Positions 1 through 46,099 of a DNA stretch of 46,099 bases are shown here, one piece after another. The DNA comes from Modestobacter altitudinis. Lineage in GTDB: Bacteria > Actinomycetota > Actinomycetes > Mycobacteriales > Geodermatophilaceae. The notes under the pieces were generated by a model. That model searched no databases, was not told the origin of the DNA, and was given only the letters and a program-made list of their open reading frames with translations. Numbering within the stretch: the first letter of the stretch is position 1; each line of letters begins with the position of its first letter. The stretch covers positions 1 to 46,099 of the forward strand of contig NZ_SJEW01000037.1 of NCBI RefSeq assembly GCF_005930475.1. Reading direction: 5' to 3'. The position numbers were made by a program, and so were the translations under genes.

Positions 1-75
1 GGAGGGGACCTCCCCGTGATGGTCGTGGAGTTCACACCGGCGACGAGGAGCGGCCCGTGCTGCCGCTTCTGCTGA
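1..75 (+). CDS. Possible 3' tail of an upstream gene (partial, unrecognised)
   Basis: Reading from base 1 gives an open frame with almost all G/C third positions, ending at TGA 73-75 (tail VEFTPATRSGPCCRFC). A second frame stays open to TAG 88-90 but has good codon use only in its last half. Either could be the end of a gene starting left of the window, and I cannot assign a family. A short GGAGG/CCTCC hairpin lies at bases 1-13. The remaining 60 bases before the rhodopsin hold no feature beyond its ribosome binding site. Confidence 0.2.
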   Translation, partial: GGDLPVMVVEFTPATRSGPCCRFC

Positions 76-136
76 CGCGGGCGGGGTAGGTGACCACAGG
101 CTGACCCATGCCGCACCCCGACCCCCCGGAGAGACC

Positions 137-1027
137 GTGGACCTGGCCGACACCCCCACGCCCGAGCTGCAGACCATGACGCTGGGCGAGTACGACCTGG
201 TCGAGTTCGCGCTGGTTGCCGCCGGGTTCGCCCTGCTGGCCTACACCCTCTACACCTGGACCAGCCGCGAGGAGCTGAGTGCCCGGTACCGCCCCTCGGC
301 CTACGCCGGGCTGTGCATCGGGGCGGTGGCCACGCTGTCCTACGCCGTCCTGTTCCTCCGCTGGGGCACCGGCTTCGACCTGGCCGGGAACGTCTACGTG
401 CCGAACGAGGAGGCGCGGCTGTCGCTGTCGCCGCGCTACATCGACTGGTCGGTCACCGTGCCGCTGCTGACCGTCGAACTGCTCGCGGTGTGCTCGATCG
501 CCGGTGCGCGGGCCCGGGCGCTGCGGGCGAGCACGATGACCGCGGCCTTCCTCATGATCCTCACCGGGTACCTCGGCTCCCAGGTGCTGGACTCCGGCCG
601 CAGCACCGTGGCACTGGTCGTCTGGGGGCTGGTCAGCACGGTGTTCTTCGGCTACCTCTACCTCGCCCTGGTCCAGGCGGTCCGGGAGTCGCTGCCGACG
701 ATGGGCCCGGAGGCGGCGGTCAGCCTGCGCAACGCCACGATCGTGCTGCTGGCCACCTTCGGGGTGTACCCGCTGGTCTACGCGGTGCCGGTGTTCGCCG
801 ACGTGACCTCGACCTGGTTGACGACCATGCAGCTGGCCTACTCGGCGGCCGACGTGCTGGCGAAGGTGGGCTTCGGGATGCTGGTGCACAAGGTCGCGAA
901 GCTGCGCACCGCGGAGGACGTCGTGGCCGGTCGCGAGACCCATCCCGAGCCGGTCTGGGTGAGCGACGTGCACAAGAGCGACGCCGTGCTGCCGGCCATC
1001 GCACCGACTGGGACGATCCACCGGTGA
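137..1027 (+). CDS. Microbial (type I) rhodopsin, probable outward proton pump
   Basis: A 296-residue seven-helix retinal protein. Helix C reads RYIDWSVTVPLLTVE, placing Arg100, Asp103 (proton acceptor), Thr107 and Glu114 (donor) at bacteriorhodopsin positions 82, 85, 89 and 96, a DTE pump motif. Leu111 sits at the colour-tuning position 93, which usually means green absorption. Helix G carries Asp239 and the retinal Lys243 in ADVLAKVGFG. Trp163 matches W138, so the carotenoid-antenna window of xanthorhodopsin looks closed. Phe208 replaces the near-universal retinal-packing Trp182. The GTG start at 137 has GGAGAG six bases upstream; an in-frame ATG at 176 would shorten the N-terminus by 13 residues but lacks a good site. 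The last four bases overlap the next gene. No retinal-forming oxygenase or lycopene cyclase is in the window. Rhodopsin identity is certain; pumping and its direction are inferred from motifs. Confidence 0.95.
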   Translation: MDLADTPTPELQTMTLGEYDLVEFALVAAGFALLAYTLYTWTSREELSARYRPSAYAGLCIGAVATLSYAVLFLRWGTGFDLAGNVYVPNEEARLSLSPRYIDWSVTVPLLTVELLAVCSIAGARARALRASTMTAAFLMILTGYLGSQVLDSGRSTVALVVWGLVSTVFFGYLYLALVQAVRESLPTMGPEAAVSLRNATIVLLATFGVYPLVYAVPVFADVTSTWLTTMQLAYSAADVLAKVGFGMLVHKVAKLRTAEDVVAGRETHPEPVWVSDVHKSDAVLPAIAPTGTIHR

Positions 1028-1527
1028 GCGCAGCTGCTGGGGCCGACCGCGAGACCCTGACGTACTCCGACTTCGGGCGGGCCGCCCGGGACCTGGCACA
1101 GCAGGTCGCCGACAGCGGCTTCGAGCCCGACATCATCCTGTCCATCGCCCGCGGCGGGCTGTTCCTCGGCGGGGCGCTGGGCTACGCGCTGGACGTCAAG
1201 AACCTCTTCGTGATGAACGTCGAGTTCTACACCGGCGTCGACGAGCGGCTCGAGCTGCCGGTGGTCCTGCCGCCGACCCTCGACGTCGTCGACCTGCGCG
1301 GGACCACGGTGCTCATCGCCGACGACGTCGCCGACACCGGCAAGACCCTCGAGCTGGTCAAGGACTTCTGCGCCGGCCACGTCACCGAGGTGCGCACCGC
1401 CGTCATCTACGAGAAGCCGCGCTCGCTGGTGAGCTGCGACTACGCCTGGAAGCGGACCGACGCGTGGATCGACTTCCCGTGGTCGACGTTGCCGCCGGTC
1501 GTCTCCCGCGGCGGCTCAGGCCACTAA
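1024..1527 (+). CDS. Phosphoribosyltransferase, hypoxanthine/xanthine-guanine type
   Basis: A 167-residue protein of the type I PRTase fold. The PRPP-binding motif is VLIADDVADTGKTL, with SIARGGLF as the upstream loop. The C-terminal hood DAWIDFPWST resembles the WIxFPW ending of archaeal and actinobacterial xanthine/hypoxanthine-guanine PRTases, so it probably joins a purine base to PRPP. It starts at GTG 1024, inside the rhodopsin stop (GTGA overlap), which implies co-translation from one mRNA. Its 3' end overlaps the convergent methyltransferase by 12 bases. The base specificity cannot be read from sequence, and why it is coupled to a rhodopsin is unknown. Confidence 0.88.
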   Translation: MSAAAGADRETLTYSDFGRAARDLAQQVADSGFEPDIILSIARGGLFLGGALGYALDVKNLFVMNVEFYTGVDERLELPVVLPPTLDVVDLRGTTVLIADDVADTGKTLELVKDFCAGHVTEVRTAVIYEKPRSLVSCDYAWKRTDAWIDFPWSTLPPVVSRGGSGH

Positions 1528-2598
1528 TCGGTACACGCGGAAGAAGCCGGCGTCCACGGGGAGGACCTCCACGTCGGTGAAGCCGGCCTGCTGGGCGTAG
1601 CGGCGGAGCAGGGCCGGGCGCATGACCGTGCCCGTCGCCGCCGAGGGGCCGTGGGACCGGCCGTCCGGCAGGCAGCAGAGCAGGCTGTAGCCGTACATCA
1701 GCCGGTCGACCTGGTCACCGGGCGCGGTGAACTCCTCGGCGACCGCCTCGTCGAGCACCAGCACCGTCCCACCCGGGCGGACCAGCCGGCGCATCGCAGC
1801 CAGCACACCGACCGGGTCGGGCATGTCGTGCACGCACTCGACGGCGGTGACCAGGTCGTACGCCGCCGCGGCCGCCAGCTCCCGGACATCGGTGGTGCTG
1901 AAGGTGACCCGCTCCGCGACGCCGGCCTCGACCGCGTGCCGGCGGCCGCGCTCGACCGAGGGCTCGTCGACGTCGAACCCGTCGACCCGCACGGTCGGCC
2001 AGCGACCGGCGATGGCGATCGTGGACCAGCCGTACCCGCAGCCGACGTCGGCGACCCGGCCGCCGGCCCGGAGGACGTCGTCCAGGCCGGGCACCGCGGG
2101 GAGCACCTCGTCGACCAGCGGTCCGGCCAGGAAGGGGCGGTTCGCCGCGGCCTGGGCGTCCCGGACCTCGTCCCCCAGGTCCGCCCACGACAGCGTGCGT
2201 GCGCCGCGGTACACCTGAGCCAGCTGCGGCAGGTGGCGCACGAAGGCAGCTGCCGCGTCGGCCAACGGCATGAGGTACGCGGGGTCCAGCTCGTCGACGA
2301 GCACGGCGCGGTGCTCCGCGGGGAGGGCGAAGCGCCGCTCCTCGGGCGGGGCCGTCGGTTCCACCACGGTGAGGTAGCCCGCGACGGCCTGCTGCTCCAG
2401 CCACTCCCGGGTGTACCGTCCGTCCGTGCCCGCGCGTTCGGCCAGCTCGGGGGCGGTGACCGGCCCGCCGTCGGCCAGGCAGCGGTACCAGCCGAGCCGG
2501 TGGCCGAGGGATGCTGCCGCCATCTCGAAGCTGCCGACCACCGCGGCGAGCATCCGGTCGGCGAGGGCGGGAAGCGCAGGCGCTGACGTCGTCGTCAT
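1516..2598 (-). CDS. Class I SAM-dependent methyltransferase with N-terminal winged helix
   Basis: A 360-residue protein. The first ~100 residues resemble the helical/winged-helix dimerisation domain of small-molecule methyltransferases (APELAERAGTDGRYTREWL). A Rossmann SAM domain follows: motif I is VADVGCGYGWSTIAIA at about residue 180, then FDVDEPSV (acidic ribose-binding strand) and VTAVECVHDMPDP (post-II). The layout is that of the S30AH/rhamnosyl O-methyltransferase-like family found widely in actinobacteria. The substrate cannot be told. The ATG start lies 44 bases downstream of the chemoreceptor stop on the same strand, so co-transcription is possible. The ends of this gene and the rhodopsin-linked PRTase overlap tail to tail. 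Confidence 0.85.
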   Translation of the reverse strand: MTTTSAPALPALADRMLAAVVGSFEMAAASLGHRLGWYRCLADGGPVTAPELAERAGTDGRYTREWLEQQAVAGYLTVVEPTAPPEERRFALPAEHRAVLVDELDPAYLMPLADAAAAFVRHLPQLAQVYRGARTLSWADLGDEVRDAQAAANRPFLAGPLVDEVLPAVPGLDDVLRAGGRVADVGCGYGWSTIAIAGRWPTVRVDGFDVDEPSVERGRRHAVEAGVAERVTFSTTDVRELAAAAAYDLVTAVECVHDMPDPVGVLAAMRRLVRPGGTVLVLDEAVAEEFTAPGDQVDRLMYGYSLLCCLPDGRSHGPSAATGTVMRPALLRRYAQQAGFTDVEVLPVDAGFFRVYRLVA

Positions 2599-2642
2599 GC
2601 CCGACGAGTGTGTCCCTGCCCGCCGGTGGTGCGCCAGGGGTG

Positions 2643-4220
2643 TCAGTAGCGGAACCGGCCGACGGCGGTGCTGAGCTCGGCGGCGAGCCGGGCGGTCTCG
2701 TCGATCGCGACCTGGGCATCGGCCATCGCCCGGGTGGTGGAGCTGGTCGCCTCGGCCACCGACCCGACGCTGCCGGCGATCTGACCGACCCCGGAGGCGG
2801 CCTCGGCGACGCTGCGGCTCATCTCGGCGGCCGTCGCCGTCTGCTCCTCCACGGCGGCGGCGATGGTGCCCTGCGCGTCGTTGATCCGCGCGATGACCGC
2901 GGCGATCTCCCCGATGGCCGCGACCGCACCGCGGGTGTCGGCCTGGATGCCCTCCACCCGCGCGGTGATGTCCTGGGTCGCCTTCGCGGTCTCCTGCGCC
3001 AGTTCCTTGACCTCGTTGGCGACCACGGCGAACCCCTTGCCTGCCTCGCCGGCCCGAGCGGCCTCGATGGTGGCGTTGAGCGCCAGCAGGTTGGTCTGCT
3101 CGGCGATCGAGGTGATCACCCCGACCACGGTGGCGATCTCGGTCGAGGACTCCCCCAGCTTGCCCACGGTGGCGGTGGCCGACTCCGCCGCCCCGACGGC
3201 CTGACCGGCGATCCGGGCGACGTCGGCCGCGTTCTGTGCGATCTCCCGGATCGAGCTGCCCATCTGGTCGGTGCCGGCCGCCACCGTCTGCACGTTCCCC
3301 GACACCTGCTCGGCGGTGGCGGCGACCCGGCCGGTCTGCGTCGCGGACTCCCCCGCCAGCCGGGTCATGTCCTGCGCGGTCGCCGAGAGCTCCTCGGTGG
3401 CCGAGGCCAGCGTCGTGGACCCGTCGCCGATCGTGGTGAGCAGCCCGCGCATGGTCTCCATCGAGGCCTCCAGCGCGGTGGCGATCGCCCCGACCTCGTC
3501 GGTGCTGGTGACGCCGGTGCTGCCGCGCAGGTCGCCCGCGGCCAGGCCGGCGACGACGGCGCGCACCCGCTGCAGCGGGCGGACCACCGACCGGGTCACC
3601 ACCCAGCCGAGCACGCTGAGCAGGAGGACGGCACCGATGCCGACGGCGATGGAGGAGGCGATCGCCGACTCACGCTGCTGCCGGCTCTCCGCGGCCGCCG
3701 CAGCGGCCTCGGCGCCGACGGCGGCGCTCACCGCCGGGAGCGCCTGCTCCAGGCCGTCGAACGCGCGGAGGAACTGCGGGTACGCGGCGGTCGCCGTGAC
3801 CCGGTCGGTCCCGGCGAGGGTGACGATCTGCTGCCCGGAGGTCAGGTAGGCGTCGACCTCGTCGGCCACCGAGTCGACGGCCGCGGCGACGTCCCCGCCC
3901 AGGCCACCGTCCCGGACGGCGGCCAACGAGGCCTGCAGCGTGCTGGCGTGGTCCTTCAGGTCGGTGACCGCGGACGCGTACGAGCTGCCGCCGCCGTCGA
4001 GCAGGGCCTGCAGCACGTCGGCCCGGACGGCGTCGTGCATCATGTCCGCCTCCAGCGCCGAGCCGGTCGCCGTCGTGGTCAGCAGCAGTTCGTCGGTGCG
4101 CTCGCCGGTGTCCTGCAGCGCGGTGACGGCGATGACGCCGAAGACCCCGAGAGCGAGGGACCCGGCCCCCACCAGGGCGGACAACTTGACACCGAGTGGG
4201 CGGTCGGTCCACCAGGTCAT
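2643..4220 (-). CDS. Methyl-accepting chemotaxis protein
   Basis: A 525-residue transmembrane chemoreceptor. TM1 is about residues 10-35; a ~150-residue helical extracytoplasmic sensor with no recognised ligand site follows; TM2 is about 187-209, HAMP about 210-262, then the long cytoplasmic coiled coil. The kinase-control tip [20 protein letters not shown] is near residue 370, flanked by Glu/Ala-rich methylation helices. The ATG at 4220 is chosen because AGGAG lies five bases upstream; the frame stays open further upstream but without a site. The protein ends soon after the coiled coil, with no CheB/R-tethering pentapeptide. No che or flagellar genes are in the window, so its array partners are elsewhere. 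The ligand is unknown. Confidence 0.95.
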
Positions 4221-4348
4221 GGGGTCTCCTCTGGCAGCGACGTGAGTGCGGTCACACCGTCGATGCCCAGAGGTTCGGCCGCCCGCCGTCCCACTCCAGC
4301 CGTGGCGCGGACTTCTCGCGGACCTTCTCGTTCCGCTCGGGCGCTGGA

Positions 4349-5530
4349 TCAGGACCGGGTGCTGGCCGTGACCGTGAACGTGGGGTCGCGGGTGACCTGC
4401 CGGGTCGGGCCGACGATGCGGCGCAGCGCGTCGCGGTGCGGCAGGTGGCTGTTGTAGACGCACCACAGCTCGCCCCCCGGGCGCAGCACCCGGGCGGCGC
4501 CGGCGAACAGCCGGTGCGCCAGCGTCTCGGAGACCGCGACCCCGGCGTGGAACGGCGGGTTGCAGACGACGAGGTCGACGCTGCCCGCCGGCAGGCTGCC
4601 GGCGGCGTCGTCCCGGACGACCCGCACTCGGTCGGCCAGCCCGTTGGCGGCGACCGTGGCCACGGCCGAGGCCACCGCGGCCGCGGACTGGTCCACGCCG
4701 ACGACCGCCAGCCCGGGCCGGGCTGCGGCCAGCGCGACCGCCAGGACCCCGGTGCCGCAGCCGAGGTCGACCGCCGATGCAGCGTCGGGGACGGCGCCGG
4801 GCAGCGCACCGAGCAGCGTCCGGGTGCCGCGGTCGACCTTGACCCCGGCGAACGCCGAGCCGTGCGCGCAGACGGTGAGGCCGAGGTCGGCGTGCTCCCG
4901 GCAGACCGGGAAGGAGCTCTGCACCGGGCGGGGGCCGCGGGCGACGAGCACCCGGGACTTCTGCCGGGCCAGGGTGGCGTGCACGTCGGTGAAGCCCTCG
5001 GCCAGCACGTCGTTCATGCCGAGCGTCATGTGCTTGACCCGGCCGCCCACGTAGAGGGTCACCTCCGGGTCGGCGCCGGTGGCCACCACCTGGACCAGTT
5101 CCCGCAGCGCGTCGCGGCTCTTGGGTGCCTTCGCCAGCACGACCCGCGCGCCGCGCAGCAGGTCGGCGTCCAGCTGCGGCACCGAGCGGTAGCTGCCGAC
5201 GTGCCCGGTCCGCTCGGCGTTGGCCGCCAGCGCCAGCTCACCGACCAGCAGGTCCTGGTGGACCCGGACGTCGGTGGCGCCGTGCAGCGCGACGGCGCCC
5301 AGGGTCAGCGCGCCGTGACCGTCGTCCACCACGACCACCGCGCCGGGGTGGGCGGCGAGGTCGGCAGCGGCCTCGTCGAGGAGCAGCCGGTCGGTGGCGT
5401 CGACGGCCACCAGGTCGGGTGCGTCGACGTCGGGCTCACGACGCAGCTGGGCGAAGAGCGGAAGGACCCCTCTGCCCCCCACGCCTCGCGAGCTCGGCGC
5501 GGGCCCCTGCAGAGGGGCCGGGAACGACAT
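4349..5530 (-). CDS. RsmC/RlmG-like class I methyltransferase
   Basis: About 393 residues if translated from ATG 5530. The N-terminal half is the degenerate Rossmann domain of RsmC/RlmG proteins ([20 protein letters not shown], later [13 protein letters not shown]). The C-terminal half is catalytic: SAM motif [16 protein letters not shown] and the N-methylating NPPF motif in [10 protein letters not shown]. The family methylates guanine N2 in 16S or 23S rRNA. The first ~23 codons lie inside a repeat hairpin (5460-5526) also found at other gene ends, so this N-terminus is probably not ancestral. In-frame GTG 5482 or a start further in (about [12 protein letters not shown]) are alternatives. It follows msrA on the same strand, 11 bases after its stop. 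The 128 bases between this gene's stop and the chemoreceptor start hold nothing I can name. Confidence 0.85.
5460..5526 (-). repeat. Gene-end hairpin element, copy 1
   Basis: A ~67-bp element matching copies at 14067, 27318 and 41634. On the minus strand the outer arms are GGCCCCTCTGC and GCAGAGGGGTCC, enclosing GCAGGGGCCCGCGCCGAGC and GCGAGGCGTGGGGGG. It lies 15 bases past the msrA stop, fitting a transcription terminator or attenuator for msrA, and overlaps the 5' end of the downstream methyltransferase. Pairing is seen in sequence; the role is inferred. Confidence 0.7.
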
Positions 5531-5541
5531 CCGGTCCCTCG

Positions 5542-6195
5542 TCAGACGCCGGGCAGGCCGACGGGGCAGGCGACGCCGGTGGAGTTCACCGGGCAGTAGC
5601 CGTTCGGGACCTTGTACAGGTACTGCTGGTGGTAGCCCTCGGCGTGGTAGAACTCGCCGAGCGGGGCGATCTCGGTGGTGATCTCGCCGTAGCCGGCCGC
5701 CGTCAGCCGCTCCTGGAACAGGTCGCGGCTGAGCTTGGCGGCCGCCTCCTGCTCGGGGCCCTGGGTGTAGACGGCCGAGCGGTACTGGGTGCCGACGTCG
5801 TTGCCCTGGCGCATGCCCTGGGTCGGGTCGTGCTCCTCCCAGAACTCCTTGAGCAGGCGGTCGTAGGAGATGACGGCCGGGTCGAAGACGACCAGCACGA
5901 CCTCGGTGTGGCCGGTGCGTGCCGAGCAGACCTCGTCGTAGGTGGGGTGCGGGGTGTGGCCACCGGCGTAACCGGCTGCGGTGGACCAGACGCCCGGGGT
6001 CTCCCAGAACACCTTCTCGACACCCCAGAAGCAGCCGGCGCCGAAGACGGCGGTCTGCATGCCGTCGGGGAACGGCGGCTGGATGCGGTTGCCGTTGACC
6101 GCGTGCACCTCGGGGACGCGGTAGGTCGGCTCGCCACGGCCGGCCAGGGCGTCCTCCGCCGTGACCGGCTGGGTCTTGGCGCGGGAGAAGAACAT
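5542..6195 (-). CDS. msrA: Peptide-methionine (S)-S-oxide reductase MsrA
   Basis: A 217-residue cytoplasmic protein that reduces the S epimer of methionine sulfoxide in proteins. The catalytic motif [13 protein letters not shown] has the nucleophile Cys55. The family signatures [28 protein letters not shown] and [11 protein letters not shown] are present. Cysteines in the C-terminal [14 protein letters not shown] are the likely resolving pair for thioredoxin recycling. Length is typical for the long bacterial form. The start ATG 6195 is preceded by TAGGAT six bases upstream, a -10 box placed for a leaderless mRNA. The stop is followed by hairpin element copy 1. No msrB is adjacent. Confidence 0.96.
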
Positions 6196-6201
6196 GCCTC
6201 G

Positions 6202-6207
6202 ATCCTA
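6202..6207 (-). promoter_or_regulatory. Putative leaderless -10 box of msrA
   Basis: TAGGAT on the minus strand, six bases before the msrA ATG. It fits the actinobacterial TANNNT -10 consensus and would start transcription at or next to the start codon. No clear -35 is visible. Confidence 0.45.
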
Positions 6208-6281
6208 GGTCCGCGCTGCGACAACGGTCGCCGTCCGCCATTGTGGCCACTTCGGCGGACGAGGGACGGAGCGCACTGCAC

Positions 6282-7046
6282 ATGACGACAGAGCTGTCGG
6301 GTCGGGTGGCCCTGGTGACCGGAGCCGCGAGCGGGCTGGGCCGGGCGGTGGCGGCCGCGCTGGCCGAGGCCGGGGCCACCGTGGTGCTGGGCGACATCGA
6401 CACCGCCGGGGCGGAGAAGACCCGGGCCGAGATCGGGGACCGCGCCGAGGTGGTCGCGCTGGACGTCACCGACGACGACGCGCGCCGCCGGGTGGTCGCC
6501 GACCTGTTCGCCCGGCACGGCGACGCCTTCGACCTGCTGGTCAACGTCGCGGGCATCGACCGGCCCGGCTACATCACCGACATCGACCTCGCCGACTACC
6601 GGATGGTGCACGCGGTCAACTGCGAGGGCCCGGTGTTCCTGACCAGCGAGTTCCTCAAGGTGGTGCAGCAGCGGCCGGCCGACACCGTCGCCGACGTGGT
6701 GCACGTGACCTCGCTGTCCGCGGTGACCTCGGGGGCCGGGGCGATCGCCTACAACAGCTCGAAGGCGGCGTTCCGCAGCGCCACCCGGTGCATCCAGCGG
6801 GAGCTGCGGGAGAAGGCGACCGTGGACGCGGACGGGGCGGAGACCCCGTTCCCGGCCCGCGTGCACAGCATCGTGCCGGCCGCGATGGACACCCCGATGA
6901 TGGAGCGCTGGGGGATCCCGGCGCACCGGATGATGCCGCCGGCCGACGTCGCCCGGATGGTGCTGACGATGGTCACGATGCCGGACACCAGCTTCGTGCC
7001 CGAGGTGTTCGTGGTGCCGCGCAACGAGCCGGACTTCCCGCGGTGA
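6282..7046 (+). CDS. SDR family oxidoreductase
   Basis: A 254-residue classical short-chain dehydrogenase. The nucleotide loop is TGAASGLG; an Asp in LGDIDTAG after beta-2 favours NAD(H). NVAGIDRPG stands in place of the usual NNAG; the catalytic Ser is in VTSLSAV and Tyr-x-x-x-Lys in AYNSSKAAF. The ATG at 6282 is preferred, with GGACGGAG about ten bases upstream; GTG 6243 would add 13 residues. The last four bases overlap the following MDR gene, so the two reductases are co-translated and probably act in one pathway. The substrate is unknown. The 86 bases shared with divergent msrA carry both promoters. Confidence 0.9.
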   Translation: MTTELSGRVALVTGAASGLGRAVAAALAEAGATVVLGDIDTAGAEKTRAEIGDRAEVVALDVTDDDARRRVVADLFARHGDAFDLLVNVAGIDRPGYITDIDLADYRMVHAVNCEGPVFLTSEFLKVVQQRPADTVADVVHVTSLSAVTSGAGAIAYNSSKAAFRSATRCIQRELREKATVDADGAETPFPARVHSIVPAAMDTPMMERWGIPAHRMMPPADVARMVLTMVTMPDTSFVPEVFVVPRNEPDFPR

Positions 7047-8062
7047 GCATCCCGACCCGGGAGTGGCGGCTGGTCCGCCGGCCGCACGGCGAGCCGGTGG
7101 ACGCCGACTTCGCCCTGGTCACCGGTGAGCGCCCGGACCCCCAGCCCGGCGAGGTGGTCGTGCGGACGATCGCGATGTCGGTCGACCCGTACATGCGGGG
7201 CCGGATGAACGCGACGAAGTCCTACGCACCCAGCTGGGAGCTGGGCGAGACGATGCAGGGCGGAGCCATCGGGCAGGTCGTCACCTCACGCTCGGACGAC
7301 GTGCCCGAGGGCGCGCTCGTCCTGCACGGGGCGGGCTGGCGGGACGTCGCCGTGCTGCCGGCCGCGCACGTGTCGGTGGTCCAGCCGCTGCCCGGCCTGC
7401 CGCTGTCGCTGTACCTCGGCGTGCTCGGCATGCCCGGGCTGACCGCCTGGGCGGGGCTGTTCCGGCTGGCGTCGTTCCAGTCCGGCGACGCGGTGTTCGT
7501 GTCCGGGGCGGCCGGCGCGGTGGGCAGCCTGGTCGGGCAGTTCGCCCGGCTGCGCGGGGCCTCCCGGGTGGTCGGCAGCGCCGGGACGCCGGAGAAGGTG
7601 GCCTGGCTGCGGTCCATCGGCTTCGACGCGGCCTTCGACTACCACGACGGCGCGGTCGCGGACCTGCTCGCCGGTGCCGCCCCGGACGGGATCGACGTCT
7701 TCTTCGACAACGTCGGCGGCGAGCACCTGGAGGCGGCGATCACCTCGTTCCGGACGTTCGGCCGGGCGGCGCTGTGCGGGTCGATCTCGAACTACAACGC
7801 GGTCAGCGCGCCGCCGGGGCCGCGGAACCTGGGCCTCGTCGTGGGCAAGCAGTTGTCCCTGCGGGGGTTCATCGTCGGCTCGCACGCCGACCTGCGGCCG
7901 GAGTTCGTCACCGCGGTGTCGGGGTGGTTGCGCGAGGGGTCGGTGGTGGCGCGGGAGACCGTCGTCGAGGGGCTGGACTCCGCCGTGGACGCGTTCCGCG
8001 CACTGCTGAGCGGGGGCAACACCGGGAAGATGGTCGTCCGGATGGGGCCCGACCCGAGCTGA
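7043..8062 (+). CDS. NADP-dependent MDR oxidoreductase (leukotriene B4 dehydrogenase-like)
   Basis: A 339-residue zinc-independent medium-chain reductase. The N-terminal PTREWRLVRRPHGEP and DPYMRGRM are signatures of the LTB4 12-hydroxydehydrogenase/prostaglandin reductase branch (YncB/CurA relatives). The coenzyme loop is SGAAGAVGSLVGQFA, and FDNVGGEHLEAAI marks the active-site region. Members reduce the double bond of alpha,beta-unsaturated ketones and aldehydes with NADPH. GTG 7043 overlaps the SDR stop (GTGA). A hairpin at 8071-8103 follows. The physiological substrate is not inferable. Confidence 0.92.
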   Translation: MSIPTREWRLVRRPHGEPVDADFALVTGERPDPQPGEVVVRTIAMSVDPYMRGRMNATKSYAPSWELGETMQGGAIGQVVTSRSDDVPEGALVLHGAGWRDVAVLPAAHVSVVQPLPGLPLSLYLGVLGMPGLTAWAGLFRLASFQSGDAVFVSGAAGAVGSLVGQFARLRGASRVVGSAGTPEKVAWLRSIGFDAAFDYHDGAVADLLAGAAPDGIDVFFDNVGGEHLEAAITSFRTFGRAALCGSISNYNAVSAPPGPRNLGLVVGKQLSLRGFIVGSHADLRPEFVTAVSGWLREGSVVARETVVEGLDSAVDAFRALLSGGNTGKMVVRMGPDPS

Positions 8063-8070
8063 TCGACGGT

Positions 8071-8103
8071 GCCCGGGGACGGCGGCCTGCGCCCTCCCCG
8101 GGC
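8071..8103 (+). terminator. Hairpin terminator after the SDR/MDR pair
   Basis: Perfect 9-bp stem GCCCGGGGA / TCCCCGGGC with a 15-base loop, eight bases after the MDR stop. There is no U-tract, as is usual in GC-rich actinobacteria. Confidence 0.55.
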
Positions 8104-8146
8104 GCGGTCTGGTTGACCGGTCGACGATCCGGGCAGAGTGCTGATC

Positions 8147-8356
8147 ATGTGGCTCTTCCTCACCCGCCGGTTCCGCATGTGGGTCCTGCTCACCGTCCTC
8201 GCCCCGCTGGCCACCAGTGTGCTGCGCCGCCTCGGGCTGGCCCTGCAGAAGCGCAACGGCCCGACCGCCCTGAGCAACGGCTTGCTGAAGGCCGGCGACG
8301 TCGGCGACCGGGCACGCGTCAAGCTGGGGGGCAAGCCCCGCCGCCGCGGTCGCTGA
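8147..8356 (+). CDS. Small basic membrane protein, unknown function
   Basis: A protein of 69 residues from ATG 8147, or 72 from GTG 8138. I do not recognise the family. One hydrophobic helix (FRMWVLLTVLAPLATSVL) is followed by a basic tail ending KLGGKPRRRGR, suggesting a single-span protein with a cytoplasmic positive tail. Codon use is typical of the window and AGAG lies eight bases before the ATG. It sits between two hairpin-bounded units and appears monocistronic. Confidence 0.6.
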   Translation: MWLFLTRRFRMWVLLTVLAPLATSVLRRLGLALQKRNGPTALSNGLLKAGDVGDRARVKLGGKPRRRGR

Positions 8357-8431
8357 CGGACGGGTGGGGGCCCCGTCGCGGCCGCCGCGACGGACCCCGC
8401 CGGACCGCATCCGCCGACACCGAAGGACACC

Positions 8432-9169
8432 GTGGACGCCCAGCCACCGTTCCCCACGCCCGACGCCGACCGCCCCGACCCGCTCGTCCCGGTGCTCGAG
8501 CAGCGCGCCGCGCAGGGTGAGACCCGTGGCCTCGCGCTGTTCTGCCACGGCGGCACCGTCGCCAGCATCGAGCCGCCCCGGGAGCGCGCCCTCTCGCTGG
8601 TGCGGATCCGCGCCATCGACCAGTTCGTGCACGCCTCCGCCGGGCACCTGGGGATCGGCACGGCACTGATCCGCTACCGCGTCGCCGGCTGGAACGGGGA
8701 GGCCGCCGATGCCTTCCAGGACGTCCGCTGGGCGGTCGAGCAGCTCCGGCAGCAGCACGGCACCGACGTCCCGATCGTGCTGGTCGGGCACTCCATGGGC
8801 GGCCGGGCCGCTCTGCGCGCCGGCGGGGAGCCGTCGGTCACCGCCGTCTGCGCGCTGGCTCCGTGGACGCCGCCGGGCGAGCCGGTGATGCAGCTGCGCG
8901 GCCAGACCGTGGCGATCCTGCACGGTCGCGGCGACCGCTGGGTCCCGGCCCGGCTCTCCTTCGACCACGCCGTCCGCGCCCGCCGGGCCGGCGCGCGGGT
9001 CGCCCGCTTCACCGTCGCCGGTGGGCACTCGATGATCCGCCGCGCCGCCCGCTGGCACGCCTTCGCCCGGGACGTCGTGCTCGCCGGCACCGGGCTCGAA
9101 CCGTTGCGCGCCGACATCGCCGAGGCCCTGCAGCAGCCGGGCCCGGAGGGGCTGGCCGTCCCGCTGTAA
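8432..9169 (+). CDS. Alpha/beta hydrolase
   Basis: A 245-residue cytoplasmic protein with a complete hydrolase core. The oxyanion strand is LALFCHGG, the nucleophile elbow GHSMGGRAA, the acid lies in LHGRGDRWVP and the general base in VAGGHSMIRR. The layout resembles dienelactone hydrolase/BAAT-like actinobacterial esterases with no large lid. The GTG start has AAGGA six bases upstream. No signal peptide is seen. The substrate is unknown. Confidence 0.88.
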   Translation: MDAQPPFPTPDADRPDPLVPVLEQRAAQGETRGLALFCHGGTVASIEPPRERALSLVRIRAIDQFVHASAGHLGIGTALIRYRVAGWNGEAADAFQDVRWAVEQLRQQHGTDVPIVLVGHSMGGRAALRAGGEPSVTAVCALAPWTPPGEPVMQLRGQTVAILHGRGDRWVPARLSFDHAVRARRAGARVARFTVAGGHSMIRRAARWHAFARDVVLAGTGLEPLRADIAEALQQPGPEGLAVPL

Positions 9170-9303
9170 CGGGGTCGTTCGACGCTGCGTCACCTCGCGC
9201 GGGGCAGGTCCACCCGATCGAGCGACCTGTTCCGAGATGCGAGGGTCGGCGACTGCTTGTTCACTGTGCGTGAGAGCCCGATCACATGCAGTGGGGAGGT
9301 GGC

Positions 9304-10227
9304 ATGACCGAGCACGCGCACGCTGTCGCTCCGCGACGCCGCCTCCCCCGCTCCGCCGGCCGGGCGCTGGTGCTCGCCGGCGTCGGGACCGGCTTGTGGC
9401 TGCTCGGCTCGGCCGCCTCGACCGCTTCGGCGGAGGAGGCCGTGCCCCCGCCCGGTCCGGTGCTCTCCGTCGCCGCCGACCTGCTCACGCCGGTCGGCCA
9501 GGTCGTCGCACCGATGACGCAGCAGGTCGTGGTCCCGGCGGTCAGCCCCGTGGTGCGACCGGTCGTCACGGACGTCCTGACGCCGACGGTCCAGCAGGTC
9601 GTCGTCCCGGTCGCGGACCAGGTCGTCGTCCCCGTGGCGGACCAGGTCGTCGTGCCCGTGGTGGACCGCGTCGTCCTCCCCGTGGTGGACCAGATCGTCG
9701 TCCCCGTGGTGGACCAGATCGTCGTCCCCGTGGTCGACCCCGTGGTAGACCCCGTGGTCGACCCCGTCATTGAGCCGGTCGTCGAGGACGTCGTCGTGGA
9801 CGTCGTCCCGGTCGTGCCCCTCCCCACCCCGGCCGTCGACGGTGCCACCGCCCTGCCCGAGCACGCTGACGACGCGTCGTCCGTCGCGCTGCCGACGGCG
9901 ACCGTCGCGGACCCCGCCGACGACTCGGCACCGTCCCCGGCGAGGGCGTCCTCGGCCGCTCCGGCGGCTGGTGACGAGGTCCTCGCCGGTCCGGCCGCGC
10001 CCGGGACGACGCCCGGGCCGTCGGCGCCCGCGGCGCCGGCGGGCCTGCCCGCCACGCCCGTGCCCACGTCGTCGGCAGGGCCCGGCTCCTCCACCGGTGA
10101 CCAGACGCCGGCCGACCTCTCCTCCGCTCCGCGGACGGTGCTCGGCGCCGCCCTCGCGGCGGCGCTCGGGACCGGGTCCCGACCGGCCCGTCCCGCCTCC
10201 TTCGAGCCCTCCTTCTCGCCCGACTGA
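9304..10227 (+). CDS. Secreted DQVVVPVV-repeat protein, unknown function
   Basis: A 307-residue exported protein. A basic N-terminus and hydrophobic segment (GRALVLAGVGTGLWLLG) lead to a likely signal-peptidase site after ASTASA. Residues ~100-160 form a regular repeat: eight-residue units DQVVVPVV, then four-residue DPVV units with a conserved Pro and Asp. This suggests alternating short beta strands and turns. The C-terminal ~130 residues are a low-complexity Ala/Pro/Ser/Thr stalk with no sortase motif or second membrane span. ATG 9304 has a strong GGGGAGG site. It lies 106 bases upstream of a chaplin on the same strand, so a shared role at the cell surface is plausible. I do not recognise the family. 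Confidence 0.7.
   Translation: MTEHAHAVAPRRRLPRSAGRALVLAGVGTGLWLLGSAASTASAEEAVPPPGPVLSVAADLLTPVGQVVAPMTQQVVVPAVSPVVRPVVTDVLTPTVQQVVVPVADQVVVPVADQVVVPVVDRVVLPVVDQIVVPVVDQIVVPVVDPVVDPVVDPVIEPVVEDVVVDVVPVVPLPTPAVDGATALPEHADDASSVALPTATVADPADDSAPSPARASSAAPAAGDEVLAGPAAPGTTPGPSAPAAPAGLPATPVPTSSAGPGSSTGDQTPADLSSAPRTVLGAALAAALGTGSRPARPASFEPSFSPD
9591..9785 (+). repeat. In-frame 24-bp/12-bp tandem repeat within the VVVP protein
   Basis: About six units of 24 bp encoding DQVVVPVV followed by 12-bp units encoding DPVV. The DNA repeats are near-identical (GACCAGRTCGTCGTCCCCGT), so the tract could expand or contract by slippage. Confidence 0.75.
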
Positions 10228-10333
10228 ATCCGCCGCCGTCAGCCCTGCGCTGACCTGCGGCACCACCCGGCCCGCCCCTCGGACGGGACCGGTCCCCCTC
10301 AGTCCGGCACCACCCTCGAGAAGGACACCTCTC

Positions 10334-11551
10334 ATGAACGTGTGGATGAAGCGCGCCCTGCAGACGGGCCTGTTCACCGGCGGCCTGCTGGCCCTCGGCA
10401 CCGGCATCGCCTCCGCCGACGACGGCGTGGCCGACGTGACCGTCCCGGTCACCGTCACCGACAACGCCCTGGCCGTCCTCGGCACGGCCGGCAGCACCCC
10501 GGCAGAGATCGACCTGCCGGCGCTGGACGGCACCCTCGCCGCCGACCTCGGGGCGATCAGCGTGACCGTGCCGATCACGATCGGCGGGAACGCGGCGGAC
10601 GTCGCGGGGATCGACGTCGTGCAGCCCGACGCCGAGATCCCCGCCGCTCCCGCGGCAGGCCCGGCGACGGGCTCGCTCGTGGACGTCGACGTCCCGGTGA
10701 GCGTCACCGGCAACGCGGCCGCTGTTCTCGGCGAGGCGACCGCCGACAGCCCGGCCGCCCCGCCGGCGACGGGCAGCGGGGCCGGCGGGTCACTCGCGGA
10801 CGTCGACGTCCCGGTGACCGTCTGCGGCAACGGCCTCGGCGTCCTCGGCGACGCCACCGGGAGCTGCACTCCCCCGGCCACCACGCCGGGCACCGGCGGG
10901 GACCCCGTTGTCGACGTCGACGCGCCGGTGACCGTCTGCGGCAACGGCCTCGGCGTCCTCGGCGACGCCACCGGGAGCTGCACTCCCCCGGCCACCACGC
11001 CGGGCACCGGCGGGGACCCCGTCGTCGACGTCGACGCGCCGGTGACCGTCTGCGGCAACGGCCTCGGCGTCCTCGGCGACGCCACGGGGAACTGCACTCC
11101 CCCGGCCACCACGCCGGGCACCGGCGGCAACCCCGCCATCGACGTCGACGTCCCGGTGACCGCCTGCGGCAACGGCCTCGCCCTCCTCGGCGACGCCACC
11201 GGCGGCTGCACCACCCCGGCGACGCCGGTGCAGCCGACCACCCCCGGCACCGGGGGCACCCCGGCCGACCCGACCACGCCGGAGGTCCTGACCGGTCTGC
11301 AGGGTCCGGCCACGTCGGCCGGCCCGGTCACCCTCGGCGCGGTGGACCAGCACGGTGCGGTCCGCGAGGTGCGCGCCCCGGCCTCGTCCGGCGTCCTGGT
11401 GACCGCTGACGGCAGCAGCTCCGGGACGTCCGGAGGGCTGGCCTACACCGGCACCCCGGTGGGCACGCTGGCGCTCAGCGGCCTGCTCGCCCTGGCGTTG
11501 GGGCTCGCTCTGATCGTGCTCCCCCGCCGTCGGACCAGCACCCTCGGCTGA
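10334..11551 (+). CDS. Long chaplin with class E sortase anchor
   Basis: A 405-residue secreted, wall-anchored protein. A signal peptide ends GTGIASA-DD. Seven chaplin-like repeats of the form VDVPVTVxGNxxxVLG follow. The first three lack cysteines; the last four carry the chaplin Cys pair (VTVCGNGLGVLGDATGSC) and repeat every 38 residues. A Pro/Thr linker leads to LAYTG near residue 369, a ~20-residue membrane span and an Arg tail, the LAxTG signal used by class E sortases for long chaplins in Streptomyces. Chaplins form hydrophobic amyloid-like surface layers. AAGGA precedes ATG 10334. No sortase or rodlin is in the window. Confidence 0.88.
   Translation: MNVWMKRALQTGLFTGGLLALGTGIASADDGVADVTVPVTVTDNALAVLGTAGSTPAEIDLPALDGTLAADLGAISVTVPITIGGNAADVAGIDVVQPDAEIPAAPAAGPATGSLVDVDVPVSVTGNAAAVLGEATADSPAAPPATGSGAGGSLADVDVPVTVCGNGLGVLGDATGSCTPPATTPGTGGDPVVDVDAPVTVCGNGLGVLGDATGSCTPPATTPGTGGDPVVDVDAPVTVCGNGLGVLGDATGNCTPPATTPGTGGNPAIDVDVPVTACGNGLALLGDATGGCTTPATPVQPTTPGTGGTPADPTTPEVLTGLQGPATSAGPVTLGAVDQHGAVREVRAPASSGVLVTADGSSSGTSGGLAYTGTPVGTLALSGLLALALGLALIVLPRRRTSTLG
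10811..11230 (+). repeat. Four 114-bp tandem repeats encoding Cys-containing chaplin units
   Basis: CCGGTGACCGTCTGCGGCAA-type starts fall at about 10811, 10925, 11039 and 11153, exactly 114 bp apart. The first three are nearly identical in DNA, indicating recent duplication or gene conversion. Confidence 0.85.
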
Positions 11552-11562
11552 CCCGGACGCGG

Positions 11563-11596
11563 ACGGGCCCGGTCACCTCGCGGTGGCCGGGCCCGT
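11563..11596. terminator. Bidirectional hairpin terminator
   Basis: Arms ACGGGCCCGGTCACC and GGTGGCCGGGCCCGT with a 4-base TCGC loop form a 15-bp stem with one G-T pair. It sits between the convergent chaplin and acdS genes and can serve both. Confidence 0.7.
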
Positions 11597-11616
11597 TCGT
11601 CGGGGTCGAGGGGTCC

Positions 11617-12672
11617 TCAGGAGAACAGCGCGCTGTAGCCGTTGAGCGCGGGCTGACCGCCGAGGTGGGCGTAGAGCACCGTCGCCGACGGGTCGATCTC
11701 ACCCCGGCCGACCAGGTCGATCGTGGCCGCCATCGACTTCCCCTCGTACACCGGGTCGGTGACCATGCCCTCGGTGCGGGCCGCCAGTTCCATCGCGGCG
11801 ATCGTCGTCGCGTCCGGGATGCCGTAGACCCCGGCGTGGAAGCGCTCGTCGAGCTCGACGTCGGCCAGCGTCAGCGGGCGCTGCAGGCCGATCGCCGTCG
11901 CCGTCCGCTGCGCGATCCGCAGCACCTGGTCGCGGGTCTCGGCCGGCTCGGCCGAGGCGTCGATGCCCAGCACCCGGCGCGGCCGGGCACCCTGCTCCTC
12001 GAGCTGGGCGAAGCCGGCGACCATGCCGGCCTGGGTCGAGCCGGTCACCGAGCAGACGACGACGGTGTCGAAGAAGACGCCGAGCTCCGCCTCCTGGGCG
12101 GCGACCTCGTGCGCCCAGTTCGCGAAGCCGAGACCTCCGAGCGGGTGGTCCGACGCCCCGGCCGGGATCGGGTAGGGCTTCCTGCCGCCGTCGACGATCT
12201 CCTGCAGCGCGGTCTCCCAGCTCTCCTTGAACCCGATGCCGAACCCGGCCTTCACCAGCCGGACGTCGGCGCCGGCCAGCCGGCTGATCAGGATGTTGCC
12301 GACCTTGTCGTAGACCGCGTCGGGCCAGTCGACCCAGCTCTCCTGCACCAGCACGCATCGCAGCCCGACGTGCGCGGCGACGGCGGCGACCTGCCGGGTG
12401 TGGTTGCTCTGCACCCCGCCGATGGAGACCAGCGTGTCGCAGCCCTGGGCCAGCGCGTCGGCGACCAGGTACTCCAGCTTCCGGGTCTTGTTGCCGCCGA
12501 AGGCGATGCCGGAGTTCACGTCCTCTCGCTTGGCCCACACCGCAGCGCCGCCCAGGTGGGCGGTCAGCCGGTCCAGGCGGTGCACCGGCGAGGGTCCGAA
12601 CAGCAGCGGGTGCCGGGGGAAGTCGTCCAGGGTCGTCGCCCTCCGGGCGGCGGGCGGGTCAGGTGGCGCCAT
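11617..12672 (-). CDS. acdS: 1-aminocyclopropane-1-carboxylate deaminase
   Basis: A 351-residue PLP enzyme of the tryptophan-synthase-beta fold. It opens ACC, the plant ethylene precursor, to 2-oxobutyrate and ammonia. PLP lysine is Lys62 in [11 protein letters not shown], and [10 protein letters not shown] is the substrate loop. Tyr309-Glu310 in DPVYEGKSM and the Leu in [11 protein letters not shown] match the Glu295/Leu322 pair that separates true ACC deaminases from D-cysteine desulfhydrases. Its start overlaps the end of the GntR gene by 14 bases, so the regulator is transcribed with it. This suggests use of plant-derived ACC as a nitrogen source. Confidence 0.94.
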
Positions 12673-13327
12673 CGCGGGTCTCCTCCAGTTCGGACAGCAG
12701 CGCCGTCCAGATCTCGGTGGTGGTGGTGACGGCGGCGTCGACGTCGGCCGTCGCGCAGGCGGCGATCAGCTGCTCGTGCAGCGCGACCGACTCGCGGCCG
12801 TGCGCGGCGGCGAACCGCTGCCGCTCCAGCCGGCGGACCGCGGGGGTGAAGCGGTCGATCGTGGCCCGCACCGCGGTGTTCCCGCAGCGGGCCAGCAGCA
12901 CGTCGTGCAAGTCGTCGTCGGCGGCGAGTGCGCCGTCGAGGTCCCCGGCACCGACGGCGGCGGCGAAGCGCTCGTTGGCAGCCCGCATCGCGGCGACGTC
13001 GGCGGCGGTGACCGTCGCGGCGGCCTCCTGGACGGCCAGTTCGTGCATCGCCCGGACGACGACGGCGGCGTCCCGCACCTGCTCCGGCACCAGCGGGGTG
13101 ACCCGGGTGTGGCTCTGCGGCTTGCTCTCCACCAGCCCCTCGTCCGCGAGCCGGGCGAGTGCGGTGCGCACCGGGGCGACCGACAGGCCGAGCCGGCCGG
13201 CCAGCTCCGCGTCCTTGACCACGGCGCCGGGTGCGAGCTCCCCGCTGACGATGGCCGACCGGATGAGCATCAACGCGTGGTCCCGCAGCAGCACCCGGGG
13301 CACCGGACCGATCGTCACAGCTGACAT
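12659..13327 (-). CDS. GntR (FadR-type) regulator of acdS
   Basis: About 222 residues from ATG 13327. The N-terminal winged helix ([34 protein letters not shown]) is followed by an all-helical FCD effector domain with the usual Asp/His metal-site residues ([14 protein letters not shown]). It is the first gene of the acdS operon and overlaps acdS, so it is very likely the ACC-responsive autorepressor. A perfect palindrome lies just before the start. The -10 box overlaps the ATG, so the in-frame GTG at 13318 may be the real, leaderless start. FCD regulators usually bind carboxylic acids; the ligand here is inferred only. Confidence 0.9.
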
Positions 13328-13354
13328 CTGACATGTCAGTTGCTGCCGTGTCAA
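13326..13354 (-). promoter_or_regulatory. Promoter and palindromic operator of the gntR-acdS operon
   Basis: On the minus strand, TTGACA (13349-13354), a 17-base spacer and TCAGAT (13326-13331) form a sigma-70-type promoter. The 12-bp perfect palindrome CTGACATGTCAG (13328-13339) overlaps spacer and -10. That position suits autorepression by the GntR protein. Confidence 0.6.
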
Positions 13355-13428
13355 GCACCGTGACCGATCCGGCGGGATCGTTGCGGTCGGCGACCGTGCA
13401 GCCGCTCGCCGGGGCGGCGCGCGGTCCC

Positions 13429-13434
13429 TAGCGT
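13429..13434 (+). promoter_or_regulatory. Putative leaderless -10 box of the rhodanese gene
   Basis: TAGCGT lies eight bases before ATG 13443, and no Shine-Dalgarno sequence is visible between them. Confidence 0.4.
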
Positions 13435-13442
13435 TGGCGCCC

Positions 13443-13889
13443 ATGAGCCTGGACTGGACGACGAGCCCCGCCGACGCAGCTGCGCACTTCGCCCACCGGC
13501 TGGCCGTGGAGACCGACGTCTCCGACGTGCACGCCGCCCTGGAGTCCGGCCGGCCCGGGTTCGTGCTGGTCGACAGCCGCAGCGCCGAGTCCTGGGCGCA
13601 GGGGCACGTGCCCGGCGCCGTCCACCTGCCCGGCCGCGAGATCGCCGGGCGGGCCGCGGCCGAGCTCGACTCCGCCGTCCCGGTGGTCACCTACTGCTGG
13701 GGTCCGGGCTGCAACGGCGCCACCCGGGCAGCGATGACGCTGGCCCGGCGGGGCTACCGGGTGCGGGAGATGATCGGCGGGTTCGAGTACTGGGCCCGGG
13801 AGGGCCTGGCCGTCGAGACGGCGGACGGCGTCGCGCGACCGGACGTCGACCCGCTCACCGCACCGGCCGGCATCAGCTGCGGCTGCTGA
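13443..13889 (+). CDS. Single-domain rhodanese-like sulfurtransferase
   Basis: A 148-residue rhodanese fold: VLVDSRSAESWAQGHVPGAVHLPGREI is the central sheet and CH2 region. The active loop is YCWGPGCNGATRAA; its first Cys is the likely persulfide carrier, a WGPGCN loop typical of an actinobacterial rhodanese group. The protein ends ISCGC, with two further cysteines. It is divergent from gntR-acdS. An in-frame open stretch follows directly after its TGA (see 13890-14066). The sulfur acceptor is unknown. Confidence 0.88.
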   Translation: MSLDWTTSPADAAAHFAHRLAVETDVSDVHAALESGRPGFVLVDSRSAESWAQGHVPGAVHLPGREIAGRAAAELDSAVPVVTYCWGPGCNGATRAAMTLARRGYRVREMIGGFEYWAREGLAVETADGVARPDVDPLTAPAGISCGC

Positions 13890-14066
13890 GCCTCAGCACA
13901 CCCCCGGCAGCTGGACCTGCGGGTCGTCGAGCGCGAGTTCACCCTCGTCGGGGTCAACCCGGCGCTGGACTCCTTCGCCGACCTCGCTGCCGAGCTCAGG
14001 AGCACCTCCGAGCGCGAGGCCGCCGAGCACGGCCGCCTGCTCAGCACCACCCGCGTCGCCGCCTGA
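13890..14066 (+). pseudogene. Start-less coding remnant after the rhodanese
   Basis: The frame after the rhodanese TGA stays open for 58 codons with near-perfect GC3 (about QLDLRVVEREFTLVGVNPAL then DSFADLAAELRSTSEREAA), ending at TGA 14064. It contains no ATG, GTG or TTG. It therefore looks like the 3' end of a gene that lost its start, or a C-terminal extension cut off by a stop. I do not recognise the family. Hairpin element copy 2 begins directly after its stop codon, as it does after intact genes elsewhere. Confidence 0.4.
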
Positions 14067-14130
14067 AGAAGGCCCCTTCCACCCCACGCTCAGCGAGCTG
14101 AGCGCGGGCCCCAGGGAGGGGGCCGCTCCA
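14067..14130 (+). repeat. Gene-end hairpin element, copy 2
   Basis: Starts right after TGA 14064-14066 with AGAAGGCCCCTTCC and ends with GGAGGGGGCCGCTCCA. The inner part CGCTCAGCGAGCTGAGCG is a near-perfect hairpin. It matches copies at 5460, 27318 and 41634. The convergent GNAT gene ends inside it. Confidence 0.7.
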
Positions 14131-14668
14131 GCCCGCCCCGAGGGGGCGGGTCGTCGGAGAGCCGGCTCCACAGCAGCTCGTCGTGCTTCATGCCGTCGGG
14201 GTAGCGGTACGACCGGCGGAGCCGGCCCTCCTGCGTGAAGCCGGCCTTGACAGCGACCCGGGCCGAGGCGGTGTTCCCCACCGCGTGGAACAGCTGGACG
14301 CGGTCCAGCTCCAGGGCGGAGAACCCCCAGCGGCACACGGCATCGGTGCAACGCGCGGCGATCCCACGGCCGCGGGCGGCGGCCACCGTCCAGTAGCCGA
14401 CCTCGCCCTCGTCCTGCACGCGGTCGATCTCGTGCAACGACAGCGAGCCGACCAGCACGCCGCCGTCCTCGACCGCCCACGAGCAGTGCTCGGCGGTCCA
14501 CCCCGCGATCCGGGCCAGCCGCGCGCGGGCGCCGTCCAGGGTGGTCGCCTCCTCGCCGTTCCAGCGGCGCAGCAGCGGGTCCTGGGCCGCGGCGCACAGG
14601 GCCTCGGCGTCGTCGTCGCGCCACGGCCGGAGCACCAGCTCGTCGACCGACAGGCTGACCGGCTCCAC
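14090..14668 (-). CDS. GNAT N-acetyltransferase, RimJ/RimL type
   Basis: A 192-residue acetyltransferase. LVLRPWRDDDAEAL is the N-terminal strand and helix, the acetyl-CoA loop is ARGRGIAARC, and the C-terminal motif is NTASARVAVKAGFTQEG. The fold matches RimJ/L-type ribosomal-protein or small-molecule acetylators. The GTG start lies three bases after the stop of the upstream GntR gene, with GGAG in that gene's end, so it is the last gene of the nag operon. Its final ~12 residues (ERPPPWGPRSAR) are encoded by hairpin element copy 2 and are unlikely to be conserved. A link to amino-sugar acetylation is suggested by context only. Confidence 0.85.
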   Translation of the reverse strand: MEPVSLSVDELVLRPWRDDDAEALCAAAQDPLLRRWNGEEATTLDGARARLARIAGWTAEHCSWAVEDGGVLVGSLSLHEIDRVQDEGEVGYWTVAAARGRGIAARCTDAVCRWGFSALELDRVQLFHAVGNTASARVAVKAGFTQEGRLRRSYRYPDGMKHDELLWSRLSDDPPPRGGLERPPPWGPRSAR

Positions 14669-14671
14669 GGC

Positions 14672-15433
14672 TCAGCTCCTGCCCAGCTCGACGGTCATCA
14701 GCAGCTCGTAGCGGTCGCCTCGGTAGGTGGACTCGGCGTGCTCCACCGGCCGGCCGCCGCTGTAGGACACCCGGTCGAACACCAGCACCGGACGCCCGGC
14801 CGGCACGCCGAGCAGTGCCCCGGTCGCCCGGTCGGCCTCGGCGGCGCGCACCGTCTGCTCGGCCCGGTCGATGGTGCAGCCGTACTCGTCGGCCAGCAGC
14901 GTGTAGAGCGAGCCGGTCAGGTCCTGCCGGTCCAGGTCGGGCAGCACGCCTGCCTCGTACCAGGCATCGTCGATCGACATCGGCTGGTCGTCGGCGAGCC
15001 GCAGCCGGCGCACGTGCCAGGCCTGGGCACCCGGCGGCAGCTCGAGGGCCCGCCGGGTGGCCGGCGGCGGCACCGACCGGGCGACGTCGAGCACGGCCGT
15101 GCCCGGGCGCAGCCCGAGCCGGCGCATGTCCTCGTGGAAGGAGGCCAGGTGCAGCCGGGACCGGGCGGCCCGCTCGGCCACGAAGGTGCCCTTGCCGCGC
15201 ACCCGGACCAGGACGCCCTCGCTGACCAGCTGGCCGATCGCCTCGCGGACGGTGATCCGGCTGACCCCGTGCTCGACGCAGAGCTGCCGCTCGCCGGGCA
15301 GCGGCGACCCGGCGGGCAGCCGGGCGGCCAGCTCGGTCAGCCGACCGCGGAGCTGCTCGTGCTTGGGCACCATCCCGTCGACGATGAACGGCTCCGCCCC
15401 CGCCGTCGTGCCGGCGGCCCGCCGGATGCTCAC
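14672..15433 (-). CDS. GntR/HutC-family regulator of amino-sugar genes (DasR/NagR-like)
   Basis: A 253-residue regulator. The N-terminal winged helix (LPGERQLCVEHGVSRITVRE) is followed by a UTRA effector domain (DDAWYEAGVLPDLDRQDL, VLVFDRVSYSGGRPVEH). UTRA regulators of the DasR/NagR/YvoA group sense glucosamine-6-phosphate or GlcNAc-6-phosphate and control GlcNAc uptake genes. It overlaps nagB by four bases. The predicted operator is the dre-like palindrome at 18779-18794 between the two PTS arms. Confidence 0.9.
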   Translation of the reverse strand: MSIRRAAGTTAGAEPFIVDGMVPKHEQLRGRLTELAARLPAGSPLPGERQLCVEHGVSRITVREAIGQLVSEGVLVRVRGKGTFVAERAARSRLHLASFHEDMRRLGLRPGTAVLDVARSVPPPATRRALELPPGAQAWHVRRLRLADDQPMSIDDAWYEAGVLPDLDRQDLTGSLYTLLADEYGCTIDRAEQTVRAAEADRATGALLGVPAGRPVLVFDRVSYSGGRPVEHAESTYRGDRYELLMTVELGRS

Positions 15434-16224
15434 CACCCCTGCTCCTCGAGCTTGTGCGACAAGACGTAGCGGTAGTGCTCGGCGCGGGCCAGCCGGCTGC
15501 CGGCGGCCTCGTCGACGACGGCGGTGACGTGCGGGTGCAGCTGCAGCACCGACCCCGGGCAGGACGCCGTCAGCGGTCCCTCCAGCGCGGCGGCGACCGC
15601 GGCCGCCTTCGCCTCCCCGGTCGCCACGAGCACCAGGTGCCGGGCGCCCAGGATGGTGCCCAGGCCCTGGGTGATGACGTGCCGCGGCACCGCGGCGACG
15701 TCGCCGCCGAAGAACCGGGCGTTGTCCGAGCGGGTCTGCTCGGTCAGCGTCTTGACCCGGGTGCGGCTGGCCAGCGAGGAGCCGGGCTCGTTGAAGCCGA
15801 GGTGCCCGTTGGCGCCGATGCCGAGCACCTGGACGGCGACCGGGCCGGCCGAGAGCAGCAGCTGCTCGTAGTCCCGGGCGGCCTGCAGCGGGTCGGAGGC
15901 GGCGCCGTCGGGTCCGTGCACGACCGCGGGGTCCAGGCCGAGGGCGTCGGTGAGCTCGCGGCGGATGACCTCCCGGTAGGACTCCGGGTGCCCGGCGGGC
16001 AGGCCGACGTACTCGTCGAGCAGGAAGGCCTGCACCCCGGTGAACCCCAGCCCCTCCTCGCGGCGCCGCAGCAGCTCGCGGTAGGCCAGCAGCGGCGAGG
16101 ACCCGGTGGCCAGGCCGAGCACGACCGGCCCACCCCGCGCGACCGCGTCGAGCACCGACCCCGCGACGGCGTCGGCGACGACCCGTCCGCAGTCCTCGGG
16201 CGTGGGCAGCAGGACGACCTCCAC
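15430..16224 (-). CDS. nagB: Glucosamine-6-phosphate deaminase
   Basis: A 264-residue enzyme converting glucosamine-6-phosphate to fructose-6-phosphate and ammonia. LATGSSPLLAYREL is the phosphate-binding loop, FLLDEYVGL holds the catalytic Asp, and LGIGANGHLGFNEPG carries the catalytic His/Glu region. C-terminal YRYVLSHKLEEQGW replaces the allosteric tail of the E. coli enzyme. Start GTG 16224 has GAGAGGAG upstream, inside the end of nagA. The gene lies two bases after the nagA stop and overlaps the regulator by four. Confidence 0.95.
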   Translation of the reverse strand: MEVVLLPTPEDCGRVVADAVAGSVLDAVARGGPVVLGLATGSSPLLAYRELLRRREEGLGFTGVQAFLLDEYVGLPAGHPESYREVIRRELTDALGLDPAVVHGPDGAASDPLQAARDYEQLLLSAGPVAVQVLGIGANGHLGFNEPGSSLASRTRVKTLTEQTRSDNARFFGGDVAAVPRHVITQGLGTILGARHLVLVATGEAKAAAVAAALEGPLTASCPGSVLQLHPHVTAVVDEAAGSRLARAEHYRYVLSHKLEEQGW

Positions 16225-16226
16225 GG

Positions 16227-17363
16227 TCAGCTCTCCTCTCGGCGCACCCACCGGCCCGCGCGCAGGACGGCGGTGGGGACGAGGTCAGCATCGGTGACCA
16301 GGACGTCGGCGCGCGCCCCGGGGGTCAGCCGGCCGACGTCGGGGAGGCCGAGCAGCCCGGCCGGGGTCCCGGTGGCGGCGAGGACGGCATCAGGCAGCGG
16401 GACGCCGGCCGCCACGGTGTGCCGCACGACGTCGACCAGCCGCGCCGTCCCGCCGGCGATGGCTCCCCGTCCGTCGCCGTCCGCCAGCCGGGCCACCCCG
16501 CCGACGACCTCCACCGGCAGCGCGCCGAGCCGGTACCGGCCGTCGGGCATCCCGGCGGCGGCCATCGCGTCGGTCACCAGCGCGACCTGCCCGGCGCCCA
16601 CCAGGTCGAACACGGCGGCCACCGTGTCCGGCGCCAGGTGCACGCCGTCGCCGACCAGCTCGACGACCAGCTCGCCGCGGGCCGCGGCGGCCAGGCAGGC
16701 GGCGACCGGTCCGGGCGCGCGGGACGACAGCGGCGGCATGCCGTTGAACAGGTGCGTCGCCGACAACCGGCCACCGGCCGCCGCGGCCCGGATCGCCGCG
16801 GTGGTCACCCCGGCGGTGGCGTCGGTGTGCCCGAAGCTGGGCAGCGCGCCGTGCTCCCGCAGGACGGCGACCAGCTCCGCGGCGTGCGCGGTCTCCGGCG
16901 CCAGCGTCATCGAGACCACTCCGCCCACGGCGAGCAGCCCGCGGAGCAGGGCGAGGTCACCGGGCACCAGGGCGGCCGGGTCCTGGGCTCCGCACCGGGC
17001 CGCGGACAGGAACGGCCCCTCCAGGTGCACGCCGGCCAGCTCGCCGGCCTCGACCATCGGCGCGAGGACGGCCAGCCGCTCCCGGAGCTCCGCGGCCGGC
17101 GCGGAGACCAGGCTCGCCACCAGCGTCGTCGTCCCGGCGGCGAGGTGGTGGGCGGCCGCCTCCCGGACCCCGTCGGCAGCGGCGTCGGGGAAGCCGTGCC
17201 CGGCTGCGCCGTGGCAGTGCACGTCGACCAGCCCGGGGAGCAGCAGCCGGCCGGGGGCGGGGGCCGGGAGGTCACCGGCCCAGCTCGCGGCGGGGCCGGC
17301 GTAGCCGACCCGGTCGCCGACGACGGCGAGCACCCCGTCGTCGACGACCCAGCCGCCGGTCAC
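16227..17363 (-). CDS. nagA: N-acetylglucosamine-6-phosphate deacetylase
   Basis: An amidohydrolase removing acetate from GlcNAc-6-phosphate. LVDVHCHGAAGHGFPD holds the His-x-His site, VHLEGPFLS the metal Glu, SFGHTDAT and THLFNGM the metal/substrate histidines, and LVTDAMAAAGMPDG the catalytic Asp. Starting at GTG 17363 gives 378 residues. However, the family's first strand (VLRGRLVTGG) begins about 13 codons earlier, where no ATG, GTG or TTG exists; a CTG at 17402 overlaps the nagE2 stop. The real start is therefore uncertain. Confidence 0.93.
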   Translation of the reverse strand: MTGGWVVDDGVLAVVGDRVGYAGPAASWAGDLPAPAPGRLLLPGLVDVHCHGAAGHGFPDAAADGVREAAAHHLAAGTTTLVASLVSAPAAELRERLAVLAPMVEAGELAGVHLEGPFLSAARCGAQDPAALVPGDLALLRGLLAVGGVVSMTLAPETAHAAELVAVLREHGALPSFGHTDATAGVTTAAIRAAAAGGRLSATHLFNGMPPLSSRAPGPVAACLAAAARGELVVELVGDGVHLAPDTVAAVFDLVGAGQVALVTDAMAAAGMPDGRYRLGALPVEVVGGVARLADGDGRGAIAGGTARLVDVVRHTVAAGVPLPDAVLAATGTPAGLLGLPDVGRLTPGARADVLVTDADLVPTAVLRAGRWVRREES

Positions 17364-17398
17364 CAGCCGGCCCCGCAGGACCGGGCCCGGGACGTCGG

Positions 17399-18685
<1,287 letters not shown>

Positions 18686-18778
18686 GACCATGTCTCCAGG
18701 GGATGGGTCGGGGCAGGTCCGGGCTGGGCGTCGAGCGGTTCACCGGCCGTTCCCCAGGACGTGCACCAACCGGTACCG

Positions 18779-18794
18779 TCCGGTCATGACCAGT
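18779..18794. promoter_or_regulatory. dre-like operator for the DasR/NagR-type regulator
   Basis: TCCGGTCATGACCAGT agrees at 12 of 16 positions with the Streptomyces DasR consensus ACTGGTCTAGACCAGT and contains the perfect palindrome GGTCATGACC. It lies between nagE2 and nagF, just past the predicted nagE2 transcription start. Confidence 0.6.
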
Positions 18795-18803
18795 TGATCC
18801 GGG

Positions 18804-18833
18804 AGGATGGCGGGCCCGCTCGCTGCCTGTCAA
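18804..18833 (-). promoter_or_regulatory. Putative promoter of the nagE2-nagA-nagB operon
   Basis: On the minus strand, TTGACA (18828-18833), an 18-base spacer and CATCCT (18804-18809). The predicted start would fall next to the dre-like site. A second palindrome, CGTACCTGTACG, lies about 25 bases to the right (near 18860) on the nagF side; its role is unknown. Confidence 0.4.
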
Positions 18834-18918
18834 CACCCTGGACGCCGACCGGGTCCGTGCCGTACCTGTACGACTCGACAACCGGAACCGCGGCCCCGGC
18901 CGCCGGGAGGAGCACGTC

Positions 18919-19149
18919 ATGGGCAAGGCCGAGCAGATCGTCGCCGGACTGGGTGGCGCCGGGAACATCGACGACGTCGAGGGCTGCATCACCCGGCTGC
19001 GCACCGAGGTCAAGGACCCGTCGCTGGTGGACCAGGCCGCGCTCAAGCAGGCCGGGGCGCACGGGGTGCTGGTCGCCGGCACGATCGTGCAGGTCGTCGT
19101 CGGACCGGAGGCGGACTCGCTGGCCGATGACGTGAAGGACCTGCTGTGA
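18919..19149 (+). CDS. nagF: PTS EIIB component, GlcNAc/glucose type
   Basis: A 76-residue soluble phosphocarrier domain. GNIDDVEGCITRLRTEVKDP carries the phosphorylated Cys23 in the CxTRLR motif of glucose-family EIIB. It passes phosphate from EIIA to sugar entering through EIIC. GGGAGGAG lies six bases before the ATG. It overlaps crr by four bases and is divergent from nagE2. Confidence 0.94.
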   Translation: MGKAEQIVAGLGGAGNIDDVEGCITRLRTEVKDPSLVDQAALKQAGAHGVLVAGTIVQVVVGPEADSLADDVKDLL

Positions 19150-19622
19150 GCAGGCTGGCCGTCAGCGCCCCGCTGCCGGGCGTCGTCCTGCCGATCACCG
19201 CGGTGCCCGACCCGGTGTTCGCCGCCTCGATGGTGGGGGCCGGGGTCGCCATCGACCCCGCTCCGGACGCCGGGTCGGTCGACGTGGTCGCCCCGGTGAG
19301 CGGGCGGCTGCTCAAGGTGCACCCGCACGCGTTCATCGTGCTGACCCCGGAGGGTCGCGGCGTGCTGGTGCACGTCGGCATCGACACGGTGCGGCTGGAC
19401 GGCGCGCCGTTCACGCTGCACGTGACCGAGGGCGAGGAGGTCGCGGCCGGCGACCGGGTGGTGACCGTGGACGTGGCCGCGGTGCGGGCGGCCGGGATGT
19501 CGCCGGTGAGCCCGGTGGTCGTCATGGACGCCGCCGCCGACACGATGCCACCGGTGACCGCCGGGGCGCGGGTGGCCGCCGGCGAGGAGCTCTTCCGCTG
19601 GCCTCTAGAGTCGGTTGGGTGA
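19146..19622 (+). CDS. crr: PTS EIIA component, glucose family
   Basis: A 158-residue EIIA(Glc)-type domain. APVSGRLLKVHPHAFIVLT contains His61, and GVLVHVGIDTVRLDG contains the phosphorylated His76. The beta-rich remainder (GEEVAAGDRVVTVDVAAV) is typical. GTG 19146 overlaps the nagF stop, and the stop overlaps the thioesterase start, so the three genes are translationally coupled. A single EIIA could serve several permeases. Confidence 0.94.
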   Translation: MSRLAVSAPLPGVVLPITAVPDPVFAASMVGAGVAIDPAPDAGSVDVVAPVSGRLLKVHPHAFIVLTPEGRGVLVHVGIDTVRLDGAPFTLHVTEGEEVAAGDRVVTVDVAAVRAAGMSPVSPVVVMDAAADTMPPVTAGARVAAGEELFRWPLESVG

Positions 19623-20134
19623 TCGAACCGACTCGTGAACGGACCTACTCCTGGGGCGACCCCTCACTGAGCGCGGGGGCGGCCCGCACGTCGGCCGGCC
19701 TGGAGGTGATGCAGGCGCTGGCCCGCGGCGAGCTGCCCGCGCCGCCGATCATCGCCACGATGGGGTTCGAGCTGGACTCGGTCGAGGCTGGCCGGGTGCA
19801 GTTCTCCTTCGACCCGGCCGAGTACCACTACAACCCGATCGGCTCGGTGCACGGCGGGGTCTACGCGACGCTGCTGGACTCGGCGACCGGCTGCGCCGTG
19901 CACACCATGCTGCCCGCCGGGGTCGGCTACACCAGCCTGGACCTGACCGTGAAGTTCCTGCGGCCGATCACCGTCGACACCGGCCGCGTCCGCTGCATCG
20001 GCACGGTCCCGCACCTGGGCGGCCGCACGGCGCTGGCCCAGGCCGAGCTGCGGGACCCCGCCGACCGGCTGCTCGGGACGGCGGTCAGCAGCATCCTGCT
20101 GATCCGCCCCCAGCCCGGCACCCAGGTCGGCTAG
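19619..20134 (+). CDS. PaaI-family hotdog thioesterase
   Basis: A 171-residue single hotdog-fold protein. HYNPIGSVHGGVYATLLDSATG carries the HGG loop and catalytic Asp, and GYTSLDLTVKFLRPI is the second signature. PaaI-type members hydrolyse aryl- or acyl-CoA thioesters. The start GTG overlaps the crr stop by four bases, an unusual partner for a PTS gene. Whether it acts in sugar metabolism is unknown. Confidence 0.88.
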   Translation: MIEPTRERTYSWGDPSLSAGAARTSAGLEVMQALARGELPAPPIIATMGFELDSVEAGRVQFSFDPAEYHYNPIGSVHGGVYATLLDSATGCAVHTMLPAGVGYTSLDLTVKFLRPITVDTGRVRCIGTVPHLGGRTALAQAELRDPADRLLGTAVSSILLIRPQPGTQVG

Positions 20135-20162
20135 CCACCGCGCCGCCTCCCTCGGGCCGAGT

Positions 20163-20220
20163 GGGCAGTTCCGGTCGCCGAGCCCGGCGGGTCCTGCCGT
20201 GTCGCCGACCGGAACTGCTC
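20163..20220. terminator. Long-loop inverted repeat between convergent genes
   Basis: Arms GGGCAGTTCCGGTCG (20163-20177) and CGACCGGAACTGCTC (20206-20220) pair over 15 bp with one mismatch around a 28-base loop. The right arm overlaps the stop codon of the MBL gene. Confidence 0.6.
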
Positions 20221-20986
20221 AGTCGAGCTCGACCCGCTGCCCCGGCGGGCACTCGACCAGACGGTCGGCCAGCCCGGCGGCGGTCAGCGCGGCCCGGACG
20301 TCGTCCCGGCTCTCGCTGAAGTGCGCCCAGGAGTCCACGTGGACGACGACCACCCGGTCGGCGTCCAGCCGGCGGACCGCCTCGGCGACGTCGCCGCCGG
20401 TCAGCGTGAGCGGGGCCCCGTCGAACAGCGCGGTGCGCGCGGCACCGGCGAACAGGACGGCGACGTCGACCTGCGGGAAGGCCGTGGCGACCTCGTCGAC
20501 GCAGTCCAGCGAGGCGTTGTCGCCGCTCACGTAGACCGTGGGCAGCCCCTCGCCGGTCAGCACGAAGCCGGTCACCGGGCCGGTCAGCCGCTCGGCCCCC
20601 GGCGGCCCGTGCTCGGCGCGCACCCCGGTGACCTGCACCGGACCGACCGCCGCGGTCTCGCCGGTGCGCAGCGCCCGGGCCGTCCCGCCGAGCCGCTCGG
20701 CGGCGAGCTCGGTGGTGAGCACCACCGGCGCGTCGCCGAGCGCCGCCCGGCCGGCGGTGTCCAGGTTGTCCGGGTGCTGGTCGTGGCTGAGCAGGACGGC
20801 GTCGACCGGGCCGAGGTCCCGGGCGTCCAGCGCGGCCGGCGCCGTCTTGGTCAGCGACCGGCCGCCGCCCAGCGGGTACTTCCCCGGCGGGTCGAAGGTG
20901 GGGTCGACCAGCAGGCGCACCGCGCCGAGCTCGAGCAGGGCGGTCGGCCCGCCGGTGAGGGTGACGGCGAGGGCGTCGGGAGCCAT
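20219..20986 (-). CDS. MBL-fold (UlaG-like) metal-dependent hydrolase
   Basis: A 255-residue metallo-beta-lactamase-fold protein. LLVDPTFDP opens the fold; VLLSHDQHPDNLD is the metal motif in the variant form HDQHxDN; VSGDNASLD gives the bridging Asp and VVVVHVDSWAHFSES the last His. The layout is close to UlaG/YcjG-like cytosolic hydrolases. It lies 43 bases downstream of clpP on the same strand. The substrate is unknown. Confidence 0.85.
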   Translation of the reverse strand: MAPDALAVTLTGGPTALLELGAVRLLVDPTFDPPGKYPLGGGRSLTKTAPAALDARDLGPVDAVLLSHDQHPDNLDTAGRAALGDAPVVLTTELAAERLGGTARALRTGETAAVGPVQVTGVRAEHGPPGAERLTGPVTGFVLTGEGLPTVYVSGDNASLDCVDEVATAFPQVDVAVLFAGAARTALFDGAPLTLTGGDVAEAVRRLDADRVVVVHVDSWAHFSESRDDVRAALTAAGLADRLVECPPGQRVELD

Positions 20987-21029
20987 CCGGTCACCGTGTC
21001 AGACCGGGCCGTCGACCACGAGACCCGGG

Positions 21030-21620
21030 TCAGCCGATCCCGAAGGTGGTGCGCACCTGCGGCAGCGCGCCCGCGTCGGCGATCACCTGGTCGATGAGCC
21101 CGTAGGTCTGCGCCTCCGCGGCGGTGAACCAGCGGTCCCGGTCGGAGTCCCGCTCGACCTGCTCGACGGACTGCCCGGTGTGCTCCGCCTGCAGCTCGTT
21201 GAGCTGCCGCTTGGTCTGCGCCAGCATGTCCGCCTGGATGCTGATGTCGGCGGCGGTGCCACCGAGCCCGGCCGAGGGCTGGTGCATCATGATCCGTGCG
21301 TGCGGCAGGGCGAAGCGCTTGCCCGGCGTGCCGGCGCTGAGCAGGAACTGGCCCATCGAGGCGGCCATGCCCATGGCGTAGGTGGCGACGTCGCAGTCGA
21401 GGGACCGCATCGTGTCGTAGACGGCCATCCCCGCGGTCACGCCGCCCCCGGGTGAGTTGACGTAGAGGTGGATGTCGCGGCGGTGGTCCTCGGCCGCGAG
21501 CAGCAGCATCTGCGCCGCCAGCTGGTTGGCGAGCACGTCGTCGACCTCGCGGCCGAGGAAGACGATCCGCTCCCTCAGCAGCCGCTCGTAGACCGCATCG
21601 TCCAGGGTGGCAGTGGTCAT
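21030..21620 (-). CDS. clpP: ATP-dependent Clp protease proteolytic subunit
   Basis: A 196-residue serine peptidase that forms the Clp barrel. Triad: Ser88 in GMAASMGQ, His113 in HARIMMHQP, Asp162 in ERDSDRDRW. VNSPGGGVTAGMAVYDTM is the family signature. No paired clpP2 or clpX/clpC adjoins it, unlike the main actinobacterial clpP1-clpP2 operon, so it is probably an extra paralogue. RBS GGAGAGG precedes ATG 21620. A relatively AT-richer patch (21680-21760) upstream probably carries its promoter and that of the divergent GNAT. Confidence 0.95.
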   Translation of the reverse strand: MTTATLDDAVYERLLRERIVFLGREVDDVLANQLAAQMLLLAAEDHRRDIHLYVNSPGGGVTAGMAVYDTMRSLDCDVATYAMGMAASMGQFLLSAGTPGKRFALPHARIMMHQPSAGLGGTAADISIQADMLAQTKRQLNELQAEHTGQSVEQVERDSDRDRWFTAAEAQTYGLIDQVIADAGALPQVRTTFGIG

Positions 21621-21781
21621 CGGTCAGTTCCTCTCCGGCGGTGGGATGGACACCGTCAGCCAACTGCGGTCCGCGGAGAATGGCGAGAGGGAATGGCATC
21701 TTCCGCTCCACGCGCATTTCCTGTGCTCTCAGAGAAAGGGACTGGACAATTCCCGTACCGGGTCCGTGGTCTCATGAGGGC

Positions 21782-22396
21782 GTGACCGAGCCCCCCGTCG
21801 TGCGCACTGCCGTCCGCGCCGACGTCCCCCGGATGGCGGCCACGCTGGCCGCCGCCTACCCGGACTACCGGTGGACCTCCTGGGCGCTCCCGGAGGACGG
21901 CCGCGCCCAACGGCTCTCCCGTTGGGCCGAGCTGTGGGGCGGTCTGGTGCCGGTGCTCGCCGGGACGGCGTGGGTCACCGACGACCTGGCGGCGGTCGCG
22001 TCGTGGGTCGCACCCGACGCCGGGGAGCCGGCCGCCGACCTGCAGTCGGTGATCGACCGCGACCTGCCGCGGGTGTTCGGCGGCCGGCAGCCCGTCGTGC
22101 TGGCCAGCGAGCGGCTCGGCGCGCTGGGCCGGCCCGACGAGCCGCACTGGTGGCTGACCGCCGTGGGCACCCGCCCGGCCGCCCGGCACCAGGGCCTGGG
22201 GGCGGCGGTGCTGCAGCCGGTGCTGGAGCGCTGCGACGCCGAGCGGGTGCCGGCCGCGGCCACGGTCTACACCTCGACCGTCGTCCGCTGGCTGCAGCGG
22301 TCCGGCTTCGCGGTCACCCACAGCACCCGGACGGCGGTCGACCACGAGCTGCCGGTCTGGACCCTCGTGCGGCAGCCGCGTCGCCCGGCGTCCTGA
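21782..22396 (+). CDS. GNAT family N-acetyltransferase
   Basis: A 204-residue acetyltransferase: [20 protein letters not shown] is the N-terminal strand and helix, [20 protein letters not shown] is strand 4 with the acetyl-CoA loop, and [14 protein letters not shown] is the C-terminal motif. It resembles actinobacterial GNATs of the toxin/puromycin-acetylating shape, but the substrate cannot be named. GTG 21782 has a GAGGG site. Confidence 0.85.
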
Positions 22397-22481
22397 CCCC
22401 TCGGGGCCACGAACAGGCACGGGGAGGACGCCGGAGCCGGGGATGACCACACCGTCCGCACGCTGCGACGGAGGAGACCCC

Positions 22482-23108
22482 GTGCCCGAGTACGTCCTGC
22501 CCGACCTGCCCTACGACTACAGCGCCCTCGAGCCGCACATCAGCGGCCGGATCATGGAGCTGCACCACGACAAGCACCACCAGACGTACGTGACCGGCGC
22601 GAACACCGCGCTGGAGAAGCTCGCCGAGGCGCGGGCCTCGGGGAACTTCGACACGGTCAACCAGCAGGAGAAGAACCTGGCCTTCAACCTGGCCGGGCAC
22701 GTCAACCACTCGGTGTTCTGGCCCAACATGACCCCCGACGGCGCCGGCCGGCCCGCCGGTGAGATCGCCGCGGCGATCGAGGACCAGTTCGGCGGGTTCG
22801 ACGGCTTCCAGGCCCACCTCACCGCCACCGCGCTCGGCGTCCAGGGCTCCGGCTGGGCGGCGCTGACCTGGGACTCCGTCGGCCAGAAGCTGCTGATCAA
22901 CCAGTTCTACGACCACCAGGGCAACCTGGCGGCAGGCTTGGTGCCACTGCTCCTGCTCGACATGTGGGAGCACTCGTTCTACCTGGACTACCAGAACGTG
23001 AAGGCCGACTACGTGAAGGCCTGGTGGAACGTCGTCAACTGGACCGACGTCGAGCAGCGGCTCGGCCGGGCCCGGACGGCCACCAGCGGGCTGATCGTCG
23101 CGGCGTGA
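22482..23108 (+). CDS. sodA: Superoxide dismutase, Mn/Fe type
   Basis: A 208-residue cytoplasmic enzyme. Metal ligands are in [24 protein letters not shown] and [11 protein letters not shown]. Start GTG 22482 ([12 protein letters not shown]) has GGAGG upstream and gives the normal family length; GTG 22443 would add 13 unrelated residues. An Nramp Mn/Fe transporter follows, suggesting coordinated metal supply. Mn or Fe preference is not certain from sequence. Confidence 0.95.
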
Positions 23109-23113
23109 CCGCC

Positions 23114-23154
23114 GGCCCCGGGGGCAGGTGAGGCTGACCTGACCCCCGGGGGCC
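23114..23154. terminator. Hairpin after sodA
   Basis: Arms GGCCCCGGGGGCAGGT and ACCTGACCCCCGGGGGCC pair with one or two bulges around GAGGCTG, six bases past the sodA stop. Its core is also an iron-box-like site. Confidence 0.6.
23124..23142. promoter_or_regulatory. DtxR/IdeR-type box upstream of mntH
   Basis: The core AGGTGAGGCTGACCT matches 13 of 15 positions of the IdeR/DtxR iron-box core AGGTTAGGCTAACCT. It lies 90 bases before the Nramp start and inside the sodA terminator hairpin. It would let a metal-loaded DtxR-family repressor shut off mntH. Confidence 0.55.
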
Positions 23155-23231
23155 ACAGGTCGGCCCCGGCGGCCCGTTCGGCCCGGGCAGGAAGAGGACG
23201 ACCGCTCCTGCCCACGCCCCGCGAGGTCACC

Positions 23232-24524
23232 GTGTACCTGTCCAAGACCGAGGCCGCCGTCCTCACCAGCACGCTCCCCCGCACGCTGCCCCGCCCGGCC
23301 GAGCCGCAGGTGAAGCGGCGGCTGTGGCCGCTGCTGGGGCCGGCGTTCGTGGCCGCGGTGGCCTACGTCGACCCGGGCAACTTCGCGACCAACTTCTCCG
23401 GCGGCGCCTCCTTCGGCTACACGCTGCTGTGGGTGATCGTCGCGGCGAACCTGATGGCGATGCTCATCCAGTCGCTCACCGCCAAGCTCGGGCTGGCCAC
23501 CGGGCGCGACCTGGCCACCTGCTGCCGCGAGCGGCTGCCCAAGCCGGTCGTGTGGGGGCTGTGGGCGCAGGCCGAGGCGGTCGCGATCGCCACCGACCTG
23601 GCGGAGATCGTCGGTGGCGCGGTCGCGCTGTACCTGCTGTTCGGCGTGCCGCTGCCGATCGGCGGCGTCATCACCGCTGTCGTCGCGTTCGTCCTGCTGG
23701 CCGCCCAGTCGCGGGGACACCGGCCCTTCGAGCGGGTGATCACCGGGCTGCTGCTGGTGATCGGCGGCGGGTTCGCCTACACGCTGGTGGGCTCCGGGGT
23801 CGACGCCGGCGAGGTGGCGTCGGGCATGGTGCCGACCTTCGCCGGCACCGACAGCCTGCTGCTGGCCACCGGCATCCTGGGCGCCACGGTCATGCCGCAC
23901 GTCATCTACGTGCACTCCGCGCTCACCCCGGGACGCTACGGCGACGCGGTCACCGCCGGCCGCACCCGGGCCGGTCGCGGGCGGCTGCTGCGCGCCCAGC
24001 GGCTCGACGTGCTGCTGGCGATGGGCCTGGCCGGCCTGGTCAACGCCGCCATGCTGGTGATCGCCGCCCAGCTGTTCACCGGGGACGCGTCGATCACCTC
24101 GCTGGAGAGCGTGCACGCCGGCCTCGGCGCCCAGCTCGGCGGTGGGGCTGCCCTGGCCTTCGCGCTGGCCCTGCTGGCGTCGGGGTTCGCGGCGTCCTCG
24201 GTCGGCACGCACGCCGGCCAGGTGGTGATGGCCGGGTTCCTGCGCAAGCACATCCCCGTGCTGGTCCGCCGGCTGGTCACCCTGGCGCCGGCGCTGCTGG
24301 TGCTCGGCCTGGGTGGCGACCCGACGACAGCGCTGGTCTGGTCGCAGGTGGTGCTCTGCTTCGGCATCCCGTTCGCCCTCGTGCCGCTGCTCTGGCTGAC
24401 CTCCCGCAGGGACCTGATGGGCGGCTGGGTCAACCGGCGGATCACCACACTGACCGGTTCGGTGGTCGCCGCGCTGATCATCGGGCTCAACGGCTATCTG
24501 CTGGTGAGCACCTTCCTCGGCTGA
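23232..24524 (+). CDS. mntH: Nramp-family divalent metal transporter
   Basis: A 430-residue membrane protein with about eleven spans importing Mn2+ or Fe2+ with protons. TM1 carries the metal motif AYVDPGNFATN and TM6 the ATVMPHVIY motif (Met and His near the metal). ATDLAEIVGGAVAL is the conserved TM3 segment. GTG 23232 follows GCGAGGTC. An iron-box-like operator lies upstream and sodA precedes it on the same strand. Confidence 0.94.
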   Translation: MYLSKTEAAVLTSTLPRTLPRPAEPQVKRRLWPLLGPAFVAAVAYVDPGNFATNFSGGASFGYTLLWVIVAANLMAMLIQSLTAKLGLATGRDLATCCRERLPKPVVWGLWAQAEAVAIATDLAEIVGGAVALYLLFGVPLPIGGVITAVVAFVLLAAQSRGHRPFERVITGLLLVIGGGFAYTLVGSGVDAGEVASGMVPTFAGTDSLLLATGILGATVMPHVIYVHSALTPGRYGDAVTAGRTRAGRGRLLRAQRLDVLLAMGLAGLVNAAMLVIAAQLFTGDASITSLESVHAGLGAQLGGGAALAFALALLASGFAASSVGTHAGQVVMAGFLRKHIPVLVRRLVTLAPALLVLGLGGDPTTALVWSQVVLCFGIPFALVPLLWLTSRRDLMGGWVNRRITTLTGSVVAALIIGLNGYLLVSTFLG

Positions 24525-24605
24525 CCGATGAGAAACTGATCCGTCCGTGGTCTCTGCTACGACACCACCGGCACCGGCCGGTACCGACGCTGAGGAGCAC
24601 TGCAC

Positions 24606-25166
24606 ATGGGCGCGATCAAGGTCCACGAGTTCACCACCGTCGACGGCGTCGTCGACGTCCCGATGTGGACGGTGGACTACGGGTTCCCCGACGACCTGTC
24701 CGCGACCATCGGAAGGCTCACCGGCTCCTCCTCCGGGATCCTGCTGGGCCGCACCACCTTCGAGATGTTCGCGCCGGCCTGGTCGACCCGGACCGTCGCC
24801 GAGGACCCCGGCGCGCCGTTCTTCAACGACACCACCAAGTACGTGGTCAGCTCGACGCTCACCGACGCCGAGTCCGTGTGGCGCAACTCGACGGCGCTCG
24901 GCGGCTACTCGGCCGACCGGATCCGGGCGCTCAAGGACGAGGTGGACGGCGACCTGTACGTCAGCGGCAGCGCCACGCTGGTGCGCGCCCTGCTCGCCGA
25001 CGGCCTGGTCGACGAGCTGCACCTGTTCGTCTACCCGCTGGCCGTGGGCACGGGCATCCGGCTGTTCCCCGAGGGCACGCCGCAGACGCTGTCCCTGCTG
25101 GGCGCCGAGGGCCTCAGCAACGGGGTCGCGCACCTGACCTACGGGCCCGCGCCGGCCGCCGGCTGA
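24606..25166 (+). CDS. Dihydrofolate reductase/RibD C-terminal family protein
   Basis: A 186-residue protein of the RibD-C/DHFR-like fold: KVHEFTTVDGVVD is strand 1, SGILLGRTTFEMFAPAW the NADPH-binding region, LYVSGSATLVRALLADGLVDEL the conserved C-terminal segment, and LFPEGTPQTL closes the sheet. Stand-alone members are common in actinobacteria and reduce uncharacterised substrates. GAGGAG lies before the ATG. A perfect hairpin terminates it. Confidence 0.88.
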   Translation: MGAIKVHEFTTVDGVVDVPMWTVDYGFPDDLSATIGRLTGSSSGILLGRTTFEMFAPAWSTRTVAEDPGAPFFNDTTKYVVSSTLTDAESVWRNSTALGGYSADRIRALKDEVDGDLYVSGSATLVRALLADGLVDELHLFVYPLAVGTGIRLFPEGTPQTLSLLGAEGLSNGVAHLTYGPAPAAG

Positions 25167-25186
25167 CCCCCCGATCGACCGGGTTT

Positions 25187-25214
25187 CGTCGCCCGAGGCG
25201 TGCCTCGGGCGACG
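25187..25214 (+). terminator. Perfect 12-bp hairpin terminator
   Basis: CGTCGCCCGAGG - CGTG - CCTCGGGCGACG, 21 bases after the RibD-like stop. Confidence 0.75.
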
Positions 25215-25291
25215 GGCCCGGCGGCCGGGAACCCCGGGGGCGGGCACCTCGTTGACGCCTGACCGCCCGCTCCCCGCCGTGGAGGTCCCCC

Positions 25292-25960
25292 GTGCTGCCG
25301 CTGCCCCCACTGACCGACCAGGCCGACCGGCTGATCGCCCTCGGGCTGCACGAACTCGCCGGGCTCACCGCGGCGGAGCTGTGCGACGCCGCGATCGCTG
25401 CCGGCCCGGGCGACGGCGCGCTGCTCGTCCTCCACCCCGACCGGGCGCCGGCCTCCCGGCTGGCCCCGCTCGTCGAGCGCGAGGGCAGGCGGGGCTTCGT
25501 GGTGGTCGACATGACCGACGTCGACGCCTTCGCCCCGATCGATCAGGTCGACCTGCCCGCCGGGCCGGTCGCCGTGGTGCACGGGCTGGAGCGCGGCGAC
25601 GAGCTGGCCAACTGGAGCCCGGACGAGGCACTGCCGGCGATCACCGGACGGGGCCGCAGCCCGCTGACGCTCACCGAGGGCCTGCACTGGCTGCTCCAGC
25701 AGCCCGCCGCCCTGGAGCGCAACCGCTGCTTCATGACCATCGGGTCGCGGCTGCGGAAGCCGGACGGCCGGCTGGACACCCGCACGCCGGCGCTGTGGCT
25801 GAGCAACGGGACCGGACGCGACGGCAGGGAACACCGCGGTGCCCCGAAGGTCGGCTGGTGCTGGGCCGGCAACCGGCACACCTGGCTGGGGTTCGCCTCG
25901 GCGTCCGGGCGGACCGCCGTGCCCGCCGCCGGAGCAGCGCTCAGCGGCGCCGCCGGCTGA
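25292..25960 (+). CDS. DUF5701 family protein
   Basis: A 222-residue conserved actinobacterial protein of unknown function. The C-terminal block CFMTIGSRLRKPDGRLDTRT then GAPKVGWCWAGNRHTWLGFA is the family hallmark. No signal peptide or membrane span is seen. GTG start with GGAGGTC. It is flanked on both sides by strong terminators, so it is probably monocistronic. Confidence 0.82.
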   Translation: MLPLPPLTDQADRLIALGLHELAGLTAAELCDAAIAAGPGDGALLVLHPDRAPASRLAPLVEREGRRGFVVVDMTDVDAFAPIDQVDLPAGPVAVVHGLERGDELANWSPDEALPAITGRGRSPLTLTEGLHWLLQQPAALERNRCFMTIGSRLRKPDGRLDTRTPALWLSNGTGRDGREHRGAPKVGWCWAGNRHTWLGFASASGRTAVPAAGAALSGAAG

Positions 25961-25976
25961 GGCAGCCCGCGCAGTC

Positions 25977-26005
25977 GAGGTCTGCCCCCTGGTGGGGCAG
26001 ACCTC
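25977..26005. terminator. Perfect 12-bp hairpin between convergent genes
   Basis: GAGGTCTGCCCC - CTGGT - GGGGCAGACCTC, between the DUF5701 stop and the stop of the minus-strand hypothetical gene. Confidence 0.75.
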
Positions 26006-26015
26006 AACGGTCGGA

Positions 26016-26504
26016 TCAGCTGCTCAGTGGGGGCTCCCCCACCTCCGCGAACAGGGGAAAGGCGCTCGGTACGCCGGCCAGCGCGGGCTGCGCGCCGCCT
26101 GCGGTCTCGGCCACCGCGGGCGGCACCAGCACCTCGATGCCGTCGCCCTCCGGCCGCGGGGTCGCCGAGGCGACGACGGCCGGGTGCTCGGCGACGAGCC
26201 GGTCGGCCTCGGTGGCCAGGTCGCCCGGTCGGAACTCGGTCTGCTGCACGGTCACCTCGACCCCGCCGGCGTCCCGCAGGACGGCCTGCGCCGCCTCCGG
26301 GAGCTCCCCGAACCAGCGGACGACGAGCCGGGTGCGGTCCAGGCTGATCCCGTGGGTGCCGGCGTCCGGCGAGTCCCCGGCCACGGCGGCGAGCCGCTCC
26401 AGCAGGTCGTAGACGGCCGTCGGGCCGCCCGGCCAGGCCACGAACTCGCCCCTGCCGAGCCGCGGTGCCGGCGTCGCCCGCTTCGCCCCCTTGCGTGCTG
26501 CCAC
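26016..26504 (-). CDS. Hypothetical protein, unrecognised
   Basis: About 162 residues from GTG 26504. A basic N-terminus (ARKGAKRATPAPRLG) precedes an alpha/beta stretch, with GISLDRTRLVVRWFGELPEA and VEVTVQQTEFRPGDLATEAD as its clearest parts. The LVVRWFG/DLATEADRL pattern recalls the pro-domain-like regions of secreted trypsin-type proteases, but there is no signal peptide or catalytic domain. It starts 25 bases from the divergent SDR gene. A GATGAT box six to seven bases upstream may drive a leaderless mRNA. Confidence 0.6.
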   Translation of the reverse strand: MAARKGAKRATPAPRLGRGEFVAWPGGPTAVYDLLERLAAVAGDSPDAGTHGISLDRTRLVVRWFGELPEAAQAVLRDAGGVEVTVQQTEFRPGDLATEADRLVAEHPAVVASATPRPEGDGIEVLVPPAVAETAGGAQPALAGVPSAFPLFAEVGEPPLSS

Positions 26505-26529
26505 GTGCCCATCATCCAGGCTGTGCCGC

Positions 26530-27312
26530 ATGGAGATCTCCGGCGCACGCATCTGGGTCACCGGAGCCTCGACCGGGATCGGCGCGGCGCTGGCGCGCGA
26601 GCTGGCCGACCGGGGCGCCCGGGTGGCGATCAGCGCCCGCAGCGCCGACGTCCTGGCCGAGGTCGCCGGGGGCCGGATGGTCGTCGTCCCGGTCGACGTC
26701 ACCGACCGGGCGGCGACCGTCGCCGCAGGTCAGAGCGTGCGGGAGGCACTCGGCGGGCTGGACGTCGCGGTGCTCAACGCGGGCACCTGGTCGCAGTTCC
26801 ACGTGGAACCGTGGGACTCCCAGCTGTTCGCCGACCACCTGCAGGTCAACGTGATGGGCGCGGTGCACACGCTGGAGGCGGTGGTGCCGCAGATGCTGGC
26901 CGAGGGCCGCGGCCGGGTCGTCGGGACGGCATCGGTCGCCGGCTACCGCGGGCTGCCCGGCTCGGAGGCCTACGGAGCCGGCAAGGCGGCGCTGCTCAAC
27001 CTGCTGGAGGCGCTGCGCGGGTCGCTGGGGCCGCGCGGCATCGTCGTCCAGACGGTGTCACCGGGCTTCGTGCGGACCCCGATGACCGACCGGAACCGGT
27101 TCCCGATGCCGTTCCTGGTCGAGCCGGAGGCAGCCGCCCGGACGATCGCCGACGGCATCGCCCGGGACAAGGCCGAGATCGTCTTCCCGCTCCCGATGGC
27201 GGTCGCGATGAAGCTCGCGCGGGTGGTGCCGGTGCGGGCCTGGACGGCGCTCACCGCCGCACTGGCCCGCCGCGGCCTCCACGGCGGCCCGAGCCGCCGC
27301 GGAGACACGTGA
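26530..27312 (+). CDS. SDR family oxidoreductase
   Basis: A 260-residue short-chain dehydrogenase. TGASTGIGAALARE is the nucleotide loop; ISARS after beta-2 favours NADP(H). LNAGTWS replaces NNAG; Ser is in TASVAGYRG and Tyr-x-x-x-Lys in AYGAGKAAL. The C-terminal helix AVAMKLARVVPVRAW resembles DltE-like membrane-associated SDRs. It is convergent with fabG, with hairpin element copy 3 between. The substrate is unknown. Confidence 0.88.
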   Translation: MEISGARIWVTGASTGIGAALARELADRGARVAISARSADVLAEVAGGRMVVVPVDVTDRAATVAAGQSVREALGGLDVAVLNAGTWSQFHVEPWDSQLFADHLQVNVMGAVHTLEAVVPQMLAEGRGRVVGTASVAGYRGLPGSEAYGAGKAALLNLLEALRGSLGPRGIVVQTVSPGFVRTPMTDRNRFPMPFLVEPEAAARTIADGIARDKAEIVFPLPMAVAMKLARVVPVRAWTALTAALARRGLHGGPSRRGDT

Positions 27313-27317
27313 CGTGC

Positions 27318-27384
27318 TGGAACGGCCCCCTCGCAGGGACCCGGCCCGAGCGGAGCGAGGGTCGGGGGGCGAGGGGGTCCTTCC
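27318..27384 (-). repeat. Gene-end hairpin element, copy 3
   Basis: A ~67-bp element filling the gap between two convergent genes. Seen from fabG it starts right after the TGA as GGAAGGACCCCCTCGC and ends GCGAGGGGGCCGTTCCA. It can form a 9-bp outer stem plus an inner stem, and probably terminates both genes. Confidence 0.75.
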
Positions 27385-28140
27385 TCAGTCCCGGGGACCG
27401 CCGGCGACGTAGATGACCTGACCGGAGACGAACCCGGCGCCCTCGCTGCACAGGAACGACGCGGTGTGCGCGATGTCCGCGGGCTGGCCGACCCGGGCGA
27501 CCGGGATCTGCTTGGCGGCCATCTCCTTGAACTGCTCGAACGGCACGCCCACCCGCTCGGCGGTCTGCGCGGTCATCTCGGTCTCGATGAAGCCCGGCGC
27601 GATCGCGTTGGCGGTGATGTTCCAGCGGCCCAGCTCGATGGCCAGGGTCTTGGTGAAGCCCTGCATGCCGGCCTTGGCCGCGGAGTAGTTGACCTGGCCG
27701 CGGTTGCCCAGCGCCGAGACGCTGGAGAGGTTCACGATCCGGCCGAACTCGGCCTGCACCATGTGCGCCTGGGCGGCCTTGGTCATCAGGAAGGCGCCGC
27801 GCAGGTGCACGCCCATGACCGCGTCCCAGTCCGAGACGCTCATCTTGAACAGCAGGTTGTCCCGGGTGATGCCGGCGTTGTTGACCAGCACGGTCGGCGC
27901 GCCGAGCTCCTGTGCGACCCGCTCCACCGCCGCGGCCACCGAGGCCTCGTCGGCGACGTCGGCGCCCACCGCGAGCGCCTCTCCCCCGGACCGCTGGATC
28001 TCCTCGACGGTGCCCTTGCAGGCCGCCTCGTCCAGGTCGAGCACGGCGACCTGCATCCCGTCCTGGGCGAACCGCCGGGCGATGGCCGCGCCGATGCCCC
28101 GTGCTGCTCCGGTGATGATCGCCGTCCGCTGCTGTGCCAC
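27385..28140 (-). CDS. fabG: 3-oxoacyl-[acyl-carrier-protein] reductase
   Basis: A 251-residue SDR that reduces 3-oxoacyl-ACP or -CoA with NADPH. TGAARGIGAAIARR, NNAGITRDNLLFKMS, Ser in NLSSVSALG and NYSAAKAGMQG are all FabG signatures, as is APGFIETEMT. A PhaB-like acetoacetyl-CoA role is possible. GTG 28140 has GAGGAG upstream. The stop abuts hairpin element copy 3. Confidence 0.9.
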   Translation of the reverse strand: MAQQRTAIITGAARGIGAAIARRFAQDGMQVAVLDLDEAACKGTVEEIQRSGGEALAVGADVADEASVAAAVERVAQELGAPTVLVNNAGITRDNLLFKMSVSDWDAVMGVHLRGAFLMTKAAQAHMVQAEFGRIVNLSSVSALGNRGQVNYSAAKAGMQGFTKTLAIELGRWNITANAIAPGFIETEMTAQTAERVGVPFEQFKEMAAKQIPVARVGQPADIAHTASFLCSEGAGFVSGQVIYVAGGPRD

Positions 28141-28288
28141 TGCATCTCCTCGTCGAGTTGGTCGGCAGGCCGCGTGGGGGTCCTCCCCCGCTGCGCACAC
28201 CTCCTGCTACTCACCAGTACACAGCACACCGGACGCGCGCCCGCCCGCCGGGTGCCAGCGACCGGTCGTCCCGACGTCCCGCAGGGGT

Positions 28289-28294
28289 TACCCT
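28289..28294 (+). promoter_or_regulatory. Putative -10 box before the TPP riboswitch
   Basis: TACCCT would place the transcript start near 28301, just before the aptamer. Confidence 0.35.
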
Positions 28295-28305
28295 CGGCGG
28301 CAACA

Positions 28306-28389
28306 CACGACAGGGGAGCGCCTCGGCGCTGAGAGTGCGGGCAACCGCAGACCCTCGAACCTGATCCGGGTCATGCCGGCGCAGGGAGT
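28306..28389 (+). ncRNA. TPP riboswitch (thi-box)
   Basis: Conserved TPP aptamer elements in order: ACAGGGGAGC, GGCGCTGAGAGTGCGG (the CTGAGA core), ACCCTCGAACCTGATCCGGG and TCATGCCGGCGCAGGGAG. It ends two bases before the TGGAGGAG ribosome site of ykoE, so thiamine pyrophosphate probably blocks translation initiation of the ykoEDC operon. This is the classical thi-box and a secure call. Confidence 0.95.
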
Positions 28390-28402
28390 CTGGAGGAGCA
28401 CC

Positions 28403-29011
28403 ATGGCCGCTCAGGCCGTCCGTCCGTCCGATGCTGCCCCGGCGACGCCGCGGTGGCGCACCGTCGACATCATCGTCACCGCCGTGCTGGGCGTCGCCTT
28501 CGGCGTCGTCTTCTGGGCGTGGTCGCTGGTCTCCAGCGCCGCCGGCCCCGCGTTCGCGGCGTTCCCGCCCGGCCAGGCCGTGCTCTACGGCGTCTGGCTG
28601 CTGGCCGCGGTCGTCATCCCGCTGATCGTCCGCAAGCCGGGCGCGGCGCTGTTCGGTGAGCTGATCGGCGCCACCGTCGAGGCGCTGCTCGGCTCGCACT
28701 TCGGCTCACTGGTCATCCTCTACGGCCTGCTCCAGGGCGCCGCCGCCGAGCTGGGCTTCGCGCTGTTCCGCTACAAGCGCTTCGGCTGGCTGCAGGCCCT
28801 GCTGGCCGCCGCCCTCGCCGGGACCGCCGCCGCCGTCCTGGACTTCGTCAACTACTACCCGGACTGGACCGGCGGCTGGAAGACGACCTACCTGCTGCTG
28901 GTGGTCGCCAGCACGGTCGCCGTCGCGGGTGCCGGCGGCATGGCGCTCACCCGCGCGCTGGCCGCCAGCGGCGCACTGTCCTCGTTCGCCTCCGGCCGCA
29001 CCCGCGTGTGA
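28403..29011 (+). CDS. ykoE: ECF transporter substrate-binding component YkoE
   Basis: A 202-residue membrane S component with about five to six spans (IIVTAVLGVAFGVVFWAWSL is the family opening; a polar segment FVNYYPDWTGGWKTTYLL). YkoE proteins bind thiamine or its pyrimidine precursor HMP. It directly follows a TPP riboswitch and overlaps ykoD by four bases. Confidence 0.92.
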   Translation: MAAQAVRPSDAAPATPRWRTVDIIVTAVLGVAFGVVFWAWSLVSSAAGPAFAAFPPGQAVLYGVWLLAAVVIPLIVRKPGAALFGELIGATVEALLGSHFGSLVILYGLLQGAAAELGFALFRYKRFGWLQALLAAALAGTAAAVLDFVNYYPDWTGGWKTTYLLLVVASTVAVAGAGGMALTRALAASGALSSFASGRTRV

Positions 29012-30432
29012 GCGCCGGCGGCGGACCGGCGACGGTCCGGCTCGCCGGCTGGGGCTTCCGGCACGCCTCCCGGCGGGCCTGGGCGGTGCGGGACGTCGAC
29101 CTCGTCGTCCTCCCCGGCGAGCGGGTGCTGCTCACCGGGGCGTCCGGGGCAGGCAAGTCCACGCTGCTCCGGGCGCTGGGCGGGCTGCTGGAACCCGAGT
29201 CGGGGGACGTCGCCGGCGAGCTGACCGTCGACGGTGCCGTCCCCGACCGCCGGCGGCAGCGGGTCGGCATGGTCTTCCAGGACCCGGACTCGCAGCTGGT
29301 GATGACCCGCGCCGGCGACGACGTCGCGTTCGGCCTGGAGAACACCGGGACGCCGCCGGAGCTCATCTGGCCCGCGGTGGACACCGCCCTGGACGCGGTC
29401 GGCTTTCCCCTCGGCCGCGACCGGGCGACCGCGGCGCTGTCCGGCGGCCAGAAGCAGCGGCTGGTGCTCGCCGGCGCGCTGGCTCCCCGCCCGGGACTGC
29501 TGCTGCTCGACGAGCCCACCGCCCAGCTCGACCCGGAGGGCGCGGCACTGGTCCGGGCGGCCGTCGTCCGCGCGGTCGCCGGCCGGTCCGCCACCCTGGT
29601 GGTGGTCGACCACGACGTCGAGGCGTGGCTGCCGCTGGTGGACCGGGTGGTGGAGCTGCTGCCCGGCGGCGGCGCCGTCGGGCACCCGGCGGGCTGGCGA
29701 CCGGCTCCGCTGCGGCTGCCGGAGCGGCAGCCGCACCCGCCCGGTGAGCAGCTGCTGGCCGGCGTGGGCGCCGGCTACACGCACCGGGGCAGCGACCGCC
29801 CCGCAGTGGCCCCGACCGACGTCGTGCTGCGCGCCGGCCGGACGCTGGCCGTCACCGGGCCCAACGGCACCGGCAAGTCCACGCTGGCCCTGCTGCTGGC
29901 CGGGCTCCGCGCCCCCACCGTCGGCGAGGTCGTCGCCGGACCCGCGCTGATCGCGGGGCTGCGGTACCCGGACCGGCCGCCGGCCCGGTGGCGGGCCGGT
30001 GAGCTGGCCCGCCGGATCGGCACCGTCTTCCAGCAGCCCGAGCACCAGTTCCTCACCGGCCGGGTCCGCGACGAGCTCTCCCTGGGGCCGTTGCGGTCCG
30101 GCGCGGGGGCCGCCGAGGCGCACGCCGCGGCCGAGGCGCTGCTGGACCGGCTCGGGCTCGCCCCGCTGGCCGACGCCAACCCCTTCACCCTGTCCGGCGG
30201 CCAGCAGCGGCGGCTCTCGGTCGCGACCGCGCTGGCCACCCGGCCGCGGGTGCTGGTCCTCGACGAGCCCACCTTCGGCCAGGACCGGGAGACCTGGGCG
30301 GAGCTGGTGGCGCTGCTGGCCGAGCAGCAGGACGACGAGCGGGCGCTGTGCCTGGTCACCCACGACGCCGCGGTGGTCGCCGCGCTCGCCGACGACGTGC
30401 TCACCCTCGGCCGCCCGGTGGGCGTCGGGTGA
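29008..30432 (+). CDS. ykoD: ECF transporter double ATPase YkoD
   Basis: 474 residues with two fused ABC domains. First: Walker A GASGAGKST, Q-loop VFQDPDSQL, signature LSGGQKQR, Walker B LLLLDEP. Second: GPNGTGKST, VFQQPEHQF, LSGGQQRR, VLVLDEP. Both look catalytically intact. It powers uptake through YkoE with the T component YkoC. GTG start overlaps the ykoE stop. Confidence 0.93.
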   Translation: MSAGGGPATVRLAGWGFRHASRRAWAVRDVDLVVLPGERVLLTGASGAGKSTLLRALGGLLEPESGDVAGELTVDGAVPDRRRQRVGMVFQDPDSQLVMTRAGDDVAFGLENTGTPPELIWPAVDTALDAVGFPLGRDRATAALSGGQKQRLVLAGALAPRPGLLLLDEPTAQLDPEGAALVRAAVVRAVAGRSATLVVVDHDVEAWLPLVDRVVELLPGGGAVGHPAGWRPAPLRLPERQPHPPGEQLLAGVGAGYTHRGSDRPAVAPTDVVLRAGRTLAVTGPNGTGKSTLALLLAGLRAPTVGEVVAGPALIAGLRYPDRPPARWRAGELARRIGTVFQQPEHQFLTGRVRDELSLGPLRSGAGAAEAHAAAEALLDRLGLAPLADANPFTLSGGQQRRLSVATALATRPRVLVLDEPTFGQDRETWAELVALLAEQQDDERALCLVTHDAAVVAALADDVLTLGRPVGVG

Positions 30433-31196
30433 GCGCACCGCTGTCCCTCGGCCCGGCCCGCCCGGTGCCGCTGTCGGCGGTCAACCCGGTCGCCCAGCTC
30501 ACCGGCATCGTCGTCGTCACCGCCGTGCTGCTGATCTGCGGTGACCTGGTGACCCCGCTGGTGGTGCTGGCCGCCGAGCTGGCGCTGCTGCCCGCCGCCG
30601 GGCTGACCCGGCCGGCCGACGTCGCCCGGCGCACCTGGCCGCTGCTGCTCAGCGCGGCCGGGATCACCTGGGTCAACGTCGCCTTCGGCTCGCTGGAGGG
30701 CGCGGCGGCCTGGCAGAGCGGCGCCACCTGGGGAGTCCGGGTGATCGCCCTGGCCCTGCCCGGGGTGCTGCTGGTCGCCTCCACCGACCCGGTGCGGCTG
30801 GCCGACGCGCTGACCCTGCACTGGCGGGTCTCCACCCGGTTCGGCTACGGCGCGCTGGCCGCGCTCCGGCTGGTGCCGCTGCTGGCCACCGAGTGGGAGT
30901 CCATCCGGCTGGCCCGCCGGGCCCGCGGCGTGGACGCCGGCCGGAACCCGGTCGCCGGGGCCCGGCTGCTGGCCGGGACGGCGTTCACCCTGCTCGTCGG
31001 TGCGCTGCGGCGGGCGACCCGGCTGGCCACCGCGATGGACGCCCGCGGCTTCGACTCCGGCGTCGCCCGCAGCAACGCCCGCGGCTCGGTGCTGCGCCCG
31101 CTGGACGGGTGGTTCGTCGCGGCTGCGGTGGCGCTGTGCGCGGTCGCGGTGACCGCCAGCGTGCTCACCGGCGCCTGGCACCCGGTCTTCTCCTGA
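30429..31196 (+). CDS. ykoC: ECF transporter transmembrane (T) component YkoC
   Basis: A 255-residue membrane protein of the CbiQ/EcfT family with about five spans. The two cytoplasmic coupling helices end in the Ala-Arg-Gly motifs RRARGVDAG and AMDARGFDS that dock on the ATPases. GTG 30429 overlaps the ykoD stop. The TGA is followed at once by the palindromic terminator. Confidence 0.92.
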   Translation: MSAPLSLGPARPVPLSAVNPVAQLTGIVVVTAVLLICGDLVTPLVVLAAELALLPAAGLTRPADVARRTWPLLLSAAGITWVNVAFGSLEGAAAWQSGATWGVRVIALALPGVLLVASTDPVRLADALTLHWRVSTRFGYGALAALRLVPLLATEWESIRLARRARGVDAGRNPVAGARLLAGTAFTLLVGALRRATRLATAMDARGFDSGVARSNARGSVLRPLDGWFVAAAVALCAVAVTASVLTGAWHPVFS

Positions 31197-31202
31197 CCCC
31201 CC

Positions 31203-31232
31203 GGGGGGCCATGTTGGCCAACATGGCCCCCC
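31203..31232. terminator. Perfect 30-bp palindrome between convergent genes
   Basis: GGGGGGCCATGTTGG joined directly to its own reverse complement, with no unpaired loop. It is flanked by the ykoC stop on the left (TGA plus CCCCCC) and abuts the stop codon of the DUF6297 gene on the right. A bidirectional terminator is the simplest reading. Confidence 0.75.
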
Positions 31233-32795
31233 TCAGTCCGGTGGCTGGGCGGTGAGGACGGCGAAGGCGGCCAGCGCGACCGACCAGCCCAGCTGCACCG
31301 CGACCAGCACCGGCGGCACGGTGCCCAGCAGCAGCGCGAGCGCCACCGGGGCGGTCCCCAGCACCCCGACGTCCGGGCCCCGGACCAGGGTCGCGCTCAC
31401 CCCGACCGGCACCGCGCCCATCGGGGAGGACAGCACCGGGCCGGACCAGTCGAGATCCGGTCGGTAGCCGGCCCGCACCGCGGCACCCGCCCAGGCCGGC
31501 GCCGCCGCGGCGCCCAGCGCCAGCCAGCCCAGCGGGACGCCGGTCCCCTGGCCGACCAGCAGCGCGGAGAGGCCGCAGACCACGGCCAGGACGACGACCG
31601 GCACCAGCACCCGGACCCGGACCACCTCGGAGGCCGCCATCGGCAGCGACCGGTCGGCGGCCGGGGCGGCGGCCGCCCGCCGGCTGGGCTCCCCCAGCGC
31701 GACCGCCGCGCTCCCCCAGCCCAGGACGACGGCGACCGCGACCAGCGCCGGCAGCTCGGCCAGCCCCTCCGTGCGGGCGGCCAGCACCGGCAGCGCCCCA
31801 CCGGCCAGCAGCTGGCCCCAGCGCACCGGGGAGCGGCCGAGCACCGCCAGGTCACCGGCGACGACCGCCTGCCAGGGGCGGTGCACCCAGCCCCAGGAGC
31901 GCCGGCGCCGCGGCCGGCGCACCGCCGTCCGCAGCGCCCGGCCGAGCTCCCGGGTGTCCAGCGAGAGCACCGACGCGGTGGCGTACTGCACCGTCTCCCC
32001 GGAGGCCCGCAGCGCCCCGGCCGGCAGCCGGTCCAGCCGCCGGTCGGCGAGCCCCAGGCCCAGGACGGCGACGACGGCCAGCAGCCCGACCAGGACCAGC
32101 CCGACCGGCTCCGGCACCGTTCCCGGCCCCCCGGCGGAGAGCCGCCCGCCGGCTCCCGCGAGCAGGCAGCCGACCGCGGCCGGTCCGGCCAGCGCGGCCA
32201 CGGTGACCACCCCGGCCACGGCGGGCACCCGGCGCGTGCGGCCGGCGGCCTGCCGCAGGACCAGCGCCCCGACCGCCGCGACCGCCAGCAGCGCCCCGGC
32301 GCCGACCCCGACGAGCACCCCGGTCAGCGTGCGGGCCAGGGTCAGGGCCACCGGGACGCCGACCGCCGCCGCGGTCGCACCGGCGAGCAGCGCGACCCGG
32401 CGCAGCTCGCCGCGCAGCAGCCCGCGCCGCCCGGCCGGCAGCGACAGCCACCAGGCGGCGGCCGCCGGGGTGGCGCTCACCGGGCCGAGCCGGGCGAGGA
32501 GCGCGACGAGGGCGGCCGCCAGGGCCAGCGCGACCGCCGCGGCGGTGAGCGAGCCGGGCAGCACCGCGGAGTCCGCGGCGGGCCGGGCGGCGATCTGCTC
32601 GCGCAGCCGGGCGACGGTGCCGCCACACAGCGCGACGGCGACGCCGGCCGAGGTCAGGCCGGAGAGCAGGTCACCGGCGCGGGTCAGCCACGAGGTGTCG
32701 GCGCGGGCGGCGGTGGCCCGGCGGGTGAACCGGCGCACCGCCGCGCCGCTCCACTCGTCCCCGGCCCGGGTCGCCAGCGGCGCCGCGGCCAGCAC
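31233..32795 (-). CDS. DUF6297 family multi-span membrane protein
   Basis: A 520-residue integral membrane protein with about twelve hydrophobic segments, very rich in Ala/Leu/Val. A cytoplasmic basic stretch VRRPRRRRSWGWVHRPWQAV is central. It follows an ABC ATPase by three bases and is probably its permease partner, in the manner of ABC-2 type exporters. The cargo is unknown. GTG 32795 has GGAGGG upstream, inside the ATPase end. Confidence 0.78.
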   Translation of the reverse strand: MLAAAPLATRAGDEWSGAAVRRFTRRATAARADTSWLTRAGDLLSGLTSAGVAVALCGGTVARLREQIAARPAADSAVLPGSLTAAAVALALAAALVALLARLGPVSATPAAAAWWLSLPAGRRGLLRGELRRVALLAGATAAAVGVPVALTLARTLTGVLVGVGAGALLAVAAVGALVLRQAAGRTRRVPAVAGVVTVAALAGPAAVGCLLAGAGGRLSAGGPGTVPEPVGLVLVGLLAVVAVLGLGLADRRLDRLPAGALRASGETVQYATASVLSLDTRELGRALRTAVRRPRRRRSWGWVHRPWQAVVAGDLAVLGRSPVRWGQLLAGGALPVLAARTEGLAELPALVAVAVVLGWGSAAVALGEPSRRAAAAPAADRSLPMAASEVVRVRVLVPVVVLAVVCGLSALLVGQGTGVPLGWLALGAAAAPAWAGAAVRAGYRPDLDWSGPVLSSPMGAVPVGVSATLVRGPDVGVLGTAPVALALLLGTVPPVLVAVQLGWSVALAAFAVLTAQPPD

Positions 32796-32798
32796 GGT

Positions 32799-33485
32799 TC
32801 AGCCCTCCTGCAGCGCGGCCAGCGCGTCACCGGGGGCGACGACCGGGCACTCGTCGTCCCCGATCACCAGCACGCGGTCGGCCAGCGCCCCGATGAAGGC
32901 AGGGTCGTGGCTGGCGAAGAGCACGGCGACGCCGGCGTCCACCAGCGCCGCGAGCCGGTCGGCGAGGCTGCGCCGCATCGCGGTGTCCAGCCGGCGCTCG
33001 GGTTCGTCCAGCACGAGCAGCCGGGCCGGGCGCACCAGCACGCCGGCCAGCGCCAGCCGGCGCCGCTGCCCGGAGGAGAGCTGGGAGGGCAGCGCACCGG
33101 CCCGCTCGGTCAGCCCGAAGGCGGCGAGCTGGTCGGCCACCACCTGCTCGGCACCCACCACCCCGTGGCCCCGCGCGGTGAGCAGCAGGTGCTCCTCGCC
33201 GGTGAGGGAGGGGAAGAACGCGTCGTCGTCCAGCACGCCGGCCACGGCCCGGCGGAAGTGCGCCTCCCGCTCGTCGACGGGCCGGCCGGCGAAGGACACC
33301 GACCCGGCCAGCGGCGGCAGCAGGCCGACCATCGTCTGCAGCACGGTGGACTTGCCGGCGCCGTTGGGACCGACCAGCGCCACCGCCGTCCCGGCAGCGA
33401 CCGTGAGGGTGACCGGGGCGCACACCGGCTCTCCGCCGTAGCCGACCTCGAGGCCGGTGGCGCGCAGCAGTTCCGTCTCCTCCAT
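32799..33485 (-). CDS. ABC transporter ATP-binding protein
   Basis: A 228-residue single ABC domain: Walker A GPNGAGKST, degenerate Q-loop region GVLDDDAFFPSLTGEEHL, signature LSSGQRRRLALAG, Walker B LLVLDEPERRLD, H-loop FASHDPAF. The DDDAFF variant in place of Q-loop Gln is typical of ABC-2-like exporters. It is paired with the DUF6297 protein downstream. TAGGGT lies eight bases before ATG 33485, suggesting a leaderless mRNA. Confidence 0.9.
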   Translation of the reverse strand: MEETELLRATGLEVGYGGEPVCAPVTLTVAAGTAVALVGPNGAGKSTVLQTMVGLLPPLAGSVSFAGRPVDEREAHFRRAVAGVLDDDAFFPSLTGEEHLLLTARGHGVVGAEQVVADQLAAFGLTERAGALPSQLSSGQRRRLALAGVLVRPARLLVLDEPERRLDTAMRRSLADRLAALVDAGVAVLFASHDPAFIGALADRVLVIGDDECPVVAPGDALAALQEG

Positions 33486-33493
33486 CGCTGCGC

Positions 33494-33499
33494 ACCCTA
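33494..33499 (-). promoter_or_regulatory. Putative leaderless -10 box of the ABC ATPase gene
   Basis: TAGGGT on the minus strand, eight bases before the ATG. No ribosome site is present. Confidence 0.4.
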
Positions 33500-33647
33500 G
33501 GACGGCGGGTGCGGCTGGTGCCCGCTGACCGCGTCGGGGCAGGATGAGGTGCGGGTCACGTCCCGCCCCGGGTTTGACGGCCGGCCGCGGGGGCCAGTAC
33601 TGGGGTTCGCCGCTGAGCATGCAGCGGCCAGGTCGCGAGGAGTGCGG

Positions 33648-34088
33648 GTGACGGGCGAGTCGGCCGGTCCGGCGTGGCCCTCGTCGCCACCGCCGCCGGC
33701 CGCCGACGGCTGGCACTGGGCCCTCGAGCACGTCTCCGAGCTGCCCCGCGTCCGCGCCCAGCTGCGCCGCGGCCTGGCCGAGGAGTCCAGCGGCACCGAC
33801 GAGGCGACCGACCTCGACGAGGCCGTCGTCCTCGCCTTCGACGAGATGGCCTCCAACGCCCTCCGGCACGGTGGCGGCGGGGTCCGCGCCCGGGTGCAGC
33901 GGACGCCGGACGCCTGGCTGGTGGAGGTGCGGGACTCCGCCGCGCAGCGCCCGCCGCAGCCCGCCGTCGGCCGGGACCCCAGCCAGGGCGGGCTCGGGCT
34001 GTACCTGATCGCGGAGATGGCCGAGGACCACGGCTGGCACCTGACCGAGGGCCAGAAGAGCGTCTGGGCGCTGCTCCCCCGCCGCTGA
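33648..34088 (+). CDS. RsbW-like serine kinase/anti-sigma ATPase domain protein
   Basis: A 146-residue GHKL (HATPase_c_2) protein. The N-box is VLAFDEMASNALRHGGGG and the lid region QGGLGLYLIAEMAEDHGW. The G1 box is reduced to VRDSA. Such proteins bind a sigma factor or phosphorylate STAS antagonists. It is convergent, six bases apart, with a SpoIIE phosphatase. GTG 33648 has GAGGAG five bases upstream; the frame stays open to GTG 33549. A second, similar protein is at 40719. Confidence 0.82.
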   Translation: MTGESAGPAWPSSPPPPAADGWHWALEHVSELPRVRAQLRRGLAEESSGTDEATDLDEAVVLAFDEMASNALRHGGGGVRARVQRTPDAWLVEVRDSAAQRPPQPAVGRDPSQGGLGLYLIAEMAEDHGWHLTEGQKSVWALLPRR

Positions 34089-34094
34089 GCGCCC

Positions 34095-36641
34095 TCAGGG
34101 GGTGCGGGGCGTGACCTCCGGGCCGGCCTCGGCCGGGCGCGGTCGGTCCTCCGGGTGCAGCCGGACGGCGACCAGCGCGACGTCGTCCTCCGAGCCGTGC
34201 GGGCGCATCCGCACCAGCACCTGGTCGCAGAGCTCGTCGAGCTCGAGGCCACCCAGCTCCCCGAGCAGCGTCGTCAGCCGCGCCACGCCGTCGTCGAGGG
34301 GCAGGTCCGGTCCCTCGACCAGACCGTCGGTGTACAGCAGCACCGTCGACCCGATGGGGAGCACGGCGACCTGCTCGCGCCGGACCGCCAGCGGGTCGAC
34401 GCCGAGCATCAGGTCGGCCCGCTCCGTGGCGAGGACCTCCACCCGGCCGTCGGGGAGCAGCACCAGCAGCGGCGGGTGCCCGGCGCTCGACCAGCGCAGC
34501 CGGGCCTCGCCGCGGGCGCGGTCCACCGGCTCCTGCTCCAACCGGGCCACGGCCGCGGTGGCCAGGGTGTGCACCTGCAGCCCCTCGATCGCCCGGTCCA
34601 GGTCGCTCAGCACGGCCGCCGGACCGCCCCGGCTGCTGTAGGCGATCCCGCGGAGCAGGCTGCGCAGCTGGCCCATCGCCGCGGCCGCCACCGTGTCGTG
34701 CCCCACGACGTCCCCGATCGCCACCACGGTGGCGCCGCCGGGCTGCAGGAAGGCGTCGTACCAGTCGCCGCCGACCTGCGCGGCCTGCACCGCCGGGACG
34801 TACCGCACGGCGATCTGGGAGTGGTCGGGCTCCGGCGGCGCGGTGAGCAGGCTGCGCTGCAGCTCCTCGGCCATCCGGCGCTCCTGCTCGTGCAGGGCGG
34901 CACTGTCCAACGCCAGCGCGGCGCGGTCGGCCACGTCCCGCAGGGTGGCCCGGTCGGCGGCGTCCATCAGGTCCCGGTCCCGCCCGCGGTACAGGCTCAT
35001 GGCGCCGAGCACCCGGCCGCGGGCGACCAGCGCGATGGCCACCGCCGTCGCCGGGTCCAGCTGCTGGTGGGTGTCGCGGGCCGGACCGGGCGGCAGGTGC
35101 GCGCCCACCGCCGCCCAGACGTCGGGCACGACCGTCACCTCGCCGGTCGCCAGGGCGTCGACGATCGGGGCGGTGGAGTTGAGCGCGCCCAGCCGGACGC
35201 GGGCGTACTCCGCGGCGACCGGCCGCAGCTCCGGGTCGGCGTGCCAGCTGGCCACGTCGTGCAGCCGGCCGTCCGCGCCGACGAGGCTGGCGATCGCCCA
35301 GTCCGCCAGCTCGGGCACCACCGCGTGCAGCAGCTCCTGCAGGGCTCCGGTGCCGCCGCGCCGGTCGACCAGCGCGGCGGACAACGTGTCCGAAACCCGG
35401 GCGATCAAGGCGAGCCGCCGGGCGTCCCGCCGCGACTGCTCCTCCCGGCGCCGCCGCTCGGTGATGTCGAGGAAGTACACCGACAGGCCCTCGGGGCTCG
35501 GCCAGGCGCGGACCTCGTACCAGCTGTCCAGCGGCGGCGGGTAGTACGCCTCGAACGCCGTCGGCCGGCCGGAGTCCATGGCCGCGCGGTACTGCCGGTC
35601 GAAGTCGCTGCCGACCGCGGCGGGGAACAGGTCCCAGACCACCCCACCCAGCAGCTCCTCCCGGCCGAGCCCCAGCAGCCGCTCCGCCTCGACGTTGGCG
35701 TGGGTGAAGGTCCACTGCCGGTCCAGGGAGAAGAACGCCGCCGGCATCGACTCCAGCACCCGGGCCACCCGCGCATCGGCCAGCCGCTGCTCGGTGGTGT
35801 CGTAGCCGGCGCCCAGCAGCCGCACCGCGACGCCCCGCTCGTCCGGCAGGGCCCGGCCGCGGGCCTGCACCCAGCGGACCGCGCCGTCGGGGTGCCGCAC
35901 GCGGTACTCGGCCTCGAAGACCCCGCACCCGTCGACGGCGGTCTGGATCGCCTCCTGCACCCGGGCGGCATCCTCGGGGTGCAGCCGGTCGGTGAACGCC
36001 TCGATGTCCCCGGTGAAGCCCTCCTGGTCGTACCCGAAGACCTCCAGCATCCGGTCGTCCCAGGTCAGCCGGCCGGTGACCAGGTCCCAGTCGAAGCTGC
36101 CGATGCCGGCCGCGTCGATCGCCAGCCCCCAGCGCAGCCGGTTCGCCTCGAAATCGGCGGTCAGGGCGGCGAGCTCCAGCTCGCTGGCCGCCGGCGCGGC
36201 CAGCTGCGACAGCAGGGCGACGTCGGCCTCGGTCCAGGCCCGCGGCGCCGGGTCGAAGACGGCCAGCACCCCGACGACGTGGTGGCGCACCGGGTCGGTC
36301 AGCGGGACGCCGAGGTAGGCGACGGCCGTCCCCGACCGGACGGCGGGCAGCTCGGCCAGCCGCGGGTCGTCCCGTGCGTCCGGCACCACGAGCGGCGCGC
36401 CGGAGGTGGCGACCAGCCCGCTGAGCGTCTCCGCCGGGGGGAGCTCGGTGCCGACGGTCCACACCTGCGGCCCGGAGCCGCCGGCCATCGTCTGCACCTC
36501 GCCCATCACGGCGATGCCGGCCGAGGGTGCGCCCAGCAGCCGCGCGGCGAGGTCGGCCAGCCGCTGCAGGCCGGGGGAGCCGACCGCCGACGCGGCGACC
36601 CGGCGGGCGGCGGCGAGCCGCTCGGCGTCCAGCGGTGACAT
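34095..36641 (-). CDS. GAF-PAS-PAS-GAF-SpoIIE phosphatase
   Basis: An 848-residue cytoplasmic sensor phosphatase. Domains: GAF (~20-165), PAS (~170-290, GIGSFDWDLVTGRLTWDDRM), PAS (~295-400, SMPAAFFSLDRQWTFTHANV), a second GAF (~410-560), and a PP2C/SpoIIE domain (~590-835). Metal motifs are QVGGDWYDAF near residue 626 and AIGDVVGHD; LLYTDGLVEG and SEDDVALVAV complete the site. It would dephosphorylate a STAS anti-anti-sigma factor in response to light, redox or ligand. No cofactor residue, such as a LOV Cys, is evident. No STAS gene is in the window. Confidence 0.93.
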   Translation of the reverse strand: MSPLDAERLAAARRVAASAVGSPGLQRLADLAARLLGAPSAGIAVMGEVQTMAGGSGPQVWTVGTELPPAETLSGLVATSGAPLVVPDARDDPRLAELPAVRSGTAVAYLGVPLTDPVRHHVVGVLAVFDPAPRAWTEADVALLSQLAAPAASELELAALTADFEANRLRWGLAIDAAGIGSFDWDLVTGRLTWDDRMLEVFGYDQEGFTGDIEAFTDRLHPEDAARVQEAIQTAVDGCGVFEAEYRVRHPDGAVRWVQARGRALPDERGVAVRLLGAGYDTTEQRLADARVARVLESMPAAFFSLDRQWTFTHANVEAERLLGLGREELLGGVVWDLFPAAVGSDFDRQYRAAMDSGRPTAFEAYYPPPLDSWYEVRAWPSPEGLSVYFLDITERRRREEQSRRDARRLALIARVSDTLSAALVDRRGGTGALQELLHAVVPELADWAIASLVGADGRLHDVASWHADPELRPVAAEYARVRLGALNSTAPIVDALATGEVTVVPDVWAAVGAHLPPGPARDTHQQLDPATAVAIALVARGRVLGAMSLYRGRDRDLMDAADRATLRDVADRAALALDSAALHEQERRMAEELQRSLLTAPPEPDHSQIAVRYVPAVQAAQVGGDWYDAFLQPGGATVVAIGDVVGHDTVAAAAMGQLRSLLRGIAYSSRGGPAAVLSDLDRAIEGLQVHTLATAAVARLEQEPVDRARGEARLRWSSAGHPPLLVLLPDGRVEVLATERADLMLGVDPLAVRREQVAVLPIGSTVLLYTDGLVEGPDLPLDDGVARLTTLLGELGGLELDELCDQVLVRMRPHGSEDDVALVAVRLHPEDRPRPAEAGPEVTPRTP

Positions 36642-36718
36642 CTACCCCGCTCCCCTCCTCGCCCGGGGCAGACGTCCCCGCCCGCCACCGATCATGCCTG
36701 GTGGGCCCGGCCCTGCCC

Positions 36719-38554
36719 TCAGCGCCCGACGGCGTACCCCTGCATGCCCCGGGGGTTCGCCGCCGCACGGAGGACACCGGTCTCCGGGTCGACGGACACC
36801 GCCGACAACCGCCCCAGCGACCAGCCGTCGGCGACGGTGACGGTGTGCCCGCGGCGCCGGAGCTCGGCGATGGCCGGCTCCCCGAGCCGCGACTCGACGA
36901 CGACCTCGCCGGGGGTCATGTCCCGCGGGAAGAACGACGACGGGAAGCTGGTGGTGTGCCAGGCCGGTGCGTCGATCGCGGCCTGCAGGTCCAGGCCACC
37001 GAGCACGTGGGCCAGCCAGAAGCACAGCTGCCACTGCTCCTGCTGGTCACCGCCCGGGGTGCCGAACGCGAGGGTCGGGACCCCTCCGCGCAGGGCCAGC
37101 GACGGCGTCAGCGTGGTGCGCGGGCGCTTGCCCGGCAGCAGTGAGTTGGGCAGCCCCGGCTCCAGCCAGAACATCTGCGCCCGGGTGCCGAGCGCGAAGC
37201 CCAGCGAGGGGATGGTCGGCGAGCTCTGCAGCCAGCCACCGGACGGGGTGGCCGAGACGATGTTGCCCCAGCGGTCGACGACGTCGACGTGGCAGGTGTC
37301 GCCCCGGGTCGTGCCGCGCGTGTCGACGGTGGGCTCGCCGACCCCGGCGATGGTGCCCGCCGACGGGCGGGCGCCGGCAGACGTCTCGGTGACGAAGGCC
37401 GGGAGCCTGGGCGGGCGCCCGCCGGGCGAGCCGGGCCGCAGTTCGGTGCTGGCCCGGTCGCTGATGAGCGCCCGCCGTTGCTCGGTGTAGGTGGCGGACA
37501 GGAGGTCGTCCACCGGTGCCTCTGCCGTGTCGCCGTACCAGGCCTCGCGATCGGCCATGGCCAGCTTCACCGCCTCCACGCTGGCGTGGACCAGGTCCGG
37601 GCTGACGCGGGGCTGACCGTCGGTGCCCGATGCGTACCCGGCCCCGGCACCTGCCGCCGGGTGGCCGTCCACCATCGCGAGCGCCTGGAGCAGCGCCGGG
37701 CCCTGGGACCACGGCCCGGCCTTCGCGAGCGTCCACCCACGCCAGTCGAGGGTGACCGGCGGCTCGTACGTCGGGCGCCAGCCGGCGAGATCTGCTCCGG
37801 TGAGGAACCCGCTGTGCGGACGACCGGAGTCGTCCATGACAGCGGACCGGGAGAACTCGTCGATCGCCTCGGCGACGAACCCCGTGTACCAAGCCGCGAG
37901 TGCCGCGTCGATCTGTGCCTCTCGGGAGGGACCGCGCGCTGCGTCGAGCAGTCGGCGGTAGGTCGAGGCGAGGACCGGGTTGCGGAACAGGCGGCCGGCG
38001 GTGGGGGGTGCTCCGTCGGGGGCGAGCCAGGTGGCGGCCGAGGTAGGCCAGTGGGAACGGAAGTGCTCGGAGACCGAGGCGACGGTCGCGGCGACCCGCG
38101 GGAGGAGCGGGTGGCCGTGCTCGGCGTACTCGATGGCGAAGCGGAGGACGGCGTCCAGCGGCAGGGTGCCGTGGTCGCGGAGGAGGGTCAGCCACGCGCC
38201 GAGGGCGCCTGGCACGGTGGCGGCGAGGAGCCCGGTGCCCGGGACCAGGTCGAGGCCCAGTTGGCTGTAGGCCTCGATCGTGGCGCCCGCGGGGGCGACC
38301 CCCTGACCGGACAGGACGACGGGCTCCCCCGCGCCGGTGGCTGCCCGCGGGCTCCGGGCGAAGAGGACCGGGACCTCCCCACCGGGGCCGTTGAGGTGCG
38401 GTTCGACGACCTGCAGGGTGAGACCCGCAGCGACCGCGGCATCGAAGGCGTTGCCGCCGGCCTCGAGGGTCGCCATGCCTGCCGCGCTGGCGAGCCAGTG
38501 GGTCGAGGCGACCATCCCGAAGGTGCCGGCCAGTTCCGGACGCGTGGTGAACAC
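36719..38554 (-). CDS. ggt: Gamma-glutamyltransferase
   Basis: A 611-residue Ntn-hydrolase proenzyme. GMVASTHWLASAAGMATLEA and GGNAFDAAVAAGLTLQVVEP are the family N-terminus. Self-cleavage would occur before Thr ~420 in TRGDTCHVDVVDRWG; PSGGWLQSSP lies in the small-subunit substrate site. No signal peptide is seen, so a cytoplasmic location is likely; oxamate-type GGT-like hydrolases are an alternative. Start GTG 38554 is preceded by TAGGCT six bases upstream (leaderless). An upstream gene on the same strand reads 122 codons into its 5' end in another frame. Confidence 0.92.
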   Translation of the reverse strand: MFTTRPELAGTFGMVASTHWLASAAGMATLEAGGNAFDAAVAAGLTLQVVEPHLNGPGGEVPVLFARSPRAATGAGEPVVLSGQGVAPAGATIEAYSQLGLDLVPGTGLLAATVPGALGAWLTLLRDHGTLPLDAVLRFAIEYAEHGHPLLPRVAATVASVSEHFRSHWPTSAATWLAPDGAPPTAGRLFRNPVLASTYRRLLDAARGPSREAQIDAALAAWYTGFVAEAIDEFSRSAVMDDSGRPHSGFLTGADLAGWRPTYEPPVTLDWRGWTLAKAGPWSQGPALLQALAMVDGHPAAGAGAGYASGTDGQPRVSPDLVHASVEAVKLAMADREAWYGDTAEAPVDDLLSATYTEQRRALISDRASTELRPGSPGGRPPRLPAFVTETSAGARPSAGTIAGVGEPTVDTRGTTRGDTCHVDVVDRWGNIVSATPSGGWLQSSPTIPSLGFALGTRAQMFWLEPGLPNSLLPGKRPRTTLTPSLALRGGVPTLAFGTPGGDQQEQWQLCFWLAHVLGGLDLQAAIDAPAWHTTSFPSSFFPRDMTPGEVVVESRLGEPAIAELRRRGHTVTVADGWSLGRLSAVSVDPETGVLRAAANPRGMQGYAVGR

Positions 38555-39342
38555 GTAGCCAGCCTAAGGACAGGACGGCGGTGCGCGCGCTGCCACGAGT
38601 GCCGGCGGGGCGGCGGCGCGGTGGGCGTGCCGGGCAGCTCACGCAGCGGCGCGGGGTCGTCGTCGTCCGGGGCTCTGTGCCGGAGGTCGGGGAGCGGCGC
38701 CAGGACCAGGCTGTACAGCGGCGGCGGGACCGGCCGGTCCCAGCTCAGCCGCGCGCCGTGCGTGCCGCTCCCCCAGGTGGCCGCCTGCCGGGCCAGCCCG
38801 CGCAGCCCGGCCAGCAGCGACCGCACCGGTGCGGTTCCCCGTGGCGCGGGAGGGGCGAGCCGGACCGGGGTGCGCAGCAGGTCCACGGAGAAGTCGGTGG
38901 CGAACTCGATGGCCGCCTCGAGGTCGTGGTCCACCGCCGCCGGACGCGGGGGCGCGGGGAGCACGGGGGGCGCGGCGGCCGGCACGGGTGCCACCGCCAC
39001 GGCCGGGGTGGTCGCCCGGGTCGTCCCGTCGCCCAGCCGGTGGACGCGCAGCGGCGTGCCCCGCCAGCTCAGGTGCGCCCCGTCGGCGCCGGCACCCCAG
39101 GTCGCCAGGCGCCTGCTCACCCGCTGCCAGCGGGAGCGGACCGGCGTCCCGTGGGCCGGCGGGCCGCCGGGTCCGTCGCCGGGCACCGCCGTCGCGAGCC
39201 CGACGGACGGCCCGACCGCGAGGTCGGCGGTGGCGTACCGCTCGGCCGGCTGGGTGGGTCCGGTGCCGAACAGCCCAGGGGCACCGGCGGGTCCGGCGGC
39301 GAGCACGGCGGTGCGGGAGCCCGGTGCGGTCTGCACAGCCAT
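38188..39342 (-). CDS. Unrecognised Ala/Pro-rich protein with duplicated ATWG..LSW motif
   Basis: ATG 39342 with GGAAGG upstream. Coding-type codons run for about 250 residues. Two related segments stand out: SRRLATWGAGADGAHLSWRG (~80-100) and ARQAATWGSGTHGARLSWDR (~185-205), each preceded by Arg-rich helices and separated by Pro/Ala linkers. An acidic stretch APDDDDPAPL follows. No signal peptide, membrane span or known domain is seen. Codon bias fades near 38580 and no stop occurs until 38188, so the last ~122 codons overlap ggt. The stop was probably lost, or the true end lies near 38580 through a frameshift. Confidence 0.5.
   Translation of the reverse strand: MAVQTAPGSRTAVLAAGPAGAPGLFGTGPTQPAERYATADLAVGPSVGLATAVPGDGPGGPPAHGTPVRSRWQRVSRRLATWGAGADGAHLSWRGTPLRVHRLGDGTTRATTPAVAVAPVPAAAPPVLPAPPRPAAVDHDLEAAIEFATDFSVDLLRTPVRLAPPAPRGTAPVRSLLAGLRGLARQAATWGSGTHGARLSWDRPVPPPLYSLVLAPLPDLRHRAPDDDDPAPLRELPGTPTAPPPRRHSWQRAHRRPVLRLATCSPRVRNWPAPSGWSPRPTGSPARQAWRPSRPAATPSMPRSLRVSPCRSSNRTSTAPVGRSRSSSPGARGQPPARGSPSSCPVRGSPPRAPRSRPTANWASTWSRAPGSSPPPCQAPSARG
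38561..38566 (-). promoter_or_regulatory. Putative leaderless -10 box of ggt
   Basis: TAGGCT on the minus strand, six bases before GTG 38554. Confidence 0.4.
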
Positions 39343-39631
39343 GGGGTGCCGCCTTCCGGGGAGTAGTTGCCGCGGTCGGGGAAGGGACCGCGGGCAAGGA
39401 AGAACCTACGGACGGCGACGCCGGTGGACCCCGTCCCGGGGCGACCCGGTCCGGCCGCGTGACCGAACCGTTGTGCGACCCCCTCGGGGCGGTCGACGAC
39501 CCCGCCGCCGAGGCGGGCACTTGTCGACCGTCGTCGACGAAAGTCCAGGTCACCGGCCGATCCGGCGGTCGATGACCTCGGCGGCCGGGGCGACGCACCG
39601 GCGTGTCGCGTACGTCTGATGGGATGTCGCC
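39343..39631. other. Gene-free divergent region
   Basis: 289 bases between two divergent genes. On the minus strand TAGGTT (about 39403-39408) could be a -10 box for the duplicated-motif gene, followed by an 8-bp hairpin CCGCGGTC / GACCGCGG in its leader (about 39371-39394). On the plus strand TACGTCT lies about 20 bases before the nucleoside hydrolase start. I see no coding pattern or known riboswitch. Confidence 0.4.
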
Positions 39632-40597
39632 GTGGCTGTGACCCCCCTCGTGATCGACACGGACCCCGGCATCGACGACGCCCTGGCGATCCTGCTGGCG
39701 CTGGCCAGCCCGGAGGTGGACCTGCGCCTGGTCACGACGGTGCACGGCAACGTCGACCTGGCGCAGACGACGGAGAACGCGCTCCGGGTGCTGCACCTGG
39801 CGGGCCGCTCCGACGTGCCGGTCGCGGTCGGCGCCGCCACCTCGCTGGTGGTCCCGCAGGCGGAGCGGGCCGGGCACGTCCACGGTGCCGCCGGGCTGGG
39901 CGGCGTCGTCCTGCCCCCGTCGCCGGCGTCGGTGGACCCGCGACCCGCCGTGGTCGCCCTGGCCGACCTCCTGCTGGCCAGCGAGGAGCCGGTCACCGTC
40001 GCGGCGATCGGCCCGCTGACCAATCTCGCGCTGCTGCTCGCCGTCTACCCCGACGCCGCCGCCCGGATCGGCCGGCTGGTCGTGATGGGCGGGTCCGCGA
40101 GCCGCGGCGGCAACGTGACCGCGGCGGCGGAGTTCAACGTGTGGGCCGATCCGGAGGCGGCCGCGGTGGTGTTCCGCGCCGGTCTCCCCACGGTGATGGT
40201 GGGCCTGGACGTCACGCTGCCCACCGTCCTGACCGAGGCCGGCATCGCCCGGTTCGCCGCGGCCGGCGGGGTCGGCTCCCAGGCCGCGGCGATCCTGCGG
40301 CAGTACCTGGACCACGCGCGGAGCAGCTACGGCACCGACGGCGTCGTCGTGCACGACGCGCTGGCGCTCACCGAGGCGATCGCACCGGGCACGCTGCACA
40401 CCGTGCGCCGCGACGTCGTCGTGGACACCGGGGCGAGCGCCGCACGCGGCCAGACGCTGGTCGACCGGCGCACCGTGTCGGCGGCGCCTGCGGCCGTCGA
40501 GGTCGCCGAGGGCGTGGACGGCCCCGCCGCAGTGGAGTTCCTGGTCAGCCGGCTGGTCGCCTACGGGGACGGGGCAGGCACGCCGGCCGGGGTCTGA
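39632..40597 (+). CDS. Inosine-uridine-type nucleoside hydrolase
   Basis: A 321-residue enzyme hydrolysing ribonucleosides to base and ribose. VIDTDPGIDDALAI is the calcium-binding signature, VTTVHGNVDLAQTTENAL the second motif, and AAEFNVWADPEAAAVVF the substrate region. VVVHDALAL carries the last Asp ligand. Whether it prefers purines or pyrimidines is unclear. Start GTG with no strong ribosome site. It may supply bases to salvage enzymes such as the PRTase at 1024, though the two are far apart. Confidence 0.92.
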   Translation: MAVTPLVIDTDPGIDDALAILLALASPEVDLRLVTTVHGNVDLAQTTENALRVLHLAGRSDVPVAVGAATSLVVPQAERAGHVHGAAGLGGVVLPPSPASVDPRPAVVALADLLLASEEPVTVAAIGPLTNLALLLAVYPDAAARIGRLVVMGGSASRGGNVTAAAEFNVWADPEAAAVVFRAGLPTVMVGLDVTLPTVLTEAGIARFAAAGGVGSQAAAILRQYLDHARSSYGTDGVVVHDALALTEAIAPGTLHTVRRDVVVDTGASAARGQTLVDRRTVSAAPAAVEVAEGVDGPAAVEFLVSRLVAYGDGAGTPAGV

Positions 40598-40718
40598 CCG
40601 GGGAGCGCGCCTCCGGGCTGACCCGGACACGGCGTGCCGGACCCCCCGTGCTGCGGTCCGAGACGCCGTCGTCCACCATGGTGCCGGGCGGAGCAACCGC
40701 CGACGGGAGGGGCTGACT

Positions 40719-41204
40719 GTGGGTGCACTGGTCTGGCCGTCTGCCGCGGTCCCGACCGAGGACGGCGACGTCTGGCGGTGGGAGCTGCCCACCGTGCACG
40801 ACGCCTCCCGGGTACGGATGGACCTGCGAGCCCGGCTGGCGCACCCGTCTCTGGCCTCCCGGTCGACGGAGGACGCCCGCGAGGGCCTGCTGCTGGTGTT
40901 CGAGGAGCTGTCCTCCAACGCCCTGCGGCACGGTGGCGGCTCGGTCGTGGCGTTGATCGTCGCGCTGCCCGCCGGCTGGCTGATCGTGCTCACCGACGGC
41001 GCGCCCGACTCGCCTCCGCAGCCCGCGGTCGACCGCGACCCCGCGTACGGCGGCATGGGGCTGCCGATGGTCGCCCAGCTGTCCATCGACTACGGCTGGT
41101 GCAACGAGCCCGGTCGCAAGCACGTCTGGGCCCGGCTCCCGTCCGGCCAGATGTCGGCCGAGGCGCTGCCGCGGCCCCGGTCCTCCTCGGGCCCGGCGGC
41201 CTAG
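40719..41204 (+). CDS. RsbW-like ATP-binding protein (second copy in window)
   Basis: A 161-residue GHKL domain: the N-box VFEELSSNALRHGGGSVVAL and the lid region GGMGLPMVAQLSIDYGW closely parallel the protein at 33648 (DEMASNALRHGGGG, GGLGLYLIAEMAEDHGW). G1 is again weak (LTDGAPDSPPQPA). Both share a PPQPAV-DRDP/GRDP segment, marking one subfamily. A C-terminal Ser/Pro tail is extra. GTG start with GGGAGGGG. Likely an anti-sigma or STAS kinase; the partner is unknown. Confidence 0.8.
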   Translation: MGALVWPSAAVPTEDGDVWRWELPTVHDASRVRMDLRARLAHPSLASRSTEDAREGLLLVFEELSSNALRHGGGSVVALIVALPAGWLIVLTDGAPDSPPQPAVDRDPAYGGMGLPMVAQLSIDYGWCNEPGRKHVWARLPSGQMSAEALPRPRSSSGPAA

Positions 41205-41208
41205 CAGG

Positions 41209-41610
41209 TCAGCCCGCCACCACCTGGACGTCGGTGAAGCCCTCGACGGTGGACGGCGGGACCAACCGCGCCGCGGTGCTGAACAGGCCGACGTCCGGGA
41301 CCCGGGCGCGCCCGGTACGGGCGTCGTTGCGCCGCCGGCAGGTCTCCAGCGGGACGTCGAGGAACACCGCCCGCACCGGGACGCCCGCGGCGACGGCGAG
41401 CTCGACCAGCGCCGCCCGCTCGGCCGGTGAGGGGTCGGTGTTGTCCACGACCACGCTGGCACCCTCGGCGAGCAGCTGGGCGACCACCCGGCGCTGCCGG
41501 GCCTCCCGGTGCCGCGCGTTCGGCCAGTGGTCCTTGCTGACGACCACGTGCGTCCCCGCCAGGTGCTCGGCGACCCAGGTGCTCTTCCCCGCCCCCTGCA
41601 ACCCCACCAT
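41209..41610 (-). CDS. Small P-loop (AAA/zeta-type) kinase
   Basis: A 133-residue nucleotide kinase-like protein with Walker A GLQGAGKST at residues 3-11, an SKDHWPNARHREARQRR helix, VVVDNTDPSPAERAAL (DNT motif of polynucleotide-kinase/YjjK-like ATPases) and a lid VPLETCRRRNDAR. It resembles the kinase half of T4 PNKP-like proteins. ATG 41610 is chosen, with ACGAG eight bases upstream; TTG 41619 is possible. Hairpin element copy 4 lies just upstream. Confidence 0.82.
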   Translation of the reverse strand: MVGLQGAGKSTWVAEHLAGTHVVVSKDHWPNARHREARQRRVVAQLLAEGASVVVDNTDPSPAERAALVELAVAAGVPVRAVFLDVPLETCRRRNDARTGRARVPDVGLFSTAARLVPPSTVEGFTDVQVVAG

Positions 41611-41633
41611 CACGACCAACTCGTTGCAGGCTT

Positions 41634-41696
41634 CAGCCGGCCCCCTGCAGGGGCCTACGGCGAGCGTGCGAGTCGTGGGGGGCAGGGGGTGTTTCC
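41634..41696 (-). repeat. Gene-end hairpin element, copy 4
   Basis: Begins right after the TGA of the 41697 gene as GGAAACACCCCCTGCCCC and ends GCAGGGGGCCGGCTG on the minus strand. The outer stem CCCCCTGC/GCAGGGGG differs from other copies on both sides, keeping pairing. Confidence 0.7.
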
Positions 41697-41966
41697 TCAG
41701 GCGGCGCGGACCGGCCGGACGTCGGCGCCCGCCGGCTCGTCGTCCTCGACCCGGCGCGGGGCCGGGTGCTCGACGAGCGCCAGCACCCGGCCGGCCATGA
41801 ACCGGGCGGTGCGCACCGGCGTGCCGCCGCGGGTCACCTCGGTGACCTCGACGAGCCCGCGCCCGTGCGTGGTCTCCACCCGGCGGCCGGCCCGAGTGGC
41901 CTCGATCTCGTAGGTGCGGCTGCTGCCGCCGGCGTCGACGACGACCTCGACACGGTCACCCTTCAC
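41697..41966 (-). CDS. Small conserved hypothetical protein
   Basis: An 89-residue soluble protein with a beta-rich first half (KGDRVEVVVDAGGSSRTYEI) and a pattern VETTHGRGLVEVTEVTRGGT. I recognise no named family; it resembles small actinobacterial proteins of unknown role. RBS GAGGAGG upstream of ATG 41966. It is divergent from the PRC-barrel gene across 128 bases. Confidence 0.65.
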   Translation of the reverse strand: MKGDRVEVVVDAGGSSRTYEIEATRAGRRVETTHGRGLVEVTEVTRGGTPVRTARFMAGRVLALVEHPAPRRVEDDEPAGADVRPVRAA

Positions 41967-42094
41967 GGGTCCTCCTCGCGTTGACGAACACCCGGTACAA
42001 CACCCCCCGGAGACACCCGATTCCGCTGGTCAACGGTTCAGCGGGCCGATCGCCGGGCATGCAGGAACGATTGCCCGTGACCCGAGGAGGACCC

Positions 42095-42442
42095 GTGTTC
42101 CCGGCCGAGAACATCCGTGACTGGCGCACCAAGAACGTCATAGACCCCGACGGGAGCAAGATCGGAACGCTGGAGTCGGTGTACGTGGACACGACGACCG
42201 ACCTGCCGTTCTTCGCCGCGGTCACCACCGGCATCATCGGCCGCCACAAGCTGACCTTCGTCCCGCTCACCAACGCCACCGTGACGCCCGACGCCATCCG
42301 GGTCACCGTGAGCAAGGACCTGACGAAGGACGCCCCGTCGATCGACACCGACGGCGAGCTCAGCGTGGAGGACGAGCCCGCCGTCTTCGCGCACTACTCG
42401 CTGCCGTACACCTCCGGCGTCCGGCGGCTCGCCCGCAGGTAG
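42095..42442 (+). CDS. PRC-barrel domain protein
   Basis: A 115-residue single PRC-barrel: NVIDPDGSKIGTLESVYVDT is the core and GIIGRHKLTFVPLTNA the second half. Stand-alone PRC proteins are often stress-induced and of unclear function. GTG 42095 has CGAGGAGG. Upstream, GTT-N16-GGGCAT (about 42036-42060) resembles sigma-B/F promoters (GTTT-N15-GGGTAT). The stop is followed by the short hairpin copy 5. Confidence 0.82.
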   Translation: MFPAENIRDWRTKNVIDPDGSKIGTLESVYVDTTTDLPFFAAVTTGIIGRHKLTFVPLTNATVTPDAIRVTVSKDLTKDAPSIDTDGELSVEDEPAVFAHYSLPYTSGVRRLARR

Positions 42443-42483
42443 CAGGAGCAGGGGCCCCCTGCCGACAGGGCAGGGAGCCTCCC
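42443..42483. repeat. Gene-end hairpin element, shortened copy 5
   Basis: Fills the gap between two convergent stops: GGGGCCCCCTGCC - GACA - GGGCAGGGAGCCTCCC. It keeps the outer arms of the longer copies but lacks the inner hairpin. It abuts the TGA of the NYN gene. Confidence 0.55.
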
Positions 42484-43173
42484 TCAGCTGCGGCGCGCGG
42501 TGAAGGCGCCGGCGGCGTCCCGCAGGCTCTTGGTCGGCCGCAGCCAGGCGCCGTCCACCGGCAGCGCGTCGAGCCGGACGCGGTCGAGCGGGACGGCGAA
42601 GGCGCCCGGCACGTCCTCGATGTCGACGAACTGCAGGAGCTCCGAGGTGATGGCGTAGCCGGCCACCTCGCTGAAGGCGACGACGACGACCTCGGTGCCG
42701 GACCGGGCGAGGTCCTCCAGTGGCTCGGCGAAGTTGCGGCCGTCGCCGGAGAAGACCACCAGCCGGCGCAGCTCGTGGCTGTGCGTCCGGACGCTGATGT
42801 GGTCGAGCATCGACTGGTCGATGTCGTCGTCGGGCTGCAGCTTGGGCCGGGCGAAGACGGCGTAGCCGAAGCTGCGCAGCGCCTCCACCCACCGCTGCAG
42901 CGAGGTGGCGTGCTGCGGCGGCACGTTGGCGAAGACGCAGGCCTCGACCTCCGGCTGCACCGGCGCACCCGGGTCCTCGGCGCCGTCGACGAACCAGGCG
43001 GCGATCGCGTCGAAACGCGGCCGGGACGCCGCGGTGGGCCGTGCCCCGATCACGTTCGCCAGGGTCATGTCGATGTTGGGCGCGTCCCACACCAGCAGGT
43101 CGAGCGCCGGACGGACGCCGTCCGCGTCGTACCCGTCGGCCGAGGCGGTGTCGACGGCGTAGGTCTCGGTCAC
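42484..43173 (-). CDS. NYN (PIN-like) domain protein
   Basis: A 229-residue protein of the LabA/NYN nuclease-like fold. LLVWDAPNIDMTLANVIG gives the first catalytic Asp and Asn, KLQPDDDIDQSMLDHI the central acidic patch, and LRRLVVFSGDGRNFAEPLED the SGD motif. All acidic residues of the family look present, so metal-dependent RNA cleavage is plausible but unproven. GTG 43173 is the preferred start. It is convergent with the PRC-barrel gene. Confidence 0.85.
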   Translation of the reverse strand: MTETYAVDTASADGYDADGVRPALDLLVWDAPNIDMTLANVIGARPTAASRPRFDAIAAWFVDGAEDPGAPVQPEVEACVFANVPPQHATSLQRWVEALRSFGYAVFARPKLQPDDDIDQSMLDHISVRTHSHELRRLVVFSGDGRNFAEPLEDLARSGTEVVVVAFSEVAGYAITSELLQFVDIEDVPGAFAVPLDRVRLDALPVDGAWLRPTKSLRDAAGAFTARRS

Positions 43174-43252
43174 CGGGTCAGTGTGCCGGTCGACGGGTGT
43201 CACCGTGGGACTGGTCGCCCGCCGACGCCGCCGCTGCTCGCCCACCGGCGCC

Positions 43253-44881
43253 TCAGGCCGGGACGACGGCGGCACGATCGACCAGCTCGGCCACCGGTGC
43301 GCCCGGTGGGAGGGTGCCCAGGACCGCGCCCCAGTCCCCGCCCAGCCGGGTGGCGCAGAAGGCGTCGGCGACGGCGGTCGGGGCGTGCTGCAGCAGCAAC
43401 GCGGCCTGCAGGCAGAGCGCGAGCTGACCGGCGATCCGGCGCGCCCGCAGCGGGAGCTGCTCCCGGTCGGCGAGCTCGGTGGCCAGCCGGTGCACAGCGG
43501 CGTCGTACCGGGCGTCCGCGCCGCGCGCGGCGTCCAGGTCGGCGGTCACCGCGGCCAGCGACGAGGACCCGGCACCCAGCGCGCGGAGCACGTCGAGGGC
43601 GATGACGTTGCCCGAGCCCTCCCAGATGGAGTTCAGCGGCGCCTGCCGGTAGAGCCGGGGCATCCCCGACTCCTCGACGTAGCCGTTGCCGCCGAGCACC
43701 TCCAGCGCCTCGGCGACCGCGACCGGGGCGCGCTTGCAGACCCAGAACTTGGCGACCGCGCCGGCCAGCCGCAGGTAGTCCCGCTCCCCCGCGTCCTGCG
43801 CCGCGGCCAGCCGGACCGCCAGCGCGGTGGCCGCCTCGCTCTCCAGCGCCAGGTCGGCGAGCACGTTCTGCATCAGCGGCTGCTCGGCCAGCAGGGCACC
43901 GAAGGCCCGCCGGTGCCGGGCGTGGTGCACCGCCTGGGTCAGCGCTGCGCGCACCGTGGCCGCCGACCCGAGCACACAGTCCAGCCGGGTGGTGGCGACC
44001 ATCTCGATGATCGCCGGCACGCCCCGGCCGGGCTCGCCGACCAGCCAGCCCGTCGTCCCGTCGAACTCGACCTCGCTGGAGGCGTTGGACCGGTCACCCA
44101 GCTTGTCCTTCAACCGCTGCAGCGCGAAGGCGTTGCGCTCGCCGCCGGGCAGCACCCGGGGGACCAGGAAGCAGGAGACCCCCTCGCCGGTCTGCGCCAG
44201 CACCAGGAACAGGTCGCTCATCGGGGCGGAGGTGAACCACTTGTGCCCGGTCAGCGACCAGCTGCCGTCCCCGTTGGCCGTCGCCGTCGTCGTGTTGGCC
44301 CGGACGTCGGAGCCACCCTGCTTCTCGGTCATCCCCATGCCGGCCACCAGCCCGCGCTTGGTCTGCGGATCGGCGAGCCCGAACTGGTAGTCCCGGCTGG
44401 TCAGCGCCGGCTCCAGCGCCTCGGCGAGGTCCGGCGTGCGGCGCAGTGCGGGGACGACGGCGTAGGTCATCGTCACCGGGCAGCCGTGCCCCATCTCGAC
44501 CTGCGTCCAGCCGAGGTAGCCGACCGCGCGACGGACGTGGGCGTGCCGGTCGCCGGCCGCCTGATCCGCCCAGGGAGCGCCGGCCAGCCCGTGGCCGATC
44601 GCGGTGCCCATGAGCTCGTGCCAGGCGGGGTGGAACTCGACCTCGTCGACCCGGTGCCCGTACCGGTCGTGGGTGCGCAGCCGGGGCGGGTTCTCGTTGG
44701 CCAGCCGGCCCCACTCCTGGGCCTGCGCGCTGCCGGCCAGGGCGCCCAGCCCGGCCAGCGAGGCCAGCGCGGCCGCGTCGGCGTGCCGGAGGCAGGCCTC
44801 GGACAGCGCAGCGTCCCCGCCGATCGGGTCGTGCCCGACCAGCGGCGGGACCTGGTTGGTCACCTGGTGCGTGACGCTCAT
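43253..44881 (-). CDS. AidB-like acyl-CoA dehydrogenase
   Basis: A 542-residue flavoprotein of the acyl-CoA dehydrogenase fold, longer than catabolic members. The N-terminus HQVTNQVPPLVGHDPIGG is AidB-type. GMGMTEKQGGSDVRANTT binds flavin, and LNSIWEGSGNVIALDVLRAL carries the catalytic Glu position. A C-terminal ~100-residue helical domain, DNA-binding in E. coli AidB, is present. AidB is induced by alkylation damage; in actinobacteria the substrate is unknown. No ada or alkA is nearby. Confidence 0.9.
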   Translation of the reverse strand: MSVTHQVTNQVPPLVGHDPIGGDAALSEACLRHADAAALASLAGLGALAGSAQAQEWGRLANENPPRLRTHDRYGHRVDEVEFHPAWHELMGTAIGHGLAGAPWADQAAGDRHAHVRRAVGYLGWTQVEMGHGCPVTMTYAVVPALRRTPDLAEALEPALTSRDYQFGLADPQTKRGLVAGMGMTEKQGGSDVRANTTTATANGDGSWSLTGHKWFTSAPMSDLFLVLAQTGEGVSCFLVPRVLPGGERNAFALQRLKDKLGDRSNASSEVEFDGTTGWLVGEPGRGVPAIIEMVATTRLDCVLGSAATVRAALTQAVHHARHRRAFGALLAEQPLMQNVLADLALESEAATALAVRLAAAQDAGERDYLRLAGAVAKFWVCKRAPVAVAEALEVLGGNGYVEESGMPRLYRQAPLNSIWEGSGNVIALDVLRALGAGSSSLAAVTADLDAARGADARYDAAVHRLATELADREQLPLRARRIAGQLALCLQAALLLQHAPTAVADAFCATRLGGDWGAVLGTLPPGAPVAELVDRAAVVPA

Positions 44882-44932
44882 GGACGCACCGTACGAGACG
44901 CCCGGCTCCCCCGGGATCAGGTCACCTGATCA

Positions 44933-44976
44933 TGCGTGCTCCTGGCTCACGGTGTGCGGTGAGCCTGGAGCACGCA
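44933..44976 (-). terminator. Long hairpin after the SRPBCC gene
   Basis: Arms TGCGTGCTCCTGGCTCAC (44933-44950) and GTGAGCCTGGAGCACGCA (44959-44976) pair over 18 bp with one mismatch. It lies about 20 bases past the SRPBCC stop and about 50 bases before the AidB-like start. Confidence 0.7.
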
Positions 44977-44995
44977 CGGTGAGGCAGGACGGTCG

Positions 44996-45385
44996 TCATG
45001 TGCGGACCAGGCCGTGCAGGGCGACCAACGCGGCGGGCGCGTACCCGGCGGCCAGCGGGAGCGGGCCGCGCACCCGCAGCCCCGTCGTCGTTCCGCCGTC
45101 GGGCCCGGACGTCACCCAGTGCAGCAGCGACATGCGGGCCGGCCCGACCTGGACGGTCCACCGCCACCGCCGCGAAGCGTCGTCCACCTCGTCGACCACG
45201 AACGGCACGGTCACCCCGAGCGGGCCGCGCACCCGGCCGGTGACGCCCTGGGCGATCTGCTCCGCGTCGGTGACGACGCCGAGGATCTGCGGTGCCCAGC
45301 TCGACCAGCGGGCCGGGTGGAGGTAGCGGTCCCATGCCTCGGCCGGGGCGACCGGTCCGGTGGCGTGCAGCGTCAAGGTGCTCAC
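44996..45385 (-). CDS. SRPBCC family protein
   Basis: A 129-residue START/Bet v1-like fold with a hydrophobic ligand cavity. TLTLHATGPVAPAEAWDRYL, then HPARWSSWAPQI is the family opening, and the alternating beta pattern ends with helix AGYAPAALVALHGLVRT. Single-domain members of this polyketide cyclase/dehydrase type rarely have known ligands. GTG 45385 is the first start in frame after the noncoding region. Confidence 0.82.
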   Translation of the reverse strand: MSTLTLHATGPVAPAEAWDRYLHPARWSSWAPQILGVVTDAEQIAQGVTGRVRGPLGVTVPFVVDEVDDASRRWRWTVQVGPARMSLLHWVTSGPDGGTTTGLRVRGPLPLAAGYAPAALVALHGLVRT

Positions 45386-45396
45386 CGCGACCAGGT

Positions 45397-45430
45397 GCCC
45401 GCCCGGGTGCCGATCGACACCCGGGCGGGC
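45397..45430. terminator. Perfect 13-bp hairpin
   Basis: GCCCGCCCGGGTG - CCGATCGA - CACCCGGGCGGGC. It lies 12 bases upstream of the SRPBCC start on that gene's strand. Confidence 0.55.
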
Positions 45431-45475
45431 GGGGGGAGCCGGGATCCGCCCCCGAGAATGACCCCGGCGGTCTGT

Positions 45476-45510
45476 GGTCGGGGCCCCGCCCCGTGGCCGG
45501 GGCCCCGACC
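45476..45510. terminator. Perfect 12-bp hairpin
   Basis: GGTCGGGGCCCC - GCCCCGTGGCC - GGGGCCCCGACC, downstream of the partial minus-strand gene. Confidence 0.6.
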
Positions 45511-45717
45511 GATCAGGCGGTGGCCCCCGTGGCGCCACCGCCAGGCCGTGTCCCTGGTCAGCGCCCGAGGGGCTGGAGGGGTCGGCCGGTCATCGGCAGG
45601 TCTCTCACTCGCTGCGTGTCGCGGCCGTGGGCGGCCGGGAACACGGGAGAGCAGCCGGGCTGGGCGGACACGCGCCGGGACGGCGCAGACCGGTCAACCG
45701 CAGCTGCGGGAGGACCC

Positions 45718-46099
45718 CTAGTCGGGGGAGGACGACGGCTCGGGCAGCAGGCCGTCCTGGAGCGTGCGGAGCGGAGCGGTCGAGACGACGACGTCCGCCA
45801 GTGCCGGCTGCCCCGGCAGCGTGGGCAGCGTGGCGTACAGGGCGCCGAGCGGCGACCAGTTGGCGCCCGTGGGCGACGTGGGCGACGGCGGCACGGGCGT
45901 GGCGGGCGCGGCCGGAGCCGGGACGGGCAACGGTGCGGGGGCCGGGGGGTCGTGCGGAGCGGCGGCCGGGACCAGGGTGATCGGGGCCGGCGCGGTCGGC
46001 TGGGTGCGCGGTGCCGAGGCGGTCTGCGCGGACCGCGCCGCCGACGTCGGCTCGGTGGTCGTCCGGTCCGCGGACCCCGCGACGGAACAGGGGCCGGCG
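45718..46099 (-). CDS. 3' end of a Pro/Ala/Thr-rich protein (partial)
   Basis: The frame is open to the window's right edge, about 126 codons, ending at TAG 45718. The visible part is a low-complexity Pro/Ala/Ser/Thr segment (such as PAPAAPATPVPPSPTSPTG) and a more ordered tail with LGALYATLPTLPGQPALADV, then VVVSTAPLRTLQDGLL. Very high GC3 supports coding. It is probably a secreted or wall-linked protein whose N-terminus lies outside the window. I do not recognise the family. Confidence 0.6.
   Translation of the reverse strand, partial: AGPCSVAGSADRTTTEPTSAARSAQTASAPRTQPTAPAPITLVPAAAPHDPPAPAPLPVPAPAAPATPVPPSPTSPTGANWSPLGALYATLPTLPGQPALADVVVSTAPLRTLQDGLLPEPSSSPD

What the first reader, a model, noticed from the sequence alone, without database searches (positions are those of the whole stretch)
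5460..42483. Family of co-varying gene-end hairpin elements
Five copies (5460-5526, 14067-14130, 27318-27384, 41634-41696, and shortened 42443-42483) share the layout GGCCCC-stem, inner hairpin, stem-TCCTTCC. The outer stems differ in sequence but keep pairing: CTCGC/GCGAG, CTCTGC/GCAGAG, CCTGC/GCAGG. Compensatory change implies selection on RNA or cruciform structure. Most copies begin exactly at a stop codon (TGA-GGAAGG type). They look like a lineage-specific dispersed terminator or a non-autonomous miniature element domesticated as one.
Basis: partly seen in the sequence, partly recalled or inferred. Interest (0 to 1): 0.75.

Follow-up and report, generated by a model that had tools for sequence, protein, structure and literature searches.

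The report
Swappable hairpins fitted behind stop codons
One family of soil bacteria (Geodermatophilaceae) often carries a hundred or more copies per genome of the same roughly 66-letter fold-back sequence, usually fitted directly behind a gene's stop signal, and close relatives differ in where they have it.

Summary
Four of the five window copies belong to one roughly 66-nt, two-tier hairpin family; the fifth (42443-42483) is a plain hairpin scoring at chance level. The genome (a Geodermatophilaceae) has at least 148 copies, about 210 by extrapolation. The family occurs in 101 of 112 genomes of its taxonomic family, in 3 sampled genomes of other families of the order, and as one weak match among 395 other genomes drawn from the phylum. 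Pairing is kept by double changes at 13 of 17 pairs. In the sample 40 of 59 sense copies lie 0-2 nt behind the upstream stop codon (12.2 expected), most often one nucleotide after TGA; the stem starts 7-8 nt behind the stop. Several copies sit inside ribosomal-protein operons, which argues against an ordinary terminator. In this genome and three close relatives one gene end holds a sense copy, another hairpin, an antisense copy and a different sense copy between near-identical flanks. Best reading: a REP-like dispersed repeat, without the REP transposase, filling the post-stop hairpin slot (ribosome termination structure or mRNA 3' hairpin) with fast turnover. How it moves is unknown; the antisense strand folds better, which this does not explain.

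The parts
5461..5526 (+). Full element, copy 1 (antisense to both flanking minus-strand genes; 15 nt beyond the stop of the PMSR/msrA gene 5542-6195)
   Evidence: R1 81.0 bits, R2 82.0 bits; context; Pfam PMSR
14066..14131 (+). Full element, copy 2; the opposite-strand GNAT gene (14090-14668, -) ends inside it
   Evidence: R1 80.2 bits, R2 54.7 bits at 14068-14131; fold z -2.83; GNAT
27317..27382 (-). Full element, copy 3, nearly filling the 72-nt gap between two convergent SDR genes
   Evidence: R1 67.5 bits, R2 77.4 bits at 27317-27383; fold z -2.53; genes
27309..27316 (-). 3' tail CACGTCAC of copy 3; its complement supplies the TGA stop (27310-27312) of the convergent + gene
   Evidence: tail present in 8 sampled copies, this one included; gene end; letters
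27385..27387 (-). TGA stop codon of SDR gene 27385-28140(-), 2 nt before copy 3 (1 nt by model R2)
41631..41696 (-). Full element, copy 4, between two tandem minus-strand genes
   Evidence: R1 75.4 bits, R2 59.4 bits; its sense strand folds no better than shuffles (z 0.06)
41697..41699 (-). TGA stop codon of gene 41697-41966(-), directly before copy 4
42443..42484 (-).
   Evidence: R1 14 bits, E 0.22; not among R2 matches at E <= 0.1; fold z -2.16 and -2.28

Best explanation
A Geodermatophilaceae-specific dispersed repeat: about 66 nt, or 75 with its tail, laid out as GAAGGA, outer stem, asymmetric inner loop, inner hairpin with CTCGCANGCTCG, outer stem, GTTCCAGCACGTCACC. It is fitted directly behind stop codons, mostly in the sense orientation. 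Shown by comparison: family, structure, placement, limited distribution, and gain, loss or exchange between close relatives. Inferred: in the mRNA it is a strong hairpin standing at the leading edge of the terminating ribosome. It would work as a ribosome termination structure, stopping terminated ribosomes from sliding on and re-initiating, and as a block at the 3' end of the coding part; at convergent ends it may also serve as a weak bidirectional terminator. Each gene end has a slot where some hairpin is useful, and this repeat is an interchangeable part that spreads into that slot. How it spreads is not known: the Y1 (REP-associated) transposase was not found.
For: Structure: 92.8% of cells paired, 13/17 pairs double-changed on 73 sampled own-genome matches; 97.0%, 13/17, score 0.434 v 0.133 on 89 distinct copies of many genera; both alignments were fitted to the model. 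Placement in the own-genome sample: 18 of 52 convergent gaps of >=60 nt, 44 of 243 tandem, 2 of 112 divergent, 1 of 354 shorter gaps; tandem v divergent p 4e-6; orientation in tandem gaps 37 sense, 8 antisense (p 1.5e-5). 40 of 59 sense copies 0-2 nt after the stop, 12.2 expected. Stop to first C of the stem (found by a letter pattern) 7-8 nt in 34 of 52. Replicated: within -6..+5 nt of a sense stop in 32 of 35 copies, one best-scoring copy from each of 35 other genomes, and in 23 of 31 copies of G115, another genus. Host genes have slightly higher CAI, median 0.741 (46) v 0.709 (265), p 2e-4; the six reference genes, element-bearing themselves, were left out. Gene ends without the element also carry hairpins near the stop: 168 of 268 have a stem of >=8 bp in 80 nt. 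Turnover in G006, G007, G010 against G000: spacers with an element in either genome, 21 comparisons, median identity 0.48 (gene ends 0.95); without, 46 comparisons, 0.92 (gene ends 0.98), p 9e-7. The RTS paper reports structures directly after stops, commoner between opposite-strand pairs and after genes of abundant products (PMC7518266, abstract and passages).
Against: No expression data of any kind. The antisense strand folds better than the mRNA strand in 66 of 70 copies, mean 5.8 kcal/mol, and conserved A.C mismatches plus UC facing UC become G.U and G.A pairs on the antisense strand. RTSs are reported depleted after non-terminal operon genes, whereas several copies here are in ribosomal-protein operon gaps, though long ones. 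Some relatives manage with few or none: 0, 1, 2 and 6 matches in G039, G067, G055 and G045. The stop register is stricter than closeness alone needs: TGA at +1 in 28 of 58, TAG at +2 in 6, TGA at 0 in only 3. 8 of 45 tandem-gap copies are antisense. Within one orthologous site (nusG/rplK, 10 look-alike sequences picked by eye from 27 occupied) covariation is modest: 3 of 16 pairs, 6 cells, 91.3% paired v 87.1% shuffled. Some element-free spacers also diverge. The turnover comparisons reuse the same sites in three genomes, so the p value is optimistic.
Confidence: 0.5

Rival explanations
1. Gene-end transcription terminator (bidirectional, without a U-run): the hairpin releases RNA polymerase behind the gene, and between convergent genes for both.
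For: Enriched at gene ends and most at convergent ones; very stable on both strands; both-strand Watson-Crick covariation fits a two-way device; gene ends in general carry hairpins near the stop.
Against: Copies between nusG/rplK, rplK/rplA, rpsN/rpsH, rpsD/rpoA, rpoA/rplQ (names recalled); no T-run; a terminator 5 bp behind a stop is repressed by the ribosome in E. coli and reaches full effect only beyond about 27-30 nt (PMC4824070, passages), here 7-8 nt; few or none in some relatives.
Confidence: 0.2
2. Antisense-acting terminator or insulator: the functional hairpin is on the strand opposite the upstream gene and its conserved tail UCCUUC stops antisense or convergent transcription just before it enters the gene.
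For: Antisense strand more stable in 66/70 and 87/91 copies; with three extra pairs it is 97.6% paired with 10.0% G.U, near the 29 of 363 (8.0%) of 17 tRNAs of the same sample; GAAGGA is conserved beyond what pairing needs and is the 3' tail on that strand.
Against: At the 15 other pairs strand preference vanishes (9 against 13 wobbles), so the bias rests on a few conserved columns that may be inherited; inside operons there is no obvious antisense transcript; it does not explain the stop register.
Confidence: 0.15
3. Purely selfish repeat: a mobile hairpin (single-stranded DNA or RNA form of the antisense strand) that survives only where it breaks nothing, directly after stop codons.
For: From 0 to 138 matches among relatives, the larger counts limited by the scoring cap; presence/absence and orientation swaps at one site between near-identical flanks; tandem copies and half copies; single copies in other families; within-genome copies slightly more alike than between genera, 0.73-0.75 v 0.71.
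Against: Harmlessness alone does not demand 0-2 nt from the stop (12.2 expected, 40 seen); no target duplication seen by eye; no Y1 transposase in 112 genomes; at nusG/rplK one form is shared by several genera with 42 invariant columns.
Confidence: 0.15

Closest known systems
Ribosome termination structure (RTS; Chemla et al. 2020, PMC7518266)
   Same: Stable mRNA structure directly behind the stop codon, commoner at opposite-strand neighbours and after genes of abundant products, near the edge of the terminating ribosome
   Different: RTSs are treated there as structures without a shared sequence (passages: two motifs in a small subset of E. coli genes). Here one homologous, covarying repeat family fills the slot and differs between close relatives, also in ribosomal-protein operon gaps
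REP/BIME elements with RAYT (Y1_Tnp) transposases
   Same: Dispersed imperfect palindromes between genes, some within 15 nt of a stop codon, where E. coli REPs stall ribosomes (stated in PMC12306157, passages)
   Different: No Y1_Tnp match in any of 112 genomes of the family; two-tier structure; most sense copies within 2 nt of the stop
Mycobacterial interspersed repetitive units (MIRU)
   Same: Short actinobacterial repeats tied to gene-boundary codons, apparently mobile; tandem copies (recalled for MIRU)
   Different: MIRUs are said to insert at start codons and to carry an ORF (PMC12548453, one passage); this element follows stop codons, and I saw no ORF of its own in it
Rho-independent terminators
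   Same: GC-rich hairpin at gene ends
   Different: No T-run, closer to the stop than terminators tolerate in E. coli, present in ribosomal-protein operon gaps

Membership tests
Rho-independent terminator | T-run directly after the hairpin | tested here: not met
   Sense 3' side CCGTTCCAG, antisense 3' side TCCTTC
Rho-independent terminator | Ends transcripts in vivo | not testable with these tools
   no RNA data
Rho-independent terminator | Sits at transcription-unit ends | tested here: inconclusive
   At gene ends yes, but also in several ribosomal-protein gaps whose operon status is recalled, not measured
REP/RAYT | Y1_Tnp gene in high-copy genomes | tested here: not met
   0 of 112 genomes; control rings in 5 of 14
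REP/RAYT | Dispersed intergenic imperfect palindrome | tested here: met
Ribosome termination structure | Stable structure immediately downstream of the stop codon | tested here: met
Ribosome termination structure | Enriched where neighbours are on opposite strands | tested here: met
   18/52 convergent v 44/243 tandem gaps of >=60 nt, p 0.014, copies of either orientation
Ribosome termination structure | Depleted inside operons | tested here: inconclusive
   almost none in gaps <60 nt (1 of 354), where the element scarcely fits, but present in long ribosomal-protein gaps
Ribosome termination structure | Lowers re-initiation | not testable with these tools
   no reporter data
MITE/insertion element | Target site duplication or a clean empty site | tested here: inconclusive
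   No duplication seen by eye; near-clean empty site at rpsD/rpoA in G007, other aligned sites replaced rather than inserted
Known Rfam RNA family | Covariance-model match | tested here: not met
   window: TPP riboswitch only; 12 loci with copies: only Pxr at E 0.4 and 0.52 beside a copy, far below threshold

The most novel reading that the evidence does not exclude
A still-moving miniature element of a new kind that homes to stop codons by an unknown, transposase-free or yet unnamed route, with the strand antisense to the gene as its folded active form. It supplies post-stop hairpins as exchangeable parts, so that the last codon, the stop codon and the hairpin of essential genes are replaced as one block between sister species.
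Probability: 0.22. Interest if true: 0.85.

Novelty: new variant of a known kind. Interest (0 to 1): 0.66.

Why it matters
It ties a homologous repeat family to the post-stop hairpin slot, whose role has been argued from structure statistics and a synthetic operon. Because the same gene end holds the element, an inverted copy, another hairpin or nothing in close relatives (even at nusG-rplK-rplA and rpsD-rpoA), nature has already made the comparison needed to test what a hairpin behind a stop codon does. It also shows that strong covariation in a dispersed repeat need not mean a terminator, and it leaves an open question: what brings copies to stop codons.

Tried and rejected
REP/RAYT membership: rejected, Y1_Tnp not found. 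Known RNA family: none. Stop codon as part of the element itself: by eye none of the 9 antisense-in-tandem copies has a stop at the +1 place, so the stop belongs to the gene. Integron attC: considered because attC also lies behind genes and folds on the bottom strand; the core sites I recall (RYYYAAC/GTTRRRY) are not visible in the consensus; not tested further. SD-like reading of GAAGGA: considered, not tested. Strand bias of wobble pairs at variable positions: tested, not found (9 v 13). Simple insertion with target duplication: not seen by eye in the flanks or in the aligned sites. Strong covariation at one orthologous site: tested on 10 nusG/rplK spacers, only modest. Density extrapolation (71 per 819,554 bases) would give about 450 copies, but my stretches were chosen from hit-rich contigs: 50 of the 148 listed hits (my hand count) lie in them, which gives about 210. 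One search printed only spacer lengths; occupancy counts were read by hand. Literature searches (listings with abstract starts) and passages of PMC9686282 showed no description of this repeat; the library lacks most subscription papers.
Full report
What was checked. The window is contig C92 of a 5.18-Mb, 161-contig genome. Named relatives by RplK put it in Geodermatophilaceae (Geodermatophilus amargosae 94%, a Geodermatophilaceae MAG 92%, a Blastococcus MAG 91%). In the whole genome 150 of 17,147 first-look candidates were scored and 148 reach E <= 3e-5, a lower bound. In 819,554 bases held in full, 73 matches at E <= 0.1 with R1 (one is copy 2 read on its other strand) and 71 at E <= 0.001 with the wider model R2 (75 listed, 4 weaker dropped) were found. 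R2 was built partly from own copies. These stretches hold 50 of the 148 listed hits by my hand count, so the genome has about 210 copies.

Structure. The consensus in the sense direction is GAAGGACCCC-n4-CCCCCCAC-nnn-CTCGCANGCTCG-nnn-GCGGG-n-CCCTG-n4-GGGGCCGTTCCAG, in some copies with CACGTCACC after it. The outer stem of 9 pairs and the inner stem of 8 are kept by double changes at 13 of 17 pairs. In the own sample 92.8% of cells are paired against 75.1% shuffled and at most 52.1% when slid. Across genera the value is 97.0%. Both alignments were fitted to the structure. At the nusG/rplK gap ten look-alike sequences, picked by eye from 27 occupied loci and covering three unnamed genera plus G. 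amargosae and a Blastococcus MAG, share 42 invariant columns. Covariation among them is modest: 3 of 16 pairs changed on both sides, 91.3% of cells paired, score 0.126 against 0.059 with 2 of 500 shuffles as high.

Strand. Conserved columns that do not pair in the sense strand are mainly of one kind: A.C at 6-61 (72 of 82 cells) and 21-43 (63 of 89), and UC facing UC in the inner hairpin; a G.G at 4-63 goes the other way. On the other strand A.C and UC/UC become G.U and G.A. The antisense strand folds better in 66 of 70 and 87 of 91 copies, by 5.8 kcal/mol on average with RNA parameters, and in 62 of 70 and 84 of 91 with DNA parameters (copies shorter than 55 nt left out). With three pairs added, the antisense strand is 2.4% unpaired with 10.0% G.U, while the sense strand is 11.6% unpaired; 17 tRNAs of the same stretches have 29 G.U in 363 pairs. 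Against this, the 15 remaining pairs show no strand preference (9 against 13). I read this as a trace of the element's origin or mobile form, or as an antisense function; it is not settled.

Placement. With my own gene finder, elements occur in 18 of 52 convergent gaps of at least 60 nt, 44 of 243 tandem, 2 of 112 divergent, and in 1 of 354 shorter gaps; 4 of 71 copies fall inside called genes. In tandem gaps 37 are sense and 8 antisense. 40 of 59 sense copies lie 0-2 nt behind the stop, 12.2 expected. The register depends on the stop: TGA at +1 in 28 and TAG at +2 in 6 of 58, TGA at 0 in 3. The same holds elsewhere: 32 of 35 copies, one best-scoring copy per genome and so a biased set, and 23 of 31 of G115 lie within -6..+5 nt. 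The stem begins 7-8 nt behind the stop in 34 of 52. Genes with a sense element have a slightly higher CAI, 0.741 (46) against 0.709 (265). Gene ends without the element also fold: mean energy of 36-nt windows is -14.1 kcal/mol at 12 nt and -11.2 at 60 nt behind the stop, and 168 of 268 have a stem of at least 8 bp.

Distribution. 101 of 112 genomes of the family and 9 of 12 genera have it (R1, E <= 0.001). With R2, 42 of 249 genomes drawn from the order: 39 of this family and 3 of others with one or two copies each. Of 396 drawn from the phylum, only the own genome and one single 37-bit match (13 candidates scored per genome). Copy number swings within the family: G039 0, G067 1, G055 2, G045 6 at 150 scored candidates, G115 84, and 8 to 138 in the 22 other genomes of the genus, some of them incomplete and many at the cap.

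Turnover. At 53 rplK loci (50 of the 101 genomes matched, and 3 records) the nusG/rplK gap holds an element in 27 and the rplK/rplA gap in 19, three of these antisense and two weak (read by hand). In G000, G006, G007 and G010 the 54 coding bases before the last codon of rplK differ at one place and some 60 bases before rplA are nearly the same, yet the block from the last codon to the shared GTGGGAGGG is, in that order, a sense element, another hairpin, an antisense element and a different sense element. Over the ribosomal-protein cluster, 21 spacer comparisons with an element in either genome have median identity 0.48 (gene ends 0.95), 46 without have 0.92 (gene ends 0.98); G020, the more distant one, was left out of this test. 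Some element-free spacers also diverge. Of 7 element sites of G000, G007 has an element (R2, E <= 0.01) at 2, G006 at 3, G010 at 6 and G020 at 4. A near-clean empty site is seen at rpsD/rpoA of G007. Exact tandem 66-nt copies occur at contig ends of G049, where assembly error is possible, and 3' half copies in the own genome. No Y1 transposase match in 112 genomes.

Interpretation. The placement matches what is reported for ribosome termination structures: directly behind the stop, more between opposite-strand neighbours, more after genes of abundant products (PMC7518266, abstract and passages). It differs in that RTSs are reported depleted inside operons. Intrinsic terminators so close to a stop are repressed by the ribosome in E. 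coli (PMC4824070, passages), and several copies lie in ribosomal-protein operon gaps, so a plain terminator is unlikely. E. coli REPs within 15 nt of stops stall ribosomes (stated in PMC12306157, passages). I therefore favour a REP-like repeat that supplies post-stop hairpins, acting mainly at translation termination or the mRNA 3' side, at 0.5. That it moves is inferred from comparison only, and the route is unknown.

Noticed in passing
window 28302-28404: TPP riboswitch (66.6 bits) directly before the ORF at 28403-29011 and two further + ORFs, perhaps a thiamin-related uptake operon (inference).
   Followed up: no
nusG/rplK gap of L129, L135, L144, L151, L152, L176, L178, L185, L194, L196: The loop of the shared element has TA...T invariant with the three letters between variable (TAnnnT), like an actinobacterial -10 box (recalled): the element may carry an rplK promoter.
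   Followed up: partly
window 13443-14066 (+): An ORF that looks rhodanese-like (recalled, not searched) ends at TGA 13887-13889, and the same frame stays open for 58 more codons up to the TGA at copy 2: a separate small gene, a truncation or a decayed extension.
   Followed up: no
window 9468-9827 and 10680-11223: Coding tandem repeats: 12/24-nt units in ORF 9304-10227 and 114-nt units in ORF 10334-11551, 60-96% identity to the reference copies.
   Followed up: no
L292 (G049:C24 end), L293 (G049:C18 start), L294 (G078:C27 start): Contigs end inside exact (G049) or partial (G078) tandem copies of the element, so short-read assemblies may mis-count arrays.
   Followed up: partly
L278/L285 (G164), L279 (G173), L281/L287 (G248): One or two copies in genomes of other families of the order, 4 of 5 within -6..+5 nt of a sense stop codon: transfer or contaminating contigs.
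   Followed up: partly
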